The notes beneath the pieces were generated by a model, which saw only the letters and a list, made by a program, of their open reading frames with translations, was not told the DNA's origin and did no database searches. 64,000 nt of DNA, from positions 744,001-808,000 of the forward strand of contig NZ_CP071246.1 in assembly GCF_021496665.1 (NCBI RefSeq), in the 5' to 3' direction. Made by a program: the position numbers and the translations under genes. The DNA comes from Corynebacterium sp. CNCTC7651 (GTDB lineage: Bacteria > Actinomycetota > Actinomycetes > Mycobacteriales > Mycobacteriaceae). The stretch's first letter is position 1; each line of letters begins with the position of its first letter. Shown one piece after another: positions 1-64,000 of the stretch.

Positions 1-742
1 CGTCTTCGTTGAAGCCTTCAGTCAACACCGCAAGGGACCACGCGGGGTTGCCCAAAAACGCTACGTCATGCTGCAGGTTATCGATTTCGCCTGATTTCGA
101 TCCGCAATCGATCCCAGAATCTAGTGCACTCGTGACCAACCGTTTCTCCTGCTGACGAAGACAATTTAAAGCGAACGCTGTGGATTCTTCACTCAGCAGT
201 GAACCGGTAGTGAGCTTATGCATTGTAGTGGCAAGGTCAAGCGCGCACGTCTCGTTAGTTAAACCATTGAGAATGGCTGATTGATCTCCAATCAATCTCT
301 GCACCCGTGTCGAGTGAAGCCCGATCTGGTGACAAACCGTATCTAGGGCAGCGCGATAATCGCCAAGTAGACCCATATTCACATTTGTGGCTTCGTTACT
401 GGACCTTGTAATCATTGCGTGGAGGCTATCGCCCAAGCCGATGGCGACTCCATCTGCTGGGTAGACAGGATCAAGATGATCTCCAGTGAGGGTAAATGGT
501 TTTCCATCGGTACCGGTGAATGTTCGAGAACACTGGACTTGATCACCAAGTTTCAGAATGCCTTGGTCAACCCTCTGAAGCACCGCGATCATCACATGGG
601 TCTTGATAGTGCTTGCGGCATAGTAGGGCTTGGTGTCGTGCCTGGCCCGTACAAGTTCTCCCTTGTCATCGATTAAGGCGAAGGAAATCGAGGGTTGAGA
701 AGAAATGTGCGGCCTTGTCCGCGGCGTTTCAGGGGAGTTCAC
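1..742 (-). CDS. class A beta-lactamase-like serine hydrolase, 3' end beyond window
   Basis: I read this by hand on the minus strand; the frame is open from a GTG at 742 to the left window edge (about 247 codons). It carries the three class A landmarks in order: S-T-I-K at residues 44-47 (nucleophile Ser and general-base Lys), an S-S-N-E-A-T box in the SDN position, and K-S-G-E in the KTG position. The usual ExxLN deacylation box is not recognisable, so it may be a DD-peptidase or esterase-like member rather than a true lactamase. No signal peptide is visible, which is odd for a family that normally works outside the membrane. The GTG lies 9 nt after the stop of the DNA repair gene and in the same frame. 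Base composition is visibly more AT-rich than the neighbours, with codons such as TTA, AAT and ACT. The family call is firm; the substrate is unknown. Confidence 0.75.
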   Translation of the reverse strand, partial: MNSPETPRTRPHISSQPSISFALIDDKGELVRARHDTKPYYAASTIKTHVMIAVLQRVDQGILKLGDQVQCSRTFTGTDGKPFTLTGDHLDPVYPADGVAIGLGDSLHAMITRSSNEATNVNMGLLGDYRAALDTVCHQIGLHSTRVQRLIGDQSAILNGLTNETCALDLATTMHKLTTGSLLSEESTAFALNCLRQQEKRLVTSALDSGIDCGSKSGEIDNLQHDVAFLGNPAWSLAVLTEGFNED

Positions 743-751
743 ACCGTCAGT

Positions 752-1858
752 CTACGGACCTTCCTGGCCAACCAGCTCAAACTCGAGCTGGTCGCTCTCG
801 CGCCCGTTCACCACAACGCTGATCGCCTGCGTGCCGGGGTAGTAGGTCCGCGTGCTGGTCAGGCGGAAAACGTGTTGCTTCTCCACGGTCAGCCGCTCGC
901 CCGGTGCGAGCGTGAACTTGCCTAATCGGAACACGCTCGGACGCCGCTGGCCGTTCTTCTTTAGAAAATGCAGGCGGTACTCGGCAAGAAGCTCCTGCTT
1001 TTCAGCGCTGGTGTTTGCCAGCGTCACCTTCAGCGTCGCCGCCTCGCCCACGGTGGCCCGGGGAGGAAATGACAGGTCCTGAACCGCGATGTATTCGCCC
1101 GCCCCGTAACCGGCGAGCGCCAGCGCCCCCGCGTCGCCGCGTTTGATCAGGGTGCGCAGGCCGCGCTCCACCATCCACGTGGCATGGGGCGCGGAGCTCG
1201 CGGCCCAGCGCCCGGCGGTTTCCAGCGCGAGCTCCGGGTGGGTGCGCGAGATGTCGTTCAGATTGTTGGCCACGGATGTGCGCACGAACAGCGACTCGTC
1301 GGCGTGGAGCTGTTCCAGCACCGGGATGATCGGGGTTGGGTCTGCAACGAACGGCGTGTGCACCCGCGCCCACGGCAGCCGCGGGCGGATGCCTTCCGAT
1401 GCCAGCCGGCGCACGTTGTGGCTTCCCGACCGCGCCCATTCGTGCACCCTTGCGAGCGTCAGCTCCGGGTAGCGCTCCAAGTACGGCCGCACTGCCCACT
1501 CGCCGGTGAACGCGCGGGTCAGGGCCTCGATGGCATCCAGGGACAGCTCCGGCTCATCGAGCCCGTACAGCTCGATGTAGCGGCTCACCGGCCAGAGGTG
1601 GAAGGCGTGGTTGAAGTAGCCTTCGCCCTCCAAAAGCTCGGGGCCAAGCCTTGCGACGATCCCTTGAACCGCCTCCCCGTACCCTTCGGGCAGGCGGTCT
1701 TTCAGCCCCTCGGCGAACACGGTGACGCGGCCGAGGATCTCCAGCTCGCCGACGCGCGGCGCGACCCAGGCCGCGTACTCCGCCCCGTCAATACCGAGCT
1801 GGTTGCCGAGCTTCTCCGCCGTCTCCGCGTTGAAGTACTCCTTCATCTTCGGGGCCAT
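752..1858 (-). CDS. DNA alkylation repair protein (HEAT-like repeats)
   Basis: A 368-residue protein with the all-helical HEAT-like layout of the AlkC/AlkD group of DNA glycosylases. The run S-V-A-N-N-L-N-D-I-S near residue 205 is typical of this family, and the C-terminal hundred residues look like an added beta-rich domain. The family binds alkylated DNA and releases N3- or N7-alkyl bases; the exact lesion is not predictable here. It lies 5 nt after ku on the same strand and is followed after 9 nt by the beta-lactamase-like gene, so it probably shares the ku transcript. That places base-damage repair beside the end-joining pair ku and ligD. Confidence 0.8.
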   Translation of the reverse strand: MAPKMKEYFNAETAEKLGNQLGIDGAEYAAWVAPRVGELEILGRVTVFAEGLKDRLPEGYGEAVQGIVARLGPELLEGEGYFNHAFHLWPVSRYIELYGLDEPELSLDAIEALTRAFTGEWAVRPYLERYPELTLARVHEWARSGSHNVRRLASEGIRPRLPWARVHTPFVADPTPIIPVLEQLHADESLFVRTSVANNLNDISRTHPELALETAGRWAASSAPHATWMVERGLRTLIKRGDAGALALAGYGAGEYIAVQDLSFPPRATVGEAATLKVTLANTSAEKQELLAEYRLHFLKKNGQRRPSVFRLGKFTLAPGERLTVEKQHVFRLTSTRTYYPGTQAISVVVNGRESDQLEFELVGQEGP

Positions 1859-1863
1859 CGGTG

Positions 1864-2709
1864 TTACGCGCTGTCCTTCTTCGCGCCCTTCTTCGAGCTC
1901 TTTTTGCCTCCGGAGCGCTTGTCCAGGGAAGCCTTGAGGGCTTCCATGAGGTCGACGACGTCGGCCTCGCTATCGTCGTCACGCTTTTGCTCCCCGAAGG
2001 TGGCTTCGGTGTCGATGGTGTCGCCTTGCTCGAACTTGGCGTCTATGAGTTTGCGCAGCTCGATCTGGCAATCGTCCTCGAACTCCTCGGGCGTGAAGTC
2101 GGAAGAGTAGGACTCCACGAGCTGGGAGGAGAGCTCGAGCTCCTTGTCCGAGATCTTCGCGCGGGATTTCACGCCCTTGAACTGGCCGTCGAAATCGAGC
2201 TCGCGGATCTCGTCGGCCCACATCATGCCCTGGAGCACGATGACCTTGCCCACTACGCGCAGCACGCCAAGGCGCGTCTTCTGGCGCAGCGCGAAGCGGA
2301 CCACGGCGGTTAAGTCCGTATCCTCGAGCGTCTGGCGCAGCAGCAGGTAGGACTTCGGTGTCTTGCCCTCCGGCGCGAGGTAGTAGGACTTTTCCAGCAT
2401 GATCGGGTCGATCTGGTCGGCGGGGACGAATTGGACAACCTCGATCTCGTCGTTGTCCGCCTCGGGGAGGCTGGCAAAGTCCTCGTCCGTCAGCACGACG
2501 GTGTCCCCGTCTTCCTCGAAAGCCTTGTCGATGTGGCTGTACTCCACCTTCTCCCCGCAGACCTCGCAGCGGCGCTCGTAGCGGATGCGGCCGCCATCCT
2601 TGTCGTGGACCTGGTGGAAGGAAATATCATGGTCCTCGGTCGCCCCGAATGCCTTGACGGGGACGTTGACAAGGCCGAAGGTGATGGAGCCGGTCCAAAT
2701 CGCGCGCAT
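1864..2709 (-). CDS. ku: Ku homodimeric DNA end-binding protein
   Basis: A 281-residue bacterial Ku. It begins M-R-A-I-W-T-G-S-I-T-F-G-L, the family's usual N-terminus, so I use the start at 2709 although the frame stays open upstream. Residues to about 250 form the Ku core ring; the tail is Lys/Ser-rich (K-K-S-S-K-K-G-A-K-K), as in actinobacterial Ku proteins, where it helps DNA and LigD contact. Ku threads onto double-strand ends and recruits LigD for non-homologous end joining. ligD is divergent across 37 bp. A TACACT hexamer ends 8 nt before the ATG, suggesting a leaderless or near-leaderless transcript. Confidence 0.95.
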   Translation of the reverse strand: MRAIWTGSITFGLVNVPVKAFGATEDHDISFHQVHDKDGGRIRYERRCEVCGEKVEYSHIDKAFEEDGDTVVLTDEDFASLPEADNDEIEVVQFVPADQIDPIMLEKSYYLAPEGKTPKSYLLLRQTLEDTDLTAVVRFALRQKTRLGVLRVVGKVIVLQGMMWADEIRELDFDGQFKGVKSRAKISDKELELSSQLVESYSSDFTPEEFEDDCQIELRKLIDAKFEQGDTIDTEATFGEQKRDDDSEADVVDLMEALKASLDKRSGGKKSSKKGAKKDSA

Positions 2710-2717
2710 AGAACGCC

Positions 2718-2739
2718 AGTGTACGGGCAAATCTAGGAT
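2718..2739. promoter_or_regulatory. overlapping divergent -10 elements of ku and ligD
   Basis: On the minus strand TACACT (2718-2723) lies 8 nt before the ku ATG; on the plus strand TAGGAT (2734-2739) lies exactly 7 nt before the ligD ATG at 2747. With only 10 bp between them, the -35 region of each promoter must fall at or within the start of the other gene. The hexamers are seen in the sequence; promoter activity is inferred. Confidence 0.5.
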
Positions 2740-2746
2740 GGCCAGC

Positions 2747-5110
2747 ATGGCAACCACAAAGGTCAGCGTCGGCGGCCGCACGCTTTCGGTGAGCAGCTTG
2801 GACAAAGTGCTCTATCCGGCAACGGGCACCACGAAAGCGGACGTGATGCGCTACTACCTCGAGGTGGCGGACGTGCTGGTGCCGCAGGTGCGCGGCAGGC
2901 CCGTGACGCGCAAACGCTGGCCGGACGGGGTGGAAGGGCAGAGCTTCTTCCGCAAGGACCTGGAAACGTCCGCGCCCAGTTGGATCCGCACCGGCGAGAT
3001 TCAGCACAAGACCTCCACGAATGCGTATCCGCTTATCGACGGTCCCGAGACCCTCGCCTGGCTCGCCCAAGTGGCTGCCCTGGAATTGCACACCCCGCAG
3101 TGGCGGTTCGGCCCGGACGGTAAGCAGGGGAACCCGGACCGGCTGGTGCTGGACTTAGACCCGGGCGAGGGTGTGACTATGCCCCAGATCGCGGAGGTGG
3201 CGCTATGGTGCCGCGAGATTCTGGAGGGCATGGGGCTGACCAGCGTGCCGGTGACCTCCGGGTCCAAGGGCATCCATCTCTACGCGGGCCTGGACGGGAC
3301 CAGCGATGCCGCGGCCGTAAGCAGCGTGGCCAAGGCGTTGGCGCAGGCGCTGGAAGAAGAGCACCCGGGCCGCGTCACCGCCACCATGCGCAAGACCGAG
3401 CGGGCGGGCAAGGTGTTTCTGGATTGGAGCCAGAACAACGGCAAGAAGACCACGGTCAGCCCCTATTCATTGCGCGGCCGCGCCCGCCCAACCGTGGCCG
3501 CGCCGCGAACGTGGGAGGAGATCGCGGACCCGGATCTGCGCCACCTCGAGTTCGAAGAAGTGATTGAGCGGGTGGCGGACGGGTTGGACCCCATCGCCGC
3601 GCTGGGTGCGCCCGGTGCTCCCGCCGACGCATCTGCAGCACCCACCGACCGGCTGACCAAGTACCGCTCCATGCGCGACGCCACCAAGACGGGCGAGCCA
3701 GTGCCGGACGCAGCCCCGCAGCCGCGCGAGGGGGAGCCGATCTTTGTCATCGGGGAGCACGACGCCACCCGCCTGCACTGGGACTTCCGCCTGGAGCACG
3801 AGGGCGTGCTGGTCTCCTGGGCGGTGCCGAAGGGCCCGCCGCTGGACCCGGAGCTCAACCGCCTTGCGGTGCAGACGGAGGACCACCCGTACGAGTACGC
3901 CTGGTTCGAAGGCACCATCCCCAAGGGCCAGTACGGCGCGGGCAACGTGAAAATCTGGGATATCGGTACCTGCGAAATCGAGAAGTGGCGAGACGACGAG
4001 GTGATCGCGGTGCTCTACGGGCGTGCGGGCGGCGGCTTGGGCGGCGTACCGCGCCGCTACGCGCTGATCCGCACGGAGGGGGAGAACTGGCTGCTGAAAT
4101 TCATGAAGCGCCAGCCGCCGGCCGAGCCCCACGGGCGGCCCGAGCCCGAGGCGCCTGGTGCCACTGAGGCTTCTGGGGGGCGGGCGGAAGCAGACGTCGA
4201 CAAGCATGAGCCCCCGGCCCCGATGCTGGCTACGGCGGCGACGGAGGCGGACATCCGGCTGGCGGTGCAGGACGGCGCGACGCTCGCGTACGAGATGAAG
4301 TGGGACGGCTACCGCATCATCGCGGACGCATCCGCCGACACGATTCGCCTGATCAGCCGCGGCGGGAAGGACTACACGTCGCTGTTCCCGCAGCTTGAGC
4401 TCCCGCTTGACGACGCCACCTTTGACGGCGAACTGGTCGCCCTCGACGCGGACGGGAAACCGAACTTCTCGCTGCTGCACGCGGCGGACAAGCACGGCGA
4501 TGCGGGGGATGTGCAGCTGCGGTACATGGTGTTCGACCTGCTGCGGGTGGGGGAGAGGGACCTCACGGCCGAGCCGTACGACGCGCGCCGGGCGGAGCTG
4601 GAAGCGCTTTCGGAGACAGACACCGCCGCGATCCCGCCGGCGTTTCGCGGGGCGTTCAAAGCGGCGTGGTCGGTGGCGGGGGAGATGGGGTTGGAAGGTG
4701 TCGTGGCAAAGCACACCAGCTCCCCGTACGTGTCCGGGCGCAGCCGGAGCTGGCTGAAGGTGAAGCGCGCGTTGCACCAGGAAGTTGTGGTGGTGGGCGT
4801 GCGCGAGGGGAAATCGCTCCTGGTCGCGGTACCGAACGAGGACGGGGAGCTGACCTACGCCGGGCGCGTGGGCACGGGGTTTTCGTCGGGGCAGCTCGCC
4901 GAGATCGAGCGGGAGCTGGGGCGCATCAAGCGCAAAACCCCGCCCGTCGAGGTGCCGGCGGAAGACGCGAAAGACGCGTGGTGGGTCACCCCGAAACGGG
5001 TGGCCGAGGTGGCGTTGGCGGGCGCGACGGGCGGGGGCAAGGTGCGGCAGGCGTCGTGGCGCGGGTGGCGCGACGACAAATCGCCCGACGACGTCCGCTG
5101 GGAGGTGTAG
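2747..5110 (+). CDS. ligD: multifunctional NHEJ ATP-dependent DNA ligase D
   Basis: A 787-residue LigD with the mycobacterial domain order polymerase - 3' phosphoesterase - ligase. Residues 1 to about 300 are the primase-like polymerase (D-L-D-P-G and S-G-S-K-G motifs). The phosphoesterase follows at about 330-480, with H-x-x-T-R-L-H-W-D-F-R-L and K-G-Q-Y-G-A-G. The ligase domain starts near 490 with the adenylation motif K-W-D-G, Lys at residue 518. It fills, trims and seals broken ends held by Ku. I choose the ATG at 2747 over 2738 because TAGGAT lies 7 nt before it. The linker before the ligase domain holds V-D-K-H-E from residue 484, encoded by a C variant of the dispersed 11-mer; two other unrelated proteins in the window carry the same peptide. 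Confidence 0.95.
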   Translation: MATTKVSVGGRTLSVSSLDKVLYPATGTTKADVMRYYLEVADVLVPQVRGRPVTRKRWPDGVEGQSFFRKDLETSAPSWIRTGEIQHKTSTNAYPLIDGPETLAWLAQVAALELHTPQWRFGPDGKQGNPDRLVLDLDPGEGVTMPQIAEVALWCREILEGMGLTSVPVTSGSKGIHLYAGLDGTSDAAAVSSVAKALAQALEEEHPGRVTATMRKTERAGKVFLDWSQNNGKKTTVSPYSLRGRARPTVAAPRTWEEIADPDLRHLEFEEVIERVADGLDPIAALGAPGAPADASAAPTDRLTKYRSMRDATKTGEPVPDAAPQPREGEPIFVIGEHDATRLHWDFRLEHEGVLVSWAVPKGPPLDPELNRLAVQTEDHPYEYAWFEGTIPKGQYGAGNVKIWDIGTCEIEKWRDDEVIAVLYGRAGGGLGGVPRRYALIRTEGENWLLKFMKRQPPAEPHGRPEPEAPGATEASGGRAEADVDKHEPPAPMLATAATEADIRLAVQDGATLAYEMKWDGYRIIADASADTIRLISRGGKDYTSLFPQLELPLDDATFDGELVALDADGKPNFSLLHAADKHGDAGDVQLRYMVFDLLRVGERDLTAEPYDARRAELEALSETDTAAIPPAFRGAFKAAWSVAGEMGLEGVVAKHTSSPYVSGRSRSWLKVKRALHQEVVVVGVREGKSLLVAVPNEDGELTYAGRVGTGFSSGQLAEIERELGRIKRKTPPVEVPAEDAKDAWWVTPKRVAEVALAGATGGGKVRQASWRGWRDDKSPDDVRWEV

Positions 5111-5138
5111 CGGCTACTTCTTCCGCCTACTTTTCGAT

Positions 5139-5342
5139 TTACTTCTCAATGGTGGGGTGGTCGCCCTCATCCTCCTGGGAGATCTCGTACGTCAGCTGCG
5201 CATCCTCAACGCCGTCCTCTGCCTCCTCGCCGTAGCCCAGGGCGGAGCCGGTGTCCTGCGCGAACTGGTCCTCATCGTGGTCGACCGGCTTGTTGGTGCT
5301 GCCATCGGTGGTGTAGCCGGGCTTTGCGGGATCGTTCTGCAT
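5139..5342 (-). CDS. small acidic hypothetical protein
   Basis: A 67-residue, strongly acidic and hydrophilic protein (many Asp/Glu, Asp-His-Asp-Glu-Asp near the middle) with no membrane segment or cysteine. A GGAGG ribosome site 8 nt upstream of the ATG at 5342 supports the start, and an AT-rich stretch (TTATTAA) further up could be its -10. It sits between the end of ligD (convergent, 28 nt away) and the divergent MFS gene. No function is recognisable. Confidence 0.65.
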   Translation of the reverse strand: MQNDPAKPGYTTDGSTNKPVDHDEDQFAQDTGSALGYGEEAEDGVEDAQLTYEISQEDEGDHPTIEK

Positions 5343-5472
5343 GGCGGTGGCCTCCAGGTTTCATCTTGGTTAATAAATGGTGCACCCGATAGTAGCGCGG
5401 GACTTTGAGGTGCCTCGGGCGGTGCTACGTTGGGAAGTGATACACCTCGCACAACGTAAGGAACTGTGCCCC

Positions 5473-6923
5473 ATGTCTACAGCCACAGGCGCGGGCCCGA
5501 AAGGCACCGACACCGCCGGGAAAATGCCCGGTGCCCACAAGCGCACCGCACTCGGCGCGGCGATCTCGGAGATCGGCTTCGCCGTCACGCTCACGGGTCT
5601 GAGCTTTTTCACCCCGATGGTGCTGAAGGACTTCCCGGAGTTCACCACCTCGAGCTTTCTGATCTACTACACCATCTACGGCTTCGCCTCCGCGTTCACA
5701 ATGCTGGCGGCGGCCCAGCTCATAGACAAGCTCAAAGCGCAGGGCCTGATGATCATCGGCGGCGCAATCGCCACCGCGGGCCTGGCGCTGTTCGCGTTCT
5801 CCCAGTCGCTGTGGATGTTCTACTCATCGGCGGCGCAATCGCCACCGCGGGCCTGGCGCTGTTCGCGTTCTCCCAGTCGCTGTGGATGTTCTACCTCGCC
5901 GGCCTAATCATCGGCGTGGGCGTGGGCCTATCCGTGCAGTACGTGCCGGTGGTGGTGATCAACCGCTGGTTCATTGAGAAACGCGGCACCGTGCTGGGTG
6001 CGGTGCTCGCCGGCTCCGGCGTGGGCGGCGTGATCCTGGGCTTCCTCGTGCCGCCGCTGATGGGCTCCATCGGGTGGCGCAGCACCATGCTGGTGCTGGC
6101 CGGCATTATGGCCGCAGCGACGATTCTGCCCGGCCTGTTCATGATCCGGAACAACCCGGAGGATCAGGGGCTGAGCCCGTACGGCGCCCCGCCGGCGGAC
6201 AAGATGAGGACCACGGCGAAGGACGAGTGGGAGCCGGGCCTGCCGCAGGAGCAGGCGCTGAAGTCCCCGTGGTTCTGGGTGCTGCTGGCCTCCCTGGCCA
6301 TCTTCGGCATCACCTACGGCATGACGCAGCACCTGGTGAACTACCTGAACTCCGCGCCGTGGGGCATGGCGGTGAGCCCGCAGCTCATCTCCACCATCGT
6401 GGTGCTGGCCACCGTGCTGCTCATCCCGTACAAGCCGGCGCTGGGCTGGGTTGTGGACAAGATCGGTCTGGAGAAGGCGCTGGTGCTGTGCTTCACCATC
6501 GCGTCCATCGGCTTTGTCATCTTCGCGTTCGCCCGCAGCCCGTGGGTGTTCATCGCCTCGATGTTCCTGGTTGCCGTTGGCCTGGCCACCGGTACGGTCA
6601 CCCCGCCGCTGATCGGCGAGCGCGCGTTTGGCCAGCGCGACTTTTCCAAGCTGTGGGGCATCCTGGGCATGGCGTACCCGATCGGCCTTTCAGTCGGTGC
6701 GTCACTGTGGGGCCTCATCCCGGACCTCACCGGCACCTATTTCTGGGGCTTCGTGGGCGTGCCGGTGGTCACCGCCATCTACGTCATCGGCTTCCTGGTG
6801 GTCATCCGCCGGTCCCGCAACCTGTGGGTACCGGAGGCGGAGGCGCACTTGGAGAACATGGTGGGCCGTGGCGAGGTCTCGCCCGCCGAAGCCAAGGCGA
6901 TTGCCGAGGACGTCGAAGAATAG
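5473..6923 (+). pseudogene. MFS transporter disrupted by a 71 bp tandem duplication
   Basis: The N-terminal part reads in one frame from the ATG at 5473 (AAGGA upstream) and the rest in another frame to the TAG at 6921-6923. The break is an exact 71 bp tandem duplication, 5753-5823 and 5824-5894; since 71 is not a multiple of 3 the frame shifts. Removing one copy restores a continuous protein of about 459 residues with roughly 12 membrane helices and the usual R-x-G-x-x-x-G-type loop (K-R-G-T-V-L-G). It belongs to the major facilitator superfamily; the substrate is unknown, and a resemblance to oxalate/formate-type carriers is only an impression. As written the gene would give a truncated product. 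Confidence 0.85.
5753..5894 (+). repeat. 71 bp exact tandem duplication
   Basis: Two adjacent identical 71 bp copies (5753-5823, 5824-5894) inside the MFS gene, both coding for the same stretch around F-A-F-S-Q-S-L-W-M-F-Y when read in the proper frame. It causes a frameshift. Confidence 0.95.
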
Positions 6924-7426
6924 TGGCAGGCTCCCCGGAAAACATTCTGCTTCGCGTGACGACGGAGCAGGAACATGCCATCCGGGACATCTACCGCGCC
7001 CTTGCCGCCCGCGGCCTGCCGGAGCAGCACCAGCGCCCGCGAATCTCGGTGACGTTCGCGCCGACGATGGACCGCCGCGTGGTGGGGGAGGCGGCGGTGA
7101 CCCTGCCGCCGTGTATGCCGGCTACGCTCCGCCGCGTGGGCACCGTTGTCTTTGGCACGAAGTCGAAGCAGACCGTCGCCTGGCTCTTGGAGGCGCCCGA
7201 GGAGCTAGAGCTTGCTTCACGACGGTTGAGTGCAATGAACCCGGACGGCTGCGGCGACCGTTGGATCCCGCACCTCACCATGGGGCTGCGTATCCCGAAG
7301 GCGATCGTGCCCGCCTACATCGAGGCGCTCGCCGAGGTCACCTCGCCGCACTTCAACGAACTCACCGCCGAGCGCGCCGCGTTCTACCAGCCGAGCCTGG
7401 GCGCGGAACTGAAATTCTCAGGCTGA
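6923..7426 (+). CDS. 2'-5' RNA ligase-like superfamily protein
   Basis: A 167-residue protein starting at a GTG whose G is the last base of the MFS stop codon (TAGTG), so it is translationally coupled to the upstream transporter. It has one clear H-x-T-x box, P-H-L-T-M-G, in the C-terminal half, as in 2H phosphoesterases and 2'-5' RNA ligase-like proteins. The expected first H-x-T is replaced by R-I-S-V-T, so the catalytic pair appears incomplete. I assign the superfamily with moderate confidence and do not predict an activity. Confidence 0.6.
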   Translation: MAGSPENILLRVTTEQEHAIRDIYRALAARGLPEQHQRPRISVTFAPTMDRRVVGEAAVTLPPCMPATLRRVGTVVFGTKSKQTVAWLLEAPEELELASRRLSAMNPDGCGDRWIPHLTMGLRIPKAIVPAYIEALAEVTSPHFNELTAERAAFYQPSLGAELKFSG

Positions 7427-7430
7427 AGTT

Positions 7431-8228
7431 CTAGTCGTGGTTGGGTGCGGCGCCGTCAATGAGCTCTGCACCGTCGCGCCACTGCGCGTCTGCGCTGGCC
7501 AGCGCGTGGTCGAACGTCAAGGGCGCGTCCGAGGCGGCGACCACCACGTTGCCGTACGCCCGCCCGTCCAGCATGGCGGCGGGGGCGGCGGCTGCGGTGT
7601 GTCGAAAGAGCGTCGATAAGCCAGCGAGCTCCGCTCGCGTGACGGGGAGCCCGGCGCGGTCCCCGATGTTGGCCACGAAGAGCCCGCCCGCGGCGAGTGC
7701 GCGGCGCACGGCGCGGAAGTACTCCACCGTGGTCAGCGGGCGCGGCGTGGTGGGGCCGGCGAAGACGTCGCGCACGATCACATCCGTGGAGCCCGGCACA
7801 AGCGCGTGCGTGAACGCGCGGGCCTCGGCGACGGTGATCTGCACCGGCGGGTCGAACGCCCAGCGCACCAGGCGGGCGAGACCGCGGTCCACCTCCACGG
7901 CCGTGTTGCTGCTTTCCCAGCGGTGCGCGACGTAGGCGGGCAGCGCGCAACCGGCGGCGCCTAGGTGGACGGCGGTGAACGGCTCGGCGAGGGCGTGGCC
8001 TGAGATGAAGCCGGCGATCCAGCGCATGTAGTCGTACTCCAACACCTCCGGCGCGCCGGGCACGACGTAGGAGGACGGGACGCGGTTGACCTCCAGGATG
8101 TACGCGCCGTCGCGCTGCGGGTCGGCGACGATAGCGGCCTCGCCCGTGTCGATCGGGTACGTGCCCGCGATGCGCTTCTTCGCGGCGCGGGGCTTGCGCC
8201 CGCCGGAGGTGCCGCCTAGTTGTTCCAT
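7431..8228 (-). CDS. spermidine synthase-like SAM-binding protein
   Basis: A 265-residue Rossmann-fold protein resembling actinobacterial spermidine synthase-like methyltransferases. V-H-L-G-A-A-G-C-A-L near residue 88 fills the nucleotide-binding loop position, followed by V-E-V-D at the acidic end of strand 2 and D-V-I-V-R-D-V-F-A-G near residue 150. The short Lys/Arg-rich start suggests a cytosolic protein. It overlaps the 3' end of the second MFS gene by 13 nt on the same strand, so they were probably one operon. Whether it binds polyamine or S-adenosylmethionine cannot be told. Confidence 0.65.
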   Translation of the reverse strand: MEQLGGTSGGRKPRAAKKRIAGTYPIDTGEAAIVADPQRDGAYILEVNRVPSSYVVPGAPEVLEYDYMRWIAGFISGHALAEPFTAVHLGAAGCALPAYVAHRWESSNTAVEVDRGLARLVRWAFDPPVQITVAEARAFTHALVPGSTDVIVRDVFAGPTTPRPLTTVEYFRAVRRALAAGGLFVANIGDRAGLPVTRAELAGLSTLFRHTAAAAPAAMLDGRAYGNVVVAASDAPLTFDHALASADAQWRDGAELIDGAAPNHD

Positions 8229-9617
8229 GATTGGGTCTTGGCGAAACCGCAGGCCAGTGCCGCGCCAGCGAGCAACACGGCGCAGGGCAGCCAGATGGTG
8301 GTGCTCATGGCCTGGGCGAACGGTTCGTGGAGCGCTTCCGGCAGCGGGCCGGCGAAACCGCCTCCGGCGCCCGGTGCGGCGGCGCTGGCGTTATCCCCCA
8401 AGCGAGCGTTGAGCTGGGCCGATATCATCGCCGCCACAGCCGCGGAGCCGATGACCGCGCCGATCTGGCGCATGGTGTTGTACACGCTCGAACCGGCGCC
8501 GGCCAGCGCAGGCTCCAGGTTGCGGGTGGCCACCATGGACAGCGGTCCCCACATCATCGAGTTGCCCACGCCGTAGAGCACAGAGGCAAGATACATCCAC
8601 CGCGGGTCCACGGCTGGGGTGGCGATGAGGGCGGTCATGGCGATTGCCAAAGCTGCCGTCGATAAGCCTGCAATGGCGAAAGGCTTGGGGTCGTGCGAGT
8701 TGGTCAGTTTCCCATTCCTGCACGGTCTGGACGTAGATCATCCACGGGATGGCGAAGGTGGACACGGCGAAACCGACGGTGGCGATGGTCAAGCCCGCGA
8801 GCGTGAAGTTGCGGTTGGTGAAGAGACGGAGCGGCACCAGCGCGTCGTCCCCGCGGCGGGTTTGCCAGCGCCCGAAAGCGGCGAGCAGCACCGCGCCGGC
8901 GGCGAGCAGCGCCCAGAAACGCCAATCCCACCCGAAACGCTGCGCCTCCTGAATGCCGAAGACCAAGCAGAACATGCCGAAGGCGCTGAGGCCCGTACCG
9001 ACCCAGTCGAAGTTGCGGTTCGTGCGTTCGAGTTTGGGCACGAAGATCCACGCGAGGATGAGGCCCACGATGCCGACGGGCGCGTTGACGTAGAAGATCC
9101 AGGGCCAACCGCCGGTATCCACAAGCAGACCGCCGAGGAGCGGCCCGGTGACGGTGGCCAGGCCAGCGGTGGCGCCCCACACGCCCATCGCGCCGCCGCG
9201 CTCGCGGGGGGAGAACGTGCGGATCATCACCGACATGGTCTGCGGCGTGACCAACGCGCCGCCGAGGCCCTGGACGGCGCGGGCGGCGATCAGCGCCGCG
9301 GCCGAATCGGCCAGACCGCATGCCAGGGACGACGCCGTGAACAGCGCCAGGCCGATGAGGTAGATGGTGCGCGGGCCGTAGCGGTCCCCGAACCGGCCGG
9401 TGATCAGCAGGGGCACCGCATACGCCAAGAGGTACGCGCTGTTAACCCAGATGACCTCGTTGTACGTCGCGTCCAAGCTTTCCGCGATCGCCGGAATGGC
9501 CACGGAGACGATGGTGGAATCCACCAGGATCATGAAGAATCCCAACATCATCGCCCAGAGCGCCGACCAGGGGGAACGGCCGGGCTGGGTGCGGGATCGC
9601 CTCTCTTGCGTGGTCAC
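8216..9617 (-). pseudogene. EmrB/QacA-type MFS efflux transporter with internal deletion and frameshift
   Basis: From the GTG at 9617 the protein reads as a drug:H+ antiporter of the 14-helix type, with G-R-F-G-D-R-Y-G-P-R (motif A) and a motif C-like G-P-L-L-G-G. After the segment Y-V-Q-T-V-Q-E-W the sequence jumps, at about 8708-8713, to the C-terminal part in a different frame (G-K-L-T-N-S-H-D-P-K), which runs to the stop at 8216. Roughly one or two membrane segments are missing, so a deletion not divisible by three is the simplest reading. The transporter should be inactive as written. Promoter: TAAAAT exactly 7 nt before the GTG. Confidence 0.8.
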
Positions 9618-9624
9618 CGAGGAG

Positions 9625-9630
9625 ATTTTA
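9625..9630 (-). promoter_or_regulatory. -10 element of leaderless MFS gene
   Basis: TAAAAT on the minus strand, separated by exactly 7 nt from the GTG at 9617. The spacing matches the other leaderless starts in this window. Confidence 0.5.
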
Positions 9631-9662
9631 CGCGCCCGGCCTGGAGCTGAAACGGCCCGGCG

Positions 9663-11282
9663 CTAGAAGGGCAGCGCGCCCCGCACCTGCGGCGGCAAGA
9701 GCGGGCGCAGCGTCTGCCAGTTCACCGCCACGAGACCCGCGACGGTACCCAGCACCGCGAGCACCACCAGCGCCACCTCGGCGTCGCTCGAACCCTGCGC
9801 CTCGGGTGACGGCGCGGGCGGCGGTGGCGGCGGGGTGGCTGGCGGTTCCACGATGGTCAGGCGCGATACGTGGGTACTGTTCGACGTGACCCCGAAGAAC
9901 GTATCCAGCCCCTCCACGTTGAATTGCGTGGCCATGTACCGGCTGTCGTTTTCGGTGTTCCACTGCGAGACCACGATGCCCATGTTCTTCAGCGTCGAGC
10001 CGGGCACGATGTAGCCGCCGTACGGCTGGGACCAGTTCAGCGGCGTCTGCTCCTTGCTCCAGGAGCCATGCTTGGCGACGGTCGCCACCGGCACATCGTC
10101 CCAATCCCGCGCAATCGTCGGGGAGACGCGCACCTCGATGGCCAGGGTGGCCTCGTTGAACATGGAGAGCACCCAGTGGCCGTCGATGTAGCGCAGGCAC
10201 ATTTCCCCGGCCTTCATGCCCTGATCCAGGATCGGCGCGCCGCTGTCGCCCCACTCGCCGGTGGACGGGGTGTAGAGCTGCCATTTCGAGCGATCGCCCA
10301 TGTCCTCCTCGGTGAAGCGGGCGAGGTAGACGGGGTCCCGGCGGGTGAAGGACGTGGTCACGGCGTAGATGTAGCCGTCCGGGCCCGGGGTCCAGGAGAG
10401 CAGCTCGCCCATCGAGTCCATGTAATTTTTCGGCGTGGTGCCCACGCTGCGCCAGGACTTGCCCATGTCGTCAGAGCGCCAGATTTCGCTGTGCGTGACG
10501 TTGCCCAGGCCGTAGTTCCACATGCCCTGCAGGTACAGCGTGCCGCCGACGTTGATGATGTCGGAGGGGATGAGGGTGAGGTTGGTGTGCTCGTAGCGCC
10601 CGTAGGCGATCATCTGCTCCACGCGCTTGCCGCGGCCGAGCGGGGAGAGGATCTCAATCGCGCCGTCGCCGTCCACTTTCGCGGTCACGCCCACTGGGCT
10701 CATCCACTCGCCTTGGCCGATGCTGCCGCCGCGGAAAGAATCGCCGAAGACCATGGCGAAGGTGCCGTCGCCGAGCGAGACCATGGCACCCAGGTCGCCG
10801 GAGCGCACGCCCACGTGGGCGGAGTAGGGGCCGAGCACGTCGCCACGGTTCTGGATGGTTAACCCCTGCGACGTCACCACCGGCTGGGACGGGTACTTCT
10901 GCAGCGGGCCCGCGGGCAGCGGGGTGGGGGTAGCGGCCGAGTCGGAGGGGCTCGACGATCCCTTCGACGAGCCCGAGCTGGAGCGCCGGTGCGCGGCCGA
11001 GGACGCGGAGCGCGGTTCAGCCGCCTCCGCTTCGTCCGGCTCCGCCTCGGCGACGGACGGCTCCACCGACGTCGCGTCCGGGTCATCTACTGGGGCCGGG
11101 GGCTGCACACTCGCCGTCGCCTGCACCGTCAGCCGGGTCTTCGCCGTCGCCGCCTGCACCGTCGCGGTTTCCTCCCCGCCGGCGGCGCGGATCGGGGCTT
11201 CCGGAGCGGAACACGCGCCGAGCACAAGCGTGCCGACGGTCGCAGCACTGACAAGTGCCAGGGTTTGGGCGGAGCGGGGCAT
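9663..11282 (-). CDS. DUF4185 domain lipoprotein, possible arabinan hydrolase
   Basis: A 539-residue secreted protein. A signal peptide ends in the lipobox L-G-A-C with Cys at residue 24, so it should be lipid-anchored. A Ser/Thr/Glu/Pro-rich low-complexity stalk follows to about residue 130. The DUF4185 domain spans about 135-475 (G-D-S-F-R-G-G, repeated Trp-rich blades such as S-E-I-W-R-S-D-D-M-G-K-S-W, consistent with a beta-propeller). A proline run and one C-terminal membrane helix end the protein, giving two potential anchors. Some DUF4185 proteins of mycobacteria are endo-D-arabinanases (GH183), so a role in remodelling the arabinogalactan wall is a reasonable inference. It is divergent from fdhA. 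Confidence 0.75.
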   Translation of the reverse strand: MPRSAQTLALVSAATVGTLVLGACSAPEAPIRAAGGEETATVQAATAKTRLTVQATASVQPPAPVDDPDATSVEPSVAEAEPDEAEAAEPRSASSAAHRRSSSGSSKGSSSPSDSAATPTPLPAGPLQKYPSQPVVTSQGLTIQNRGDVLGPYSAHVGVRSGDLGAMVSLGDGTFAMVFGDSFRGGSIGQGEWMSPVGVTAKVDGDGAIEILSPLGRGKRVEQMIAYGRYEHTNLTLIPSDIINVGGTLYLQGMWNYGLGNVTHSEIWRSDDMGKSWRSVGTTPKNYMDSMGELLSWTPGPDGYIYAVTTSFTRRDPVYLARFTEEDMGDRSKWQLYTPSTGEWGDSGAPILDQGMKAGEMCLRYIDGHWVLSMFNEATLAIEVRVSPTIARDWDDVPVATVAKHGSWSKEQTPLNWSQPYGGYIVPGSTLKNMGIVVSQWNTENDSRYMATQFNVEGLDTFFGVTSNSTHVSRLTIVEPPATPPPPPPAPSPEAQGSSDAEVALVVLAVLGTVAGLVAVNWQTLRPLLPPQVRGALPF

Positions 11283-11392
11283 GCTGGGGGTCCCTTTGAG
11301 AGGTTGAAGTGAGCGTCGATAAGCATGACAACCGTAACAAAGAACGCAGCCCGTGCCCGGGAAAGAAACGGGGGGAGTGGGGTGCGATGGGC

Positions 11393-11398
11393 TAGGGT
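11393..11398 (+). promoter_or_regulatory. -10 element of leaderless fdhA
   Basis: TAGGGT, exactly 7 nt before the fdhA ATG at 11406. The G-rich 7 nt spacer could also act as a weak ribosome site if transcription starts upstream. Confidence 0.45.
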
Positions 11399-11405
11399 TG
11401 GGGGC

Positions 11406-14400
11406 ATGTCACGGTTAAGTCCCCTGAACTGGCCGGTAGTGCGCCAGTTGCGCGACGGAGATCTCTTCGCGCGCGGCGAGCACACGGAATCGGCCCGCAC
11501 GAAGGACATGCAGGGCCGCATCGTTGACGCGGACCGCGTGGTCAAAAGCGTGTGCCCCTATTGCGCGGTCGGCTGCGGCCAGCGCGTGTACGTCAAGGAT
11601 GACAAAGTCATCCAGATTGAGGGAGATCCGGATTCCCCGCACTCCCGCGGCCGCCTGTGCCCGAAGGGTGCGGCATCTGAGCAGCTGGTCAACGCGCCGA
11701 ACCGGCTCAGCGACATCCTGTACCGCGCCCCGCGCGCGAAGGAATGGGTGAAGCTGGACCGCGAAACCGCGCTGGAGATGGTCACGGACCGTTTTATGGA
11801 GGCGCGCGAGAACGGCTGGCAGGACACCGACGAGAAGGGTCGGCCGGTGCGCCGCACCATGGGCATCGCCGGCCTCGGCGGCGCGGCCATGGATAACGAG
11901 GAGAACTACCTGATTAAGAAGCTCTGGACCGCCTCCGGCGCGGTGCAGATCGAAAACCAGGCCCGCATATGACACTCCTCCACGGTTCCCAGTTTGGGAT
12001 CCTCGTTTGGACGTGGCGGCGCAACCCAGCCGCTGCAGGACATGGCAAATGCGGACTGCATTGTCATCCAGGGCTCGAATATGGCGGAAGCGCACCCGGT
12101 GGGCTTCCAGTGGGTTATCGAGGCTAAGAACCGCGGTGCGCGGATTATCCACGTGGACCCGCGTTTCACCCGCACCTCCGCGGTGGCGCACAAGCACATC
12201 CCGATCCGCGGCGGCTCCGACGTGGTGCTGCTCGGTGCCGTGATCAACTACGTGCTGGAGAACAACCTGTACTTCGAGGAGTACGTCAAGGCGTTCACCA
12301 ACGCGTCCACGATCATCAGCGACGATTTCCGCGACACCGAGGATTTGGACGGGCTTTTCTCCGGGTATGACCCGGAGACGGGCGCGTACGACAATTCGTC
12401 GTGGCAGCCGAAGCCGGCCTGGGACGCGCAGGTCTCCTGGGACGTGGAGAAGGATGAGACGCTGGAAGATCCGCGCTGCGTGTTCCAGATTCTCAAGCGC
12501 CACTACTCCCGCTACACCCCGGAGATGGTGGAGAAGGCCTGCGGCATTTCGCAGGAGGACTTCTTCTACCTGGCGAACTCCATCGCGGAGAACTCCGGGC
12601 GCGAGCGCACCACGTGCTTCGCGTACGCGCTGGGCTGGACGCAGCACACCATGGGTGCCCAGTTCATCCGCACCTGCGCGATCCTGCAGCTGCTGATGGG
12701 CAACGTCGGCCGCCCGGGCTCCGGCATTATGGCGCTGCGCGGCCACGCCTCCATCCAGGGCTCCACCGACGTGCCGACGCTGTTCCACCTGCTGCCCGGC
12801 TACCTGCCGATGCCGCAGGCGGAGGTGCAGACGTGGGATCAGTACCTGGACGCGATTGCGAAGCGCGACCAGAAGGGTTTCTGGCAGAAGGGCGACACCT
12901 ATGCCGTGTCCCTGATGAAGACCTACTGGGGCGACGCGGCGACGGAGGACAACAACTGGGGCATGGACCTCATGCCGCGCCTTACCGGCGCGCACTCCAC
13001 GTACCACACGCTGCAGCTCATGCTGCAGGGCTTGGTGGACGGCTACTTCGTCTTCGGCCAGAACCCCGCCGTGGCGCAGTCGAACGGCCACATGCAGCGC
13101 ATGGCGCTGTCCAAGCTGAAGTGGCTGGTGGTGCGCGATTTCCAGGAGATCGAGACCGCGACGTTCTGGAAGGACTCGCCCGAGATCGCGTCCGGCGACC
13201 TGGTCACCGAGGAGATTGACACCGAGGTGTTCCTCTTCCCGGCCGCGAACCACGTGGAGAAGGCCGGCACGTTCACGCAGACGCAGCGCATGCTGCAGTG
13301 GCGCTTCAAGGCCAAGGATGCGCCGGGCGATGCGGACAGTGACTTGCAGTTCTTCTACGAGCTGGGCTGCCGCATCAAGGACCGCGTGAAGGATTCCACC
13401 GATCCGCGCGACCTGCCGCTGCAGAAGATCACGTGGGACTACGAGCTTGATAGCGATGGAGAGATTGACGCCGAGAGCGTTCTGCGCGAGATCAACGGCT
13501 ACTACCTCTCCGGCCCGCGCAAGGGCGAGCTGGTGGACAAGTTCGCCGACCTGAAGGCGGACGGCTCCACCTCCTGCGGCTGCTGGATCTACTCCGGCGT
13601 GTACGCGGGCGGCGTGAACCGCGCCGCCAACAAGCGCCCGGGCTCCGAGCAGAACGAGATGGCGCTGGACTGGGGCTGGGCGTGGCCGATGAACCGCCGC
13701 GTGCTGTACAACCGCGCCTCCGCTGATCCGGACGGCAAGCCGTGGTCCGAGCGCAAGAAGCTGGTCTGGTGGGACGAGGACCAAGAGAAGTGGGACTCCA
13801 ACGACGTGGTGGACTTCCCGGTGGACCGCGCGCCCGGCTACAAGCCGGACCGCGACGCGGTTGGCCCGGCAGCACTCGCTGGCGATGACCCGTTCATCAT
13901 GCAGCCGGACGGCAAGGGTTGGCTCTTCGCCCCGCGCGGCATGGTGGATGGGCCGATGCCCACCCACTACGAGCCGCAGGAATCCCCGTTCCCGAACTTC
14001 CTGTACGCGCAGCAGCAGTCCCCGTCCCGCATTGTCATGCGCGGGCCGAACAACCTCTCCGCCCCGAACTACGGCGAGGAGGGCACGGACGTGTACCCGT
14101 ACATGCTGAACACGTACCGGTTGACGGAGATGTACACCTCCGGCGCCATGACACGCACCCTGCCGTACCTGGCGGAGCTGCAGCCGGAGCTGTTCTGCGA
14201 GGTCTCGCCGGAGCTGGCCGCCAAGGCCGGCCTGACGCACGGCGAGTGGGCGACCATCATCTCCCCGCGCGGCGCGATTGAGTCGCGCGTGCTGGTGACG
14301 GACCGCATCCAGTCCCTGGTCATCGGGGACCGCGAGTACGAGCAGGTGGGCATGCCGTTCCACTACGGGCAGGGCAAGTACGCCGAGGTTGAGGGTGACG

Positions 14401-14675
14401 GCCCGAACGACCTTTTGGGCATCATGCTGGACCCGAACGTGAACATCCAGGCCTCCAAGGTCTCGGCCGTGGACATTCGTCCGGGCCGCCGCCCGCGGGG
14501 CGCAGAGCGCGACGAGCTGGTGCGCGAGTACCAGCGCCGCGCCGGACTGACGGAGGACACCGGCTCCACCCTGGGCAACAAGAAGGCCGAGGAAGCGGCG
14601 GGCCTGCACGACGACGTCGAGGATGGCGCCGAGGTGGACAACACGAAGCACAACATGTCGGAGAGGGAGGGATAG
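11406..14675 (+). CDS. fdhA: selenocysteine-containing formate dehydrogenase, catalytic subunit
   Basis: One gene of 1089 residues read through an in-frame TGA at 11970-11972, which encodes selenocysteine 189. The context N-Q-A-R-(Sec)-H-S-S-T-V is that of the catalytic Sec in molybdopterin formate dehydrogenases, and the frame continues unchanged on both sides. Cys50, Cys53, Cys57 and Cys85 bind a [4Fe-4S] cluster; the molybdopterin guanine dinucleotide domains follow. The enzyme oxidises formate to CO2. A SECIS-like hairpin lies just after the TGA, and selA, selB, selC and selD are downstream. No twin-arginine signal is visible at the N-terminus, unlike E. coli FdnG. The electron-transfer and membrane subunits follow, with gaps of 6 nt and an overlap. 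If UGA were read as stop, a useless 188-residue fragment would result. Confidence 0.93.
11970..12002 (+). promoter_or_regulatory. selenocysteine UGA and bacterial SECIS-like hairpin
   Basis: TGA at 11970-11972 is followed by a hairpin at 11984-12002: GGTTCCC pairs with GGGATCC (one T-T mismatch) around a 5 nt apical loop, AGTTT (11991-11995). The loop holds the G-T pair that SelB recognises in bacterial SECIS elements and lies about 18 nt after the UGA, the expected distance. It lies wholly within coding sequence, as bacterial SECIS elements do. Confidence 0.75.
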
Positions 14676-14681
14676 ACGCCG

Positions 14682-15701
14682 ATGACCACGAAGAATCGGG
14701 TGACAGAGGCGCCCTACAACATCGGCTACGACCGCGCGGAGCGCAAGGCGTTCTTCACCGACACCTCCATCTGCATCGGCTGCAAAGCCTGCGAGGTGGC
14801 GTGCAAGGAGTGGAACCGCAACCCGCAGGACGGCAGCTACGAGTTCTCCGGCATGTCCTACGACAACACCGGCTCCCTCGGCGCGGACACGTGGCGCCAC
14901 GTGGCGTTCATCGAACAGTCCGAGGACCAGATCGAACGCGCCCGCGAAGAAGGTGCGCGCCTGATTTCCCTCGGCATGCCGGGCGTCGGCGCGGCTGAGG
15001 TGCGGGAGGCGACCCCGGAACCGTCGTCAATCATGCCCCAGGACACGCCCGATTTCCGCTGGCTGATGTCCTCCGACGTGTGCAAGCACTGCACCAACGC
15101 CGGCTGCCTGGACGTGTGCCCGACCGGTGCGCTCTTCCGCACCGAGCACGGCACCGTGGTGGTGCAGGACGACGTGTGCAACGGGTGCGGCACCTGCGTC
15201 GCCGGCTGCCCGTTCGGGGTCATCGAGCGGCGTGCCGACGGCGGCGTGGAGAAGCGCAACGACCGTTCCCCGCGCATCGGCGAAGACTTCACCGCAGGTG
15301 AGGTGGCGCCGATCAAGAACGTCGGCGTGGCGCAGAAGTGCACGATGTGCTTCGACCGCCAGGCGGTAGGCGAGGGCCCCGCGTGCGCGAAGACGTGCCC
15401 GACGACGTCGATCAAGTACGGCTCCTACGACGAGATGCTGGCCACCGCCCGGGCGCGCGTGGCCGAGCTGCACGCGCAGGGCCAGACCGAGGCGCGGTTG
15501 TACGGCGCCAACAGCGAGGACGGCGTGGGCGGCACCGGGTCCATCTTCCTGCTGCTGGATGCGCCCGAGGTGTACGGCCTGCCGCCGGACCCGCAGGTGC
15601 CCACGGCGAACCTGCCGGCGATGGCGAAGCGGGCCGCGGTGGCCGCGGCCGGCCTCATCGGTGCCGCAGCGGCAGCGTTTGCGATTGGAGGGCGCGGGTA
15701 A
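14682..15701 (+). CDS. fdhB: formate dehydrogenase iron-sulfur subunit
   Basis: A 339-residue ferredoxin-type subunit with four cysteine groups: C-I-G-C-K-A-C-E-V-A-C near residue 28, C-K-H-C-x4-C-L-D-V-C-P near 130, C-N-G-C-G-T-C-V-A-G-C-P near 165, and C-T-M-C followed by C-A-K-T-C-P near 220-235. These fit four [4Fe-4S] clusters that carry electrons from FdhA to the membrane. A hydrophobic Ala/Gly helix at the extreme C-terminus is likely a membrane anchor, as in E. coli FdnH. It starts 6 nt after fdhA, and its TAA shares an A with the ATG of the next gene (TAATG). Confidence 0.9.
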   Translation: MTTKNRVTEAPYNIGYDRAERKAFFTDTSICIGCKACEVACKEWNRNPQDGSYEFSGMSYDNTGSLGADTWRHVAFIEQSEDQIERAREEGARLISLGMPGVGAAEVREATPEPSSIMPQDTPDFRWLMSSDVCKHCTNAGCLDVCPTGALFRTEHGTVVVQDDVCNGCGTCVAGCPFGVIERRADGGVEKRNDRSPRIGEDFTAGEVAPIKNVGVAQKCTMCFDRQAVGEGPACAKTCPTTSIKYGSYDEMLATARARVAELHAQGQTEARLYGANSEDGVGGTGSIFLLLDAPEVYGLPPDPQVPTANLPAMAKRAAVAAAGLIGAAAAAFAIGGRG

Positions 15702-16783
15702 TGGCAGAGTTCGATAGCTTCCGTCCGCCGGAGGAGCCACGCCGCCCGAAGGGGCAGCGCACGCCGGGGCAGCGCAAGCAGCGACGCGGCGAGGAGCTCA
15801 TGGTTCCGCGCGCGGAGTTCGAGCAGTACGACTCTTATTACGGTCGCCCGATTGTGAAGTTCCCGCCGTGGGAGTGGCCGATCGCCGGCTACCTCTTCCT
15901 CGGCGGCGTGGCGGGCGGCTCCGCGCTCTTGGGCGTTGGCGCCGGTGCCACGGGCAACCGAGAGCTGCAGCGCAACGCGCGCATTGCCGCTGCTGGCGCT
16001 TCCGCGCTGGGGTCCGCGTTCCTGGTGGCCGACTTAGGCCGCCCGGAGCGGCTGCTCAACATGTTCCGCGTGTTCAAGCTGTCCTCGCCGATGTCGGTGG
16101 GGTCCTGGATCCTGGGGTCCTTCTCCTCGGCGGCTGCGCTCGCCGCTGCGGCCGAGGTGGATGAGCTGACCGGCGAGATCCTTCCGCTGCCGAAGTTCGC
16201 CCGCAGTTTCCTGCAGGCCGCGGCGACGCCGGCCGGCGTGTTCTCCGGACTCATGGGTGCGCCGCTTGCGGTCTACACCGCGGTGTTGCTCGGCGATACC
16301 TCCGTGCCACTGTGGCAGGATGCGCGCGAGGAGTTGCCAGGACTGTTTGTCTCCTCGGCTGCGTCGGCGGCCTCGGGCGCTGCGCTCGTAGCCACCTCCA
16401 CGGCGAACAACGGCCCGGCCCGCGCGCTCGCGGCGATCGGTGCCGCTTCCGACATCGCGGCGACGAAGCGCCTCGAGCGCAATCTCCACGAGCCGCTGGA
16501 GGAAACGCTTCACGACGGCAAAGCAGGCACCCTGCTCAAAGCCGCCGAGGTGTGCGTCGCCGCGGGCGGCGTCGGGGCTGCCGTGGGCGGGCGCAACCGC
16601 GTCATCGCCGCGCTGTCCGGCGTTGCGCTGTTGACCGGATCCTGCCTCACCCGCTTCGGCATCATGGCCGCGGGCAAGCGCTCGACCGAAGACCCGAAGT
16701 ACGTGGTGGAGCCGCAGCGCGCCCGCCTGGCCAAGCGCCGGGAGCGGGGCAACGTGGCAGACTCCATCACCACTGCGGGCTAG
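15701..16783 (+). CDS. NrfD/PsrC-type membrane subunit of formate dehydrogenase
   Basis: A 360-residue protein with a charged N-terminus, then P-P-W-E-W-P-I-A-G-Y-L-F-L-G-G-V-A-G-G-S near residue 50, the opening typical of NrfD/PsrC membrane subunits, and several further hydrophobic helices. Such subunits are the quinone-reactive partner of periplasm- or cytoplasm-facing molybdoenzymes and carry no haem, unlike FdnI. It overlaps the stop of the Fe-S subunit (TAATG), so the three subunits are translated together. Formate electrons therefore most likely enter the menaquinone pool. Confidence 0.85.
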   Translation: MAEFDSFRPPEEPRRPKGQRTPGQRKQRRGEELMVPRAEFEQYDSYYGRPIVKFPPWEWPIAGYLFLGGVAGGSALLGVGAGATGNRELQRNARIAAAGASALGSAFLVADLGRPERLLNMFRVFKLSSPMSVGSWILGSFSSAAALAAAAEVDELTGEILPLPKFARSFLQAAATPAGVFSGLMGAPLAVYTAVLLGDTSVPLWQDAREELPGLFVSSAASAASGAALVATSTANNGPARALAAIGAASDIAATKRLERNLHEPLEETLHDGKAGTLLKAAEVCVAAGGVGAAVGGRNRVIAALSGVALLTGSCLTRFGIMAAGKRSTEDPKYVVEPQRARLAKRRERGNVADSITTAG

Positions 16784-16806
16784 AAACGCGGGCCTGGAAC
16801 CGCGGG

Positions 16807-17784
16807 CTAAACCACTCGCACGCGCCCGGTGCCGGCGACTGTCTCGCCGATCACCGGGTAGCCCGGCACCTCGCCGATCACCAGCAAACCGCCGGAGGTC
16901 TGCGCGTCCGCGAGCACGAGGAGTTCCTCCTCGCCCAAGTCCGAATCCACATGCGGGCGCACCCAATCCAAGTTGCGGCGCGAACCGCCCGGCACGAATC
17001 CGTCCTGAAGGGTTTGCAAGGCGCCGTCGATAAGCGGGACGCTCCGGAAGTCCACCACGGCGTCGACGCCGGAGGCGCGCGCCATCTTGAACAGGTGCCC
17101 CAGCAGGCCGAAGCCGGTGACATCGGTGGCAGCGCGCGCGCCGGCGGCCACGGCGGCCTCGGACGCGGCGCGGTTCAGCGTGGTCATCACGGCGATCGCC
17201 TCGTCGAACCACTCGCCGGTGGCCTTGTGCCGGTTGTTCAGCAGGCCGGAGCCGATCGGTTTGGTCAGGGTGATGGGGAGGCCGGCTTCGGCGGTGTCGT
17301 TACGCATGAGCCTCGCCGGGTCCGCGGTGCCAGTCGCAGCCATGCCGTAGATCGGCTCGGGCGCGGAGATGGAGTGCCCGCCGGTGACGGAGATGCCGGC
17401 CTCGGTGGCGGCGTCGAGCCCGCCGCGCAGCACCTCGCGGATGAGCTCCTGCGGCAGCACGTCGCGCGGCCATCCGAGCAGGTTAATCGCGGTGATGGGG
17501 GTGCCGCCCATGGCGTAGACATCGCTCAGCGCGTTGACTGCGGCGATCTTGCCCCAGGTGTACGCGTCATCCACCACGGGGGTGAAGAAATCGGCGGTGG
17601 AAATCACTGCGAGGTCATCGCGCACGCGGATCGCGGCGGCGTCATCGCCGTCGTCTAGGCCGACGATCACGTTCGGGTCCGCGAAGCCGACCAGGCCGGC
17701 CACCGCGTCCTCGAGCTCGCCCGGCGGGATCTTGCAGGCGCAGCCGCCGCCTGCGGCAAATTGGGTCAAACGGATTTCGCTCAT
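16807..17784 (-). CDS. selD: selenophosphate synthetase
   Basis: A 325-residue SelD that makes selenophosphate from selenide and ATP, the selenium donor for SelA. The N-terminus has G-G-G-C-A-C-K near residue 12-18, where the family has its catalytic Cys (or Sec) and Lys; here it is cysteine, so the enzyme does not need selenium for its own synthesis. The ATP-grasp-like core holds V-G-L-D-D-G-D-D-A-A and A-T-D-V-T-G-F-G-L-L-G-H. It is transcribed leftward, convergent with the fdh operon (23 nt away) and divergent from tRNA-Sec. A TACCAT hexamer 6 nt before the ATG suggests a leaderless message. One copy of the dispersed 11-mer lies at 17035. Confidence 0.93.
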   Translation of the reverse strand: MSEIRLTQFAAGGGCACKIPPGELEDAVAGLVGFADPNVIVGLDDGDDAAAIRVRDDLAVISTADFFTPVVDDAYTWGKIAAVNALSDVYAMGGTPITAINLLGWPRDVLPQELIREVLRGGLDAATEAGISVTGGHSISAPEPIYGMAATGTADPARLMRNDTAEAGLPITLTKPIGSGLLNNRHKATGEWFDEAIAVMTTLNRAASEAAVAAGARAATDVTGFGLLGHLFKMARASGVDAVVDFRSVPLIDGALQTLQDGFVPGGSRRNLDWVRPHVDSDLGEEELLVLADAQTSGGLLVIGEVPGYPVIGETVAGTGRVRVV

Positions 17785-17790
17785 ACCCGC

Positions 17791-17800
17791 ATGGTAGCGT
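17791..17800. promoter_or_regulatory. overlapping divergent -10 elements of selD and tRNA-Sec
   Basis: ATGGTA (17791-17796) reads TACCAT on the minus strand, 6 nt before the selD ATG. TAGCGT (17795-17800) reads rightward, 8 nt before the first base of tRNA-Sec. The two hexamers share two bases. Both assignments are inferred from position. Confidence 0.4.
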
Positions 17801-17808
17801 CACCGCAC

Positions 17809-17903
17809 GGAGGCGTACGTGTCCTGGTGGGCGCCCCAGTCTTCAAAACTGGTGAGGTCGAGCATCTCGGCCTGGCAGGTTCGATTCCTGTCCGTCTCCG
17901 CCA
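17809..17903 (+). tRNA. selC: tRNA-Sec (anticodon TCA)
   Basis: A 95 nt selenocysteine tRNA with encoded CCA. The acceptor stem pairs GGAGGCG with CGTCTCC; the D stem has 6 pairs (GTGTCC/GGGCGC around TGGT), a Sec hallmark. The anticodon stem CCAGT/ACTGG carries loop CTTCAAA with anticodon TCA at 17843-17845. A long variable arm folds as an 8 bp stem with a 3 nt loop, and the T arm holds TTCGATT. It decodes the UGA in fdhA with SelB. selA starts 20 nt downstream, so the two may be cotranscribed. Confidence 0.97.
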
Positions 17904-17923
17904 TACGTTGCTAGGGAGGCACC

Positions 17924-19222
17924 ATGGACCCGCGCCGCGCCATTCCGCGCACCGATGCATTGCTCGCGCTTGTCGACGCTTCTTCGCACCCGCCCTTACA
18001 TCCCGCGAGCCTCAAGGCCATCGCTGCGCGGACGCAGGAACGGGCGCGACGCGGCGAGATCGCGCCGGGGGATGTGGAGGCCGAGTTCTTGGCGGGGGTG
18101 GCGCGTGGTGCGTCCACACTGACGCCGGTGATCAATTGCACCGGCGTGGTGGTGCACACCAACGTCGGCCGCGCGCCGCTCGGAGATGGCGCGGTGGAAG
18201 CGATGGCGCGCGCGGCCGGGTACGTGGACGTGGAGATGGATTTGGCCCGCGGGGAACGCTCCCGCGAGCGCGGCAAGCAGGCCACCGACGCGCTGCTGGC
18301 CGCGTGCCCCGCAGCGGAAGACGCGCTGGTGGTGAACAACGGCGCGGCTGCGCTCTTGCTTGCGGCGGCGACGTTCGCGGAACACAGCAAACTGGTGATT
18401 TCGCGCGGCGAGTTGATCGAGATCGGTGCCGGGTTCCGTCTGCCCGAGTTGATCGAGTCCGCGCGCGTGGAGCTTGTGGAGGTAGGCGCGACCAATCGCA
18501 CCCACCCGGCGGATTACGAGCGCGCCGCCGCTGCCGGGGCGAAGGCGCTTCTGAAGGTGCACCCGTCAAATTACCGGGTGGAAGGGTTTACGTCGCAAGT
18601 CAGCGTGGCGGAGCTGCGCGTGATCGCGGACGCGCACGGGGCGGCGCTGATTGTGGATACCGGCTCCGGCCTGCTCGCGCCGGATCCGGCGCTGCCGGAC
18701 GAGCCTGACGCGACAACCGCGCTGCGGGCGGGAGCGGACGTGGTGCTGTTCTCCGGCGACAAGCTGCTCGGCGGCCCGCAGGCCGGGGTGGTGCTGGGCC
18801 GCGCGGAGGCGATCGCGGCGATGCGCAAGCACCCGCTGGCGCGCGCGGTGCGGATCGACAAGGTGCGCCTTGCCGCGCTGGAGGCGACGCTTCGGCTGGC
18901 GCACAACCCCACGCACGCGTACCTGCACGCCGATCCCGCGCAGCTCAAGGCCCGCGCCGATGCGCTGGCCGCCGCTACCGGCGGTGAGGTCGTGCCCCAC
19001 GACGGCCGCGTCGGCGGCGGGGGAGCGCCCGGCCACCCGCTTCCGGGCTGGGCCGTGCGTTACGACGCTTCCTTTGCAGCGCCCCTGCGCCACCGCAACC
19101 CCGCAGTGCTGGGGCGCGTGCACGGCGGTCACCTGCTGATAGACCTGCGCTGCGTGCCGGAGGACCGCGACGGCGAAGTCGCCGCCGCGGTGCGGAACGT
19201 GATCGAGGAGGCGGGGAAGTGA
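17924..19222 (+). CDS. selA: L-seryl-tRNA(Sec) selenium transferase
   Basis: A 432-residue PLP enzyme that converts Ser-tRNA(Sec) to Sec-tRNA(Sec) using selenophosphate. The N-terminus R-A-I-P-R-T-D-A-L-L is typical of SelA, and the PLP lysine lies in F-S-G-D-K-L-L-G-G-P-Q-A-G near residue 285. G-A-x-N-R-T and D-T-G-S-G-L are also present. A strong GGGAGG ribosome site precedes the ATG. The TGA stop overlaps the GTG of selB by 4 nt, so the two are translationally coupled. Confidence 0.95.
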   Translation: MDPRRAIPRTDALLALVDASSHPPLHPASLKAIAARTQERARRGEIAPGDVEAEFLAGVARGASTLTPVINCTGVVVHTNVGRAPLGDGAVEAMARAAGYVDVEMDLARGERSRERGKQATDALLAACPAAEDALVVNNGAAALLLAAATFAEHSKLVISRGELIEIGAGFRLPELIESARVELVEVGATNRTHPADYERAAAAGAKALLKVHPSNYRVEGFTSQVSVAELRVIADAHGAALIVDTGSGLLAPDPALPDEPDATTALRAGADVVLFSGDKLLGGPQAGVVLGRAEAIAAMRKHPLARAVRIDKVRLAALEATLRLAHNPTHAYLHADPAQLKARADALAAATGGEVVPHDGRVGGGGAPGHPLPGWAVRYDASFAAPLRHRNPAVLGRVHGGHLLIDLRCVPEDRDGEVAAAVRNVIEEAGK

Positions 19223-20985
19223 GCTACGTCGTCGCCACCGCCGGGCACGTAGACCACGGCAAATCCACCCTGGTCAAGCGCTTGACCGGCATGGAGCCGG
19301 ACCGCTGGGAGGAGGAACGCCAGCGCGGGTTAACTATCGACCTGGGGTTTGTGTGGGCCGACATCGACGGCCAGGATGTCGCCTTCGTGGACGTACCGGG
19401 GCACGAGCGCTTTATCGCCAACATGCTCGCCGGTGTCGGCCCGGCCCCGGCGGTGATGCTGGTCGTGGCAGCGGATGAGGGCGTGATGGCCCAGACCGTG
19501 GAGCACATGGCGGCCATCGACGGCTTCGGCATCCGCACCGGCGTGATTGCGGTGACGAGGGCGGATCGGGCTGAAGGGGAGCGTCGTCAAACAACGCGTG
19601 CCCAGATCGCAGACGCGGTGGCGCGCACCACGCTCCAGGACTGGCCCGTGGTGGAGGTCTCCGCCGTCACCGGCGAGGGGCTGGACGAGCTGCGGACCGC
19701 GCTGGCCGAAGTGCTGCGGGCGGCGCCGGCACCGGACGCGGGGGCGCGGGTGCGGTTCTGGGTGGACCGCTCCTTCACGGTCAAGGGCGCGGGCACGGTG
19801 GTGACGGGCACGCTCACCGCGGGCACGATCCGCCCGGGCGACACACTTGCATTGCGCGGCGAGGAGGTCCAGGTGCGCTCCGTGCAGTCGGAGGACGCCC
19901 CGATCGACACCGCGACCCCGGCGCGTCGCGTGGCGCTGAATCTGCGCGGCGTAGACGCGGAGCGCGTGGGGCGCGGGGACGCGCTGACCACCCCGGGCGC
20001 ATGGCACCGCACCGCCTTGGTGGACGTGGTGCTTGCGGTATCGCCGCCGGAGGGCGGCACATGCGAGGAGTTGCCGCGCGAGGCCGTGGCGCACATCGGC
20101 ACCGCGGGCGTGGGCTGCCGGGTCCGTTCGCTCGGGCCGGCGTTCGCGCGGCTGACGCTGGAGGAGCCGCTGCCGCTCACACTCGGCGACACGATCGTGC
20201 TGCGCGGCACCGGCGGCCAGCGCATTTTGGCCGGCCTGACCGCGATTGACGTGGACCCGGAGCCGTTCACCCGCCGCGGCGACGCCGCCCGCCGAGCCGA
20301 GGAGCTCGATCCGGACCCGGACGTGAGCAGGGAGATCGCGCGCCGCGTCGCCGTTACGCCGGCGCACCTCGCGCGCCTCGGCTTCGAGGTGGGCGACACC
20401 CCGCCGGCGGGGTCTATCGCGTTTGCGGGCTACTGGATCCGCGCCGAACAGGTCATGTCGTGGAAAGAGCAGCTCATCGCCGCCGTGGCCGAGTATGAAC
20501 AAGCGAATCCGCTGGGTGCGGGGTTGTCGGTGGGGGCGGGCGTCGAAAAGCTTGGGCTCCCGGATGCCAAGCTGCTCCCGCTCGCGGCGGCCGCGGCGAA
20601 ACTCACGGTGCGCGGCGGCGTGATTAGCTCCGGGCGCGACCTGGACCTAGGGCCCGGGATTGCGAAGTTGGAGGCGCACCTCGAGCGCGACCCGTTCGCC
20701 GCGCCCGAGGCGCGCGACCTGGAGGCGTGGCACGTGGGTGCGAAGGAGCTCGCTGCTGCGGAGCGCGCGGGGCGAGTCATCCGTATCGCGGACGGCGTGG
20801 TGCTGCTGCCGGACGCGCCCGCCCGCGCCGCGGCGCTGCTGCGCGGCATCGAGCAGCCGTTCACCGCCTCCGACGCGCGCAAGGCGTGGGGCACAACGCG
20901 CCGCGTGGCCATCCCGCTGCTTGAACTGCTCGACGCGCAAGGAAAAACCCGCCGCGTGGCAGGCACGCAGCGGGTTGTGGTCTAG
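19219..20985 (+). CDS. selB: selenocysteine-specific elongation factor
   Basis: A 588-residue SelB that brings Sec-tRNA(Sec) to the ribosome at a UGA with a SECIS hairpin. G1 is G-H-V-D-H-G-K-S-T near residue 9, G3 is D-V-P-G-H-E-R-F and the G4 position has T-R-A-D, followed by EF-Tu-like domains 2 and 3. The last roughly 180 residues fit the winged-helix repeats that bind SECIS RNA. The GTG start overlaps the selA stop. A CGTCGAAAAGC copy of the dispersed motif lies at 20541, reading V-E-K-L. Confidence 0.95.
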   Translation: MSYVVATAGHVDHGKSTLVKRLTGMEPDRWEEERQRGLTIDLGFVWADIDGQDVAFVDVPGHERFIANMLAGVGPAPAVMLVVAADEGVMAQTVEHMAAIDGFGIRTGVIAVTRADRAEGERRQTTRAQIADAVARTTLQDWPVVEVSAVTGEGLDELRTALAEVLRAAPAPDAGARVRFWVDRSFTVKGAGTVVTGTLTAGTIRPGDTLALRGEEVQVRSVQSEDAPIDTATPARRVALNLRGVDAERVGRGDALTTPGAWHRTALVDVVLAVSPPEGGTCEELPREAVAHIGTAGVGCRVRSLGPAFARLTLEEPLPLTLGDTIVLRGTGGQRILAGLTAIDVDPEPFTRRGDAARRAEELDPDPDVSREIARRVAVTPAHLARLGFEVGDTPPAGSIAFAGYWIRAEQVMSWKEQLIAAVAEYEQANPLGAGLSVGAGVEKLGLPDAKLLPLAAAAAKLTVRGGVISSGRDLDLGPGIAKLEAHLERDPFAAPEARDLEAWHVGAKELAAAERAGRVIRIADGVVLLPDAPARAAALLRGIEQPFTASDARKAWGTTRRVAIPLLELLDAQGKTRRVAGTQRVVV

Positions 20986-20991
20986 CGGATT

Positions 20992-21414
20992 TTAAACGCC
21001 GTCCGTCTCAGCCGGGTCGTTGTCCGCGTCCGCCTTCGTCTCGTGGCGGGTGCCCGGCTCGTGCTCTGCCGGGGCGTAGATGGAGTACAGCTTCGCCGGC
21101 GCGTCCGACTCATTGACAAAGTTGTGCCACTTGCCGGCCGGGACGAACGCCGCCCAGTCCGCGCTGACAACCTGGTCAACCTCGAGGTCATCCTCGCTCG
21201 CGCCGATCTGCGCGCGCAGCTCGCCCTCTTCGAGGCGGAGGAACTGGTCGTGATCATCGTGGATCTCGGCGCCGATCTCGCCGCCGACCGGAATCGTCAT
21301 CACCGTCAGCTGCAGGTTCTTGCCGGTCCACAGGGTGTCGCGGAACGCCTCGTTGTCCAGCGTGGCCTTCTCGATGTCCACCACGTACGGGTTGGGGCCG
21401 TGATCGTTGCTCAT
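20992..21414 (-). CDS. cupin domain protein
   Basis: A 140-residue single-domain cupin. Motif 1 appears as E-I-H-D-D-H-D-Q-F-L-R-L-E-E-G-E (metal ligands His/His/Glu) and motif 2 as P-A-G-K-W-H-N-F. It resembles small metal-binding cupins of the sugar isomerase or dioxygenase fold; no substrate is evident. AAGGAG before the ATG supports the start. It is convergent with selB with only 6 nt between stop codons and no hairpin between them. There is no direct evidence that it belongs to the selenium block. Confidence 0.8.
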   Translation of the reverse strand: MSNDHGPNPYVVDIEKATLDNEAFRDTLWTGKNLQLTVMTIPVGGEIGAEIHDDHDQFLRLEEGELRAQIGASEDDLEVDQVVSADWAAFVPAGKWHNFVNESDAPAKLYSIYAPAEHEPGTRHETKADADNDPAETDGV

Positions 21415-21499
21415 GAGTGCTCCTTAGAATTCGCGGTTACGTACGTTTCCCACGGTAGCGACATTTCCCCGACACAGGCCACACTTACTGAGGTTTCGC

Positions 21500-22645
21500 T
21501 TACTTACGGTGCCGCCCCGCACCGCGTTTACCTGCGGCGATGCGCGCGTTGCGCCGCAGCCGCACCTTCTCCACCTCGGTGAGGTACTCGCTGGCGGCTT
21601 GGGGCATATCGCTTATCGACGACACCTTTCCCGCCACCTGCTTCACTTGCGCATGCTGCTCCTCCGGCGCGGCGTGACGCGCTCCGCGCACCTGGTCGTC
21701 CGGGATGTCCACGCGTCCGAAGATCTCTGTGGGGGCGGCGACGTCTTCGGGTCGGTCGGTGCCCGCGAGCGAGACGTAGCGCGCCGTGTGGCGCGGGCGG
21801 GGCGCGTCCTCCGGTGCCATGACGTGGTCCCGCTCCACGGTCACACCCCAGGATCCGTCGGCGAACTCCGTGATCTGCCACGGCACCAGCGGGCGCGGGT
21901 CCGGCACCTTGAGCGCGGGCACTGTCTCCAGGCCCTCCTCTGGGCCGGCGACGGAAAGCGCCGCCATGCCGTCGAGCAGGAACGCGCGGGCGTAGATGGG
22001 GCCGGGCTCCACTGCGGGCTGGGTGAGCCTGGCGAGGTCTGCCGCGGCGTCCTCGAGAATGTAGCCCAATTCCTCGTTGTCCGCCGCGTCGAAGCCGCCG
22101 AGCACCTTATCGCCCAGCGTCGCGGCCACAGCTTCGCCGATGCGGTGCAGCGCCACGAACCATTGGCCGGGGGAGCGGGCGATCAGTTCTTCCGCGGTGA
22201 ATTCCCCCCTTGCGGTGTCCACCACCATCATGTCGCCCGGGGGGAGCACGGTTGCGCCCTGGGGAACGTCGTTACGCGGCACCGCGAGCACCGGCGGAGG
22301 GAGGAGAACCTGGACGCGGAACGTGCCTGTTGCGGGGTCCAGTGCCACGGCTGCGGTGGTGAGGGGGCGGAGCAGGGAAGCGTCGATACGTATGAAATCC
22401 GTAAACCGCGCGCGGTCGGGGGCGGGCACCTCGCCCAGCACGGGACCCTGCGCCCCGCCGTCCCCGATGCGGCGCACCCGCCACGTGCCCGTGAGCGGGT
22501 TCGGCTCCAACGCGACGCGCAGGTACGCGGTGCCCACGTGGGTGCCGAACTCGGCGAAGAGCAGCGCCTGGATGGTGCCGGTGACGTCGATTTCCTCCGC
22601 CGCCGCCCACACGGACGGCGCGAGGGGGTAATGGCGAGTGCTCAT
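21500..22645 (-). CDS. hypothetical actinobacterial protein
   Basis: A 381-residue soluble protein of unknown function, without signal peptide or membrane helix. It is rich in Ala, Pro and acidic residues, ending in a basic tail (R-L-R-R-N-A-R-I-A-A-G-K-R-G-A-G-R-H-R-K), which may bind nucleic acid. TAAGGT lies 6 nt before the ATG, suggesting a leaderless transcript. One dispersed 11-mer copy at 21611 reads S-S-I-S-D here. I do not recognise a domain. Confidence 0.7.
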   Translation of the reverse strand: MSTRHYPLAPSVWAAAEEIDVTGTIQALLFAEFGTHVGTAYLRVALEPNPLTGTWRVRRIGDGGAQGPVLGEVPAPDRARFTDFIRIDASLLRPLTTAAVALDPATGTFRVQVLLPPPVLAVPRNDVPQGATVLPPGDMMVVDTARGEFTAEELIARSPGQWFVALHRIGEAVAATLGDKVLGGFDAADNEELGYILEDAAADLARLTQPAVEPGPIYARAFLLDGMAALSVAGPEEGLETVPALKVPDPRPLVPWQITEFADGSWGVTVERDHVMAPEDAPRPRHTARYVSLAGTDRPEDVAAPTEIFGRVDIPDDQVRGARHAAPEEQHAQVKQVAGKVSSISDMPQAASEYLTEVEKVRLRRNARIAAGKRGAGRHRK

Positions 22646-22676
22646 TGCACCACCTTAACCCGCACCGAGACCGTGC

Positions 22677-23606
22677 TTAGGCTGCGGCGGTTTCCTTGGT
22701 GCGGGCCTTGCCCACGAGCTTCACAATGGCGACGATGATGAAGCCGGTGATCAGGCCGAAGACCAGGGAGACGCCGGTGTCCACCAGCCAGCCGGCGAAC
22801 CCGCCGCCGACGGCCTCCGCGCCGCGCTCGATGATGTCGTGCGGCCAGTGCCAGCCGAACACCTCGTGGAAGCCGCGCACGATCAGGTGGCCGCCCACCC
22901 ACAGCATGGCGATGGTGCCAATCACGCCGATGGCGTTCAGCACGTGCGGCATGCCCTTCACTAGGGCGCGGCCGGTGCGCGGGGCGTTGCCGCGCTCGAT
23001 CATGCCGCGGCCGATGTCGTCGATCTTCACCAAGAGCGCAACCGCGCCGTACACCGCAATGGTGATGAAGATGCCCACCGCGATAAGCACGGCGGCTTCC
23101 ATCCAGATGGACTGGTCCGCGACCTCATCCAGCGCGATGATCATGATCTCCGCGCTGAGGATCAGGTCGGTGCGGATTGCGCTGTTGACCAGCGTTTCCT
23201 CGTCCTCCGGCGACTTGTTCACCGCGCGCTCTTGCTCCGCCTCGCTGTCAGCGGTGAGCTTGTGCAGGATCTTCTCGGCGCCCTCGAAACACAGGTACGC
23301 GCCGCCGAGCATGAGCAGCGGCGTGAGGGCCCACGGGGCGAACGCGTTGAGCAGGAGCGCGATCGGCAGGATGATGAGCAGCTTGTTGCGCAGCGAGCCC
23401 TTGGTGATCTTCCAGATCATCGGCAGCTCGCGCGCCGGGGTGACGTTGGAGACGTACTGCGGCGTCACTGCGGCATCGTCGATGACCACGCCGGCTGCCT
23501 TCGCGGACGTCTTCGCGGTAAGGGCCGCGACATCGTCGACGGAAGCGGCGGCGGTGCGGGCGATCAGTGCAACGTCATCAAGCAGGGCGAGGAGGCCACC
23601 GGCCAT
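22677..23606 (-). CDS. DUF808 (YedI-type) membrane protein
   Basis: A 309-residue inner-membrane protein of the DUF808 family. It begins M-A-G-G-L-L-A-L-L-D-D-V-A, the usual family start, preceded by AAAGGA, so I use 23606 although the frame is open further. The soluble first 70 residues are followed by about six hydrophobic segments, with an acidic loop (S-P-E-D-E-E-T-L) in the middle. The function is not known in any organism I can name. A terminator for the upstream ABC operon separates the two units. Confidence 0.85.
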   Translation of the reverse strand: MAGGLLALLDDVALIARTAAASVDDVAALTAKTSAKAAGVVIDDAAVTPQYVSNVTPARELPMIWKITKGSLRNKLLIILPIALLLNAFAPWALTPLLMLGGAYLCFEGAEKILHKLTADSEAEQERAVNKSPEDEETLVNSAIRTDLILSAEIMIIALDEVADQSIWMEAAVLIAVGIFITIAVYGAVALLVKIDDIGRGMIERGNAPRTGRALVKGMPHVLNAIGVIGTIAMLWVGGHLIVRGFHEVFGWHWPHDIIERGAEAVGGGFAGWLVDTGVSLVFGLITGFIIVAIVKLVGKARTKETAAA

Positions 23607-23640
23607 GCAGGATCCTTTCAGAAGGAAATAAGCAACGGGA

Positions 23641-23680
23641 AAAGAAAATACCACCTCCCGCGCGCTTGCGGGAGATGGCT
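23641..23680 (-). terminator. terminator of the peptide ABC operon
   Basis: On the minus strand CTCCCGC and GCGGGAG (23656-23675) pair around a 6 nt loop with flanking CCA/TGG pairs, followed by a T-rich tail (A-rich on the plus strand, 23636-23650). A GCTTTTCGACG copy of the dispersed motif lies at 23679-23689, between the stop codon at 23704 and the hairpin. Confidence 0.8.
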
Positions 23681-23703
23681 TTTCGACGATCGCAGGAAGA
23701 CGC

Positions 23704-25686
23704 TTAGACAGTCGTTTCCGTGCCCGCCGGGGCATCCGGGTTGTAGCGGATGCGGGTGCGGCCGCGCTCCACGTCCGGATCCGGAATCGGAATCGCGGAC
23801 AGCAGGGCCTTGGTGTACGGGTGCTGCGGGTTGTCGAAGACCTCGTCCGCCTCACCAAACTCCACGAAATCGCCCTTGTACATCACCGCCACGCGGTCGG
23901 AGAGGTGGCGCACCACAGACAGGTCGTGGGCGACGAAGAGGTAGGACAGGCCCAGCTCCCGCTTGAGGGATTCGAGCAGGTTGATCACACCGGCCTGGAT
24001 GGATACGTCGAGCGCGGACACCGGCTCATCCAGCACGATGATCGCCGGGTTAGTGGCCAGCGCGCGGGCGAGGCCGATGCGCTGGCGCTGGCCGCCGGAG
24101 AAGTGGCCCGGGAAGCGGTCGATCTGGGACTCGTCGAGGCCCACGGTGCGCATGAGCTCCGCGATGCGCGCGTCCTTGTCCCCCTCGTAGCCCAGCGCGT
24201 CCAGCGGCTCCTGGATGATCTCCTTGACCGTCATGCGCGGGTTGAGCGAGCTCATCGGGTCCTGGAACACCATCTGCAGGTTGCGGCGCGCCTTCTGGCG
24301 GGTCGAGGTGGTGAACTTGGAGGCGTCCTCGCCGCAGATGACGATGCGGCTGCCCGGTGCCGGGTCCAGGTTCATGATTTCCAGCAGCGTGGTGGTCTTG
24401 CCGGAGCCGGACTCGCCCACAATGGCCATGCACTCGCCGGCGCGCAGGTCGAAGGACACGTTCTTCACCGCGTGCACGGTGCCCACGCGGCGCTTCACCA
24501 GCGCACCCTTGGTCAGCGGGAACTCCTTGTTCAAGTTCTCCACCTCGAGGGTGACCTCGCGCTCCTCGCGCGGGATGCCCGCGTACTTATCCTCCGGCAG
24601 GACCGGGGTGGGATAGAGGGGCTTGCCATTCAGTTTGCCGCCCTGGATTTCGTCGTAACGAATGCAGGCAACCTCGTGGTTCGCCACGTCGCCCACCTGG
24701 ATCATCGGCGGCTCGCCCTCCAGGCACGCCTCCACAGCGATGGGGCAGCGCGGGGCGAACTGGCAGCGGGCCTTCATGTTCACCAGCTTCGGCGGCGTGC
24801 CCTCGATGTAGGTCAACGGCTCCGTGGACGGCTGGTCCACGCGCGGGGTGGAGCCGAGCAGACCGATGGAGTACGGCATGCGCGGCTGCTTGAAGATGGT
24901 GTGCACGTCGCCCTTCTCCACCGGGCGGCCGCCGTACATCACCAACACGTCGTCGGCGGTGCCGGCAACCACGCCCATGTCGTGGGTAATCATGATGCAG
25001 GCGGCGCCGGTCTCGCGCTGGGCCACCTTGATCACATCCAGGATCTGGGCCTGGATGGTCACGTCGAGCGCCGTCGTCGGCTCGTCCGCGATGATGATGT
25101 TCGGGTTGTTCGCAATCGCGATAGCGATCACCACACGCTGGCGCATACCGCCGGAAAACTCGTGCGGGAAGGACTTCAGGCGCTTCTTCGGCTCCGGGAT
25201 GCCCACGAGGTCCAGCAACTCCGCGGCGCGGTCCAAAGCCTTACCCTTCGGAATGTTGTCGTGCGCCTGCAGGGCTTCGACGAGCTGGGTGCCGATGTCA
25301 TACACCGGGGTCAACGCGGAGAGCGGGTCCTGGAAGATCATGCCGATCTCTTTGCCGCGAATCTTCGACATCTGCTTGTCGTTCTTCGTCAGCAACTCTT
25401 CGCCGCCGTACATGACGGAGCCGGAGACCTTCGCGTACTCCGGCAGCAGGCCCATGATGGCCATGGAGGTCACGGATTTGCCGGAGCCGGACTCGCCCAC
25501 GATGCCCAGGGTGCGGCCCCGGTAGAGGTCGAAGTCAACGCCGCGCACGGCGGAGACGACGCCGGCCTCGGACGGGAACGACACGTTGAGGCCGCGGACG
25601 CTGAGCACCGGGTCGCCGTACGGCTGATTCTGTGCGGCTGCGTTGTCGGCCGCGTTGTCGCCGCCGTTGAAAATGCTGGTTGTCAT
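23704..25686 (-). CDS. dipeptide/oligopeptide ABC transporter ATPase (fused DppD-DppF)
   Basis: A 660-residue protein with two ABC ATPase domains in one chain. The first spans about 27-330 (Walker A G-E-S-G-S-G-K-S, signature F-S-G-G-M-R-Q-R, Walker B I-I-I-A-D-E-P-T) and ends with the OppD-type Cys-containing region C-Q-F-A-P-R-C-P. The second spans about 370-640 (G-E-S-G-S-G-K-T, F-S-G-G-Q-R-Q-R, I-I-V-L-D-E-P-V). Together they replace the usual DppD/DppF pair and drive peptide uptake. The ATG overlaps the end of the permease gene by 4 nt and has GGAGG upstream. Confidence 0.93.
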   Translation of the reverse strand: MTTSIFNGGDNAADNAAAQNQPYGDPVLSVRGLNVSFPSEAGVVSAVRGVDFDLYRGRTLGIVGESGSGKSVTSMAIMGLLPEYAKVSGSVMYGGEELLTKNDKQMSKIRGKEIGMIFQDPLSALTPVYDIGTQLVEALQAHDNIPKGKALDRAAELLDLVGIPEPKKRLKSFPHEFSGGMRQRVVIAIAIANNPNIIIADEPTTALDVTIQAQILDVIKVAQRETGAACIMITHDMGVVAGTADDVLVMYGGRPVEKGDVHTIFKQPRMPYSIGLLGSTPRVDQPSTEPLTYIEGTPPKLVNMKARCQFAPRCPIAVEACLEGEPPMIQVGDVANHEVACIRYDEIQGGKLNGKPLYPTPVLPEDKYAGIPREEREVTLEVENLNKEFPLTKGALVKRRVGTVHAVKNVSFDLRAGECMAIVGESGSGKTTTLLEIMNLDPAPGSRIVICGEDASKFTTSTRQKARRNLQMVFQDPMSSLNPRMTVKEIIQEPLDALGYEGDKDARIAELMRTVGLDESQIDRFPGHFSGGQRQRIGLARALATNPAIIVLDEPVSALDVSIQAGVINLLESLKRELGLSYLFVAHDLSVVRHLSDRVAVMYKGDFVEFGEADEVFDNPQHPYTKALLSAIPIPDPDVERGRTRIRYNPDAPAGTETTV

Positions 25687-26705
25687 GCTCGGCCTCCGGA
25701 GTTCGAGTTCGGGTCAAACGCGTCGCGCATGCCGTCGGCGATAAACGCGAGCGAGACAGTGAGCAGGGTAAGCACGATGGCCGGGAAGTAGAACTGCCAC
25801 GGCGTGGTCAACAGCGTGCCGGTACCGGTCTGCAGCAGGGTACCCAAGGAAACGTCGGGAAGCTTCACGCCCAGGCCCAGGAAGGACAGCGCCGTCTCCG
25901 ACATGATGGTGGAGACCACGCCCATCATGAACTGGATGATCAGCAGGGAAGAGACGTTGGGGATGATGTGGCGCACGATCGTCTTCGGGCGGGAGACACC
26001 CATGAAGCGCGCGGCGCGCACGTAGTCGTTTTCTCTGATTGAAAGTGCAAGCGACCAAATCACACGTGCCGGGTACATCCAGCCGAATGCGATGAGCACG
26101 ATGGTGAGCACCTTCCAGTCACCACCGGAGCCGGAGACCAGCAGGGCGATCAGGAGGAAGGTCGGGACAGCCAGCATGAAGTGGATGACGGCCAGGACGA
26201 CCCTCTCCAGCGAGCCGCCGTACAGCGCAGCACCTGCGCCGATGATGGCGGAGAGGATAGTGATTGCCAACGCTGCGGGCACCGCGATGGTCAGGGAGCG
26301 GCCGAGGCCGTGCACAACCTGGGCGAACAGGTCATTGCCGGAGTCGGTGGTACCGAACCAGTGCTCGGCGCTGGGGCCGGTGGCCAGGTTGAAGAAGTCC
26401 GGCTCGTCGTACGCCCACGGGCTGATGAATTTGCCGAAGACGGCCAGGAGGACCAGCAGGAGGAAGATGATGGTGCCTACGACGGCCATGCGGTTGCGCA
26501 GGAAGCGTCGCAAGTAGATGCGCCCCTTGGACGTGCCGCGGAGGGAGGCTACCTGCGCTGGCGGCTCGTCGGTGACGACGCTGTCCGCCTGGCTGCTGGG
26601 GTCGGAGGTGGTGGTCATGTCGTTGACCGGGAGCGCGGCGTGCATCACACGCGTGCTGCCGCCCGCAGTTGTCTTGCGTGCCTCTTCAGGATTCCGGTTA
26701 GTCAT
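25683..26705 (-). CDS. peptide ABC transporter permease (DppC-like)
   Basis: A 340-residue permease with an unusually long polar N-terminus (about 65 residues) before the first helix R-N-R-M-A-V-V-G-T-I-I-F. Five to six membrane helices and the cytoplasmic EAA-like loop D-Y-V-R-A-A-R-F-M-G-V-S that docks on the ATPase are visible. An AAGGAG site 7 nt before the ATG at 26705 supports the long form. It lies 10 nt after the DppB-like gene and overlaps the ATPase gene. Confidence 0.92.
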   Translation of the reverse strand: MTNRNPEEARKTTAGGSTRVMHAALPVNDMTTTSDPSSQADSVVTDEPPAQVASLRGTSKGRIYLRRFLRNRMAVVGTIIFLLLVLLAVFGKFISPWAYDEPDFFNLATGPSAEHWFGTTDSGNDLFAQVVHGLGRSLTIAVPAALAITILSAIIGAGAALYGGSLERVVLAVIHFMLAVPTFLLIALLVSGSGGDWKVLTIVLIAFGWMYPARVIWSLALSIRENDYVRAARFMGVSRPKTIVRHIIPNVSSLLIIQFMMGVVSTIMSETALSFLGLGVKLPDVSLGTLLQTGTGTLLTTPWQFYFPAIVLTLLTVSLAFIADGMRDAFDPNSNSGGRA

Positions 26706-26715
26706 AGCAGGCTCC

Positions 26716-27699
26716 TTAGCTCACGCGGACGCGGGGATCGAGGGCGACAACGAGGATGTCTGCCAGGATGGCGGACACCGCAGTCATGGCCGCGCCGAAC
26801 GCGGCCACGGCCACCGCGCCGTGGACGTCGTTGCGGGAGATGGTCTGGATGAAGTACTGGCCCATGCCGTTCCAGGCGAAGATCCGCTCCGTCATCACCG
26901 CGCCGGTGAAAATACCCGGCACGGAGAAGGCGACGGAGGTGGCAACCGGGATCAGCGAGGTGCGCAGCGCGTGCTTGCGCACCGCCTGCGCCTTGGTCAG
27001 GCCCTTGGCGCGCGCGGTGCGCACGTAGTCCGCGTTCAAGTTGTCCAGCAGCAGCGTGCGCTGCATGAAGTGGTAGCCGGCGTAGGAGATGATCAGCAGC
27101 GACACGGTCGGCAGGATCAGGTGCTGGCCGAAATCGAGCGCCTTGTTCCATGCGCCCTCGACGCCGCTCGAGGTCGCGCCCGTGACGTAGAAGATGCGGC
27201 GGCCCGTCCACTCGTTGATCTTGATACCCAGCCACACCACGGCGATGGAGGCAACCACCACGTGCGTGTTCATGGTGATGATGGAGATGCCCTGCCAGAT
27301 GCGGTCAGCCTTCTTGTACTGGCGCGACGCCGTGTACACACCGATGGCCACACCGATGACGATGGAGAGCAGCGTGGCCACCAGCGTCAGCTGCGCGGAG
27401 ACCCAGATACGGAAGGAGATCTGCTCGTTCACCGAGTCGCCGAGCGGGGAGTTGCCCCAATCCCAGCGGGTGAGGATGCCGGTCAACCACGTCCACCAAC
27501 GCTCCATAATTGGCGTGTTGGGGCTCAAGTTGTTCGGCAGCAGCAGGGCGTCAATCTGTTCTTCGCTCAAAGGTGGGCGGCGGCCTTGATAATTGGCGCG
27601 CGGATCCAGGAAGAAGCTAGCTAGGAAGAAAGTGATGTTGGTGGCCAAGAACACGATGAGGCCCCAGCTCAGGATCTTCCTGATCAGGTATCGAAACAT
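26716..27699 (-). CDS. peptide ABC transporter permease (DppB-like)
   Basis: A 327-residue permease. It starts M-F-R-Y-L-I-R-K-I-L, the family's normal opening, so 27699 is preferred over the upstream in-frame ATG. After the first helix comes a periplasmic stretch of about 80 residues, then five helices with the EAA-like loop D-Y-V-R-T-A-R-A-K-G-L. It pairs with the DppC-like subunit. A hairpin with a T-run stands between it and the binding protein gene. Confidence 0.92.
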   Translation of the reverse strand: MFRYLIRKILSWGLIVFLATNITFFLASFFLDPRANYQGRRPPLSEEQIDALLLPNNLSPNTPIMERWWTWLTGILTRWDWGNSPLGDSVNEQISFRIWVSAQLTLVATLLSIVIGVAIGVYTASRQYKKADRIWQGISIITMNTHVVVASIAVVWLGIKINEWTGRRIFYVTGATSSGVEGAWNKALDFGQHLILPTVSLLIISYAGYHFMQRTLLLDNLNADYVRTARAKGLTKAQAVRKHALRTSLIPVATSVAFSVPGIFTGAVMTERIFAWNGMGQYFIQTISRNDVHGAVAVAAFGAAMTAVSAILADILVVALDPRVRVS

Positions 27700-27771
27700 T
27701 CTTACTCGCAGTCGGTTCGGTGCGTCCCGCGTCACACGGGCGGTAGCTTGGTGATGCAGTCTACGGGATGC

Positions 27772-27805
27772 AAAAATCCGCCGAAGCACGTGGCCCCGAC
27801 GGATT
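27772..27805 (-). terminator. attenuator-like hairpin between binding protein and permease genes
   Basis: Read leftward, AATCCGTCG pairs with CGGCGGATT (one G-T pair) around a loop of about 12 nt and is followed by TTTTTG. It lies between the binding-protein stop (27849) and the DppB start (27699). A partial terminator here would keep the binding protein message more abundant than the permease message. Confidence 0.6.
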
Positions 27806-27848
27806 CTTGCGGCGGCATCAGCGGACTAAGCGGTGAGCTTCAGGCTGC

Positions 27849-29654
27849 TTACTTCGCCCAGCCGACGTTCTCGACCGGTACCACGCCGAAGGACATGGCG
27901 CCGAAGTTCGCCAGACCCGGCTTGGTGGCAACCATCTCCGGGCCGTTCGCGTACGGCATGAGGCCGAACTCGCGGAAGGCTTCTTTCTCCAGCTCGTTGG
28001 CGCGGGCGATCTGCTTGTCCGCGTCCTCGATCTTCTGCAGCTCCTCGATCTTCTTGTCCATCTCGGCGGAGCCGGTGCCGGACTTGTTCAGCTCGGAGTC
28101 GGAGGAGAAGATCTGGCCGAAGTACGCAACACCGAACGGGTCGGAGGATGCGAAGCCGGACATGAACAGGTCGAAGTCGCGCTCGGAGGTGACCTTGGAG
28201 AAGTCGGAGCTCGGGCGCTCCTCAATCTGCACGTCGATGCCGACCTGCTTCAGCATTGCCTGGATAGCGGACGCGGAAGCCTGAACCATCGGGTTGTCGC
28301 CCAGCAGCACGTAGCGCACGGACAGCGGGTTGGAGGCATCGTAGCCTGCCTCCTCGAGCAGCTTCTTGGCCTTCTCCGGGTCGTACTGGACCACGGAGCC
28401 GAAGTTGTCCTCGTAGCCCGGCTGGGTCTGGAACAGGGTGAGGGAACCCGGGAGCTCCTCGGTGTAATCCAGGCCGTTGAAGCGGATGGCTGCGAGCTGG
28501 GAGCGGTCGATGGCGGTCATGATCGCCTCGCGCACCTTCGGGTCATCCAGGCCCGGAGCCTGAGAGTTGATGGTCATCAGGTAGGTAGCAGGGCGCAGTG
28601 CAACGCGGATGTCTGCGGCATCACCCATCTGCTTCGCGGTCTCGAGGCGGTCGCGGGTGCCAACGCCGGTAGCGTCGATCTCGCCTGCGCGGAAGGCGTT
28701 GATGGAAGCCTGGTCCTCCATTGCGCGGTAGGTGAAGCGCTCGAGCTTGGCCGGCTCGCCCCACCACTGCTCGTTGCGGACGAAGGAGACCTCGCCGGTC
28801 TCGAAGTTCACGTTCTCAACCTTGAACGGGCCAGCGCCCCACTCCGGGTGCAGCTGCTTCAGGTAGGCGTTCATGAACTTGTCAGCGGTGTCAACCTGCG
28901 GCGGCACCAGGCCGTCGAAGAGACCCTGCCACCGCTGCTTCAGGTAGGCGTTCATGAACTTGTCAGCGGTGTCAACCTGCGGCGGCACCAGGCCGTCGAA
29001 GAGACCCTGCCACCACGGGTACGCCTGCTTGAAAGTGACCACTGCCTGCTTGTCGTCGTCACCGCGGACCACGGACTCGATCAGCTCGTAGCCGTCGGTG
29101 GAGTTGACCTGCACGTCCGGGTTGGAGCCGTTGTTGAAGCGCCAGGTGTTCTCGTAGGCGGTCCAGTCGATCGGGGTGCCGTCGTTGTAGGTGGCGTCCG
29201 GGTGGATGGTGTAGGTGATCACGGTCTTGCCGTCCACAACATCCTCAGTCACGTCGGTGAGGTATGCCGGGTTCGGGTGGTAGGTGCCGTCACCATCCAT
29301 GAGCGTCATGACCGGGTTGTACTTGGTCCACACGTTGCGGGTGTACAGGTTCATGTTCGCGTGGAAGAGGTTCTGCTGCTCAGCCAGCTCGGTGAGGGCC
29401 AGGGTCAGCTCGCCGCCGTCCTTGATCTGGTCGCGCTCGAGCGGGTTGTAGTCGCCGGCCGGCTTGACCTCGATGCCATTGGCGCCTGCGCCTGCGGTCT
29501 CGGTTGCGGCTGCGACGGTCTCGGTTGCCGTGTTGGTGGAGGTTGCAGTCTCGGTAGCGGTCTGGGTGTCAGCCTCGTTGCCGGAGCAGGAGGCCAGAAC
29601 CAGGGAGACGGTGGAGAGACCAGCGATCGCGGCGACGCGGAAACGGTTCTTCAT
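27849..29654 (-). CDS. peptide ABC transporter substrate-binding lipoprotein with 27-residue internal duplication
   Basis: A 601-residue family 5 extracellular binding protein. The signal peptide ends in lipobox L-A-S-C (Cys near residue 23), followed by a Thr/Ala/Glu-rich linker. It captures peptides for the permeases downstream. The start M-K-N-R-F-R-V at 29654 gives the proper signal peptide; the open frame upstream is ignored. An exact 81 bp in-frame tandem duplication (28853-29014) repeats 27 residues beginning near W-Q-G-L-F-D-G-L-V-P-P. Removing it gives about 574 residues. The duplicated block falls in a conserved part of the fold, so the protein as written may be impaired. Confidence 0.9.
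   Translation of the reverse strand: MKNRFRVAAIAGLSTVSLVLASCSGNEADTQTATETATSTNTATETVAAATETAGAGANGIEVKPAGDYNPLERDQIKDGGELTLALTELAEQQNLFHANMNLYTRNVWTKYNPVMTLMDGDGTYHPNPAYLTDVTEDVVDGKTVITYTIHPDATYNDGTPIDWTAYENTWRFNNGSNPDVQVNSTDGYELIESVVRGDDDKQAVVTFKQAYPWWQGLFDGLVPPQVDTADKFMNAYLKQRWQGLFDGLVPPQVDTADKFMNAYLKQLHPEWGAGPFKVENVNFETGEVSFVRNEQWWGEPAKLERFTYRAMEDQASINAFRAGEIDATGVGTRDRLETAKQMGDAADIRVALRPATYLMTINSQAPGLDDPKVREAIMTAIDRSQLAAIRFNGLDYTEELPGSLTLFQTQPGYEDNFGSVVQYDPEKAKKLLEEAGYDASNPLSVRYVLLGDNPMVQASASAIQAMLKQVGIDVQIEERPSSDFSKVTSERDFDLFMSGFASSDPFGVAYFGQIFSSDSELNKSGTGSAEMDKKIEELQKIEDADKQIARANELEKEAFREFGLMPYANGPEMVATKPGLANFGAMSFGVVPVENVGWAK
28853..29014 (-). repeat. 81 bp exact tandem duplication
   Basis: Copies at 28853-28933 and 28934-29014 are identical and in frame, adding 27 residues to the binding protein. 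Confidence 0.95.
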
Positions 29655-29890
29655 TTCGGCCGAGAATCCTTTCAGGTAAACCAACCGTTTGCGGTGGGCA
29701 GCGGTTGGAAAACGGTATTCGTGACGTGGCACCGACCATTCGGCGCCCCAGCTGACTGTGAAAGCGAACAGCACGTGAACAGAACGCAGACAGCGGGTTG
29801 CTGAGAAATCTAACCCAATGCGGGCCAGATCACAGCATTTTCAACAAGATTCTCCAGTCACAATTCGGCAAACTACCCCCGTCGCAAAGC

Positions 29891-29915
29891 AAAAAAAGCC
29901 CCTTAGCGGGGCTTT
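29891..29915 (-). terminator. Rho-independent terminator of the DUF402 gene
   Basis: AAAGCCCC and GGGGCTTT pair around a 5 nt loop; on the minus strand the stem is followed by a run of T. It lies 22 nt after the DUF402 stop, with an intervening GCTTATCGACG motif copy (29919-29929). The rest of the interval to the binding-protein start (29654) holds its ribosome site and presumably its promoter, but no clear -10 could be chosen. Confidence 0.85.
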
Positions 29916-29936
29916 CATGCTTATCGACGATGGCTC

Positions 29937-30473
29937 TTAACCAACAGGCGAAAGTTCCACCTCGTCTGCCCATGTGAGCTCGATGCCCAGGGCGCGCAGC
30001 CACTCCATCGCGTCATCGCGGTGGCGGGTGATGCCTTCGACGGCGTTGAGTGTGACATCGATCGCCTTCTCCGCCTCTTCGGCGGTGATGAGGCCTGCGG
30101 AGGTGGCCGCCGCAAGCTCATCGATGTCCAGTACGTCGATCGGGTTGCCGGTGAGGGAGACCAGGTCCACGTACAGGTCGCGCGTGCGCCAGACGTCGCC
30201 GTCCGTATCAATGTCCGCGACGTCGAAGTAGAAATCCTGGTGGCGCTCCGCACCCTCGCGGAAGTGGAAGATGTTCGCGCGCAGGCCGAGCTCCGGCAGC
30301 AGCCAGCTCTCCAGGTAGCCGAAGTCCGGGTGGTCCGCGCCGCGGGCCATATAAAGGCCGAAGTCTGTCACACGGAACGTATCCACCTCGCGGAGGTAGC
30401 CCTTCGGGTCAATGTTGGTATTCCGCGACGTATCAAACGTCTCCTGCTTCACGGGGTGAAGATCAGTGCTCAT
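29937..30473 (-). CDS. DUF402 domain protein
   Basis: A 178-residue cytosolic protein of the DUF402/FomD-like family. The core has Y-L-E-S-W-L-L-P-E-L-G-L and F-Y-F-D-V-A-D-I-D-T-D-G-D-V-W-R-T-R-D-L-Y, an acidic cluster like the metal-dependent phosphatase site of this family, followed by the helical tail with D-I-D-E-L. Some relatives hydrolyse nucleoside diphosphates; the substrate here is unknown. It starts 3 nt after the secreted-protein gene and ends at a strong terminator, so the two form an operon. Confidence 0.75.
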   Translation of the reverse strand: MSTDLHPVKQETFDTSRNTNIDPKGYLREVDTFRVTDFGLYMARGADHPDFGYLESWLLPELGLRANIFHFREGAERHQDFYFDVADIDTDGDVWRTRDLYVDLVSLTGNPIDVLDIDELAAATSAGLITAEEAEKAIDVTLNAVEGITRHRDDAMEWLRALGIELTWADEVELSPVG

Positions 30474-30476
30474 CGT

Positions 30477-31148
30477 TTACCTCACGGAAAAAGTAGCGGC
30501 GGTTGGGGCGAAGGCGCAGACGTTGTCGGCGGTGCGAACGTGGCCGTCAATGACTGCGAGTACCCGTCCCGGACCCGTGTTAGCGGTGCCGGACAGGGTT
30601 GCTGGTCCTAACGGGTTTATCTGATTGTTACCAAGTTGTGTTACGCCCGTGCGCAAGTTGTCGATGTTGATCCAGTACGCACGCAGTTCACCTTGCTCCG
30701 GCGCGGCGGCCGGGGTGCCCAGGGCGGTGAACACGAATGTCGCCTCGCCGGGGCCCGCGCCCGGCGCTGGCGTGGTTGCGGGGCCGGGGACGACGAGCGC
30801 GGAGGCGGTGGAGTGCAAACCTTCACCGATGCAGTTGCTGGATACCGTGGGCCAGTAGAACTGGGTGAACGGGGGAGCGTCCTCCGGCAGCGGCGGCCCG
30901 CCCAGCTCGCCGGTGCCGGCGTAGAAGTTCACTGCGGTGCGCAGGGCGTTCGCCACCTGGGGCGGGACGAACGGCTGGTCGGCGAACGCGTTCACGCGCT
31001 GGACGGTGTGGTCGGTCGGGCGGCCAAGCTCGTCGAGGTACACCGACGACTGGGCCGCGGCCGGGGTAGCAGCTGCGGCACCGACCGCGATGGCGGCGGC
31101 GGCGACAGCGCACGTCGCGGCGCGCGTCAAGGGACGGAAGAAGCGCAC
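30477..31148 (-). CDS. secreted hypothetical protein
   Basis: A 223-residue protein starting at GTG 31148, chosen because AAGGAG lies 6-7 nt upstream and the signal peptide then begins properly with R-F-F-R-P-L-T-R. An Ala-rich hydrophobic core ends in A-A-A-Q-S, a likely signal peptidase I site. The mature part is Pro/Ala/Gly-rich with two Cys far apart (S-N-C-I-G and N-V-C-A-F) that could form a disulfide. Similar exported proteins of unknown role lie near typA in related genomes. No membrane anchor or enzyme motif is visible. Confidence 0.75.
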   Translation of the reverse strand: MRFFRPLTRAATCAVAAAAIAVGAAAATPAAAQSSVYLDELGRPTDHTVQRVNAFADQPFVPPQVANALRTAVNFYAGTGELGGPPLPEDAPPFTQFYWPTVSSNCIGEGLHSTASALVVPGPATTPAPGAGPGEATFVFTALGTPAAAPEQGELRAYWINIDNLRTGVTQLGNNQINPLGPATLSGTANTGPGRVLAVIDGHVRTADNVCAFAPTAATFSVR

Positions 31149-31453
31149 GGCTCTCCTTCGGGCACGGGAACTGGGATCACTGGAATGTACTTCAGCAACT
31201 CCAGTAACAGTAGTCACTTCCAAGGCAGCGTCAAGCGTTGTCGGAGAAGATTGTGCGGTTGCTAGCAGATGTGCCCGTGGTTTCGGGCTTGTGCCTTCGA
31301 GCAGATCCGATAAGGACGACCGATTTTTCGACGAAGGCTACGCGGAAATCCAGGCGGCGCTGGAGGCGTAGGGCGGTGGTCGGGTGTGCGTCGTCAAGCA
31401 AAAAGCCCTAATGTGAAACCGTTCAAACCCCGCAATGTTAAAGGACGCAGCAC
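31149..31453. other. 305 bp gap between secreted-protein gene and typA
   Basis: Holds the upstream regions of both divergent genes. A short open frame from GTG 31291 to TAG 31371 (26 residues ending E-I-Q-A-A-L-E-A) has no convincing ribosome site and could be a remnant. AAGGA at 31440-31444 is the typA ribosome site. No terminator or RNA structure was recognised. Confidence 0.4.
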
Positions 31454-33370
31454 GTGTCGCACCCTGAATTTCGTAATGTAGCCATTGTCGCCCACGTTGA
31501 CCACGGCAAGACCACCCTGGTGAACGCAATGCTGGAGCAGTCCGGCGTGTTCGGCGACCACGGCGAACACGGCGACCGCGTGATGGACTCCGGCGAGCTC
31601 GAATCTGAGCGCGGCATCACCATCCTGGCCAAGAACACGTCCATCCGCCGCGTAGGCCAGGGCAAGGACGGGTCTGACCTGGTGATCAACGTGATTGACA
31701 CCCCGGGCCACGCCGATTTCGGCGGTGAGGTGGAGCGTGGCCTGTCCATGGTGGACGGCGTTGTTCTGCTTATCGACGCTTCCGAGGGCCCCCTCCCGCA
31801 GACCCGCTTCGTGCTGGGCAAGGCACTGGCCGCGAAGAAGCCGGTGATCATCTGCGTGAACAAGACCGACCGCCCGGACGCGCGTATTGATGAGGTCGTT
31901 GAAGAAGCGCAGGACCTGCTGCTGGAGCTCGGCGCGGGCCTGGAGGATCCGGAGGCGGCCGAGGCTGCGGAGAACCTGCTCGAGTTGCCGGTGCTGTACA
32001 CCTCCGGCCGCGCTGGCCGCGCCTCGCTGAACAACCCGGGCAACGGCGAGCTGCCCGACAACGAGGACTTGCAGCCGCTTTTCGACGTTATCTATGACGT
32101 GCTTCCGGAGCCGTCCGCCGACGTGGATGCGCCGTTCCAGGCTCAGGTGACTAACCTGGACTCTTCCTCCTTCCTTGGGCGTATCGCGCTGATCCGCGTG
32201 TACAAGGGCACCGTGAAGAAGGGCCAGACCGTGGCTTGGGTGCACTACGACGCCGAGGGCAACCAGCACGTGAAGAACGTGAAGATCGCCGAGCTGCTGG
32301 TCACCGAGGGGCTGGACCGCGTGCCGGCAACCGACGCAGTGGTTGCGGGCGACATCGCTGCGATCTCCGGTGTGGACGAGATCATGATCGGTGACACCCT
32401 GTGCGACCCGGAGCACGTCGAGCCGCTGCCGCGCATCAAGGTGGACGACCCGGCGATCTCCATGACCATTGGCGTGAACACTTCCCCGATGGCCGGCCGC
32501 AACGGCGGCGACAAGCTCACCGCCCGTATGGTGAAGGCGCGCTTGGACCAGGAGCTTATCGGTAACGTCTCCATCAAGGTGCTGCCGACCGACCGCCCGG
32601 ACGCGTGGGAGGTCCAGGGCCGCGGCGAGATGGCGCTGACCGTGTTGATTGAAACCATGCGTCGTGAAGGCTTCGAGCTCACCGTGGGCAAGCCGCAGGT
32701 AGTGACCAAGGAGGTCGACGGCAAGGTGTACGAGCCGTACGACCACATGGTGATCGACGTGCCGTCCGAGCACCAGGGCGCCGTGACCCAGCTGCTGGCG
32801 AACCGCAAGGGCCAGATGACCGGCATGTCCAACGCAGGCTCCGGCGACTGGGTGCGCATGGAGTTCGACGTGCCGTCCCGCGGCCTGATCGGCTTCCGCA
32901 CGACCTTCCTCACCGAGACGCGCGGCGCTGGCATCGCTAACTCCTACTCCATCGAGCACCGCCCGTGGGCCGGTGAGATCAAGGGCCGCCCAACCGGCTC
33001 CCTGGTCGCGGACCGCTCCGGCCAGGTCACCGCGTACGCGCTGCAGCAGCTGGCGGACCGCGGCGACTTCTTCGTTGAGCCGGGCGCGGAGACCTACGAG
33101 GGCATGGTCGTCGGCGCGAACTCCCGTGATGAGGACATGGACGTCAACATCACCAAGGAGAAGAAGCTGACCAACATGCGTTCCGCCACCGCGGACGCGA
33201 CCGTGACGCTGCAGAAGGCGCGCACGCTGTCCCTGGACGAGGCGATCGAGTTCTGCGACGATGACGAGTGCGTCGAGGTCGCCCCGGAAGCGATGCGCGT
33301 GCGCAAGATCATCCTCAACGCCACCGAGCGCGGCCGCGCCCGCTCCCGCGCGAAGCAGCTGAACAAGTAA
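31454..33370 (+). CDS. typA: ribosome-associated GTPase TypA/BipA
   Basis: A 638-residue translational GTPase starting at GTG 31454 with AAGGA upstream. G1 is A-H-V-D-H-G-K-T-T near residue 12, switch II D-T-P-G-H-A-D-F near 83, G4 N-K-T-D near 136, followed by domain II, the EF-G-like domains and the TypA-specific C-terminus. It acts on ribosomes under stress and in large-subunit assembly. Two dispersed-motif copies lie within it (31768, read L-I-D; 32077, read L-F-D). The TAA shares its last A with the mshB ATG. Confidence 0.96.
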   Translation: MSHPEFRNVAIVAHVDHGKTTLVNAMLEQSGVFGDHGEHGDRVMDSGELESERGITILAKNTSIRRVGQGKDGSDLVINVIDTPGHADFGGEVERGLSMVDGVVLLIDASEGPLPQTRFVLGKALAAKKPVIICVNKTDRPDARIDEVVEEAQDLLLELGAGLEDPEAAEAAENLLELPVLYTSGRAGRASLNNPGNGELPDNEDLQPLFDVIYDVLPEPSADVDAPFQAQVTNLDSSSFLGRIALIRVYKGTVKKGQTVAWVHYDAEGNQHVKNVKIAELLVTEGLDRVPATDAVVAGDIAAISGVDEIMIGDTLCDPEHVEPLPRIKVDDPAISMTIGVNTSPMAGRNGGDKLTARMVKARLDQELIGNVSIKVLPTDRPDAWEVQGRGEMALTVLIETMRREGFELTVGKPQVVTKEVDGKVYEPYDHMVIDVPSEHQGAVTQLLANRKGQMTGMSNAGSGDWVRMEFDVPSRGLIGFRTTFLTETRGAGIANSYSIEHRPWAGEIKGRPTGSLVADRSGQVTAYALQQLADRGDFFVEPGAETYEGMVVGANSRDEDMDVNITKEKKLTNMRSATADATVTLQKARTLSLDEAIEFCDDDECVEVAPEAMRVRKIILNATERGRARSRAKQLNK

Positions 33371-34245
33371 TGGCTGCGCGCGATCTCGCGGGTTACCGCG
33401 TAGTGGCCGTCCACGCCCACCCGGACGATGAGGCGATTACCACCGGCGGCACGCTGGCGAACCTCGCCTCCCGCGGCGCCGACGTGCTGGTGGTCACTTG
33501 CACACTCGGCGAGCAGGGCGAGGTGATCGGCGAGACGTACCAGCATCTCGTGGCGGACGAGGCCGACCAGCTCGGCGGGTTCCGCATCCGCGAGCTCGAG
33601 GCGTCCCTCGCGGCGCTTGGCGTGCGCGGCTGCTTCCTGGGCGGTGCGGGACGCTTCCGCGACAGCGGCATGGCCGGGTCCCCCTCCAGCGAGGACCCGC
33701 GCGCGTTCGTGAACTCCGGCAAGCTGGCCGTGGACCTGCTGGCGGAGATCTTCACCGCCGAGCGCCCGCACCTCGTGCTCACCTACGGCCCCGACGGCGG
33801 CTACGGCCACCCGGATCACATCCGCGCGCACGAGATCACCCACGCCGCTGCAAAAATCGTCGACATCCCGCGCATCCTCTGGACGGTGCGTCTCGCCGCC
33901 GAGACCGCCGCGCTTCTCCCGGACACAGCGCCCGAGGGCTGGCGCCTCCCGGAGGAGGGCGAGCTTGACGGCGTGGAGCGGGCTGACGTAAGCATGCTTC
34001 TCGACGATCACTCCTACAGCGCCAAAGTCGAAGCCATGCGCGCTCACGCTACCCAGCTGTGGATCGGGGACGGGCGGATCTCCAAGACGAATCCGCACGC
34101 GATCCTCGCGGCCGGGCCGGTGGTGTACTACTCGCTGTCCAACCTCATCATGCAGCCCATTCAGCGCGTCGAGCACTACCAGCTCGGTGCTGGCGCCCCG
34201 CCGGCGAACCCGGACGAAGGGCTCTTCGGCGGCCTTGAACGCTAA
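33370..34245 (+). CDS. mshB: GlcNAc-inositol deacetylase of mycothiol synthesis
   Basis: A 291-residue PIG-L/LmbE-fold zinc hydrolase with A-H-P-D-D-E (His17, Asp20 as metal ligands and Asp19 as base) and G-H-P-D-H later in the chain. It removes the acetyl group from GlcNAc-inositol in the mycothiol pathway, the thiol redox buffer of actinobacteria. The ATG overlaps the typA stop (TAATG). The order typA-mshB-membrane protein-fdxC-dapC is that found in mycobacteria and corynebacteria. Confidence 0.95.
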   Translation: MAARDLAGYRVVAVHAHPDDEAITTGGTLANLASRGADVLVVTCTLGEQGEVIGETYQHLVADEADQLGGFRIRELEASLAALGVRGCFLGGAGRFRDSGMAGSPSSEDPRAFVNSGKLAVDLLAEIFTAERPHLVLTYGPDGGYGHPDHIRAHEITHAAAKIVDIPRILWTVRLAAETAALLPDTAPEGWRLPEEGELDGVERADVSMLLDDHSYSAKVEAMRAHATQLWIGDGRISKTNPHAILAAGPVVYYSLSNLIMQPIQRVEHYQLGAGAPPANPDEGLFGGLER

Positions 34246-34591
34246 CCGCGATGACTTCTCCAGGGGAGAGGTCATCCACGCGTTCATCTGGCTCGCCATC
34301 TTCGCTTTAATTTCAGCGGTGATCCAGGTGCCGTATCTCGGCGCGCACCTCGGCCCGGTGCCGGTGCCGTGGCCCATCCCGGCCGCGTTCGCTTTCAACT
34401 GGGTGCTGGTGAAAACCGCACGGCTGTGGGTGTCTTCGCGCGTACTCCAGCTTGTCCCCATCGCGATCTGGGTGGTGGGGGTGTGGGTTTTTGGTGGGAT
34501 GGTTGCGTCGATAAGCAATGAGCTCCCGCTGATGGTGGTGCTGACCGCGGCGGGGATTGCGGGCGGCGTTTGGGCCACGGCCAAGCGGTAG
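34235..34591 (+). CDS. small membrane protein downstream of mshB
   Basis: A protein of about 118 residues with three or four hydrophobic helices. No ATG fits well: the TTG at 34235 overlaps the mshB end by 11 nt and is my choice, though an in-frame ATG at 34187 lies inside mshB. A conserved small membrane protein occupies this place in related genomes. A motif copy at 34506 reads A-S-I-S-N. The function is unknown. Confidence 0.65.
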
Positions 34592-34594
34592 TGC

Positions 34595-34600
34595 CATACT
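34595..34600 (+). promoter_or_regulatory. possible -10 element of fdxC
   Basis: CATACT, exactly 7 nt before the fdxC ATG. The spacer GAAGGGC could also serve as a ribosome site if the gene is read from the mshB operon. Confidence 0.4.
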
Positions 34601-34607
34601 GAAGGGC

Positions 34608-34931
34608 ATGACTTACGTGATTGCCCAACCGTGCGTTGATGTGAAGGACCGCAGCTGCGTTGAGGAGTGCCCAGTCGACTGCATCTACGAGGGCAAGCGC
34701 ATGCTCTACATCCACCCGGACGAGTGCGTGGACTGCGGCGCGTGCGAGCCCGCGTGCCCGGTGGAGGCCATTTTCTACGAGGACGACTTGCCGGACGAGT
34801 GGAGCGAGTACTACGACGCGAACGTGGGCTTCTTCGACGAGCTCGGTTCCCCGGGCGGCGCCGCGAAGACCGGCCCGCAGGACTTCGACCACCCGTTTGT
34901 TGCCGCCCTGCCGCCGCAGAACCAGGAGTAG
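34608..34931 (+). CDS. fdxC: seven-iron ferredoxin
   Basis: A 107-residue actinobacterial 7Fe ferredoxin. C9-x7-C17-x3-C21-P and [12 protein letters not shown] give a [3Fe-4S] and a [4Fe-4S] cluster; the C-terminal tail is the longer acidic form usual in actinobacteria. It serves as a soluble electron carrier. It lies between mshB and dapC, 12 nt before the latter. Confidence 0.95.
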
Positions 34932-34943
34932 AGGCCCGCGACG

Positions 34944-36044
34944 ATGATGCAGCGCACCCCGCTCGGTTCCACCCTGCCCGATTTTCCTTGGGACACGATC
35001 GCTGACGCGAAAACGAAGGCCGCGGCTCACCCCGGTGGGTTGGTCGACCTTTCCGTCGGCGGGCCGGTCGATCCGGTTGCGCCGTCGATTCAGCTCGCGC
35101 TGTCGGAGCACGCCGCGGAGCCGGGGTACCCGCAGACCGCCGGCACGCTTGAGCTTCGTCGCACGATCGTCGCGGCGCTTGAGCGGCGTTTCGGCATCGG
35201 CGGGCTGGACACGGAGTCGGTGCTGCCGGTCATCGGGCTGAAGGAAGCGATTGCGTGGCTGCCCACGCTGCTGGGGCTGCGCGGCCATACCGTGGTGATC
35301 CCGGAGGTCGCGTACCCGACGTACGAGGTCGGCGCGCTCATTGCCGGGTGCGATGTCGTGCGTGCCGACGATCCCTCCGCCGCCGCGGGTGCGTCGCTGG
35401 TGTTCTTGAATTCGCCGTCCAACCCGACGGGGCGCGTGATGAGCGCGGACGAGCTGCGCGCGTGGGTCGAGTTCGCCCGCGAGACAGGCGCTATTATTGC
35501 TTCTGACGAGTGCTACCTCGGCCTCGGCTGGGCGGCGGAACCGGTTTCCGTGCTGCACCCGGACGTGACGGGCGGCGACAACACGGGGCTTCTCGCGCTG
35601 CATTCGCTGTCGAAGACGTCCAACCTGGCGTCTTACCGCGCGGGCACGATTTCGGGCGACCGCGAGCTGGTGCAGGAGCTGCTGCTGGTGCGCAAGCACG
35701 CCGGCTTGATTGTGCCGGGGCCGGTGCAGCACGCGATGGTCGCCGCGCTGGGCGATGACTTGCACGAGCAGCTGCAGGCGTCGCTCTACGCCGCGCGCCG
35801 CGCGACGTTGCTGAAGGCGCTAACCGGGGCGGGCTTTACTATCGACGAATCCGAGGCCGGCCTCTACCTCTGGGCGCGCCGCGACGGGCTGAACTCGCAC
35901 GAGGCGCTGGATTGGCTGGCCGAGCGGGGCATCCTCGCCGCGCCTGGACACTTTTACGGCCCTGCCGGCGCTAACCACGTCCGCGTGGCGCTGACCGCCA
36001 CCGACGAGCGGGTGGAAGAAGCCGCGCGCCGCCTCGCGCAGTAA
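34944..36044 (+). CDS. dapC: succinyldiaminopimelate transaminase
   Basis: A 366-residue fold-type I aminotransferase. S-L-S-K-T-S-N-L carries the PLP lysine near residue 220, N-S-P-S-N-P-T-G the cofactor-binding Asn near 155, and H-V-R-V-A-L the carboxylate-binding Arg near the end. It converts N-succinyl-2-amino-6-ketopimelate to succinyl-DAP in lysine and peptidoglycan synthesis. dapD, dapD2 and dapE follow within 9 kb, giving this branch of the succinylase pathway. Confidence 0.9.
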   Translation: MMQRTPLGSTLPDFPWDTIADAKTKAAAHPGGLVDLSVGGPVDPVAPSIQLALSEHAAEPGYPQTAGTLELRRTIVAALERRFGIGGLDTESVLPVIGLKEAIAWLPTLLGLRGHTVVIPEVAYPTYEVGALIAGCDVVRADDPSAAAGASLVFLNSPSNPTGRVMSADELRAWVEFARETGAIIASDECYLGLGWAAEPVSVLHPDVTGGDNTGLLALHSLSKTSNLASYRAGTISGDRELVQELLLVRKHAGLIVPGPVQHAMVAALGDDLHEQLQASLYAARRATLLKALTGAGFTIDESEAGLYLWARRDGLNSHEALDWLAERGILAAPGHFYGPAGANHVRVALTATDERVEEAARRLAQ

Positions 36045-36053
36045 TTCCTAGCC

Positions 36054-36731
36054 TTGATTCCTAGCTTTCCGAAAAATCCCGGTCCCGCCTTGTCTCACCC
36101 AACTCGGTCTCACCCAACTCGGTCTCAGCCGACACGCACGCCTTCGACCCCCGCCGCAGCAACGCCTGCCGCGGGTGTTTCGCGCGCGCACCGGCTCGTG
36201 GCGGGCTTGCGCGAGTTTGTGAAGTTCGGCCTCGTCGGCGGTTCCGGCGTGCTAGTCAACTTCCTGGTGTTTTACGCAGTAAAGAAGCTTATCGACGCCG
36301 GCTTCAACATCCACGAATCCGAAGTCTTCCTGAACCTGCTGGGCACGCGGTGGAACATCCGCTGGTACCACGTGCTGTCCACCATCGCGTTCTTGGTGGC
36401 CAATACGTGGAATTACCAGCTGAACCGTTCCTGGACGTTCAGGCACGTGCCGCAGCGTTCTTGGCTGCGCGGGTACTTCCCGTTCCTAGCAACGGGCGTC
36501 GTGGCGCTGGTGGTGTCGCTCACCGTGATGACGCTGCTGATGAACGAAACGTCGCCCCTGGCGCTGCCGTCCGACATTTTCGACGACTCCACGGGCCTGC
36601 GCACCAAGTCCTACTGGGCACAGGCGATCTCGACGTTCGTGGCCATGCCCGTGAACTTCTTCATCAACAAGTTTTGGACGTTCGGGAAGCCCAAGGTGGT
36701 CCCCGTCTCCGAGGCCGCCGCCGGACGCTAG
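36054..36731 (+). CDS. GtrA family membrane protein
   Basis: About 225 residues from a TTG at 36054; the true start is uncertain, since the first 50 residues are a low-complexity Pro/Thr/Ser tail encoded by a tandem CCCAACTCGGTCTCA repeat near 36098-36130. The GtrA domain begins F-V-K-F-G-L-V-G-G-S-G-V-L-V-N-F and has four helices, with W-N-Y-Q-L-N-R-S-W-T-F and N-F-F-I-N-K-F-W-T-F. GtrA proteins help flip or supply polyprenyl-linked sugars for wall polysaccharides. A motif copy at 36297 reads K-L-I-D-A. Confidence 0.85.
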   Translation: MIPSFPKNPGPALSHPTRSHPTRSQPTRTPSTPAAATPAAGVSRAHRLVAGLREFVKFGLVGGSGVLVNFLVFYAVKKLIDAGFNIHESEVFLNLLGTRWNIRWYHVLSTIAFLVANTWNYQLNRSWTFRHVPQRSWLRGYFPFLATGVVALVVSLTVMTLLMNETSPLALPSDIFDDSTGLRTKSYWAQAISTFVAMPVNFFINKFWTFGKPKVVPVSEAAAGR

Positions 36732-36751
36732 CCGGTAATCAGCACCGCACG

Positions 36752-37540
36752 TTAGCTCGCGATCGGCAGCGCCCGCTGCGCTGGGCCGGGTTTCCCGCCG
36801 CGCTTGTCGCTTCCCCGATCTGCGCGGTACGCGTTCAACATCCCGATCACAGGGTGGATCAGCGCCACATTGAGGTCGATGGCGTGCTGCCGCGAGAGGT
36901 ACTCCGCACCCGTCATGGTGGTGCCGTCGCTGCGCTGGATCAGCACGTCGAGATCGCCGCTCATGATCTCCATGTGTTGTTCGAGCGTTAGCAGTATCAC
37001 CGCCTGCTCCTTGCCCTCGGTCGAACCGAACCCGCCATGCTGCAGTAGGTCGATGAGCAAGCCGATGCTGCGGGCGTTATCCTCGAACGATGCTGGCTCC
37101 GTCAGCTTCTCCGCCGGCTGCGACCCCTTCGCCGGCTGCGACCCCTGCTCGTTCGGTGCCTTGCGCGTGTGCTCCTGCTTCTTCGGGGCTTTCCGCTTGG
37201 GGACGCTCGCTTTCACAGCCTTCTCGAACTCCGCATACGTGGCGGGATTGGCTAAAAGCCTCACCCGGTAGCGCCACTGCTCGGCGGGGTTCAGGTGGGC
37301 GATGCGGCGCTCCAGCGTCGTTAGCTGATCGAGCGTGAACCCGCCGGCCCGGGCATTGCTCAACCCGCGGCGCTGAAACTTGCTGTATTTGCTTGGGCCG
37401 AGGTAAACGTCGTGCAGTTTGGCCCACATACGCACGGTGGTGGGGTTGATTCCGGCGTCGAGCGCCGCTTGGCGGTCAAAGTCGGCAAGGGTGTCGATGG
37501 TGGCGTTGGACAGGGCATCAATGAGTGAAGTGAAGTTCAT
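36752..37540 (-). CDS. HNH endonuclease family protein lacking the HNH domain
   Basis: A 262-residue protein that matches the N-terminal part of the large corynebacterial HNH endonuclease family (start M-N-F-T-S-L-I-D-A-L, then K-L-H-D-V-Y-L-G-P-S-K, a Lys/Pro-rich linker, and D-G-T-T-M-T-G-A-E-Y-L). In that family an HNH zinc module follows; here the protein ends about 50 residues after M-T-G-A-E-Y-L with no Cys-x-x-Cys or H-N-H. It is either a truncated relic or a DNA-binding derivative. Two DnaA boxes lie directly upstream. Confidence 0.7.
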   Translation of the reverse strand: MNFTSLIDALSNATIDTLADFDRQAALDAGINPTTVRMWAKLHDVYLGPSKYSKFQRRGLSNARAGGFTLDQLTTLERRIAHLNPAEQWRYRVRLLANPATYAEFEKAVKASVPKRKAPKKQEHTRKAPNEQGSQPAKGSQPAEKLTEPASFEDNARSIGLLIDLLQHGGFGSTEGKEQAVILLTLEQHMEIMSGDLDVLIQRSDGTTMTGAEYLSRQHAIDLNVALIHPVIGMLNAYRADRGSDKRGGKPGPAQRALPIAS

Positions 37541-37562
37541 GCCCCGAAACCTAGAGCGAGAA

Positions 37563-37622
37563 CGAGGATCCGTAAAACGTTTATCCACAATCCGGCGGAT
37601 CACGGAAAACGTTATCCACAGG
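37563..37622 (+). promoter_or_regulatory. paired DnaA boxes in a 31 bp direct repeat
   Basis: Perfect TTATCCACA boxes at 37581-37589 and 37612-37620, same orientation, 31 bp apart (about three helical turns). Each is preceded by a similar GGATC..AAAACGTT sequence, so the whole unit is an imperfect direct repeat. It lies between the HNH-family gene and the GNAT gene, outside coding sequence. Confidence 0.7.
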
Positions 37623-37631
37623 CAATTTTCA

Positions 37632-38195
37632 TTAAGCCGGCCGCGGGTCCGTTGCCAGGAGCGAATACTGCGCAATGTCGTGGAATTTCCCGTGCAGCAG
37701 CTCGCCATCGCGGATGATGCCCTCGAAGGTGTAGCCGCACACCTCAGCGACGTGGCGGGAGGCGGCGTTGTCCACACCAGCGCGAATCTCCAACCGATGA
37801 ACTCCCTGGTCGAACGCATGGGAGCTCACCATTGCGACGGCGCGGCGCATGAGTCCCTGGCCGCGTGCCCACGGAGTGGTGCTGTAACCGAAGTCAGCCG
37901 AGCGGTGCATCTCGCTGCCTAGGCGTAGCGAGATGTTGCCGCTGTAGCGGCCGCCCTGGACCAACACCCATTCGGCTGACGTGGACCTGTCGCGGCGGAT
38001 ATACTCCTCCGCATCGGCAGCCGTGTACTCCAACGGGACCTGCGTCCACCGCACCATGCGCTCGTCGCGGCAAGCCGAAACAATGTCATCGACAAGGTTA
38101 GGCAGCGTGCCCACCTCTGACCATGGAAGCAGCGTCAGGTCGCCGTCAAGGAGCGTGGGGCAGGAGATCGGCCAGGAGAATTCGGGAAGCGCCAT
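37632..38195 (-). CDS. RimJ/RimL-type GNAT acetyltransferase
   Basis: A 187-residue GNAT protein. The acetyl-CoA loop is A-R-G-Q-G-L-M near residue 111, and the last core has G-V-D-N-A-A-S-R-H-V-A-E-V-C-G-Y-T-F-E-G, the signature of the RimJ/RimL group that acetylates protein N-termini or small amines. Its ATG overlaps the dapD stop, so it is in the dapD transcript. The target is unknown. Confidence 0.85.
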   Translation of the reverse strand: MALPEFSWPISCPTLLDGDLTLLPWSEVGTLPNLVDDIVSACRDERMVRWTQVPLEYTAADAEEYIRRDRSTSAEWVLVQGGRYSGNISLRLGSEMHRSADFGYSTTPWARGQGLMRRAVAMVSSHAFDQGVHRLEIRAGVDNAASRHVAEVCGYTFEGIIRDGELLHGKFHDIAQYSLLATDPRPA

Positions 38196-39169
38196 TAGTT
38201 CGCGTGCAGCGCCTCGTTGAGCTCGATGCCTTTCGCAGGCACGACCTCGATGGCACCGGTCAGGGAGTTGCGTCGGAACTGCAGGCCGTTCTTGCCGGAC
38301 ACCTCGAGCGCCTTCACAGTCGCGCCGTCTTCGCGGCCGAGCGCCTGGGCGACCTCCGCGGTGAGCACAACCTTTGAGGAGGCGGTGACGTAGAGGCCGG
38401 CTTCGACCACGCAGTCGTCGCCAAGCGAAATGCCCACGCCCGCGTTGGCGCCGAGCAGGCAGCGCTCGCCGAGGGTGATGGTCTCCTTGCCGCCGCCGGA
38501 AAGGGTGCCCATGATGGATGCGCCGCCGCCGATGTCGGTGCCGTCGCCCACAATCACACCTGCGGAAATGCGGCCCTCCACCATGGACGCGCCGAGCGTG
38601 CCGGCGTTGAAGTTCACAAACCCCTCGTGCATCACGGTCGTGCCCTCGGCGAGGTGGGCGCCGAGGCGGATGCGGTCCGCGTCACCGATGCGCACGCCCG
38701 ACGGCACCACGTAATCCACCATGCGCGGGAACTTGTCCACGGAGTACACAATCACGGGCCCCTTGGCAGCGAGGCGGCCGCGCGTCATCTGGAAATCGGA
38801 CACCGCGCACGGGCCGTAGTTGGTCCACACGACGTTCGCGAGCAGCCCGAACACCCCGTCCATGTTCGCGCCGTGCGGGCGAATCAGGCGGTGGGATAGC
38901 AGGTGCAGGCGCAGGTACACGTCGTACGCGTCCACCGCGGGCTGGGACAGATCCGCAATCGCGGTCTCCACAGCCACGCGCGCCACACCGCGGTCCTCAT
39001 CTGGGCCGACCAGGTGCGCGAACCGGGCATCCGCTTCCTCCAGGCGGCGCGTGCCGGTCTGGGCTTCATGCTTATCGACGCTCGGAGCCGGATACCACAC
39101 ATCCAGCACCGTGCCGTCGTGGGTAACAGTGGCCAGGCCGCGCGCGTACGCGGAGGTTGGGGAAGTCAT
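38195..39169 (-). CDS. dapD: tetrahydrodipicolinate N-succinyltransferase
   Basis: A 324-residue actinobacterial DapD. The N-terminal helical part is followed from about residue 110 by [15 protein letters not shown] and the hexapeptide repeats of a left-handed beta-helix ([16 protein letters not shown]). It adds succinate to tetrahydrodipicolinate in lysine/DAP synthesis. A loop near residue 30 holds S-V-D-K-H-E, encoded by a dispersed-motif copy (39070). TAAGGT lies 7 nt before the ATG. GNAT follows with overlap. Confidence 0.93.
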
Positions 39170-39176
39170 GGGAGCT

Positions 39177-39182
39177 ACCTTA
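39177..39182 (-). promoter_or_regulatory. -10 element of leaderless dapD
   Basis: TAAGGT on the minus strand, 7 nt before the dapD ATG at 39169. Confidence 0.5.
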
Positions 39183-39202
39183 AAACATTATTGGGGCGGA
39201 GG

Positions 39203-40639
39203 TTACCTGACCCTCCGGCCGCGGGTGGTGAAGGACAAAGCGATCAACCCCGCGGACAGGATGCTGACGGAGATGACCTGGCTGCGCGAAGAGTCGTCGA
39301 AAAGCATGAGTGCAACGAGCCCCAGAAGCGCGGCGAGCGCCACCCACGGCACCCAGCTGGAGCCGCGGACCTGGACGGCGGAGCCCGTGATTTCCGGCTT
39401 CAGCTTGATGTAGCTGAGCGTGATCATGATCCAGGTGACGATGAGGCAGCCGCCGGTGGCGTTCATGATGAAATCGATCATCCCCGGCGGGTTCCACCAC
39501 TGCAGGCCGACCGCCACGAACGCGAAGAAGACGGAGACGAGCACGGAGTTCATCGGCACGCCATTGCGGTTGGTGCGCGCCATCCAGCGCGGAGCGTCGC
39601 CTTCGAGCGCCTGCTGGTAGGCGAGGCGGGACGTGCCGTAGAGCTGAGCGTTGAACGCGGAAAGAAGCGCCAGCACGATCACGGCCTCCATGAAGCCGGC
39701 GGCGCCGGGAATGTTCGCCATCTCGAGGACCTGGGTGAAGGGTGAGGTGGCGGCAGAATCAGCACCGTCGATCTGCGCGTATGGCAGCAGCAGAATGATG
39801 ACGATGACGGAGCCGACGTAGAACAGCGCGATGCGCCAGATGATGGAGTTGACCGCGGTTTTGACGGCCTGCGCCGGGTTCTCGGACTCCGCCGCGGCGA
39901 TGGTGACCACCTCGATGCCGCCGAACGCGAACGCGACGGCCAGCAGGCCAGCGGCGATACCGGTGATGCCGTTGGGCGCGAACCCGGACTCGCGGACGTT
40001 GCCGAAGCCGACAAAGTCGCTGGCCGGCAGGAGGCCGAGCCAGAGGGCTGCGCCGATAACCAGGAAGCCGAGGATGACGGCGATCTTGATCATGGCGAAC
40101 CAGTACTCGAACTCGCCGAAGCCCTTCACCTGCGCGAGGTTCACGGCCGTGAGGGCGGCCACGACAATCAGCGCCGGCACCCACTGCGGCACGTCGAACC
40201 AGCTGGCCATGATGGCGGACGCGCCCGTGATTTCCGCGCCGCACGCCATGATGAGGAGGAACCAGTAAATCCAGCCGAGGAGGAACCCGGCCCAGTGGCC
40301 GAACGCCTGGCGGCCGTAGGTGGCAAAAGAGCCTGACGACGGTCGCGCCGCCGCCATCTCGCCCAGCATGCGCATGACCGCGATGACGATGGCGCCGGCG
40401 ATGACGTAGGCGATCAGGATCGCGGGGCCGGCCGCGCGGATACCCACGCCGACGCCGAGGAAGAGGCCCGCGCCGACGGCGGTGCCCAGACCCATGAGCG
40501 TGAGGTGGCGGGTTTTCAGGCCGCTGCCCAGGTCGGTACCGGTGCCGGGGCTGTTGCCGGCGCTGTTGCCGGGGCTGGTGATAGTGCCGGTGCTGGCGTT
40601 AGTGCCGGTGTTGGAGTGAGCGTGGTGTGCGGTAGTCAT
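39203..40639 (-). CDS. APC family amino acid permease
   Basis: A 478-residue permease with 12 predicted helices. The low-complexity N-terminus (Asn/Thr/Gly/Ser) is followed by R-H-L-T-L-M-G-L-G-T-A-V-G-A-G-L-F-L-G, the helix 1 signature of amino acid/cation symporters of the GABA/proline/aromatic type. The substrate cannot be named. Start at 40639 has GAAAGGA upstream. It lies 4 nt after a close paralogue. Confidence 0.9.
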   Translation of the reverse strand: MTTAHHAHSNTGTNASTGTITSPGNSAGNSPGTGTDLGSGLKTRHLTLMGLGTAVGAGLFLGVGVGIRAAGPAILIAYVIAGAIVIAVMRMLGEMAAARPSSGSFATYGRQAFGHWAGFLLGWIYWFLLIMACGAEITGASAIMASWFDVPQWVPALIVVAALTAVNLAQVKGFGEFEYWFAMIKIAVILGFLVIGAALWLGLLPASDFVGFGNVRESGFAPNGITGIAAGLLAVAFAFGGIEVVTIAAAESENPAQAVKTAVNSIIWRIALFYVGSVIVIILLLPYAQIDGADSAATSPFTQVLEMANIPGAAGFMEAVIVLALLSAFNAQLYGTSRLAYQQALEGDAPRWMARTNRNGVPMNSVLVSVFFAFVAVGLQWWNPPGMIDFIMNATGGCLIVTWIMITLSYIKLKPEITGSAVQVRGSSWVPWVALAALLGLVALMLFDDSSRSQVISVSILSAGLIALSFTTRGRRVR

Positions 40640-40643
40640 GTGA

Positions 40644-42074
40644 CTAGATTTCCTTTCGCGTCCACAGCAAGCTGGCCAGCGCAATCACGCCGACGACGAC
40701 GGCCACCGCGAGGACTTGGAAGCGACCGTCTGGGGTGGTGAACATCAGCGCGACAATGCCGGCCGCCAGGGCGATGGTGGCCCACGGCAAGACCTTGGGC
40801 GCCCACATGCGCACCTGCGTGATCTCGCCGGATGCCTCGAGGCGCGGGTGGAGGCGGATGAACGAGAACGCGATGGCGAACCAAATGACAATCAGGCAGC
40901 CACCGACCGCGTTGAGCAGGAACGCCAAGAGACCGGGAGGGTTCCAATACTGCAGCGCAACCGCGCCGAGCCCGAACAGCACCGAGACGATAACGGCGCG
41001 AACCGGCACCCCGCGGGCATCGGTGACGGCGAAGGCGGCGGGTGCGTCCCCACGCACAGCGAGGTTGTGCAGGAACCGGGACGATCCGTAGATCTGGGTG
41101 CTGCACGCAGAGAGCAGCGCGATCACGATCACCGCCTCCATGATGCCCACGGCACCCGGGATGTTGGCCATGCTGAGTACGGCGGTAAACGGGGACTCGG
41201 AGGCGGAGTTCGCCCCGCCGATCTGCTCGAACGGCAGCAGCAGCACGATGAGCAGCACCGAGCCGATGTAGAAGACGCTGATGCGCCAGATAATGGAGCG
41301 GATCGCAGAGTGCACGGCTACCTCCGGCTCTTCCGACTCCGCCGCGGCGATGGTCACTAGCTCGATGCCGCCGAACGCGAACGCGACGGCAAGCAGCGCG
41401 GTGGCTACACCGCCCCAGCCGTTGGGCATGAACCCGACCTCGCGGACGTTGCTCAAGCCCACAAACGAGGTGCCGGGCAGCACTCCCAGCCACAACAGCA
41501 CGCCGAGGATAAGGAAACCGACAATCACCGCCACTTTGATCAGGGCGAACCAGAACTCGAACTCGCCGTAATTGCGCACGGCCGCGAAGTTGATCAGCGT
41601 GAATACCACGATGGCTGCCAGCGCCGGGATCCACGCGGAGATGCCGAACCAGGCGGCGATGATGGCGGAGGCGCCGGTGATTTCCACCGCCATGATCATG
41701 ATCATCATGAACCAGTACAACCAGCCCACGGTGAACCCTGCCCACGGCCCGAAGGCCTGCTCGGCATAGGTGGAGAACGTGCCGGACGACGGCCGCGCCG
41801 CCACCATCTCCGCCAGCATCTGCATCACGCACACCGTGATCGCGCCGGCGATCACGTACGCCAGCAGCACCGCCGGCCCGGCCGCGGCGATTCCCACACC
41901 CGTACCCAAAAACAGCCCCGCGCCGATCGCGGAGCCCAAGCCCATCATGGTCAGGTGCCGGGTTTTCAGCCCGCGGCTGAGCGCCGTTTCCGGCGCGGCT
42001 GCAGGCACAGCTGGGGGCGCAGGCGCGGGCACAGGCGCAGGCTGCGGCGCACCGGGGGAGACGGTAGAAGACAT
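40644..42074 (-). CDS. APC family amino acid permease, paralogue of its neighbour
   Basis: A 476-residue permease very similar to the downstream one over the whole membrane part (R-H-L-T-M-M-G-L-G-S-A-I-G-A-G-L-F-L-G at helix 1; G-G-I-E-L-V-T-I-A-A-A-E-S near residue 225). The N-terminus is a different low-complexity Pro/Ala/Val tail, so the pair arose by tandem duplication followed by divergence of the tails. TAATGT lies 7 nt before the ATG. Both stand between dapD and dapD2. Confidence 0.9.
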   Translation of the reverse strand: MSSTVSPGAPQPAPVPAPAPPAVPAAAPETALSRGLKTRHLTMMGLGSAIGAGLFLGTGVGIAAAGPAVLLAYVIAGAITVCVMQMLAEMVAARPSSGTFSTYAEQAFGPWAGFTVGWLYWFMMIMIMAVEITGASAIIAAWFGISAWIPALAAIVVFTLINFAAVRNYGEFEFWFALIKVAVIVGFLILGVLLWLGVLPGTSFVGLSNVREVGFMPNGWGGVATALLAVAFAFGGIELVTIAAAESEEPEVAVHSAIRSIIWRISVFYIGSVLLIVLLLPFEQIGGANSASESPFTAVLSMANIPGAVGIMEAVIVIALLSACSTQIYGSSRFLHNLAVRGDAPAAFAVTDARGVPVRAVIVSVLFGLGAVALQYWNPPGLLAFLLNAVGGCLIVIWFAIAFSFIRLHPRLEASGEITQVRMWAPKVLPWATIALAAGIVALMFTTPDGRFQVLAVAVVVGVIALASLLWTRKEI

Positions 42075-42081
42075 GCGTCAC

Positions 42082-42087
42082 ACATTA
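42082..42087 (-). promoter_or_regulatory. -10 element of leaderless permease gene
   Basis: TAATGT on the minus strand, 7 nt before the ATG at 42074. It probably serves both permease genes. Confidence 0.5.
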
Positions 42088-42127
42088 AACGCCCTATGGT
42101 CGGACGTTTGCACCGCCTCCGGGCGAA

Positions 42128-43084
42128 CTACAGGCGGATCGACGGCCCCACGTCAGGGCGAGTGCGCAACACCGGCGAATTCGAGAACGGCTCGTTGGAA
42201 ATCAAGAGGTTATCCTGCCCGGCGACATCTTTGGCGGTGACGGATTGGCCGAAGCGAGCGTCGAAAAGCACGGTGTCCGGCTCAAGGATCACCCCGAGCC
42301 CGACCTCGCAGTTGTCCCCCAGGTCCACCTCGATGACGCCGGACGCGTGGCGCAGCAGGCAGTTCTCGCCGATCCGCAGCGGCTTGCGGTTGCGGCCGGT
42401 GCCGGAGCGCGCCATGACGACGGCGGACAGCGCAATCTTCGTGCCCTGGCCGATGGTGACGGAGGAGGACATGCGGCCCTCGATGCGCGCCGGGCCGATC
42501 GCGCCGGCGTTGTAGGACACGAACCCTTCGCGCAGCACCGCCGTGCCCGGCGCGAGGTAGGCGCCCAGGCGCACGCGGTCGGCTTCCGCGATGGACACGC
42601 CGGACGGCACGACGTAATCGACCATGCGCGGCAGGCGCTCGATGCTCCATACCTGGATCGTGCCGCGCGAGCGCAGGTTGGTGCGGATGTACTCGAAGTT
42701 GTCGGACAGGCACGGGCCCTTGTTGGTCCACACCACCGGCACGAGGTGCTCGAGGCAGTCCTCCATGTTGATGGTGGTGGGTTTGATCAGTCGGTGGGAG
42801 AGGAGGTGCAGGCGCAGGTACACGTCGTGCGCGTCCACGGGAGGCTGGTCCAGGTCCGCGATGGTGGTGCGCACGGGCACCAGTTCGACGAGGCGGTCGC
42901 GGTCCATGCCCACGAGGTTGAGGAAACGATCCGACAGGTCGCGCGCGCTCACGCGCTCGGTGCCGGTGATGTGGTGCGGCTGCGCGTCCGAGTCGAAGAG
43001 CGTCGGGTTGGGGAACCAGGTGTCCAGCACGGTCCCATCCATGGCGATATTTGCAATTCCAGTACCCTGTGCTCCCTGCGGCAT
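42128..43084 (-). CDS. dapD2: second DapD-type N-succinyltransferase
   Basis: A 318-residue paralogue of DapD with the same layout: [11 protein letters not shown] in the N-terminal domain, [11 protein letters not shown] near residue 160, then hexapeptide repeats (I-E-G-R-M-S-S-S-V-T-I-G). Relatives in other corynebacteria are called dapD2; whether they act on the same substrate is unclear. TATGAT lies 6 nt before the ATG. It diverges from dapE across 45 bp. A CGTCGAAAAGC copy at 42259 reads L-F-D-A. Confidence 0.85.
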   Translation of the reverse strand: MPQGAQGTGIANIAMDGTVLDTWFPNPTLFDSDAQPHHITGTERVSARDLSDRFLNLVGMDRDRLVELVPVRTTIADLDQPPVDAHDVYLRLHLLSHRLIKPTTINMEDCLEHLVPVVWTNKGPCLSDNFEYIRTNLRSRGTIQVWSIERLPRMVDYVVPSGVSIAEADRVRLGAYLAPGTAVLREGFVSYNAGAIGPARIEGRMSSSVTIGQGTKIALSAVVMARSGTGRNRKPLRIGENCLLRHASGVIEVDLGDNCEVGLGVILEPDTVLFDARFGQSVTAKDVAGQDNLLISNEPFSNSPVLRTRPDVGPSIRL

Positions 43085-43116
43085 GGCCACATCATAACCC
43101 CCGCCGCCGCGGCCCG

Positions 43117-43122
43117 TAGGAT
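43117..43122 (+). promoter_or_regulatory. -10 element of leaderless dapE
   Basis: TAGGAT, exactly 7 nt before the dapE GTG at 43130. The spacer CGGAAGG could also act as a ribosome site. Confidence 0.5.
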
Positions 43123-43129
43123 CGGAAGG

Positions 43130-44215
43130 GTGACTGAGCTTTCGCTTTTCGACGATCCCGTGACCCTGACCGCAGCACTCATCGATATTGAGTCGCCGTC
43201 CCACCACGAGGCCGAGATTGCCGACGCGATCGAGGCTGCGCTTCGTGCGCTGGAGGGCGTGGAGGTGATCCGCCACGGCAACACTGTTGTTGCGCGGACG
43301 CACTTCGGGCTGCCGCAGCGCGTGGTGCTGGCGGGGCACATTGATACGGTGCCGCTGGCGGACAACACGCCGCACCACTTCGACGAGGCGGGCGAGGTGC
43401 TCTACGGCTGCGGGTCGGTGGACATGAAGTCCGGCCTGGCGTGCTACCTGAACGCGTTTGCGCGGCTGTCGCAGGGCGGCTCTGCGTTCGACCTCACGTT
43501 GATTGCCTACGAGTGCGAAGAAGTGGCCACGAAGTACAACGGCCTCTACCACCTGGAGCAGGAGCACCCGGAGCTCTTGGCCGGTGACATTGCGCTGTTG
43601 GGTGAGCCGTCCGGCGGCATCATCGAGGCGGGTTGCCAAGGTTCCATTCGCGTATTCGTTGATGGTCATGGCACCCGCGCGCACTCTGCCCGCAGCTGGC
43701 TGGGCCACAACGCGGCGCACGATCTCGCGGGCGTGCTCACCCGCGTGGCGGCGTATGAGCCGCGGCGCGTCACCATCGCGGGGTGCGAGTACCGCGAGGG
43801 CTTGAACGTTGTCGGCTTAGAGGGGTTCGTGGCCACCAACACGATTCCGGACGAGGCGCGTCTGGTTATCAACTTCCGCTACGCCCCGGACCGCAGCGTC
43901 GAGGACGCGAAGGCGCACCTGGAGGAGGCGCTGGCGCTGGAGGACGGGCTGACGCTGACATACGACGACATCGCTCCCGGCGCCATGCCCGGCCTGGACA
44001 ACCCGGTCGCGGCGAACTTGGTCAAGGCTGTGGGCGGGAACTTCCGCGCGAAATTCGGATGGACGGACGTGGCGCGCTTCTCTAGTCTGGGTGTTCCGGC
44101 CGTCAACTTCGGCCCCGGCGACCCAGGTTTCGCCCACAAACGGGACGAACAGTGCCCGGTGGCGGACATCCGGCACGTGTCGGAGCAGTTGATGGAGTAC
44201 CTCACGGCGCGCTAA
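43130..44215 (+). CDS. dapE: succinyl-diaminopimelate desuccinylase
   Basis: A 361-residue M20-family zinc hydrolase. L-A-G-H-I-D-T-V-P gives the first His/Asp metal site, C-G-S-V-D-M-K-S-G the bridging Asp, Y-E-C-E-E-V the catalytic and metal Glu pair, and F-G-P-G-D near the C-terminus completes the site region. It removes succinate from succinyl-DAP, the step after DapC. The GTG start follows from the -10 spacing. A GCTTTTCGACG motif copy at 43144 codes for L-F-D-D at residues 6-9. Confidence 0.93.
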   Translation: MTELSLFDDPVTLTAALIDIESPSHHEAEIADAIEAALRALEGVEVIRHGNTVVARTHFGLPQRVVLAGHIDTVPLADNTPHHFDEAGEVLYGCGSVDMKSGLACYLNAFARLSQGGSAFDLTLIAYECEEVATKYNGLYHLEQEHPELLAGDIALLGEPSGGIIEAGCQGSIRVFVDGHGTRAHSARSWLGHNAAHDLAGVLTRVAAYEPRRVTIAGCEYREGLNVVGLEGFVATNTIPDEARLVINFRYAPDRSVEDAKAHLEEALALEDGLTLTYDDIAPGAMPGLDNPVAANLVKAVGGNFRAKFGWTDVARFSSLGVPAVNFGPGDPGFAHKRDEQCPVADIRHVSEQLMEYLTAR

Positions 44216-44265
44216 CTCCGCGCGCAGAACTGTTGCATCACCGATAACGAAGGCGAGACACCTTT

Positions 44266-45060
44266 ATGGCCCCGCACATCTTCCCCCGGCCAGACCGCGA
44301 CCGTAAGCTGCGCGGCCCCATCATGGTTCGCAGCGAGGAGGGCCAGGCCTCGACGTATGATCAGCGCCTGCTGGAGTCGCTCGGCCACTCGGACCACGAT
44401 TGGAAGCACGCGGACCCGTGGCGCGTCATGCGCATCCAGTCCGAATTCGTGGCCGGCTTTGACGCGCTGTCCGAGCTGCCGAAGGCCGTCACGGTGTTCG
44501 GCTCGGCCCGTTTGGGCGAGGGCACGCCGGAGTACGAGCAGGCCCGCGAGGTGGGCAAGGCGCTCACCGAGGCTGGCTACGCCGTGATCACCGGCGGCGG
44601 CCCGGGCTTGATGGAGGGCCCGAACCGCGGCGCGCACGAGGCGGACGGCATTTCTGTCGGTTTGGGCATCGAGCTGCCGTTCGAGCAGGGGCTGAATGAC
44701 TGGGTGGATCTGGGCCTGAACTTCCGCTACTTCTTCGCGCGCAAGACCATGTTCTTGAAGTACTCGCAGGCGTTCATTTCGCTGCCGGGCGGCTACGGCA
44801 CGATGGATGAGGTCTTCGAGGTCCTCTGCATGGTGCAGACCGGCAAGGTGACCAATTTCCCGATCGTGCTCATGGGCACGGAGTTCTGGTCCGGGCTCGT
44901 GGACTGGATCCGCAACCAGCAACTCGCGCGCGGCCTGATTTCGGAGGGGGATGACCAGCTGTTCATCGTCACCGATTCCGTGGAGGAGGCTGTCAGCCAC
45001 ATCGTGGAGGCCCACAAGGTGATGACGGACGCGCGCATTAACCAGCAGCACGATGCCTAA
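44266..45060 (+). CDS. LOG family (TIGR00730) Rossmann-fold protein
   Basis: A 264-residue protein with G-G-G-P-G-L-M near residue 112 and P-G-G-Y-G-T-M-D-E near 176, the diagnostic pair of the LOG family, which includes cytokinin-activating phosphoribohydrolases. Older annotation calls these lysine decarboxylases without support. It may release bases from nucleoside monophosphates. The next gene overlaps its end by 8 nt. Confidence 0.88.
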   Translation: MAPHIFPRPDRDRKLRGPIMVRSEEGQASTYDQRLLESLGHSDHDWKHADPWRVMRIQSEFVAGFDALSELPKAVTVFGSARLGEGTPEYEQAREVGKALTEAGYAVITGGGPGLMEGPNRGAHEADGISVGLGIELPFEQGLNDWVDLGLNFRYFFARKTMFLKYSQAFISLPGGYGTMDEVFEVLCMVQTGKVTNFPIVLMGTEFWSGLVDWIRNQQLARGLISEGDDQLFIVTDSVEEAVSHIVEAHKVMTDARINQQHDA

Positions 45061-45889
45061 ACCCCTCGCCCGGGTGATGGCGATTGTGAACCGCACCCCG
45101 GACTCGTTCTACGACAAAGGCGCGACGTTCGCGGTGGACAAGGCAGTCGAGCGCGCGCTGGCGGCGATCGCGGACGGCGCGAGCATCATCGACATCGGCG
45201 GGGTGAAGGCCGGCCCTGGCGATGAGGTGGACCCGCACGCGGAGATGGATCGCGTCCTGCCGGTGATCGTGGCGGTGCGCGCGGCTGACCCGGCGGTGAC
45301 CATTAGTGTGGACACCTGGCGGGCGGACGTCGCGCAGGCAGCCATCGATGCCGGCGCGACCCTGGTCAATGACACGTGGGCGGGCTACGACCCGGAGCTC
45401 GTCGAGGTTGCGGGCGCGAACCGCGTGGGTTACGTCTGCTCCCACACTGGCGGCGCCACCCCGCGCACTCGCCCGCACCGCGTGCGTTACGACGATGTGG
45501 TGGCCGACGTCATCCGCGAAACCTGCGCGCTTGCGGAGCGGGCCGCGTCCCTCGGCGCGCCAGAGGACGAGATTTTCATCGACCCGACGCACGATTTTGG
45601 CAAGAACACCTTCCACGGCTTGGAGATTCTGCGCCGTGTCGACGAGCTGGTGGCAACTGGGTGGCCAGTGCTCATGGCGCTGTCCAACAAGGATTTCGTC
45701 GGTGAAACCGTGGGCCGCGGCGTGGGGGAGCGCGTGGCCGGAACCTTGGCGGCGACGGCGTGGGCAGCGTCGCGAGGGGTGGCGGCGTTCCGCGTCCACG
45801 AGGTCCGCGAAACCGTCGACGTCCTCCGCATGACCGCCGCGATTACCGGCGATGCGGCCCCACTCGACACGATCCGGGGCTTGGCGTGA
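45053..45889 (+). CDS. folP2: dihydropteroate synthase-like protein FolP2
   Basis: A 278-residue TIM-barrel protein of the pterin-binding family (M-A-I-V-N-R-T-P-D-S-F-Y near the start; I-D-I-G-G-V-K-A-G-P-G; V-N-D-T-W-A-G). The order LOG-folP2-gpgS matches mycobacteria, where the second FolP paralogue is not a functional sulfonamide target. Its activity is therefore uncertain. It overlaps the LOG gene and its stop overlaps the gpgS GTG. Confidence 0.88.
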   Translation: MPKPLARVMAIVNRTPDSFYDKGATFAVDKAVERALAAIADGASIIDIGGVKAGPGDEVDPHAEMDRVLPVIVAVRAADPAVTISVDTWRADVAQAAIDAGATLVNDTWAGYDPELVEVAGANRVGYVCSHTGGATPRTRPHRVRYDDVVADVIRETCALAERAASLGAPEDEIFIDPTHDFGKNTFHGLEILRRVDELVATGWPVLMALSNKDFVGETVGRGVGERVAGTLAATAWAASRGVAAFRVHEVRETVDVLRMTAAITGDAAPLDTIRGLA

Positions 45890-46668
45890 CCGCCCAGGCA
45901 GCCGAGGCAGCCCAGACAGCCGAAACAGCACTGAGCGTCAGCGTTGTCATCCCGGCGTTGAATGAGGAGGCGACGGTAGGAAACGTCGTCAAGCAGTGCC
46001 TCGCCTCGAGCGCCGCAGAGGTGCTGGTGATTGACTCCGATTCCACGGATGCCACCGCCCGCCAGGCTGCGGCGGCCGGCGCGACGGTGCTCAACTGGCG
46101 CGACGTAGACCCGCGCGAGCCGTGGCCGGGCAAGGGGGAGGCGCTGTGGCGCGGGGTGCGCGCCGCGAAGGGCGACGTGGTGGTGTTCATCGACGCGGAC
46201 GTGACCACCGTCCGGCCCAACTGGGTTGACGCCCTCGCCGCGCCGTTCGCGGATCCTGCGATCCACCTGGTCAAAGCCGCCTACCAGCGCACGCCGACCG
46301 CAGACGGCCGTGGCGGCGGCCGCGTCACCGAGCTCACCGCGAAACCACTCCTGCGCTGCTATTTCCCCGAACTCGCGCACATTGAGCAACCGCTGGCCGG
46401 CGAATACGCCATCCGCCGCTCCACCGCGCTCGGGCTGCCCTTCGTTGCAGGGTACGGGGTTGAGGCTGGGTTGCTTATCGACGTCGGCAAGCACCATGCC
46501 CCAGAAGCCGCAACCCAAGTGTCGCTTGGGGCGCGCACGCACCGCACCCGGCCGCTGGCGGAACTCGCACCGATGGCGGATGTGGTCGCGCGGACGATTC
46601 TGGCACGCGCCGGGGTGCTGGAGCCGGAGCTCGCGCCCGCGCAGCGACCGCCGTGGCGTGCGGGGTAA
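45886..46668 (+). CDS. gpgS: glucosyl-3-phosphoglycerate synthase
   Basis: A 260-residue GT-A glycosyltransferase. V-V-I-P-A-L-N-E-E opens the fold near residue 20, D-S-D-S-T-D follows, and F-I-D-A-D-V near residue 105 is the metal-binding D-x-D. It transfers glucose from NDP-glucose to 3-phosphoglycerate, the first step towards methylglucose lipopolysaccharide or glucosylglycerate. The GTG overlaps folP2 by 4 nt. It lacks the longer N-terminus of mycobacterial GpgS. A motif copy at 46473 reads L-L-I-D-V. Confidence 0.88.
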   Translation: MTAQAAEAAQTAETALSVSVVIPALNEEATVGNVVKQCLASSAAEVLVIDSDSTDATARQAAAAGATVLNWRDVDPREPWPGKGEALWRGVRAAKGDVVVFIDADVTTVRPNWVDALAAPFADPAIHLVKAAYQRTPTADGRGGGRVTELTAKPLLRCYFPELAHIEQPLAGEYAIRRSTALGLPFVAGYGVEAGLLIDVGKHHAPEAATQVSLGARTHRTRPLAELAPMADVVARTILARAGVLEPELAPAQRPPWRAG

Positions 46669-46679
46669 ACGGCGCCAGC

Positions 46680-46685
46680 TAGAAT
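46680..46685 (+). promoter_or_regulatory. -10 element of leaderless DivIVA-domain gene
   Basis: TAGAAT, exactly 7 nt before the ATG at 46693. Confidence 0.55.
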
Positions 46686-46692
46686 ACGACGC

Positions 46693-47076
46693 ATGCTTTC
46701 CTGGATCATGCTGATCATCGCGCTGGTACTGTTCAGCGTCCTCGGCGTTTGGCTGTTTTCCGCCGTGTTTGGGCGCGGCGAGGCGCTGCCGCCGATGGAG
46801 GACACCGCGGACGTGAAAGAGGCCAACCGCCTTGCGGTGGAAGCCGGCACTTTCGACGATATTCAGCTCGAGGTTGTGCACCGCGGCTACCGCATGGACC
46901 AGGTGGACGCGCTGATCGCGCAGTTGACGGGGGCTGATCCTGCGAGCGTGGATACGCGGGCAGAGCGCGAGATTGCCGCCCCGGCTCTGGAGGAAAACAG
47001 CGTAGAATATAGGGGAGACTCAGTGATACGTGAAGGAGAGCTGACGCATGGCAGCAATGAAACCGCGCACCGGTAA
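46693..47076 (+). CDS. membrane-anchored DivIVA-domain protein
   Basis: A 127-residue protein with one N-terminal membrane helix (W-I-M-L-I-I-A-L-V-L-F-S-V-L-G) and, near residues 55-80, F-D-D-I-Q-L-E-V-V-H-R-G-Y-R-M-D-Q-V-D, the short DivIVA-type segment found in actinobacterial polar-growth proteins. It lacks the long coiled coil of DivIVA/Wag31. It may link membrane sites to wall synthesis, by inference only. Its 3' end overlaps the DUF3117 gene by 29 nt. Confidence 0.8.
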   Translation: MLSWIMLIIALVLFSVLGVWLFSAVFGRGEALPPMEDTADVKEANRLAVEAGTFDDIQLEVVHRGYRMDQVDALIAQLTGADPASVDTRAEREIAAPALEENSVEYRGDSVIREGELTHGSNETAHR

Positions 47077-47215
47077 CGGCCCGATGGAGGCCGTGGAGGA
47101 GAGCCGCAAGATTGTGATGCGCATCCCGTCTGATGGCGGCGGTCGCCTTGTAGTGGAAATGAGTAAGGAGGAGGCTGCGGAGCTCGGCCAGCTGTTGCTG
47201 GACGCCGCTCAGTAG
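47048..47215 (+). CDS. DUF3117 small protein
   Basis: A 55-residue protein beginning M-A-A-M-K-P-R-T-G-N-G-P-M-E, a nearly invariant actinobacterial sequence, with M-R-I-P-S-D-G-G-G-R-L-V-V-E in the centre. GAAGGAGAG upstream is its ribosome site. It is too short to be caught by a usual ORF threshold but is among the best-conserved small proteins of the phylum. The function is unknown. It sits in the usual place between gpgS and the glycogen genes. Confidence 0.92.
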   Translation: MAAMKPRTGNGPMEAVEESRKIVMRIPSDGGGRLVVEMSKEEAAELGQLLLDAAQ

Positions 47216-47303
47216 CCCACGCCACGTTACCCCGGGCCGCGCATGTGCCGCGCGCCCGATGCCAGCCCCGTACCTGCGTTTATTCGCGGGCGCGGGGCTG
47301 CGC

Positions 47304-47309
47304 TACTAT
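47304..47309 (+). promoter_or_regulatory. -10 element of leaderless RlmA-like gene
   Basis: TACTAT, exactly 7 nt before the ATG at 47317. Confidence 0.55.
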
Positions 47310-47316
47310 CACCCCC

Positions 47317-48168
47317 ATGCTCAACAACATCGTGGATGTGCTGGCGGATCCGGTAGACCTCTCGCCGCTGACCGGTGCGGACGATTTCACCCGCCTGGTG
47401 TCGGAGACCGGCCATTCGTACGACGTGGCGCGCCAGGGTTACGTCACGCTCGCCGGGGGCAAGGGCCTGAACCACGAGGGCGACTCGCTGGAGATGGTGC
47501 AGTCCCGCGAGGCGTTTCTGTCCAAGGGCTACTTCGCGCCGTTTGTGGAGCGGGTCACTGAGGCTGTTGAGGACGTTGTTGAGCGCGTCGCCGAGCCGGT
47601 GATTCTGGAGGTCGGTGCGGGCACCGGCTACTACCTTGCGCACACGCTGGACACGATCGAAGGATCGCGCGGCGTGGGACTGGACATTTCGGTGCCGGCC
47701 GCGAAGCACCTAGCGAAGTCGCACCCGCGCGTCGGTGCCGTGGTGGCGGACGTGTGGGAGCGCATCCCCGTGCGCGATGGGGCGGTTGACGCGATCACGG
47801 TCGTCTTCGCGCCGCGCAACCCCGCCGAGTTCCACCGCGTGCTGGCGGATGACGGCGAGGTTGTCGTCCTCACCGCGGACCAGGGCCACCTCGACGAGCT
47901 GCGCGAGCCGCTGGGCATCCTCGGTGTGGAGCAAGGCAAGCTGGAGCGGATGCTGGAGCAGGCCAAGGGCTACCTGGCACCGGTGGGGGATGCGGAACTG
48001 ATTGAGTTCCCGATGCAGCTTGAGCGCGAGGCGATCGCGGCGCAGGTGGGCATGAGTCCCTCCGCGCGCCACGTGGAGCCCGCCACGCTGAAGGAGCGCG
48101 TCGCGGCGCTGCCCGAGCGCCTGGAGGTCACGGCCCGCGCGCAGCTCATCCGGCTGCGCAAAGCGTAG
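47317..48168 (+). CDS. RlmA-like rRNA guanine-N1 methyltransferase family protein
   Basis: A 283-residue SAM-dependent methyltransferase: S-Y-D-V-A-R-Q-G-Y-V-T-L near residue 35 is the RlmA family hallmark, and V-G-A-G-T-G-Y-Y-L near 95 is the SAM loop. RlmA enzymes methylate G745 or G748 of 23S rRNA. The four N-terminal zinc cysteines of RlmA are absent here (D-L-S-P-L-T at the first pair), so RNA binding may differ. TACTAT lies 7 nt before the ATG. It converges on the GH32-like gene. Confidence 0.8.
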   Translation: MLNNIVDVLADPVDLSPLTGADDFTRLVSETGHSYDVARQGYVTLAGGKGLNHEGDSLEMVQSREAFLSKGYFAPFVERVTEAVEDVVERVAEPVILEVGAGTGYYLAHTLDTIEGSRGVGLDISVPAAKHLAKSHPRVGAVVADVWERIPVRDGAVDAITVVFAPRNPAEFHRVLADDGEVVVLTADQGHLDELREPLGILGVEQGKLERMLEQAKGYLAPVGDAELIEFPMQLEREAIAAQVGMSPSARHVEPATLKERVAALPERLEVTARAQLIRLRKA

Positions 48169-48180
48169 TAGGGGCGCGGC

Positions 48181-49620
48181 CTAGCCCAAGGAAGCGTGGC
48201 CGCGGCGCCACTCGCTGTGGATCTGCGCGTCGCCGTTCGTGCGCACCTTGATACCGGTGCTGCCGCCCTCGGGCCAGAACCGCGAAGACATGACGACGCT
48301 GCCGCCGCCCGCGTACACCTCGATCGTGGAGCCGTCGACGATGACGGTCACGTTGTCCTCATCCTCGTCGTGAAGCTCGGCGGTCTTCGGGTTGCCGTCG
48401 AAGCGATCCAGCACGATGTGCTCGCCGTCGTGGGTGATGCGCACCGCCGGCTCGCCGCCCCCGTCCAGCACCTCCGCGACGATCTGGGAGCCGGACGGGA
48501 TGTCGCACAACGCCGTCCACATCAGGGCACGTTCTGCGGTGTCGACCGCATCCGGCAGGCCCGGGGCCGGGACCTGGTAGAGGTGGCCGCCCTGCAGTGT
48601 CACGCGGCGCGGCAGCGTGAGCGCGTTCGCCCACCCCTCGGTCTCCCAATTCGGCTCGCTGGTCGGGTCGCCGTTGCGGCCAGAGTCCGTCATGAACCCG
48701 TACATGTACGCGCGGTCGTAGCGCACCAGCTCATCGATCACGTCGCGCGGGTAGTTGGTGTTGCGCGGACGGGTGAAGTCGTGCCCGTGGTCGAAGAGCT
48801 GGCTCGGCGTGACCACAGTGAAGCGGTTGCCTTCCAGCGTGCCGATGATGTAGCTGGAGTAGTCCTTGTTGTCCCGCTCTGCGGTGATAAACAGCACGTC
48901 GTAAATGCTGCCGTCCACCTGGTCGCGCAGGCGCACCAGGCGGGGCGCGACCAGCGTGTCGTCGAGCTGAATGCCCGGATCGCCCTCGAATTCGAGCGGA
49001 CCGTCGAAGTGCCACGTACGGCCGTCGCGCGAGCTGAGCACCACCGGCCGCGGGCGCTCGGTGTCGCCCGCCACGGCCAGCATCAGCCACCCCTCGTGGC
49101 CCTCGTCGCGGTCCCCGAGCGCGAACCAGCCTGGGATGACGCAGGGGGAGCGGAAGTTGGACCACTCGCCGGCGCCCTCGATGGTGATGTCCACGCGCTC
49201 GGCAGCCGCGGAGACATCAAGGTCCTCGTCCAAGTCCTCGCACAGCGCGTCCACGTTCTCCACCCGCGCGAGCTTGATGGTGTTGCCCGCCTCGCTCACA
49301 GAGGTGAAATACATGTCCACGCCGCCGGAGGACGCCTCGCCGCCCACAACGGCACCGGCGCGAATCTGGGTCTCGCCAGCATCGGGCACGATCGCGTCGT
49401 TGCACTCGTACCAGCTAAACGGGTCATCCTCGCTGGTGTGGTGGCCCCACCGGCTGGCCTCGCCGGGTGCGGGCTTGTACTGGTAGAACATGTGCCAAAC
49501 GCGCTCGTCCTCCTTGCCCAGGCGGATCACGCCGGCGGGCCCCTCCAGGATCCCGCTATCGGCGGTCACGTGCAGTTCGGGGCGCAGCACGCTGCGCTGT
49601 GCAGTGGAGTTCTCGTTCAT
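48181..49620 (-). CDS. GH32-like protein without the usual catalytic residues
   Basis: A 479-residue protein with the five-blade propeller plus C-terminal beta-sandwich of family 32 fructosidases (M-F-Y-Q-Y-K-P near residue 45; V-D-G-S-T-I-E-V-Y near 445). The nucleophile box W-M-N-D-P-N-G is replaced by G-I-L-E-G-P-A-G, and the R-D-P box by F-R-S-P. It is therefore probably not a hydrolase and may bind sugar. No signal peptide is present, so it is cytosolic, 17 nt downstream of glgA and likely in its transcript. Start at 49620 is chosen for its M-N-E-N-S opening. Confidence 0.7.
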   Translation of the reverse strand: MNENSTAQRSVLRPELHVTADSGILEGPAGVIRLGKEDERVWHMFYQYKPAPGEASRWGHHTSEDDPFSWYECNDAIVPDAGETQIRAGAVVGGEASSGGVDMYFTSVSEAGNTIKLARVENVDALCEDLDEDLDVSAAAERVDITIEGAGEWSNFRSPCVIPGWFALGDRDEGHEGWLMLAVAGDTERPRPVVLSSRDGRTWHFDGPLEFEGDPGIQLDDTLVAPRLVRLRDQVDGSIYDVLFITAERDNKDYSSYIIGTLEGNRFTVVTPSQLFDHGHDFTRPRNTNYPRDVIDELVRYDRAYMYGFMTDSGRNGDPTSEPNWETEGWANALTLPRRVTLQGGHLYQVPAPGLPDAVDTAERALMWTALCDIPSGSQIVAEVLDGGGEPAVRITHDGEHIVLDRFDGNPKTAELHDEDEDNVTVIVDGSTIEVYAGGGSVVMSSRFWPEGGSTGIKVRTNGDAQIHSEWRRGHASLG

Positions 49621-49637
49621 TGGCTTCGGTGTTCTTC

Positions 49638-50792
49638 CTAGATCAACTTGGAGTAGATATCTACCGTTTCCTGCGCGATGGTAGCCCAAGAGAAGTCCGC
49701 GACGGCGCGCTCGCGGCCGGCTTCGCCCATGCGTGCCGACGCTTCCTTGTCCAACGCCACAGCATTCACAGCTTCTGCGATGGAGCGCTCGAACGTCTCG
49801 GGATCATTCTCGTCGTAGTCCACGAGCGTGCCGGTTTCCCCGTCGACCACAACCTCGGGGATGCCGCCCACGCGGGAGGCAACCACGGCGGTGCCGCACG
49901 CCATCGCCTCAAGGTTCACAATGCCCAGCGGCTCATAAATGGAGGGGCAGACAAACACGTCGGAGGTGGAGTAGACCTCGCGGATGCGCTCCGGCGGCAG
50001 CATGTCCTGCACCCAGAACACCCCGTCGCGCTCAGCGCGCAGCTTCTCCACGAGCGCGTTGGTCTCCTCCGCAATTTCCGGAGTGTCCGGGGCGCCGGCA
50101 CAGAGGATGAGCTGAACACTATCGTCGAAAAGCTGAGCTGCCTTGAGCAGGTGCGGCACGCCCTTCTGGCGCGTGATGCGACCGACGAAAGAAGCGATGG
50201 GGCGGGAGGTGTCCACGCCGAGCTCCTCCGCGATAGTGCCGGTCTCGGGGAACCAGCGCTCCGGGTCGATGCCGTTGAGCACCACGTGGACCTTGTCCGC
50301 GTCAATGTTCGGGTAGGCGCGCAGGATCGCGTCCTTCATCCCGGAGGACACGGCGATCACGGCATCCGCGTGCTCCATCGCATTCTTTTCGCTCCACGAC
50401 GATATGTCGTACCCGCCGCCAAGCTGCTCGCGCTTCCACGGGCGGTCCGGCTCCAGCGAGTGGGCGGTGACAACGTGCGGAATGTCGTACAGCAGGCCCG
50501 TCAGGTGCCCGCCCAGGCCGGAGTACCAGGTGTGGGAGTGCACCACGTCCAGCCCGGTCGCGGCGTTGGCCATCCGCAGGCCGGTGGAGAGGGTCTTCAG
50601 CGCGCCGTTGGCGTTTTCCAGCTCCGGGTCAACGCCGTGGACGTAAACGTTTGCCTCATCGCGCGGGGCGCCCATGCAGTGGACATCCACGTCCACGATC
50701 TCGCGCATAAACCGTGTCAGCTCCGTGACGTGCACGCCCGCACCGCCGTAAATTTCCGGCGGGTACTCCTTGGTCATCATTCCCACTCTCAT
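49638..50792 (-). CDS. glgA: actinobacterial glycogen synthase / GT4 glucosyltransferase
   Basis: A 384-residue GT-B glycosyltransferase starting [19 protein letters not shown], where K-x-G-G-like loops bind the glucose donor. The GT4 signature [17 protein letters not shown] lies near 290-306. It belongs to the short actinobacterial type, which in mycobacteria makes maltose-1-phosphate or elongates alpha-glucan. It diverges from glgC across 115 bp, with TAAGCT 8 nt before its ATG. Confidence 0.93.
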
Positions 50793-50800
50793 ATCCGCCG

Positions 50801-50900
50801 AGCTTAGTTACGTTGCAACCTCGCTGCACGCACCTTTTATTCCGCGCGGCAACACCGGGCGGGAAAATACACTGCAGGAACGGGGCGCATTCAATACGCT
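50801..50900. promoter_or_regulatory. divergent glgA / glgC promoter region
   Basis: TAAGCT (50801-50806, minus strand) lies 8 nt before the glgA ATG; TACGCT (50895-50900, plus strand) lies 7 nt before the glgC ATG. No palindromic operator such as a GlxR site (TGTGA-N6-TCACA) was found between them. Confidence 0.45.
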
Positions 50901-50907
50901 GGCAGGT

Positions 50908-52125
50908 ATGAAGAGTCAGCCACGTGTTCTTGCCATCGTCCTTGCCGGCGGTGAGGGAAAGCGCCTGTTCCCTCTCACCGCGGACCGCGCTAAGCCGGCG
51001 GTCCCGTTCGGCGGTAACTACCGCCTCATCGACTTTGTTCTTTCCAACCTGGTCAACGCCGGTTACATGCGTATCGCGGTGCTGACGCAGTACAAGTCCC
51101 ACTCCCTGGACCGCCACGTGGCCACCGCGTGGAACGTGTCGGGTCCGACGCCGCAGTACATCGCGTCCGTGCCTGCGCAGCAGCGCCGCGGCAAGCGCTG
51201 GTACTCCGGCTCGGCGGACGCGATTGTGCAGTCCCTCAACCTGATCTACGACGATATGCCGGACTACGTCCTGGTGTTCGGCGCGGACCACGTTTACCGC
51301 ATGGACCCGTCCCAGATGGTGGAGGACCACATCGCATCCGGCAAGGCCGCCACCGTCGCCGGCATCCGCGTGCCGCGCGAGGAGGCGACGGCGTTCGGGT
51401 GCATCCAGGCTGACGACGACGGGACGATCACCGAGTTCCTGGAGAAGCCGGCCGACCCGCCGGGCACGCCGGATGACCCGAACATGACGTACGCGTCCAT
51501 GGGCAACTACGTCTTCTCCACCGAGGCGCTGATCCAGGCGCTGCTGGAGGACGAGCAGAACGAGGATTCCGCACACGACATGGGCGGGGACATCATCCCG
51601 TACTTCGTGGCCAAGGGCGAGGCGAATGTGTACGACTTCTCCTCCAACGAGGTGCCGGGCGCGACGGAGCGCGACAAGGGCTACTGGCGCGACGTAGGTA
51701 CCATCGATTCCTTCTACGAGGCTCACATGGACCTCATCTCCTCCCACCCGGTGTTCAACCTGTACAACAAGGCGTGGCCGATCCACTCCACGGAGGACAG
51801 CAACCTGCCGCCGGCGAAGTTCGTGCTGGGCGGCATCGCGCAGGGGTCTATCGTGGCGTCCGGCTCCATCGTGTCCGGGGCGACGGTGCGCAACTCGGTG
51901 CTGTCTACCGACGTTCGCATTGAGGAAGGCGCCACCGTCGAGGGCTCCGTCCTCCTGCCGGGCGTGCGCGTGGGCAAGGGCGCCGTGGTGCGCCACGCCA
52001 TCCTGGATAAGAACGTCTATGTGTCCGACGGCGAGATCATCGGCGTGGACCTGGAGCGCGACCGCGCACGCTACACCGTCTCCGACGGCGGCGTTGTGGT
52101 GATTGGCAAGAACGAAGTGGTCTAG
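50908..52125 (+). CDS. glgC: glucose-1-phosphate adenylyltransferase
   Basis: A 405-residue enzyme making ADP-glucose for glycogen. L-A-G-G-E-G-K-R-L near residue 14 is the nucleotide-binding loop, with [11 protein letters not shown] following; F-G-A-D-H-V-Y is the sugar-nucleotide D-box and F-L-E-K-P the substrate lysine region. The C-terminal left-handed helix runs from about residue 310. I use the ATG at 50908 because the family starts just before V-L-A-I-V-L-A-G-G and TACGCT lies 7 nt upstream. A strong terminator follows. Confidence 0.96.
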
Positions 52126-52167
52126 CAGCCGGTGGGGTGAAACACCCCGCCCGCGCTGCTGCCCGTG

Positions 52168-52200
52168 CCCGCGCCGGAGTTCCGGCGCGGGTTACTTTTT
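52168..52200 (+). terminator. glgC terminator
   Basis: CCCGCGCCGG and CCGGCGCGGG pair perfectly around AGTT (52168-52191) and are followed by TTACTTTTT. It touches the stop codon of the convergent methyltransferase gene. Confidence 0.88.
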
Positions 52201-52869
52201 GGTGATCAGCGTCAAGCCGCCGTCCAGCGGCAGGCGGGTCACCACCGCGCCGGTGTCCACGGCAAGCGCGTCGATGCGCACGTCGGCCTCGCGCGCGGCT
52301 TCCGTCTCGCGGTCGCGGCGGGACGGGTCGGCCACGGTGCCGTCGAGAAGCGAATCAGCGATGACCAGGGTGCCTCCGGGGGAGAGGAGTGGCCAGGCGA
52401 CGTCGATAAGCGCGGGGAGCTCCAGCGGCGCTACGTCCGCGTAGATGAGCTGGTACGCGCCGTTGGCCAGGCGCCCCATCACGTCCAGCGGGCGCGCGGT
52501 GAGGAAGCGGGCGCGCGACGGCGCGTATCCCCCGAGCTTGAACGCCGCCTTCGCCTCCGCCTGCAGCGCGGCCTCCGGTTCGATGCAGGTCAGCGTGGCC
52601 TTTTCCGGCAGCCCGCGCAGAATGTGCAGCCCCACGACACCGGCGGCCGGCGTCACTGCTACCGCACCTTGGCCCGCACTCGCCGGGTGGGCGGCGGCAA
52701 GCGTGCTCAGCAGCGTGCCGACGATCGCACTCGGCGCGCGCACCCCATTTTCTTCAGCCTCTACGTGGGCGTGGCTGAGGCCTTCGCGGAACTCCTCGGT
52801 GAACTGCGCTTGGGAGCCGTTGCGCTCGTTGATGTAGGCGGTCATTTGGGAAAACGCGGTCTCGGTCAC
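52192..52869 (-). CDS. O-methyltransferase family protein
   Basis: A 225-residue SAM-dependent methyltransferase of the catechol O-methyltransferase-like group (Y-I-N-E-R-N near the start; V-T-P-A-A-G-V-V-G-L-H in the SAM loop; I-Y-A-D-V-A-P near 135). In related genomes a gene of this type is divergent from sigE, as here. The GTG at 52869 is chosen because TATGAT lies exactly 7 nt upstream. The substrate is unknown. A motif copy at 52401 reads L-I-D-V. Confidence 0.8.
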   Translation of the reverse strand: MTETAFSQMTAYINERNGSQAQFTEEFREGLSHAHVEAEENGVRAPSAIVGTLLSTLAAAHPASAGQGAVAVTPAAGVVGLHILRGLPEKATLTCIEPEAALQAEAKAAFKLGGYAPSRARFLTARPLDVMGRLANGAYQLIYADVAPLELPALIDVAWPLLSPGGTLVIADSLLDGTVADPSRRDRETEAAREADVRIDALAVDTGAVVTRLPLDGGLTLITKK

Positions 52870-52876
52870 CCCGCCA

Positions 52877-52882
52877 ATCATA
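52877..52882 (-). promoter_or_regulatory. -10 element of leaderless O-methyltransferase gene
   Basis: TATGAT on the minus strand, exactly 7 nt before the GTG at 52869. Confidence 0.5.
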
Positions 52883-52944
52883 GTCGCGCAGCGATGCACA
52901 GGGGGTTTTCAGCTGGTTTCATGAGAACCGAAAAGTTGATCTGA

Positions 52945-52950
52945 CACAAT
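52945..52950 (+). promoter_or_regulatory. possible -10 element of leaderless sigE
   Basis: CACAAT, exactly 7 nt before the ATG at 52958; this favours that start over the ATG at 52949, which would overlap the hexamer. Confidence 0.4.
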
Positions 52951-52957
52951 GGTGGTC

Positions 52958-53545
52958 ATGACATCTGAGCACCTCACCGGGACCGCCGCTTTCGACGCAG
53001 GTCACGGCGAGATGCCGAGTTGGTCCGAGCTTGTCGCGGAGCACGCGGACAGCGTGTACCGACTTGCCTACCGCCTCTCCGGCAACCAGCACGACGCGGA
53101 GGACCTGACGCAGGAAACGTTCATGCGCGTGTTCCGCAGCGTGAAGCACTACCAGCCGGGCACGTTCGAGGGCTGGCTGCACCGCATCACCACCAACCTG
53201 TTCCTGGACATGGTGCGCCACCGTTCCCTGATCCGGATGGAGGAGCTGCCGGAGGATTATGAGCGGGTGCCGGGCGTGGGCCCGACGCCGGAGCAGGCCG
53301 TCGCGGCGACCACGCTGGACCCGGCGCTGCAGCGCGCGTTGGATGAGCTGAGCCCTGAGTTCCGCGTCGCCGTTGTGCTGTGTGACGTGGTGGGCATGAG
53401 CTACGAGGAGATCGCGGACACCCTGGGCGTGAAGATGGGCACGGTCCGCTCCCGCATCCACCGCGGCCGCACCCAGCTCAAGGCGTCGCTTGAGGCGCAG
53501 GCGCGTTACGACGCCGCGGCGCTCGAGCTCATCCGCACCCGCTAG
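52958..53545 (+). CDS. sigE: ECF sigma factor SigE
   Basis: A 195-residue group 4 sigma factor. Region 2 holds [10 protein letters not shown] and [10 protein letters not shown]; region 4 holds [23 protein letters not shown]. SigE directs the surface-stress response in corynebacteria and is held by the anti-sigma factor encoded next. The order sigE-cseE-tatB with mrp convergent is the usual one. Confidence 0.93.
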
Positions 53546-53682
53546 CGCCGACCGGCGGAGTGCGGGCACGCGGAGCGCCGCCGACGCGAATCTGCATCTG
53601 GGAGTAGCCTGGGTCCAATCGCGAGAGCGCGCAGGAGTGGCACTCTCACGCGTTGAGAGCGCAGGCGTTGAAGGAGGTGGCA

Positions 53683-54057
53683 GTGTTCGCGTCGACGGAT
53701 CATTTGAGCGCGGAAGCGGTGGCGGCGTACGTGGATAATGAGCTTTCCCCGTCCGCCACACGTCGCGCGAACACTCACCTCGCTCGCTGCCCGGAATGCC
53801 GCGAAGACGTGGCGGTGCAGCGCCGGGCGGCGGAACGCGTCCGGGGCTCAAACGGCCAGGATGATGTCCGGGCACCGCGCTCCCTGGTGGCCAGGCTGGC
53901 GATGTTGTGCGAGGAGGAGCCGCCCAGCACCGCGGCCGGGCCGCAAGAGCATGCCGCCGGGTACGCCGCCGGGCATGCTACTGGGCATCCCCCGGGGGAC
54001 TCCACCGTGCTGCACAAGGTGGAGTCCGCGATTCGCTCGCTGCGGCCGCGGGGGTAG
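53683..54057 (+). CDS. cseE: zinc-binding anti-sigma factor of SigE
   Basis: A 124-residue protein with the ZAS motif His34-x3-Cys38-x2-Cys41 (T-H-L-A-R-C-P-E-C), which wraps ECF sigma factors and senses thiol or surface stress. No membrane helix is present, so it is a soluble type. GTG 53683 is chosen because AAGGAGG lies 6-8 nt upstream. The Gly/His/Ala-rich segment near residues 85-105 (A-G-Y-A-A-G-H-A-T-G-H) is low complexity. The gap from sigE is 137 nt, with no terminator. Confidence 0.88.
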   Translation: MFASTDHLSAEAVAAYVDNELSPSATRRANTHLARCPECREDVAVQRRAAERVRGSNGQDDVRAPRSLVARLAMLCEEEPPSTAAGPQEHAAGYAAGHATGHPPGDSTVLHKVESAIRSLRPRG

Positions 54058-54060
54058 GGT
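54055..54060 (+). promoter_or_regulatory. -10 element of leaderless tatB
   Basis: TAGGGT, exactly 7 nt before the tatB GTG; its first three bases are the stop codon of cseE. The same hexamer and spacing occur at fdhA. Confidence 0.5.
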
Positions 54061-54067
54061 GACGTAG

Positions 54068-54475
54068 GTGTTCTCCAGTTTCGGTTGGGTTGAATTCTTC
54101 GTCCTGCTTATCCTCGGCCTCATAGTGATCGGCCCAGAGCGCCTGCCCGGGGTGATTGAGGATGTGCGTGCAGCCATTTACGCCGCTCGCAAGGCGATCA
54201 ACAACGCGAAGCAGGAACTCAACGGTGAGCTGGATGAGTTCGAGGAGTTCCGCAAACCGCTGGACACCGTTTCCAAGTACGCGGCGATGGGGCCTGCGCG
54301 CGCGATGTCGTCCCTGCTTTTCGACGGGGACGAGGACTACCTCAACGAGTTCGACCCCCGCCGAGTCCTGGCGGACGAGGAGCCCGGCAGGTCGGGTCCG
54401 CGTCCGGGGCGGGAAAATCGAACGTCGGAAAGCAAGAAGCCCCAAGCGGGCTTCTCTTGGGAGGACGTGCTTTAG
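54068..54475 (+). CDS. tatB: twin-arginine translocase subunit TatB
   Basis: A 135-residue TatB: one N-terminal membrane helix (F-F-V-L-L-I-L-G-L-I-V-I-G-P-E-R-L-P) with the conserved Glu/Pro hinge, an amphipathic helix, then an acidic tail. It binds twin-arginine signal peptides together with TatC. GTG start by -10 spacing. The stop overlaps the convergent mrp stop by 4 nt. A motif copy at 54316 reads L-L-F-D-G. Confidence 0.93.
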   Translation: MFSSFGWVEFFVLLILGLIVIGPERLPGVIEDVRAAIYAARKAINNAKQELNGELDEFEEFRKPLDTVSKYAAMGPARAMSSLLFDGDEDYLNEFDPRRVLADEEPGRSGPRPGRENRTSESKKPQAGFSWEDVL

Positions 54476-55626
54476 GTCGGTGTGACGCCGAGGCTCTTGC
54501 CGGCGAGGGAATCGCGGCGCACTTTGAGCTTTTCGACGATTGCTGCAACCGCCTGCGATGCCGGGGAATCCGGCTGGGCGATGACGACTGGGGTGCCGTC
54601 GTCGCCGTGCTCGCGCAGCGTGGGGTCGAGCGGGACGGAGCCGAGAAGCGGGACGTCGCTGTCTGTGAGCGCGGTGAGGCGGTCCGCGACGCGCTGGCCG
54701 CCGCCCTCGCCGAAGACGTGCATGGTGGTGCCGTCCGGCATGGCGAGGCCGGCCATGTTCTCGATGACACCGGCGATGCGCTGGTTGGTTTGCTGCGCGA
54801 TCGTGCCCGCGCGCTCCGCGACCTCGGCGGCGGCGGCCTGCGGTGTGGTGACGATGATCAGCTCCGCGTTGGGCACAAGCTGCGCGACGGTGATGGCGAC
54901 GTCGCCGGTGCCGGGCGGGAGGTCCATGAAGAGGACGTCTAGGTCGCCCCAGTAAACGTCGCCGAGGAACTGCTGGATGGCGCGGGTGAGCATGGGACCG
55001 CGCCAGACGATCGGCGCGTTGCCCTCCACGAATTGGCCGATGGAGATGTGGCGGACGTTGTGGGTGATCGGGGGCATGATCATCTCATCCACCACCGTCG
55101 GGCCCTTGTCCGCCGAGCCCATGAGGCCGGGGATGGAGTGGCCGTAGATGTCCGCGTCCACGATCCCGACGGTGAGGCCCTGCGCCGCCATCGCGGTGGC
55201 GAGGTTGACCGTCATGGAGGACTTGCCCACGCCGCCCTTGCCGGACGCGACGGCGAAGATGCGCGTGCGCGTGTCCGGATCCGCGAACGGGATGGCGGGG
55301 CCGGTCTGCTCGCCGCGGAGCTTCTGGGCGAGTTCGCGGCGCTGCTCGTCGCTCATCGTGTGCATGGTGACGGTGACGGCGCCTGCGCCCGGCAGCTCCT
55401 CGAGCACGGCTCGGGTGTTGCTCTCGATGGTGTCGCGCATCGGGCATCCGGCGATGGTGAGGTAGATACCGGCGGCGATGTCCGTGGTGCCGGCGGGGTT
55501 GTCGCTGAGCTTGACCGATTCGACCATGCCGAGTTCGGTGATGGGTTTACCGATCTCCGGGTCCTCGACGCGAGCGAGGGCCTCGAGGACATCGGCTTCG
55601 GTGATGGGGGCGTGGGAAGTATCCAT
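54472..55626 (-). CDS. mrp: Mrp/ApbC-type iron-sulfur cluster carrier ATPase
   Basis: A 384-residue P-loop protein. An N-terminal DUF59 domain (R-V-E-D-P-E-I-G-K-P-I near residue 20) precedes the deviant Walker A G-K-G-G-V-G-K-S near 130; D-A-D-I-Y-G-H-S and M-D-L-P-P-G-T-G-D follow. It carries Fe-S clusters to apo-enzymes. The usual C-x-x-C near the C-terminus is not evident, as in other actinobacteria. TATACT lies 11 nt before the ATG (55638-55643), giving a very short leader. Confidence 0.93.
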   Translation of the reverse strand: MDTSHAPITEADVLEALARVEDPEIGKPITELGMVESVKLSDNPAGTTDIAAGIYLTIAGCPMRDTIESNTRAVLEELPGAGAVTVTMHTMSDEQRRELAQKLRGEQTGPAIPFADPDTRTRIFAVASGKGGVGKSSMTVNLATAMAAQGLTVGIVDADIYGHSIPGLMGSADKGPTVVDEMIMPPITHNVRHISIGQFVEGNAPIVWRGPMLTRAIQQFLGDVYWGDLDVLFMDLPPGTGDVAITVAQLVPNAELIIVTTPQAAAAEVAERAGTIAQQTNQRIAGVIENMAGLAMPDGTTMHVFGEGGGQRVADRLTALTDSDVPLLGSVPLDPTLREHGDDGTPVVIAQPDSPASQAVAAIVEKLKVRRDSLAGKSLGVTPT

Positions 55627-55637
55627 ATCAAATCGCA

Positions 55638-55679
55638 AGTATAAGGCCGTGGGCCGACGTGGGGAAACGCATGTATAGT
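55638..55679. promoter_or_regulatory. divergent -10 elements of mrp and the stress-protein gene
   Basis: TATACT (55638-55643, minus strand) faces mrp; TATAGT (55674-55679, plus strand) faces the stress-protein gene, whose leader of about 45 nt contains an AAAGAAAG-type ribosome site. Confidence 0.5.
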
Positions 55680-55729
55680 CGGGGGCTGCAACCTTAGACC
55701 TTGAAGTTTCAAAAGAAAGCGAGCTTTCT

Positions 55730-56368
55730 ATGACGCGCCCGAGCCCGACGGCGACCTCCCGCAAACTGCCCACCGGCTGGCCGGTCGGCAGCTTCAACAC
55801 TTACGAGGAAGCGCAGGCAGCCGTCGACGGGTTGTCCGACCGCGCGTTCCCCGTGGAGAAGCTGACCATCGTCGGCGTTGACCTGATGCAGGTGGAGAAC
55901 ATCACCGGCCGCCTCACGTGGGGCCGCGTCCTGGGCGGCGGCGCGCTGTCCGGCGCGTGGATGGGTCTGTTCATCGGTCTCATCTTCGCCCTGTTCGCTA
56001 TGCCAGGCACCGGGTGGGCCGTGTTCTTCTGGTCGCTCTTAATCGGTGCGCTGTTTGGCCTCGTATTCGCCGCGATTGCGTACGGGTTCAGCGGCGGCAA
56101 ACGCGACTTCGCATCCGCGACCACTATCGTCGCCGGGCGCTACGATGTCCTGTGCGAGCCCGAGCACGCCCCGCAAGCCCGCGACATGATCGCAGGTATT
56201 GCGAACCGACCGGTGCCGCGCGTCCAGGATTCCGAGCAGGCTCCGGCTCAGGCACCGGCACAGCAGGAGGCACCGGCACAGCCGAAGCCGAACGTTGCGA
56301 ACCAGGCGGGCACGAACCAGCCTGCCACGAACCAGGCGCGCACGAACCAGCCTGGCGATCCGCAGTAG
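55730..56368 (+). CDS. general stress protein 17M-like membrane protein
   Basis: A 212-residue protein with the YflT/GsiB-17M N-terminal domain (G-S-F-N-T-Y-E-E-A-Q-A-A-V-D near residue 20), then two membrane helices separated by a short turn around P-G-T-G-W. The C-terminal 50 residues are low complexity, with repeats of T-N-Q-P-A-T-N-Q-A-R-T-N-Q-P. Relatives respond to stress but their action is unknown. It is divergent from mrp. Confidence 0.75.
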   Translation: MTRPSPTATSRKLPTGWPVGSFNTYEEAQAAVDGLSDRAFPVEKLTIVGVDLMQVENITGRLTWGRVLGGGALSGAWMGLFIGLIFALFAMPGTGWAVFFWSLLIGALFGLVFAAIAYGFSGGKRDFASATTIVAGRYDVLCEPEHAPQARDMIAGIANRPVPRVQDSEQAPAQAPAQQEAPAQPKPNVANQAGTNQPATNQARTNQPGDPQ

Positions 56369-56423
56369 CCACTGCCTAACGCGGTAACATCAGGGCCCAG
56401 ACTGAGAAAGGATGGGCCCACCA

Positions 56424-57107
56424 ATGCGATCCTTCTTTCGCGCTGTCGCCGGCACCGTAGCATTCGCCGCGGTGTCGGCGTTTTGCGTCGGCTGCACCGT
56501 GGACCCGGACCAAGGCGGATCCCCCTGGTTCCAGTCCGAGGGGCGCATCCCGGTGGCAATCGGGGTGGAATCTGATTCGCCGGAACAGGTAGTGCTCGGC
56601 GAGATTTACAGCCGCATCTTCGACCAGATGGGGTACGCCGTCGGCATCACCAGCTTGGCCGAGGGCGCCGCGCGCGACGGGGTGGAAACGCTGCGCACCG
56701 AGCCCGTAGACCTTGTAGTGTCCTGCACCGGCGCGCTGCTGGAGGCGGAGGACCCGGCGGCGGCCGCGGCGCTTGCGCAGTCCGGCGCGACGGGGGAGGA
56801 GCTCTCCCGCCTCACCTACGACGCCGCGCAGGGCATAATGCCTGCCGACGTCCGCACAGTCGACCCGTCACCCGCCCAGGGATGCGCCGGCATGGGCAAC
56901 GAGGACTTGCCGCAGAACATCATCCCGCTGTTCCGGGACACGGCCTTTGACCGCGGCACCGTGTTCCGCATCAACTTCATCACCCGCGTGCTCGCGACAG
57001 GTGATTTGACCGAAATGGCGGAACGCGTGGAAGCGGGGGAGTCCGTCGCCGAGGCCACCGAGGAGTGGCTGATGGAATACGCCGGCATCCGCCCGCCGGA
57101 GGAATAA
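56424..57107 (+). CDS. hypothetical lipoprotein
   Basis: A 227-residue lipoprotein: signal peptide M-R-S-F-F-R-A-V-A-G-T-V ending in lipobox C-V-G-C. The mature part (G-V-E-S-D-S-P-E-Q-V-V-L-G-E-I-Y) resembles solute-binding proteins of the glycine betaine type but is shorter. I use the second ATG (56424) because AAAGGA then has a workable spacing. A large hairpin terminator follows. The ligand is unknown. Confidence 0.7.
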   Translation: MRSFFRAVAGTVAFAAVSAFCVGCTVDPDQGGSPWFQSEGRIPVAIGVESDSPEQVVLGEIYSRIFDQMGYAVGITSLAEGAARDGVETLRTEPVDLVVSCTGALLEAEDPAAAAALAQSGATGEELSRLTYDAAQGIMPADVRTVDPSPAQGCAGMGNEDLPQNIIPLFRDTAFDRGTVFRINFITRVLATGDLTEMAERVEAGESVAEATEEWLMEYAGIRPPEE

Positions 57108-57115
57108 GCCGAAGA

Positions 57116-57160
57116 AAACGGCCGGCCCGAGGGATGAACTCGTCTCGGGCCGGCCGTTTC
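57116..57160. terminator. bidirectional terminator between lipoprotein gene and odhA
   Basis: AAACGGCCGGCCCGAG pairs with CTCGGGCCGGCCGTTT around a 12 nt loop. Flanking T-runs on both strands (TTT rightward, TTTTC leftward) suit both converging genes. Confidence 0.85.
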
Positions 57161-57186
57161 AGCGTGGGGCTAGCGGGGTTTAGGCG

Positions 57187-60100
57187 CTAGTTGGCAAACG
57201 CTTCGTCGATAAGCGCCTGCTCCTCCTGCTGGTGAACCTTGGCCACACCGGTAGCGGTGGTGGACTGGGCGCGGCGGGAAACGCGGACCATCTCCGGCAT
57301 GTCCGGGATGAGGTCGCGCAGGTGCTCGTTGTAGAACGGCCATGCGCCCTGGTTGGCCGGCTCGTCCTGCACCCAGCGAATCTGCTTCACGTTCGGGTAG
57401 TTCGCAAACGCGTCGGCGAGGCGGTTGAACGGGATCGGGTGGAGCATCTCCACACGGATGATGGCAACGTCGTCGCGGCCGTCCTTCTCCTGGCGCTTCG
57501 CAAGCTCGTAGTAGATCTTGCCGGAGCACAGCAGGATGGTCTCCACCTTGTCGTGCTTCGCGCCGTCAACCAACTTGTTGCCGCGGGAGACAAAGTTCGG
57601 GTCATCGATCACGGACTCGAACTTGGTGGCCTCGATGAAGTCCGCCGGCTGGGACACGGCGGCCTTGTTGCGCAGCATGGACTTCGGCGTGAACACGACC
57701 AGCGGGCGCTTCATCTCACCCAGCGCCTGGCGGCGCAGCAGGTGGAAGTGGTTCGCCGGGGTGGACGGCTGGGCCACGGTCATGGAGCCCTCCGCGCACA
57801 GCTGCAGGTAGCGCTCGATGCGTGCCGACGAGTGGTCCGGACCCTGACCCTCGTAACCGTGCGGCAGAAGCATGGTGAGGCTGGACAGCTCGCCCCACTT
57901 GGTCTCGCCGGAGGAGATGTACTCGTCGATGATGGTCTGGGCGCCGTTGGCGAAGTCGCCGAACTGCGCTTCCCAAGCCACCACGGCGTCCTGGTCGCCC
58001 AGGGAGTAGCCGTACTCGAAGCCCAGGCCCGCGTACTCGGTCAGCGCGGAGTTGTAGACCTCGAAGCGGCCGCCGTTGTCTGCCTCAAGCGCGTTGTGGT
58101 CGAGCGGGTTGTATGCCTCGCCGTTCTCCGGGTTGTACAGCACCGCGTGGCGCTGGGTGAAGGTGCCGCGCTGGGAGTCCTCGCCGGCGAGGCGGACAAA
58201 CTTGCCCTGCTCCGCCAAGGAACCGAAGGCGAGCAGCTCGCCCCAGCCCCAGTCGATGTCGCCGCCCTCGAAGGAGCCGCCGCGGTTCTTCAGCACGTTC
58301 TTCAGGCGCTTGTTCGGCGTGAAGTCCTCCGGCAGGTCCGCGTAGGTCTCTGCGAGGCGCTTGAAGGTGTCCTCGTCGATGGAGGTATCCAGGCCGCGGG
58401 TGAGCTTCTGCGCCTCGGTGATGCCGGTCTGCTCGCTCGGCTGGCCCTCGGATGCCTTCACGTCGGAGAACACGGCATCCAGCTGGTCGTGGAAGTCCTG
58501 TGCCGCGATCTCCGCTTCTTCCTGGGTGATGTCGCCGCGGCCGATCAGGTCCTTGGTGTAGCGGGTGCGTACGGACTCGTGGTGCTCGATGCGGTCGTAC
58601 ATGACCGGCTGGGTCACCGTCGGGTCATCGGCCTCGTTGTGGCCGCGCAGGCGGTAGCAGATCAGGTCGATGAAGACGTCCTTGCCAAACTCGCGGCGGT
58701 ACTCGGTGGCCAGCTGGGCAACCCAGGCTGCCGCCTCCGGGTCGTCGCCGTTGACGTGGAACACCGGGCAGTCGAAGCCCTTGGCCAGGTCGGTGGCGTA
58801 GTAGGAAGAACGGCCGGACTCCGGGGTGGTGGTGAAGCCGATCTGGTTGTTCACCACGATGTGGACGGTGCCGCCCACGGAGTAGCCCGGCAGGCGGGAC
58901 AGGTTCAGCGTCTCCTGGACAATGCCCAGGCCGGCGAAAGAAGCGTCGCCGTGGAGCATGAGCGGGACAACCGGGTAATCATCGCGGCCCTCGGTGGCCT
59001 TGAGCAGGTCGGTCTTGGCGCGGGCCATACCCACCAGGACCGGGTCCACGGCCTCGAGGTGGGACGGGTTGGCGGCCAGGGAGACCTTGATCTCGCCGTC
59101 GCCGAACATCTGGATGTGCTCGCCCTCGAAGCCCAGGTGGTACTTCACGTCGCCGGAGCCACCCTGCTGGGCGGCCTTGAAGTTGCCCTCGAACTCGTTG
59201 AAGATCGTGGCCACCGGCTTGCCGACGATGTTGAACAGCACGTTCAGGCGGCCGCGGTGCGGCATGCCAATCACAACCTCGTCGAGGCCCTGGCCGGCGG
59301 CAGTGTCAATCACCGCGTCCATCAGCGGGATCAGGGTTTCAGCGCCCTCGAGGGAGAAGCGCTTCTGGCCCAGGTACTTGGTCTGCAAGAAGTTCTCGAA
59401 CGCCTCTGCGGCGTTGAGCTTCTGCAGGATGTACTTCTGCTCCGCGGTGGTCGGCTTCGGCATGCCGGCCTCCATGCGGTCGCGCAGCCAGTCGCGCTCG
59501 TCGCGGTCCATCACGTGCGCGTACTCGGCGCCGACGTGCAGGGTGTAGGCGGCGCGCAGGCGGGAGAGCACCTCGCGCAACGTCATGGTCTCCTTGCCGC
59601 CGAAGCCGCCGACGTGGAACGTGCGGTCCAGGTCCCAGATGGTCAGGCCGTGGGACTCCAGCAGCAGGTCGCGGGAATCCGGCTTGGGCAGACCCGGCTG
59701 GTGCCAGCGCAACGGGTTGGTGTCCGCGATGAGGTGGCCGCGCGCACGGTAGGAGTGGATGAGCTGCATGATGCGGGTGTCCTTGTTGATACCCGTGTCC
59801 GGCAGGTCCTGTGCCCAACGCAGCGGCGCGTAGGGGATCTCCAGGGAATCGAAGATGGCGTCCCAGAACTTATCGTCGATAAGCAGCTGCGCAATGTCGC
59901 GCAGGAACTCGCCGGACTCGGCGCCCTGGATCACGCGGTGGTCGTAGGTAGAGGTGAGCGTGACCAGCTTGCCCACGCCGAGCTCTGCCAGGCGGTCCTC
60001 GGAAGCGCCGGCGAACTCCGCCGGGTAGTCCATCGCGCCAACGCCCACGATGGTGCCCTGGCCCTTGGTCAGGCGCGGGATGGAGTGACGGGTGCCAATG

Positions 60101-60938
60101 CCGCCCGGGTTGGTCAGCTGGATGGTGACACCGGAGAAGTCATCCATGGTCAGCTTGCCAATGCGGGCGCGGTCCACAATGTCCTCGTAGGCCTTGACAA
60201 AGCCCGCGAAGTCCAGGGTCTCGCACTCCTTGATCGCAGCGACGACGAGGGAGCGGGAACCGTCCTTCTGCGGCAGGTCAATCGCCAGGCCGAGGTTGAT
60301 GTGCTCCGGCTGGACGGCGAAGGACTTCTTCTCCTCCTCGCGGTAGCTCTTGTTCATGTCCGGGTGCAGCTTGGTGGCCTGGACTGGACAATGGCGTAGC
60401 CAATGATGTGGGTGAAGGAGATCTTGCCGCCGCGGGTGCGCTTCAGGTGATCATTAATCAGCGCGCGGTTTTCAAACATCAGCTTCACCGGCATGTCGCG
60501 CACGGTGGTGGCGGTGGGCACCTCGAGGGACTCATTCATGTTCTTGGCAATTGCCTTGAACGCGCCCTTGAGCTGGGTCTCGCCCGGGGTGACCTCGACG
60601 GACTCGATGCGGTCCAGCGGGGACTGCTTCGGCTTCGGGGTGACCGGCTTGGAGGTCTTCTTGGCGGCGGCTGCAGAAGCTGCCTCATCCACCTTGGTCT
60701 CGCGCCCGTCCTGGCTCGGGGCGGCGGTGGTGCGCGCTACCTTGGGCTCGGTCTTCGCGGTGGAAGCACCGTCCTGGGAAGGCGACACGTTGGCGGTGCC
60801 CTTCGCGGTCGTGGGCGCGCCCTTCTTCTCAAAGAGCTCGCGCCATTCCTGGTCCACGGAGTTGGGGTCCTCCTGGAACTGCTGGAACATCTCGTCAACC
60901 AGCCAGCTGTTCTGGCCGAAAGTGTTTTCGCTGCTCAC
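57187..60938 (-). pseudogene. odhA: 2-oxoglutarate dehydrogenase E1/E2 fusion OdhA, frameshifted by a 5 bp duplication
   Basis: From GTG 60938 the first frame gives the N-terminal E2-like acyltransferase part and stops within the acyltransferase domain; the rest (1056 codons) reads in another frame to 57187. The shift is a TGGAC-TGGAC doubling at 60380-60389; deleting 5 bp restores [14 protein letters not shown] and a 1248-residue OdhA, the normal corynebacterial length. The restored protein has the catalytic core and the thiamine-diphosphate E1 part ([18 protein letters not shown]). OdhA links the TCA cycle to glutamate formation, with AceF and Lpd. Motif copies at 57204 and 59874 read L-I-D. 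Given its central role, a sequencing or assembly error is likely. Confidence 0.92.
60380..60389 (-). repeat. 5 bp tandem duplication causing the odhA frameshift
   Basis: TGGAC occurs twice in a row on the plus strand. One copy fits the expected reading frame; two shift it. Confidence 0.85.
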
Positions 60939-61095
60939 GGCAGGTGTTCGCCTTCCTATCGTTTGAATCGTGCATTGTCTACAAAGACTTCTGCTGAGAC
61001 TTCAAACCGATGGTAACGAAACATGTCTTGCTGCGGGACACCGCATAGCAATAATCGCTGGCAACGTGCGCTGTTACCCCCAAAATCGGTAACCG

Positions 61096-64000
61096 CTAGC
61101 GGTGCGCCGCCCACATGGCCGCGTAGCGCCCGCCGGCGGCGATCAGCTCGTCCGGAGTGCCGTCTTCGACCACCTCGCCGCCGTCGATCACCAGGATCCG
61201 GTCCGCGCGCGCCGCCGTGGCCAGACGGTGGGCGACGATCACGGAGGTCCGCCCGGCCGTGGCGGAGTCGGCGGCGTCCAGCACGGCGCGTTCGGTGGCT
61301 GGGTCCAACGTTGCGGTGGCCTCGTCCAGCAGCACCACGTCCGGCTGCAGCATCTCGGCGCGCGCGAGCGCGATGATCTGCCGCTGGCCCGAACTCAAGC
61401 CGCGCCCTCGGCCGCCGACACGCGCCGTGAACCCGCCCGGGATGGCCGCAATCACGTCCAGCGCGCCGATGCGCCGCACGGCGTCCTCCACCTCGGCATC
61501 GCTCGAGCCGGGTACGCCGTATGCGATGTTCGCCGCCACCGTGCCCTCGAACAGGGTGGATTCCTGCGGCACCTGGGCGAGCGCACGCCGCCACTGCGCG
61601 AGCGGGAACTCCGCGACATCCCTCCCGGACGCGCGCACCGCGCCTGAGGTTGGATCATAAAACCGGGCCAGCAGCTTGACGACGGTCGATTTCCCCGCCC
61701 CCGTCGGCCCCACCAACGCCACTGTCTCCCCGGGGCGCAGGACAAGGTCCATGTGGTCGATGACCTGGGGCGACTTCGGGTCGTCGGGGCGGTAGGTAAA
61801 GGAGACGTCGTCAAGCATGAGCTCCCCGCGCGCGGCGGAGGAAGCCCCGGGGGTAGCACCGGTGTCGGGGACGGTGGTGCGTTCCGCGAGGAGGGCGGTG
61901 ATGCGCTCGAAGCTGACGGTGGCTTGCTGCCAGGAGTCGAAGATCTGGCCGAGCTGCTGGATGGGGCCGTAGAGCAGGCCGAGGTACATGGTGAAGGCGA
62001 CAAGGACGCCGACGGAGAGGCTGCCTTCCGCGACGCGCTGCGCGCCGACGCCGATGACCACGGCCGTCATGACCTGGCTGATCGCCTGCATGCCGGGGAA
62101 GTACGTGGCCACCAGCGCGGCGGTGCGTACGCGGAGCCGGCGGTACTCGTCGGACATGGCGGTGAAGCGGGCTTCCGCAGCTGCTTCGCCGCGGTGCATC
62201 TGGGTGATGCGGATGCCGCCGATGAGCTCCGCGAACTCGCCGTTGACGGCGGAGACCTGCTGGCGCGCCGCGGTGTAAGTGCGTTTGGAGAAGCGGCGGA
62301 ACACCGCTGTCGCCGCCACGATCAGCGGCACGGCGATAAGTGCGACGAGCGTGAGCGTGAGATCCGTGGCCACCAGCATCACGGACACGCCAACCAGGCT
62401 GCCCACCGCCACAATCGCCTGGGCCAGGCCGGATTGGAGGAAGGAGCTCAAGGTGTCTATGTCCGTGGTCATGCGGGTGATGATCTTGCCGGACAGCCTC
62501 GACTCGAAGTAGCTCAAGCCCAGCTGCTGCAGGTGCGCGTAGCTGCGCAGACGCAGGCCGTAGAGCAGGCGCTCGCCCGCCCGGGCGGAGAGGACGGTCA
62601 CGGCCGCGTCCGCCGCCCACGCCGCGAGCACGACCATGAGCGCAAGCGCACCGATGCGCACGAGGTAGCCGGTGTCGGCGCGCTCGATGCCGCCGTCGAT
62701 GGCCGCGCGGATCAGCGTGGGAAACGCCAGGTCCGCCACCACACCGACCACCAGCAGCGCCACCGTCGCGGCGATGAGCCAGCGCACCGCCTTGAACAGG
62801 TTGGCCACCTTGAACTCGCTGGACGGCGTGCGCAGCCGCTCAAGTTCCGCGTCGGCGAGACCGGGGCGCTCCGACGCCGGCGGGAGCTTGGCCACGCGCT
62901 CCAAAAGCTCCGGCGTGGCGTTGACCGGCGCGTTCCTGCCGCCGCCCCCGCCCTTGCTGCCGACGGTGGGCGCGAGCACGCGGCCTTCGCCGGTGGGCTC
63001 GGTGCCGGATGCAGCCTCGGGCCACAGCAGCTCCCGCGGGGGCTCGTGCTTATCGACGTTTGTTTCAACCGTCCCCGGGTCCATCACCCGCGCGTACGCC
63101 GCGGTGGCCACGATGTCCTCGCGTGGCCCGTCGGCGACGACGCGGCCGGTGTCCATCACCACCACGCGGTCCGCGTGGTCCACGGTGGATTGGCGGTGCG
63201 CCACCGCAATCACGGTCACGCCCTCGAGGTGTTGGCGCAGGTTGGCCAGGATGATGGCTTCGTTTTGGGCGTCGATGGCGGAGGTGGCGTCGTCAAGCAG
63301 CAGCACCGCGGGGCGGGTGAGCAGGGCGCGGGCGAGCGCGATGCGCTGGCGCTGGCCGCCGGAGAGGGTGAGGCCGCGCTCGCCGACCTCGGTGGCGTAG
63401 CCGTCGGGGAGGCGCTCGATGAACTCGTCTGCGCGGGCGAGGCGGGCGGCTTCGCGCACCGCGGCATCGAGCGCGTCCGGGCCCTGGTTGCGCAGTTCTT
63501 CCGTGGCGCCGAGGGCGATGTTGTCGAAGACGGAGGCGGAGAATAGGAAGGCCTCGTCGAACACGCAGGTGACCTTTGTCCGCAGCTCCTTAAGTGGGAG
63601 GCTGGGGTAGGGGATTGGGGTGTTCGAGGAAGCGTCGATAAGCAGGATGCTCCCTGCGTCCGGCTCGTAAAAGCCGCCGGCGAGCTGGACCGCCATGGAT
63701 TTGCCCGCGCCGGGCGGGCCGACGACGGCGACGGTTTCGCCGGGCGCGGCGGTGAGCGAGACGTCGCGTAAGACCTGGTGCCCGCCGGTGGCGAAGTCCA
63801 CGTTGCGGAAGGCGATGCCGCACGCGCCGGCGGGGGCGGTGCCGGTGGGAGCGTGTGTGGGCGCGGGGGCGAGGGAGAGGACATCCTCGAGGCGGTCGAC
63901 GGAGCTCATGCCCATCTGCATGCGCACGTACTGGCTGGTCAGCATGGCCATCTGGGATGTCATGGAGGTGAGGTAGCCCGTGAACGCCACGAAGGCGCCG
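61096..64000 (-). CDS. fused tandem ABC exporter, 5' end beyond window
   Basis: At least 968 residues of a two-in-one ABC exporter; the frame is open through the right edge with G-A-F-V-A-F-T-G-Y, a phrase from the last helices of a first membrane domain. Then NBD1 (G-P-P-G-A-G-K-S, L-S-G-G-Q-R-Q-R, V-L-L-L-D-D-A-T), a linker, a second six-helix domain, and NBD2 (G-P-T-G-A-G-K-S, L-S-S-G-Q-R-Q, V-V-L-L-D-E-A-T). The first Walker B carries Asp after the Asp, not Glu, so site 1 is probably degenerate. The linker includes N-V-D-K-H-E-P-P, encoded by a dispersed-motif copy (63048). The pairing with downstream odhA is common in corynebacteria; the substrate is unknown. Confidence 0.9.
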   Translation of the reverse strand, partial: GAFVAFTGYLTSMTSQMAMLTSQYVRMQMGMSSVDRLEDVLSLAPAPTHAPTGTAPAGACGIAFRNVDFATGGHQVLRDVSLTAAPGETVAVVGPPGAGKSMAVQLAGGFYEPDAGSILLIDASSNTPIPYPSLPLKELRTKVTCVFDEAFLFSASVFDNIALGATEELRNQGPDALDAAVREAARLARADEFIERLPDGYATEVGERGLTLSGGQRQRIALARALLTRPAVLLLDDATSAIDAQNEAIILANLRQHLEGVTVIAVAHRQSTVDHADRVVVMDTGRVVADGPREDIVATAAYARVMDPGTVETNVDKHEPPRELLWPEAASGTEPTGEGRVLAPTVGSKGGGGGRNAPVNATPELLERVAKLPPASERPGLADAELERLRTPSSEFKVANLFKAVRWLIAATVALLVVGVVADLAFPTLIRAAIDGGIERADTGYLVRIGALALMVVLAAWAADAAVTVLSARAGERLLYGLRLRSYAHLQQLGLSYFESRLSGKIITRMTTDIDTLSSFLQSGLAQAIVAVGSLVGVSVMLVATDLTLTLVALIAVPLIVAATAVFRRFSKRTYTAARQQVSAVNGEFAELIGGIRITQMHRGEAAAEARFTAMSDEYRRLRVRTAALVATYFPGMQAISQVMTAVVIGVGAQRVAEGSLSVGVLVAFTMYLGLLYGPIQQLGQIFDSWQQATVSFERITALLAERTTVPDTGATPGASSAARGELMLDDVSFTYRPDDPKSPQVIDHMDLVLRPGETVALVGPTGAGKSTVVKLLARFYDPTSGAVRASGRDVAEFPLAQWRRALAQVPQESTLFEGTVAANIAYGVPGSSDAEVEDAVRRIGALDVIAAIPGGFTARVGGRGRGLSSGQRQIIALARAEMLQPDVVLLDEATATLDPATERAVLDAADSATAGRTSVIVAHRLATAARADRILVIDGGEVVEDGTPDELIAAGGRYAAMWAAHR

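Follow-up and report, generated by a model that had tools for sequence, protein, structure and literature searches.

Uptake motifs are known from only two families, the Neisseriaceae and the Pasteurellaceae, according to the available text of a 2025 paper (PMC12616744). The DUS of the Neisseriaceae, whose reader is the minor pilin ComP, is a short word present in many copies, with dialects that track the phylogeny of the clades (PMC3630211, PMC12616744), and the USS of the Pasteurellaceae (Haemophilus influenzae and Actinobacillus) has a 9-mer core and occurs as two word types differing at few positions (PMC12616744). In Micrococcus luteus, natural transformation requires Flp pilus genes; the main text of the report describing this, as available, contains neither "uptake sequence" nor "specific DNA" as a term (PMC4322843). 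For Corynebacterium, the available text of a spaced-motif screen of prokaryotic genomes gives CRISPR-derived patterns only, for three species (PMC5217627), and polar octamers have been counted in C. aurimucosum (856 leading, 61 lagging; PMC2830990). Searching the open-licence literature, we found no uptake or transformation data or proof of competence for Corynebacterium and no report of uptake sequences in the genus or of the 11-mer CGTCGAWAAGC that is the subject of this study, in keeping with the first-pass annotation of this DNA, which knew of no corynebacterial precedent.

Abundance and sequence context of the 11-mer

The window analyzed here is a 64,000-nucleotide stretch (positions 744001-808000) of genome G000, a single contig of 2,453,109 bases. 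An exact search of the window found 26 copies of CGTCGAWAAGC, 13 per strand, comprising 17 CGTCGATAAGC and 9 CGTCGAAAAGC; 100 dinucleotide shuffles of the window averaged 0.07 copies and never exceeded 1. The variant CGTCGACAAGC occurs twice, at 4195 (+) and 17978 (-), for a window total of 28 copies, 14 per strand, spanning 3031-63643. The copies are listed below, those of CGTCGATAAGC and CGTCGAAAAGC from the exact search and those of CGTCGACAAGC from the variant count.

3031..3041, reverse strand, CGTCGATAAGC copy
4195..4205, forward strand, CGTCGACAAGC variant copy
7611..7621, forward strand, CGTCGATAAGC copy
8657..8667, forward strand, CGTCGATAAGC copy
11314..11324, forward strand, CGTCGATAAGC copy
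17025..17035, forward strand, CGTCGATAAGC copy
17968..17978, reverse strand, CGTCGACAAGC variant copy
20541..20551, forward strand, CGTCGAAAAGC copy
21611..21621, reverse strand, CGTCGATAAGC copy
23678..23688, reverse strand, CGTCGAAAAGC copy
29919..29929, reverse strand, CGTCGATAAGC copy
31768..31778, reverse strand, CGTCGATAAGC copy
32077..32087, reverse strand, CGTCGAAAAGC copy
34506..34516, forward strand, CGTCGATAAGC copy
36287..36297, reverse strand, CGTCGATAAGC copy
39070..39080, reverse strand, CGTCGATAAGC copy
39295..39305, forward strand, CGTCGAAAAGC copy
42259..42269, forward strand, CGTCGAAAAGC copy
43144..43154, reverse strand, CGTCGAAAAGC copy
46473..46483, reverse strand, CGTCGATAAGC copy
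50123..50133, forward strand, CGTCGAAAAGC copy
52401..52411, forward strand, CGTCGATAAGC copy
54316..54326, reverse strand, CGTCGAAAAGC copy
54528..54538, reverse strand, CGTCGAAAAGC copy
57204..57214, forward strand, CGTCGATAAGC copy
59874..59884, forward strand, CGTCGATAAGC copy
63048..63058, reverse strand, CGTCGATAAGC copy
63633..63643, forward strand, CGTCGATAAGC copy

The massive over-representation described in the first-pass annotation is borne out by these counts and by the whole genome, which carries 566 copies (297 on the forward strand, 269 on the reverse; mean spacing near 4.3 kb) vs 3 (1 + 2) of the reversed-word control. Details of the earlier tally of 16, 9, and 1 copies needed correction: the 9 copies of CGTCGAAAAGC stand, and the other two figures become 17 and 2. 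The span of 4195..63643 ends where it was said to end and starts too late, the T form at 3031-3041 on the reverse strand having been overlooked along with a second C form; near equality of the strands holds, with 14 forward and 12 reverse copies revised to 14 and 14 among 28. Density in the window is 1.75 times the genome mean (26 copies vs 14.8; Poisson P = 0.005, a flattering value, since the word's presence there was why the window was chosen), and selection of the window is possibly the cause of the excess.

In a 464-kb sample of the genome, consisting of the window and 20 further stretches, there were 119 perfect copies, where a third-order Markov model predicts 0.56, and all single-mismatch variants pooled amounted to 125. 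The bases CGTCG and the final GC were almost invariant in this sample, with some change allowed in the middle. Sampled at 22 stretches around the chromosome, the word was present in all of them, with 2 to 26 copies per stretch. The flanks of the G000 copies show a purine at -2 (A 61%, G 32%), are A-rich at -7, -6, +11, and +14, and are G-rich on the upstream side; their information content is about 0.9 bit at -2 and at most about 0.5 elsewhere, and their three-base rhythm may partly reflect codon phase. Also strongly over-represented in the 464 kb (L031-L050 and the window; 43-46 copies) were 12-mer families that include GGCGGTTCCGAC and GGTGGTTCTGAC, their source being perhaps a repetitive gene.

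Gene-based tests used a 484-kb sample, about one fifth of the chromosome, and a simple gene caller. Predicted genes contained 101 of the 123 sites in this sample, and 88 of these genic sites share one codon phase per orientation, translating in the main phase as Val-Asp/Glu-Lys and on the opposite strand as Leu-Ile/Phe-Asp. Synonymous codon shuffles of the genes (n = 100) gave a mean of 4.48 sites and a maximum of 9 vs the 101 observed, and the 22 extragenic sites exceed what is expected from the 10% of DNA outside predicted genes (P = 0.007). The codon shuffles, the extragenic excess, and the conservation within the genus described below agree with the earlier suggestion of a signal at the DNA level. 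Inverted USS or DUS pairs serving as transcription terminators are frequent, not essential, in the families that have these words; here, pairs in opposite orientation within 100 bp number 2 among 183 sites, so that inverted pairs are nearly absent. One of these two close pairs, L044:16560-16591, consists of copies facing each other with starts 21 bp apart; they make up an inverted repeat whose loop is 10 bases long.

Distribution and dialects in the genus

Counts of CGTCGAWAAGC in 242 Corynebacterium genomes ranged from 0 to 900, and 171 genomes had 40-900 copies, so the word is conserved across much of the genus. With this conservation, and with a density in the sample far above that of the codon shuffles, neither of the two outcomes that the first-pass annotation named as refuting it was observed. 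In 140 genomes from 30 other genera of the same family the counts stayed close to those of the control; the maximum was 35 copies, in a genome of 6.5 Mb with a control of 11. Rhodococcus aetherivorans had 0 copies, R. oryzae 5, and Gordonia asplenii 13. Among the genomes searched, the word is thus confined to Corynebacterium. Within the genus, C. urinipleomorphum has 637 copies, Corynebacterium sp. MSK041 has 587, and three metagenome assemblies have 223, 273, and 900, whereas C. variabile has 2 and a C. urealyticum assembly 10. In genomes G061 and G062, 28 of 29 examined sites are conserved, a pair too close (about 98% identical) to inform on turnover.

To find other over-represented words, we sampled 25 genomes in which CGTCGAWAAGC barely exceeded the control or did not exceed it. 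The CATCG form CATCGNNAAGC, which differs from CGTCGAWAAGC at position 2, has 490-1337 copies in 14 of the 242 genomes searched, with strands balanced, vs at most 223 in the other 228; in these 14 genomes the CGTCGAWAAGC counts are close to the control, G024 with 80 copies being the exception. Two sampled members (G106 and G222) of a group with about 140 copies each of CGTCGAWAAGC and CATCGNNAAGC use CGTCGGCAAGC, and G054 has 532 copies of CGTCGNNAAGC vs a control of 45. A very different word, ATGACGNCGCG, occurs 661 times in G012 (332/329 on the two strands; control 9) and 2-47 times in the other 57 genomes searched for it. A recognized form is therefore present in 186 of the 242 genomes and absent from 56. 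Modest excesses of CATCGNNAAGC (223 copies in G032, 213 in G157, 211 in G185) and of CGTCGNNAAGC (134 in G103, 115 in G171) in genomes without a recognized form may represent other or decaying forms.

The dialects follow phylogeny. In a tree built from two neighboring genes, the six of the 14 CATCG genomes that were included form one clade with support of 1.0, together with G043, which lies inside the clade and carries no form. G012 takes a basal position close to C. variabile, a weakly supported placement (0.41).

Strand, spacing, and rival explanations

Summed over the 171 genomes, the two strands carry 26,028 and 26,102 copies, a nominal strand bias (P < 0.05) appearing in one genome only; these figures come from a copy table transcribed by hand from the 242-genome counts. 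Forward and reverse counts agree more closely than binomial sampling would give (chi-square 115.6 over 171 genomes). Replichores were set by the published corynebacterial polar octamers in place of gene content at the contig start, and stretches were assigned to leading or lagging strand by octamer counts, some of them small. On this basis, the sampled stretches of G000 hold 61 leading-strand and 62 lagging-strand copies of the motif, a split that rejects a 75% bias (P = 1e-9); the corresponding counts are 14/18 in G059 and, for the CATCG form, 25/32 in G001. The polar octamers number 22 forward and 2 reverse in the window and are mostly reverse from 1.1 to 2.2 Mb; they thus switch strand between replichores, and the motif (13/13 in the window) does not.

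Even spacing and equal strands are also features of USS. The first 100 forward sites listed for G000 are spaced more evenly than random (CV 0.81, P = 0.02), as are the sites in the window (CV 0.64, P = 0.01), evenness that rests on this one genome. A search of 60 motif-rich genomes for prophage terminases yielded five genes in four genomes, around which the motif is depleted: 1 site vs 9.9 expected within 5 kb (P = 0.0005), 5 vs 13.9 within 7 kb (P = 0.006), and 12 vs 19.8 within 10 kb (P = 0.04), a depletion of five loci that fades as the margin widens. Judged by protein families, one of these regions is clearly a prophage and has 1 site in 40 kb where 8 are expected; another resembles a mobile island with transposases. 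Two terminase searches aimed at named corynephages gave none among the matches listed. A region of G039 at least 33 kb long (L242-L243) is free of the motif; it encodes transposases, an 1844-aa protein, and a short open frame resembling a terminase.

Several other origins of such a word were weighed. That it arises from a preference for certain codons or peptides (V-D/E-K, L-I/F-D), or is the remnant of a dispersed repeat, has very little probability: the common codon phase of 88 of the 101 genic sites is what such a preference would give, but the codon shuffles (4.5 vs 101), the extragenic excess, and the 140 sister-genus genomes without the word stand against it, and the codon by-product is refuted by the shuffles together with the sister-genus absence. 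The weakly conserved flanks in G000 speak against a repeat remnant, and the flank information likewise rejects a dispersed repeat element (REP/MITE), in that no longer repeated unit surrounds the core. To a polar segregation signal (KOPS/FtsK or "architecture imparting" octamers) we assign almost no probability; a high genome-wide copy number would suit it, but true polar octamers switch strand between replichores and the motif does not, which refutes this origin unless FtsK reads the motif without polarity. The first-pass annotation had already argued from strand balance for a nonpolar signal not of the FtsK type, and the neutrality toward replication direction upholds it. A terminus-restricted site of the matS type, a class confined to one macrodomain, is rejected by the copies in all 22 sampled stretches around the chromosome.

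A Chi-type recombination hotspot read by a RecBCD-, AddAB-, or AdnAB-like nuclease would account for a short, mostly genic word with hundreds of copies, and scarcity near prophage terminases would suit self-recognition. Known Chi sites favor the leading strand, however, and the 61/62 distribution with its rejection of a 75% bias, along with the length of an 11-mer with two blocks, which is long for Chi, makes this origin quite improbable. The strongest rival is a nonpolar chromosome-structuring site, evenly placed and bound by a chromosome-organizing (nucleoid- or condensin-associated) protein, with protein and site coevolving into dialects. Even spacing, presence on both strands all round the sampled chromosome, and occurrence inside genes are all compatible with it, but the depletion around prophage terminases (1 site vs 8 expected in 40 kb of clear prophage) counts against it, and perfect copies numbering up to 900 are more like the outcome of uptake drive than like known nucleoid sites. 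We regard it as unlikely.

A candidate DNA uptake sequence and its known counterparts

Of the options raised in the first-pass annotation, an uptake sequence fits best, given how evenly the copies are spaced, how the dialects follow phylogeny, and how few sites lie around prophage terminases. More broadly, a word that is limited to one genus, builds up as perfect matches, is neutral to strand, lies at even intervals, comes in dialects, and is scarce near terminases shows the pattern of uptake sequences, and we conclude that the 11-mer is probably a DNA uptake sequence of the genus Corynebacterium, of the kind known as DUS in Neisseria and USS in Haemophilus. We infer that the word is read during uptake and that its reader is a minor pilin. 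The Tad/Flp pilus is proposed as its reader on the ground that transformation of M. luteus needs Flp pilus genes. Under this model, some part of the Tad/Flp type IVc pilus, with a small TadE- or Rv3654c-like minor pilin as the best candidate, would bind the word on extracellular double-stranded DNA, pilus retraction would deliver the DNA to ComEA, ComEC would admit one strand, and DprA and RecA would recombine it. Fragments bearing the word would be taken up and recombined more often, building up perfect copies on both strands at fairly even spacing, and joint drift of receptor and word would give rise to dialects.

The machinery that the uptake model calls for is encoded widely. In G000 the genes for ComEA and ComEC are adjacent, DprA is encoded, and the Tad/Flp operon runs in the order CpaE-like, TadA, two TadB/C-type, Flp (DUF4244), TadE-like, and Rv3654c-like. 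ComEC was found in 241 of the 242 Corynebacterium genomes, a Tad ATPase in 239 at E <= 0.001 (232 above the curated cutoff), and DprA in all 20 genomes tested, six of them motif-free, the match in G029 being weak. That motif-free genome encodes a very divergent DprA (G029:C1:1842183-1842692; E 1.9e-16 vs 3.3e-57 or better in the 19 others). Because motif-free species also carry ComEC and the Tad ATPase, presence of the machinery does not predict the motif, and presence or absence of competence genes was rejected as the explanation of motif presence. All 30 genomes whose Tad ATPase matched TIGR03819 with an E value of 1.2e-109 to 1e-125, a range read by eye with the cut chosen afterwards, lack any form, and they may mark one Corynebacterium branch. 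The motif is present in G191 and G192 (about 1e-126) and in six genomes outside the 30 with weaker values (G014, G075, G095, G168, G169, and G189), whose matches are apparently fragmentary or chance hits. No pilin receptor was pinpointed among the small pilins listed from sampled tad loci, one listing of which missed 3 of 16 loci. In motif-free C. variabile (L190:11044-12120) and C. urealyticum (L211:2317-3477), a single protein of 358-386 aa replaces the separate TadB and TadC of the other sampled tad loci.

Counting against an uptake sequence are the near absence of inverted terminator-type pairs, the form-free G043 inside the CATCG clade, and the fact that a nonpolar chromosome-structuring protein could give much of the same pattern. 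On balance we nevertheless favor a wider proposal for the uptake sequence, with less assurance than its identity as such: that it is a third, independently evolved DNA-uptake language and the first in Gram-positives, that a Tad/Flp pilus reading CGTCGNNAAGC gives most Corynebacterium species natural competence, and that dialect changes (CATCGNNAAGC, ATGACGNCGCG) act as gene-exchange barriers between branches of the genus. If true, this would be the first such self-recognition tag outside two Gram-negative families, and an independent actinobacterial case, with its dialects traced through 242 genomes, would demonstrate repeated evolution of sequence-directed uptake, and with a different pilus. 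It would predict natural competence in Corynebacterium, a genus usually transformed by electroporation, and would explain the channeling of gene exchange among corynebacteria; the word itself is a direct handle for testing competence and finding the receptor.

Compared with the described systems, the Corynebacterium word resembles DUS in being short, in its many copies and dialects, and in accompanying genes for pilus-based uptake machinery; unlike DUS, to which it is unrelated in sequence, it belongs to a Gram-positive host with a Tad/Flp pilus and has nearly no inverted pairs. With USS it shares even spacing (in one genome) and equal strands, while differing in sequence and in lying about 4.3 kb apart vs the USS average of about 1 kb (PMC7811141). 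It is over-represented along the chromosome, as are Chi and the KOPS or architecture imparting sequences, but in contrast to those strand-polar words it is nonpolar. Like M. luteus, its host is an actinobacterium with the same type of tad locus and with ComEA and ComEC genes (PMC4322843).
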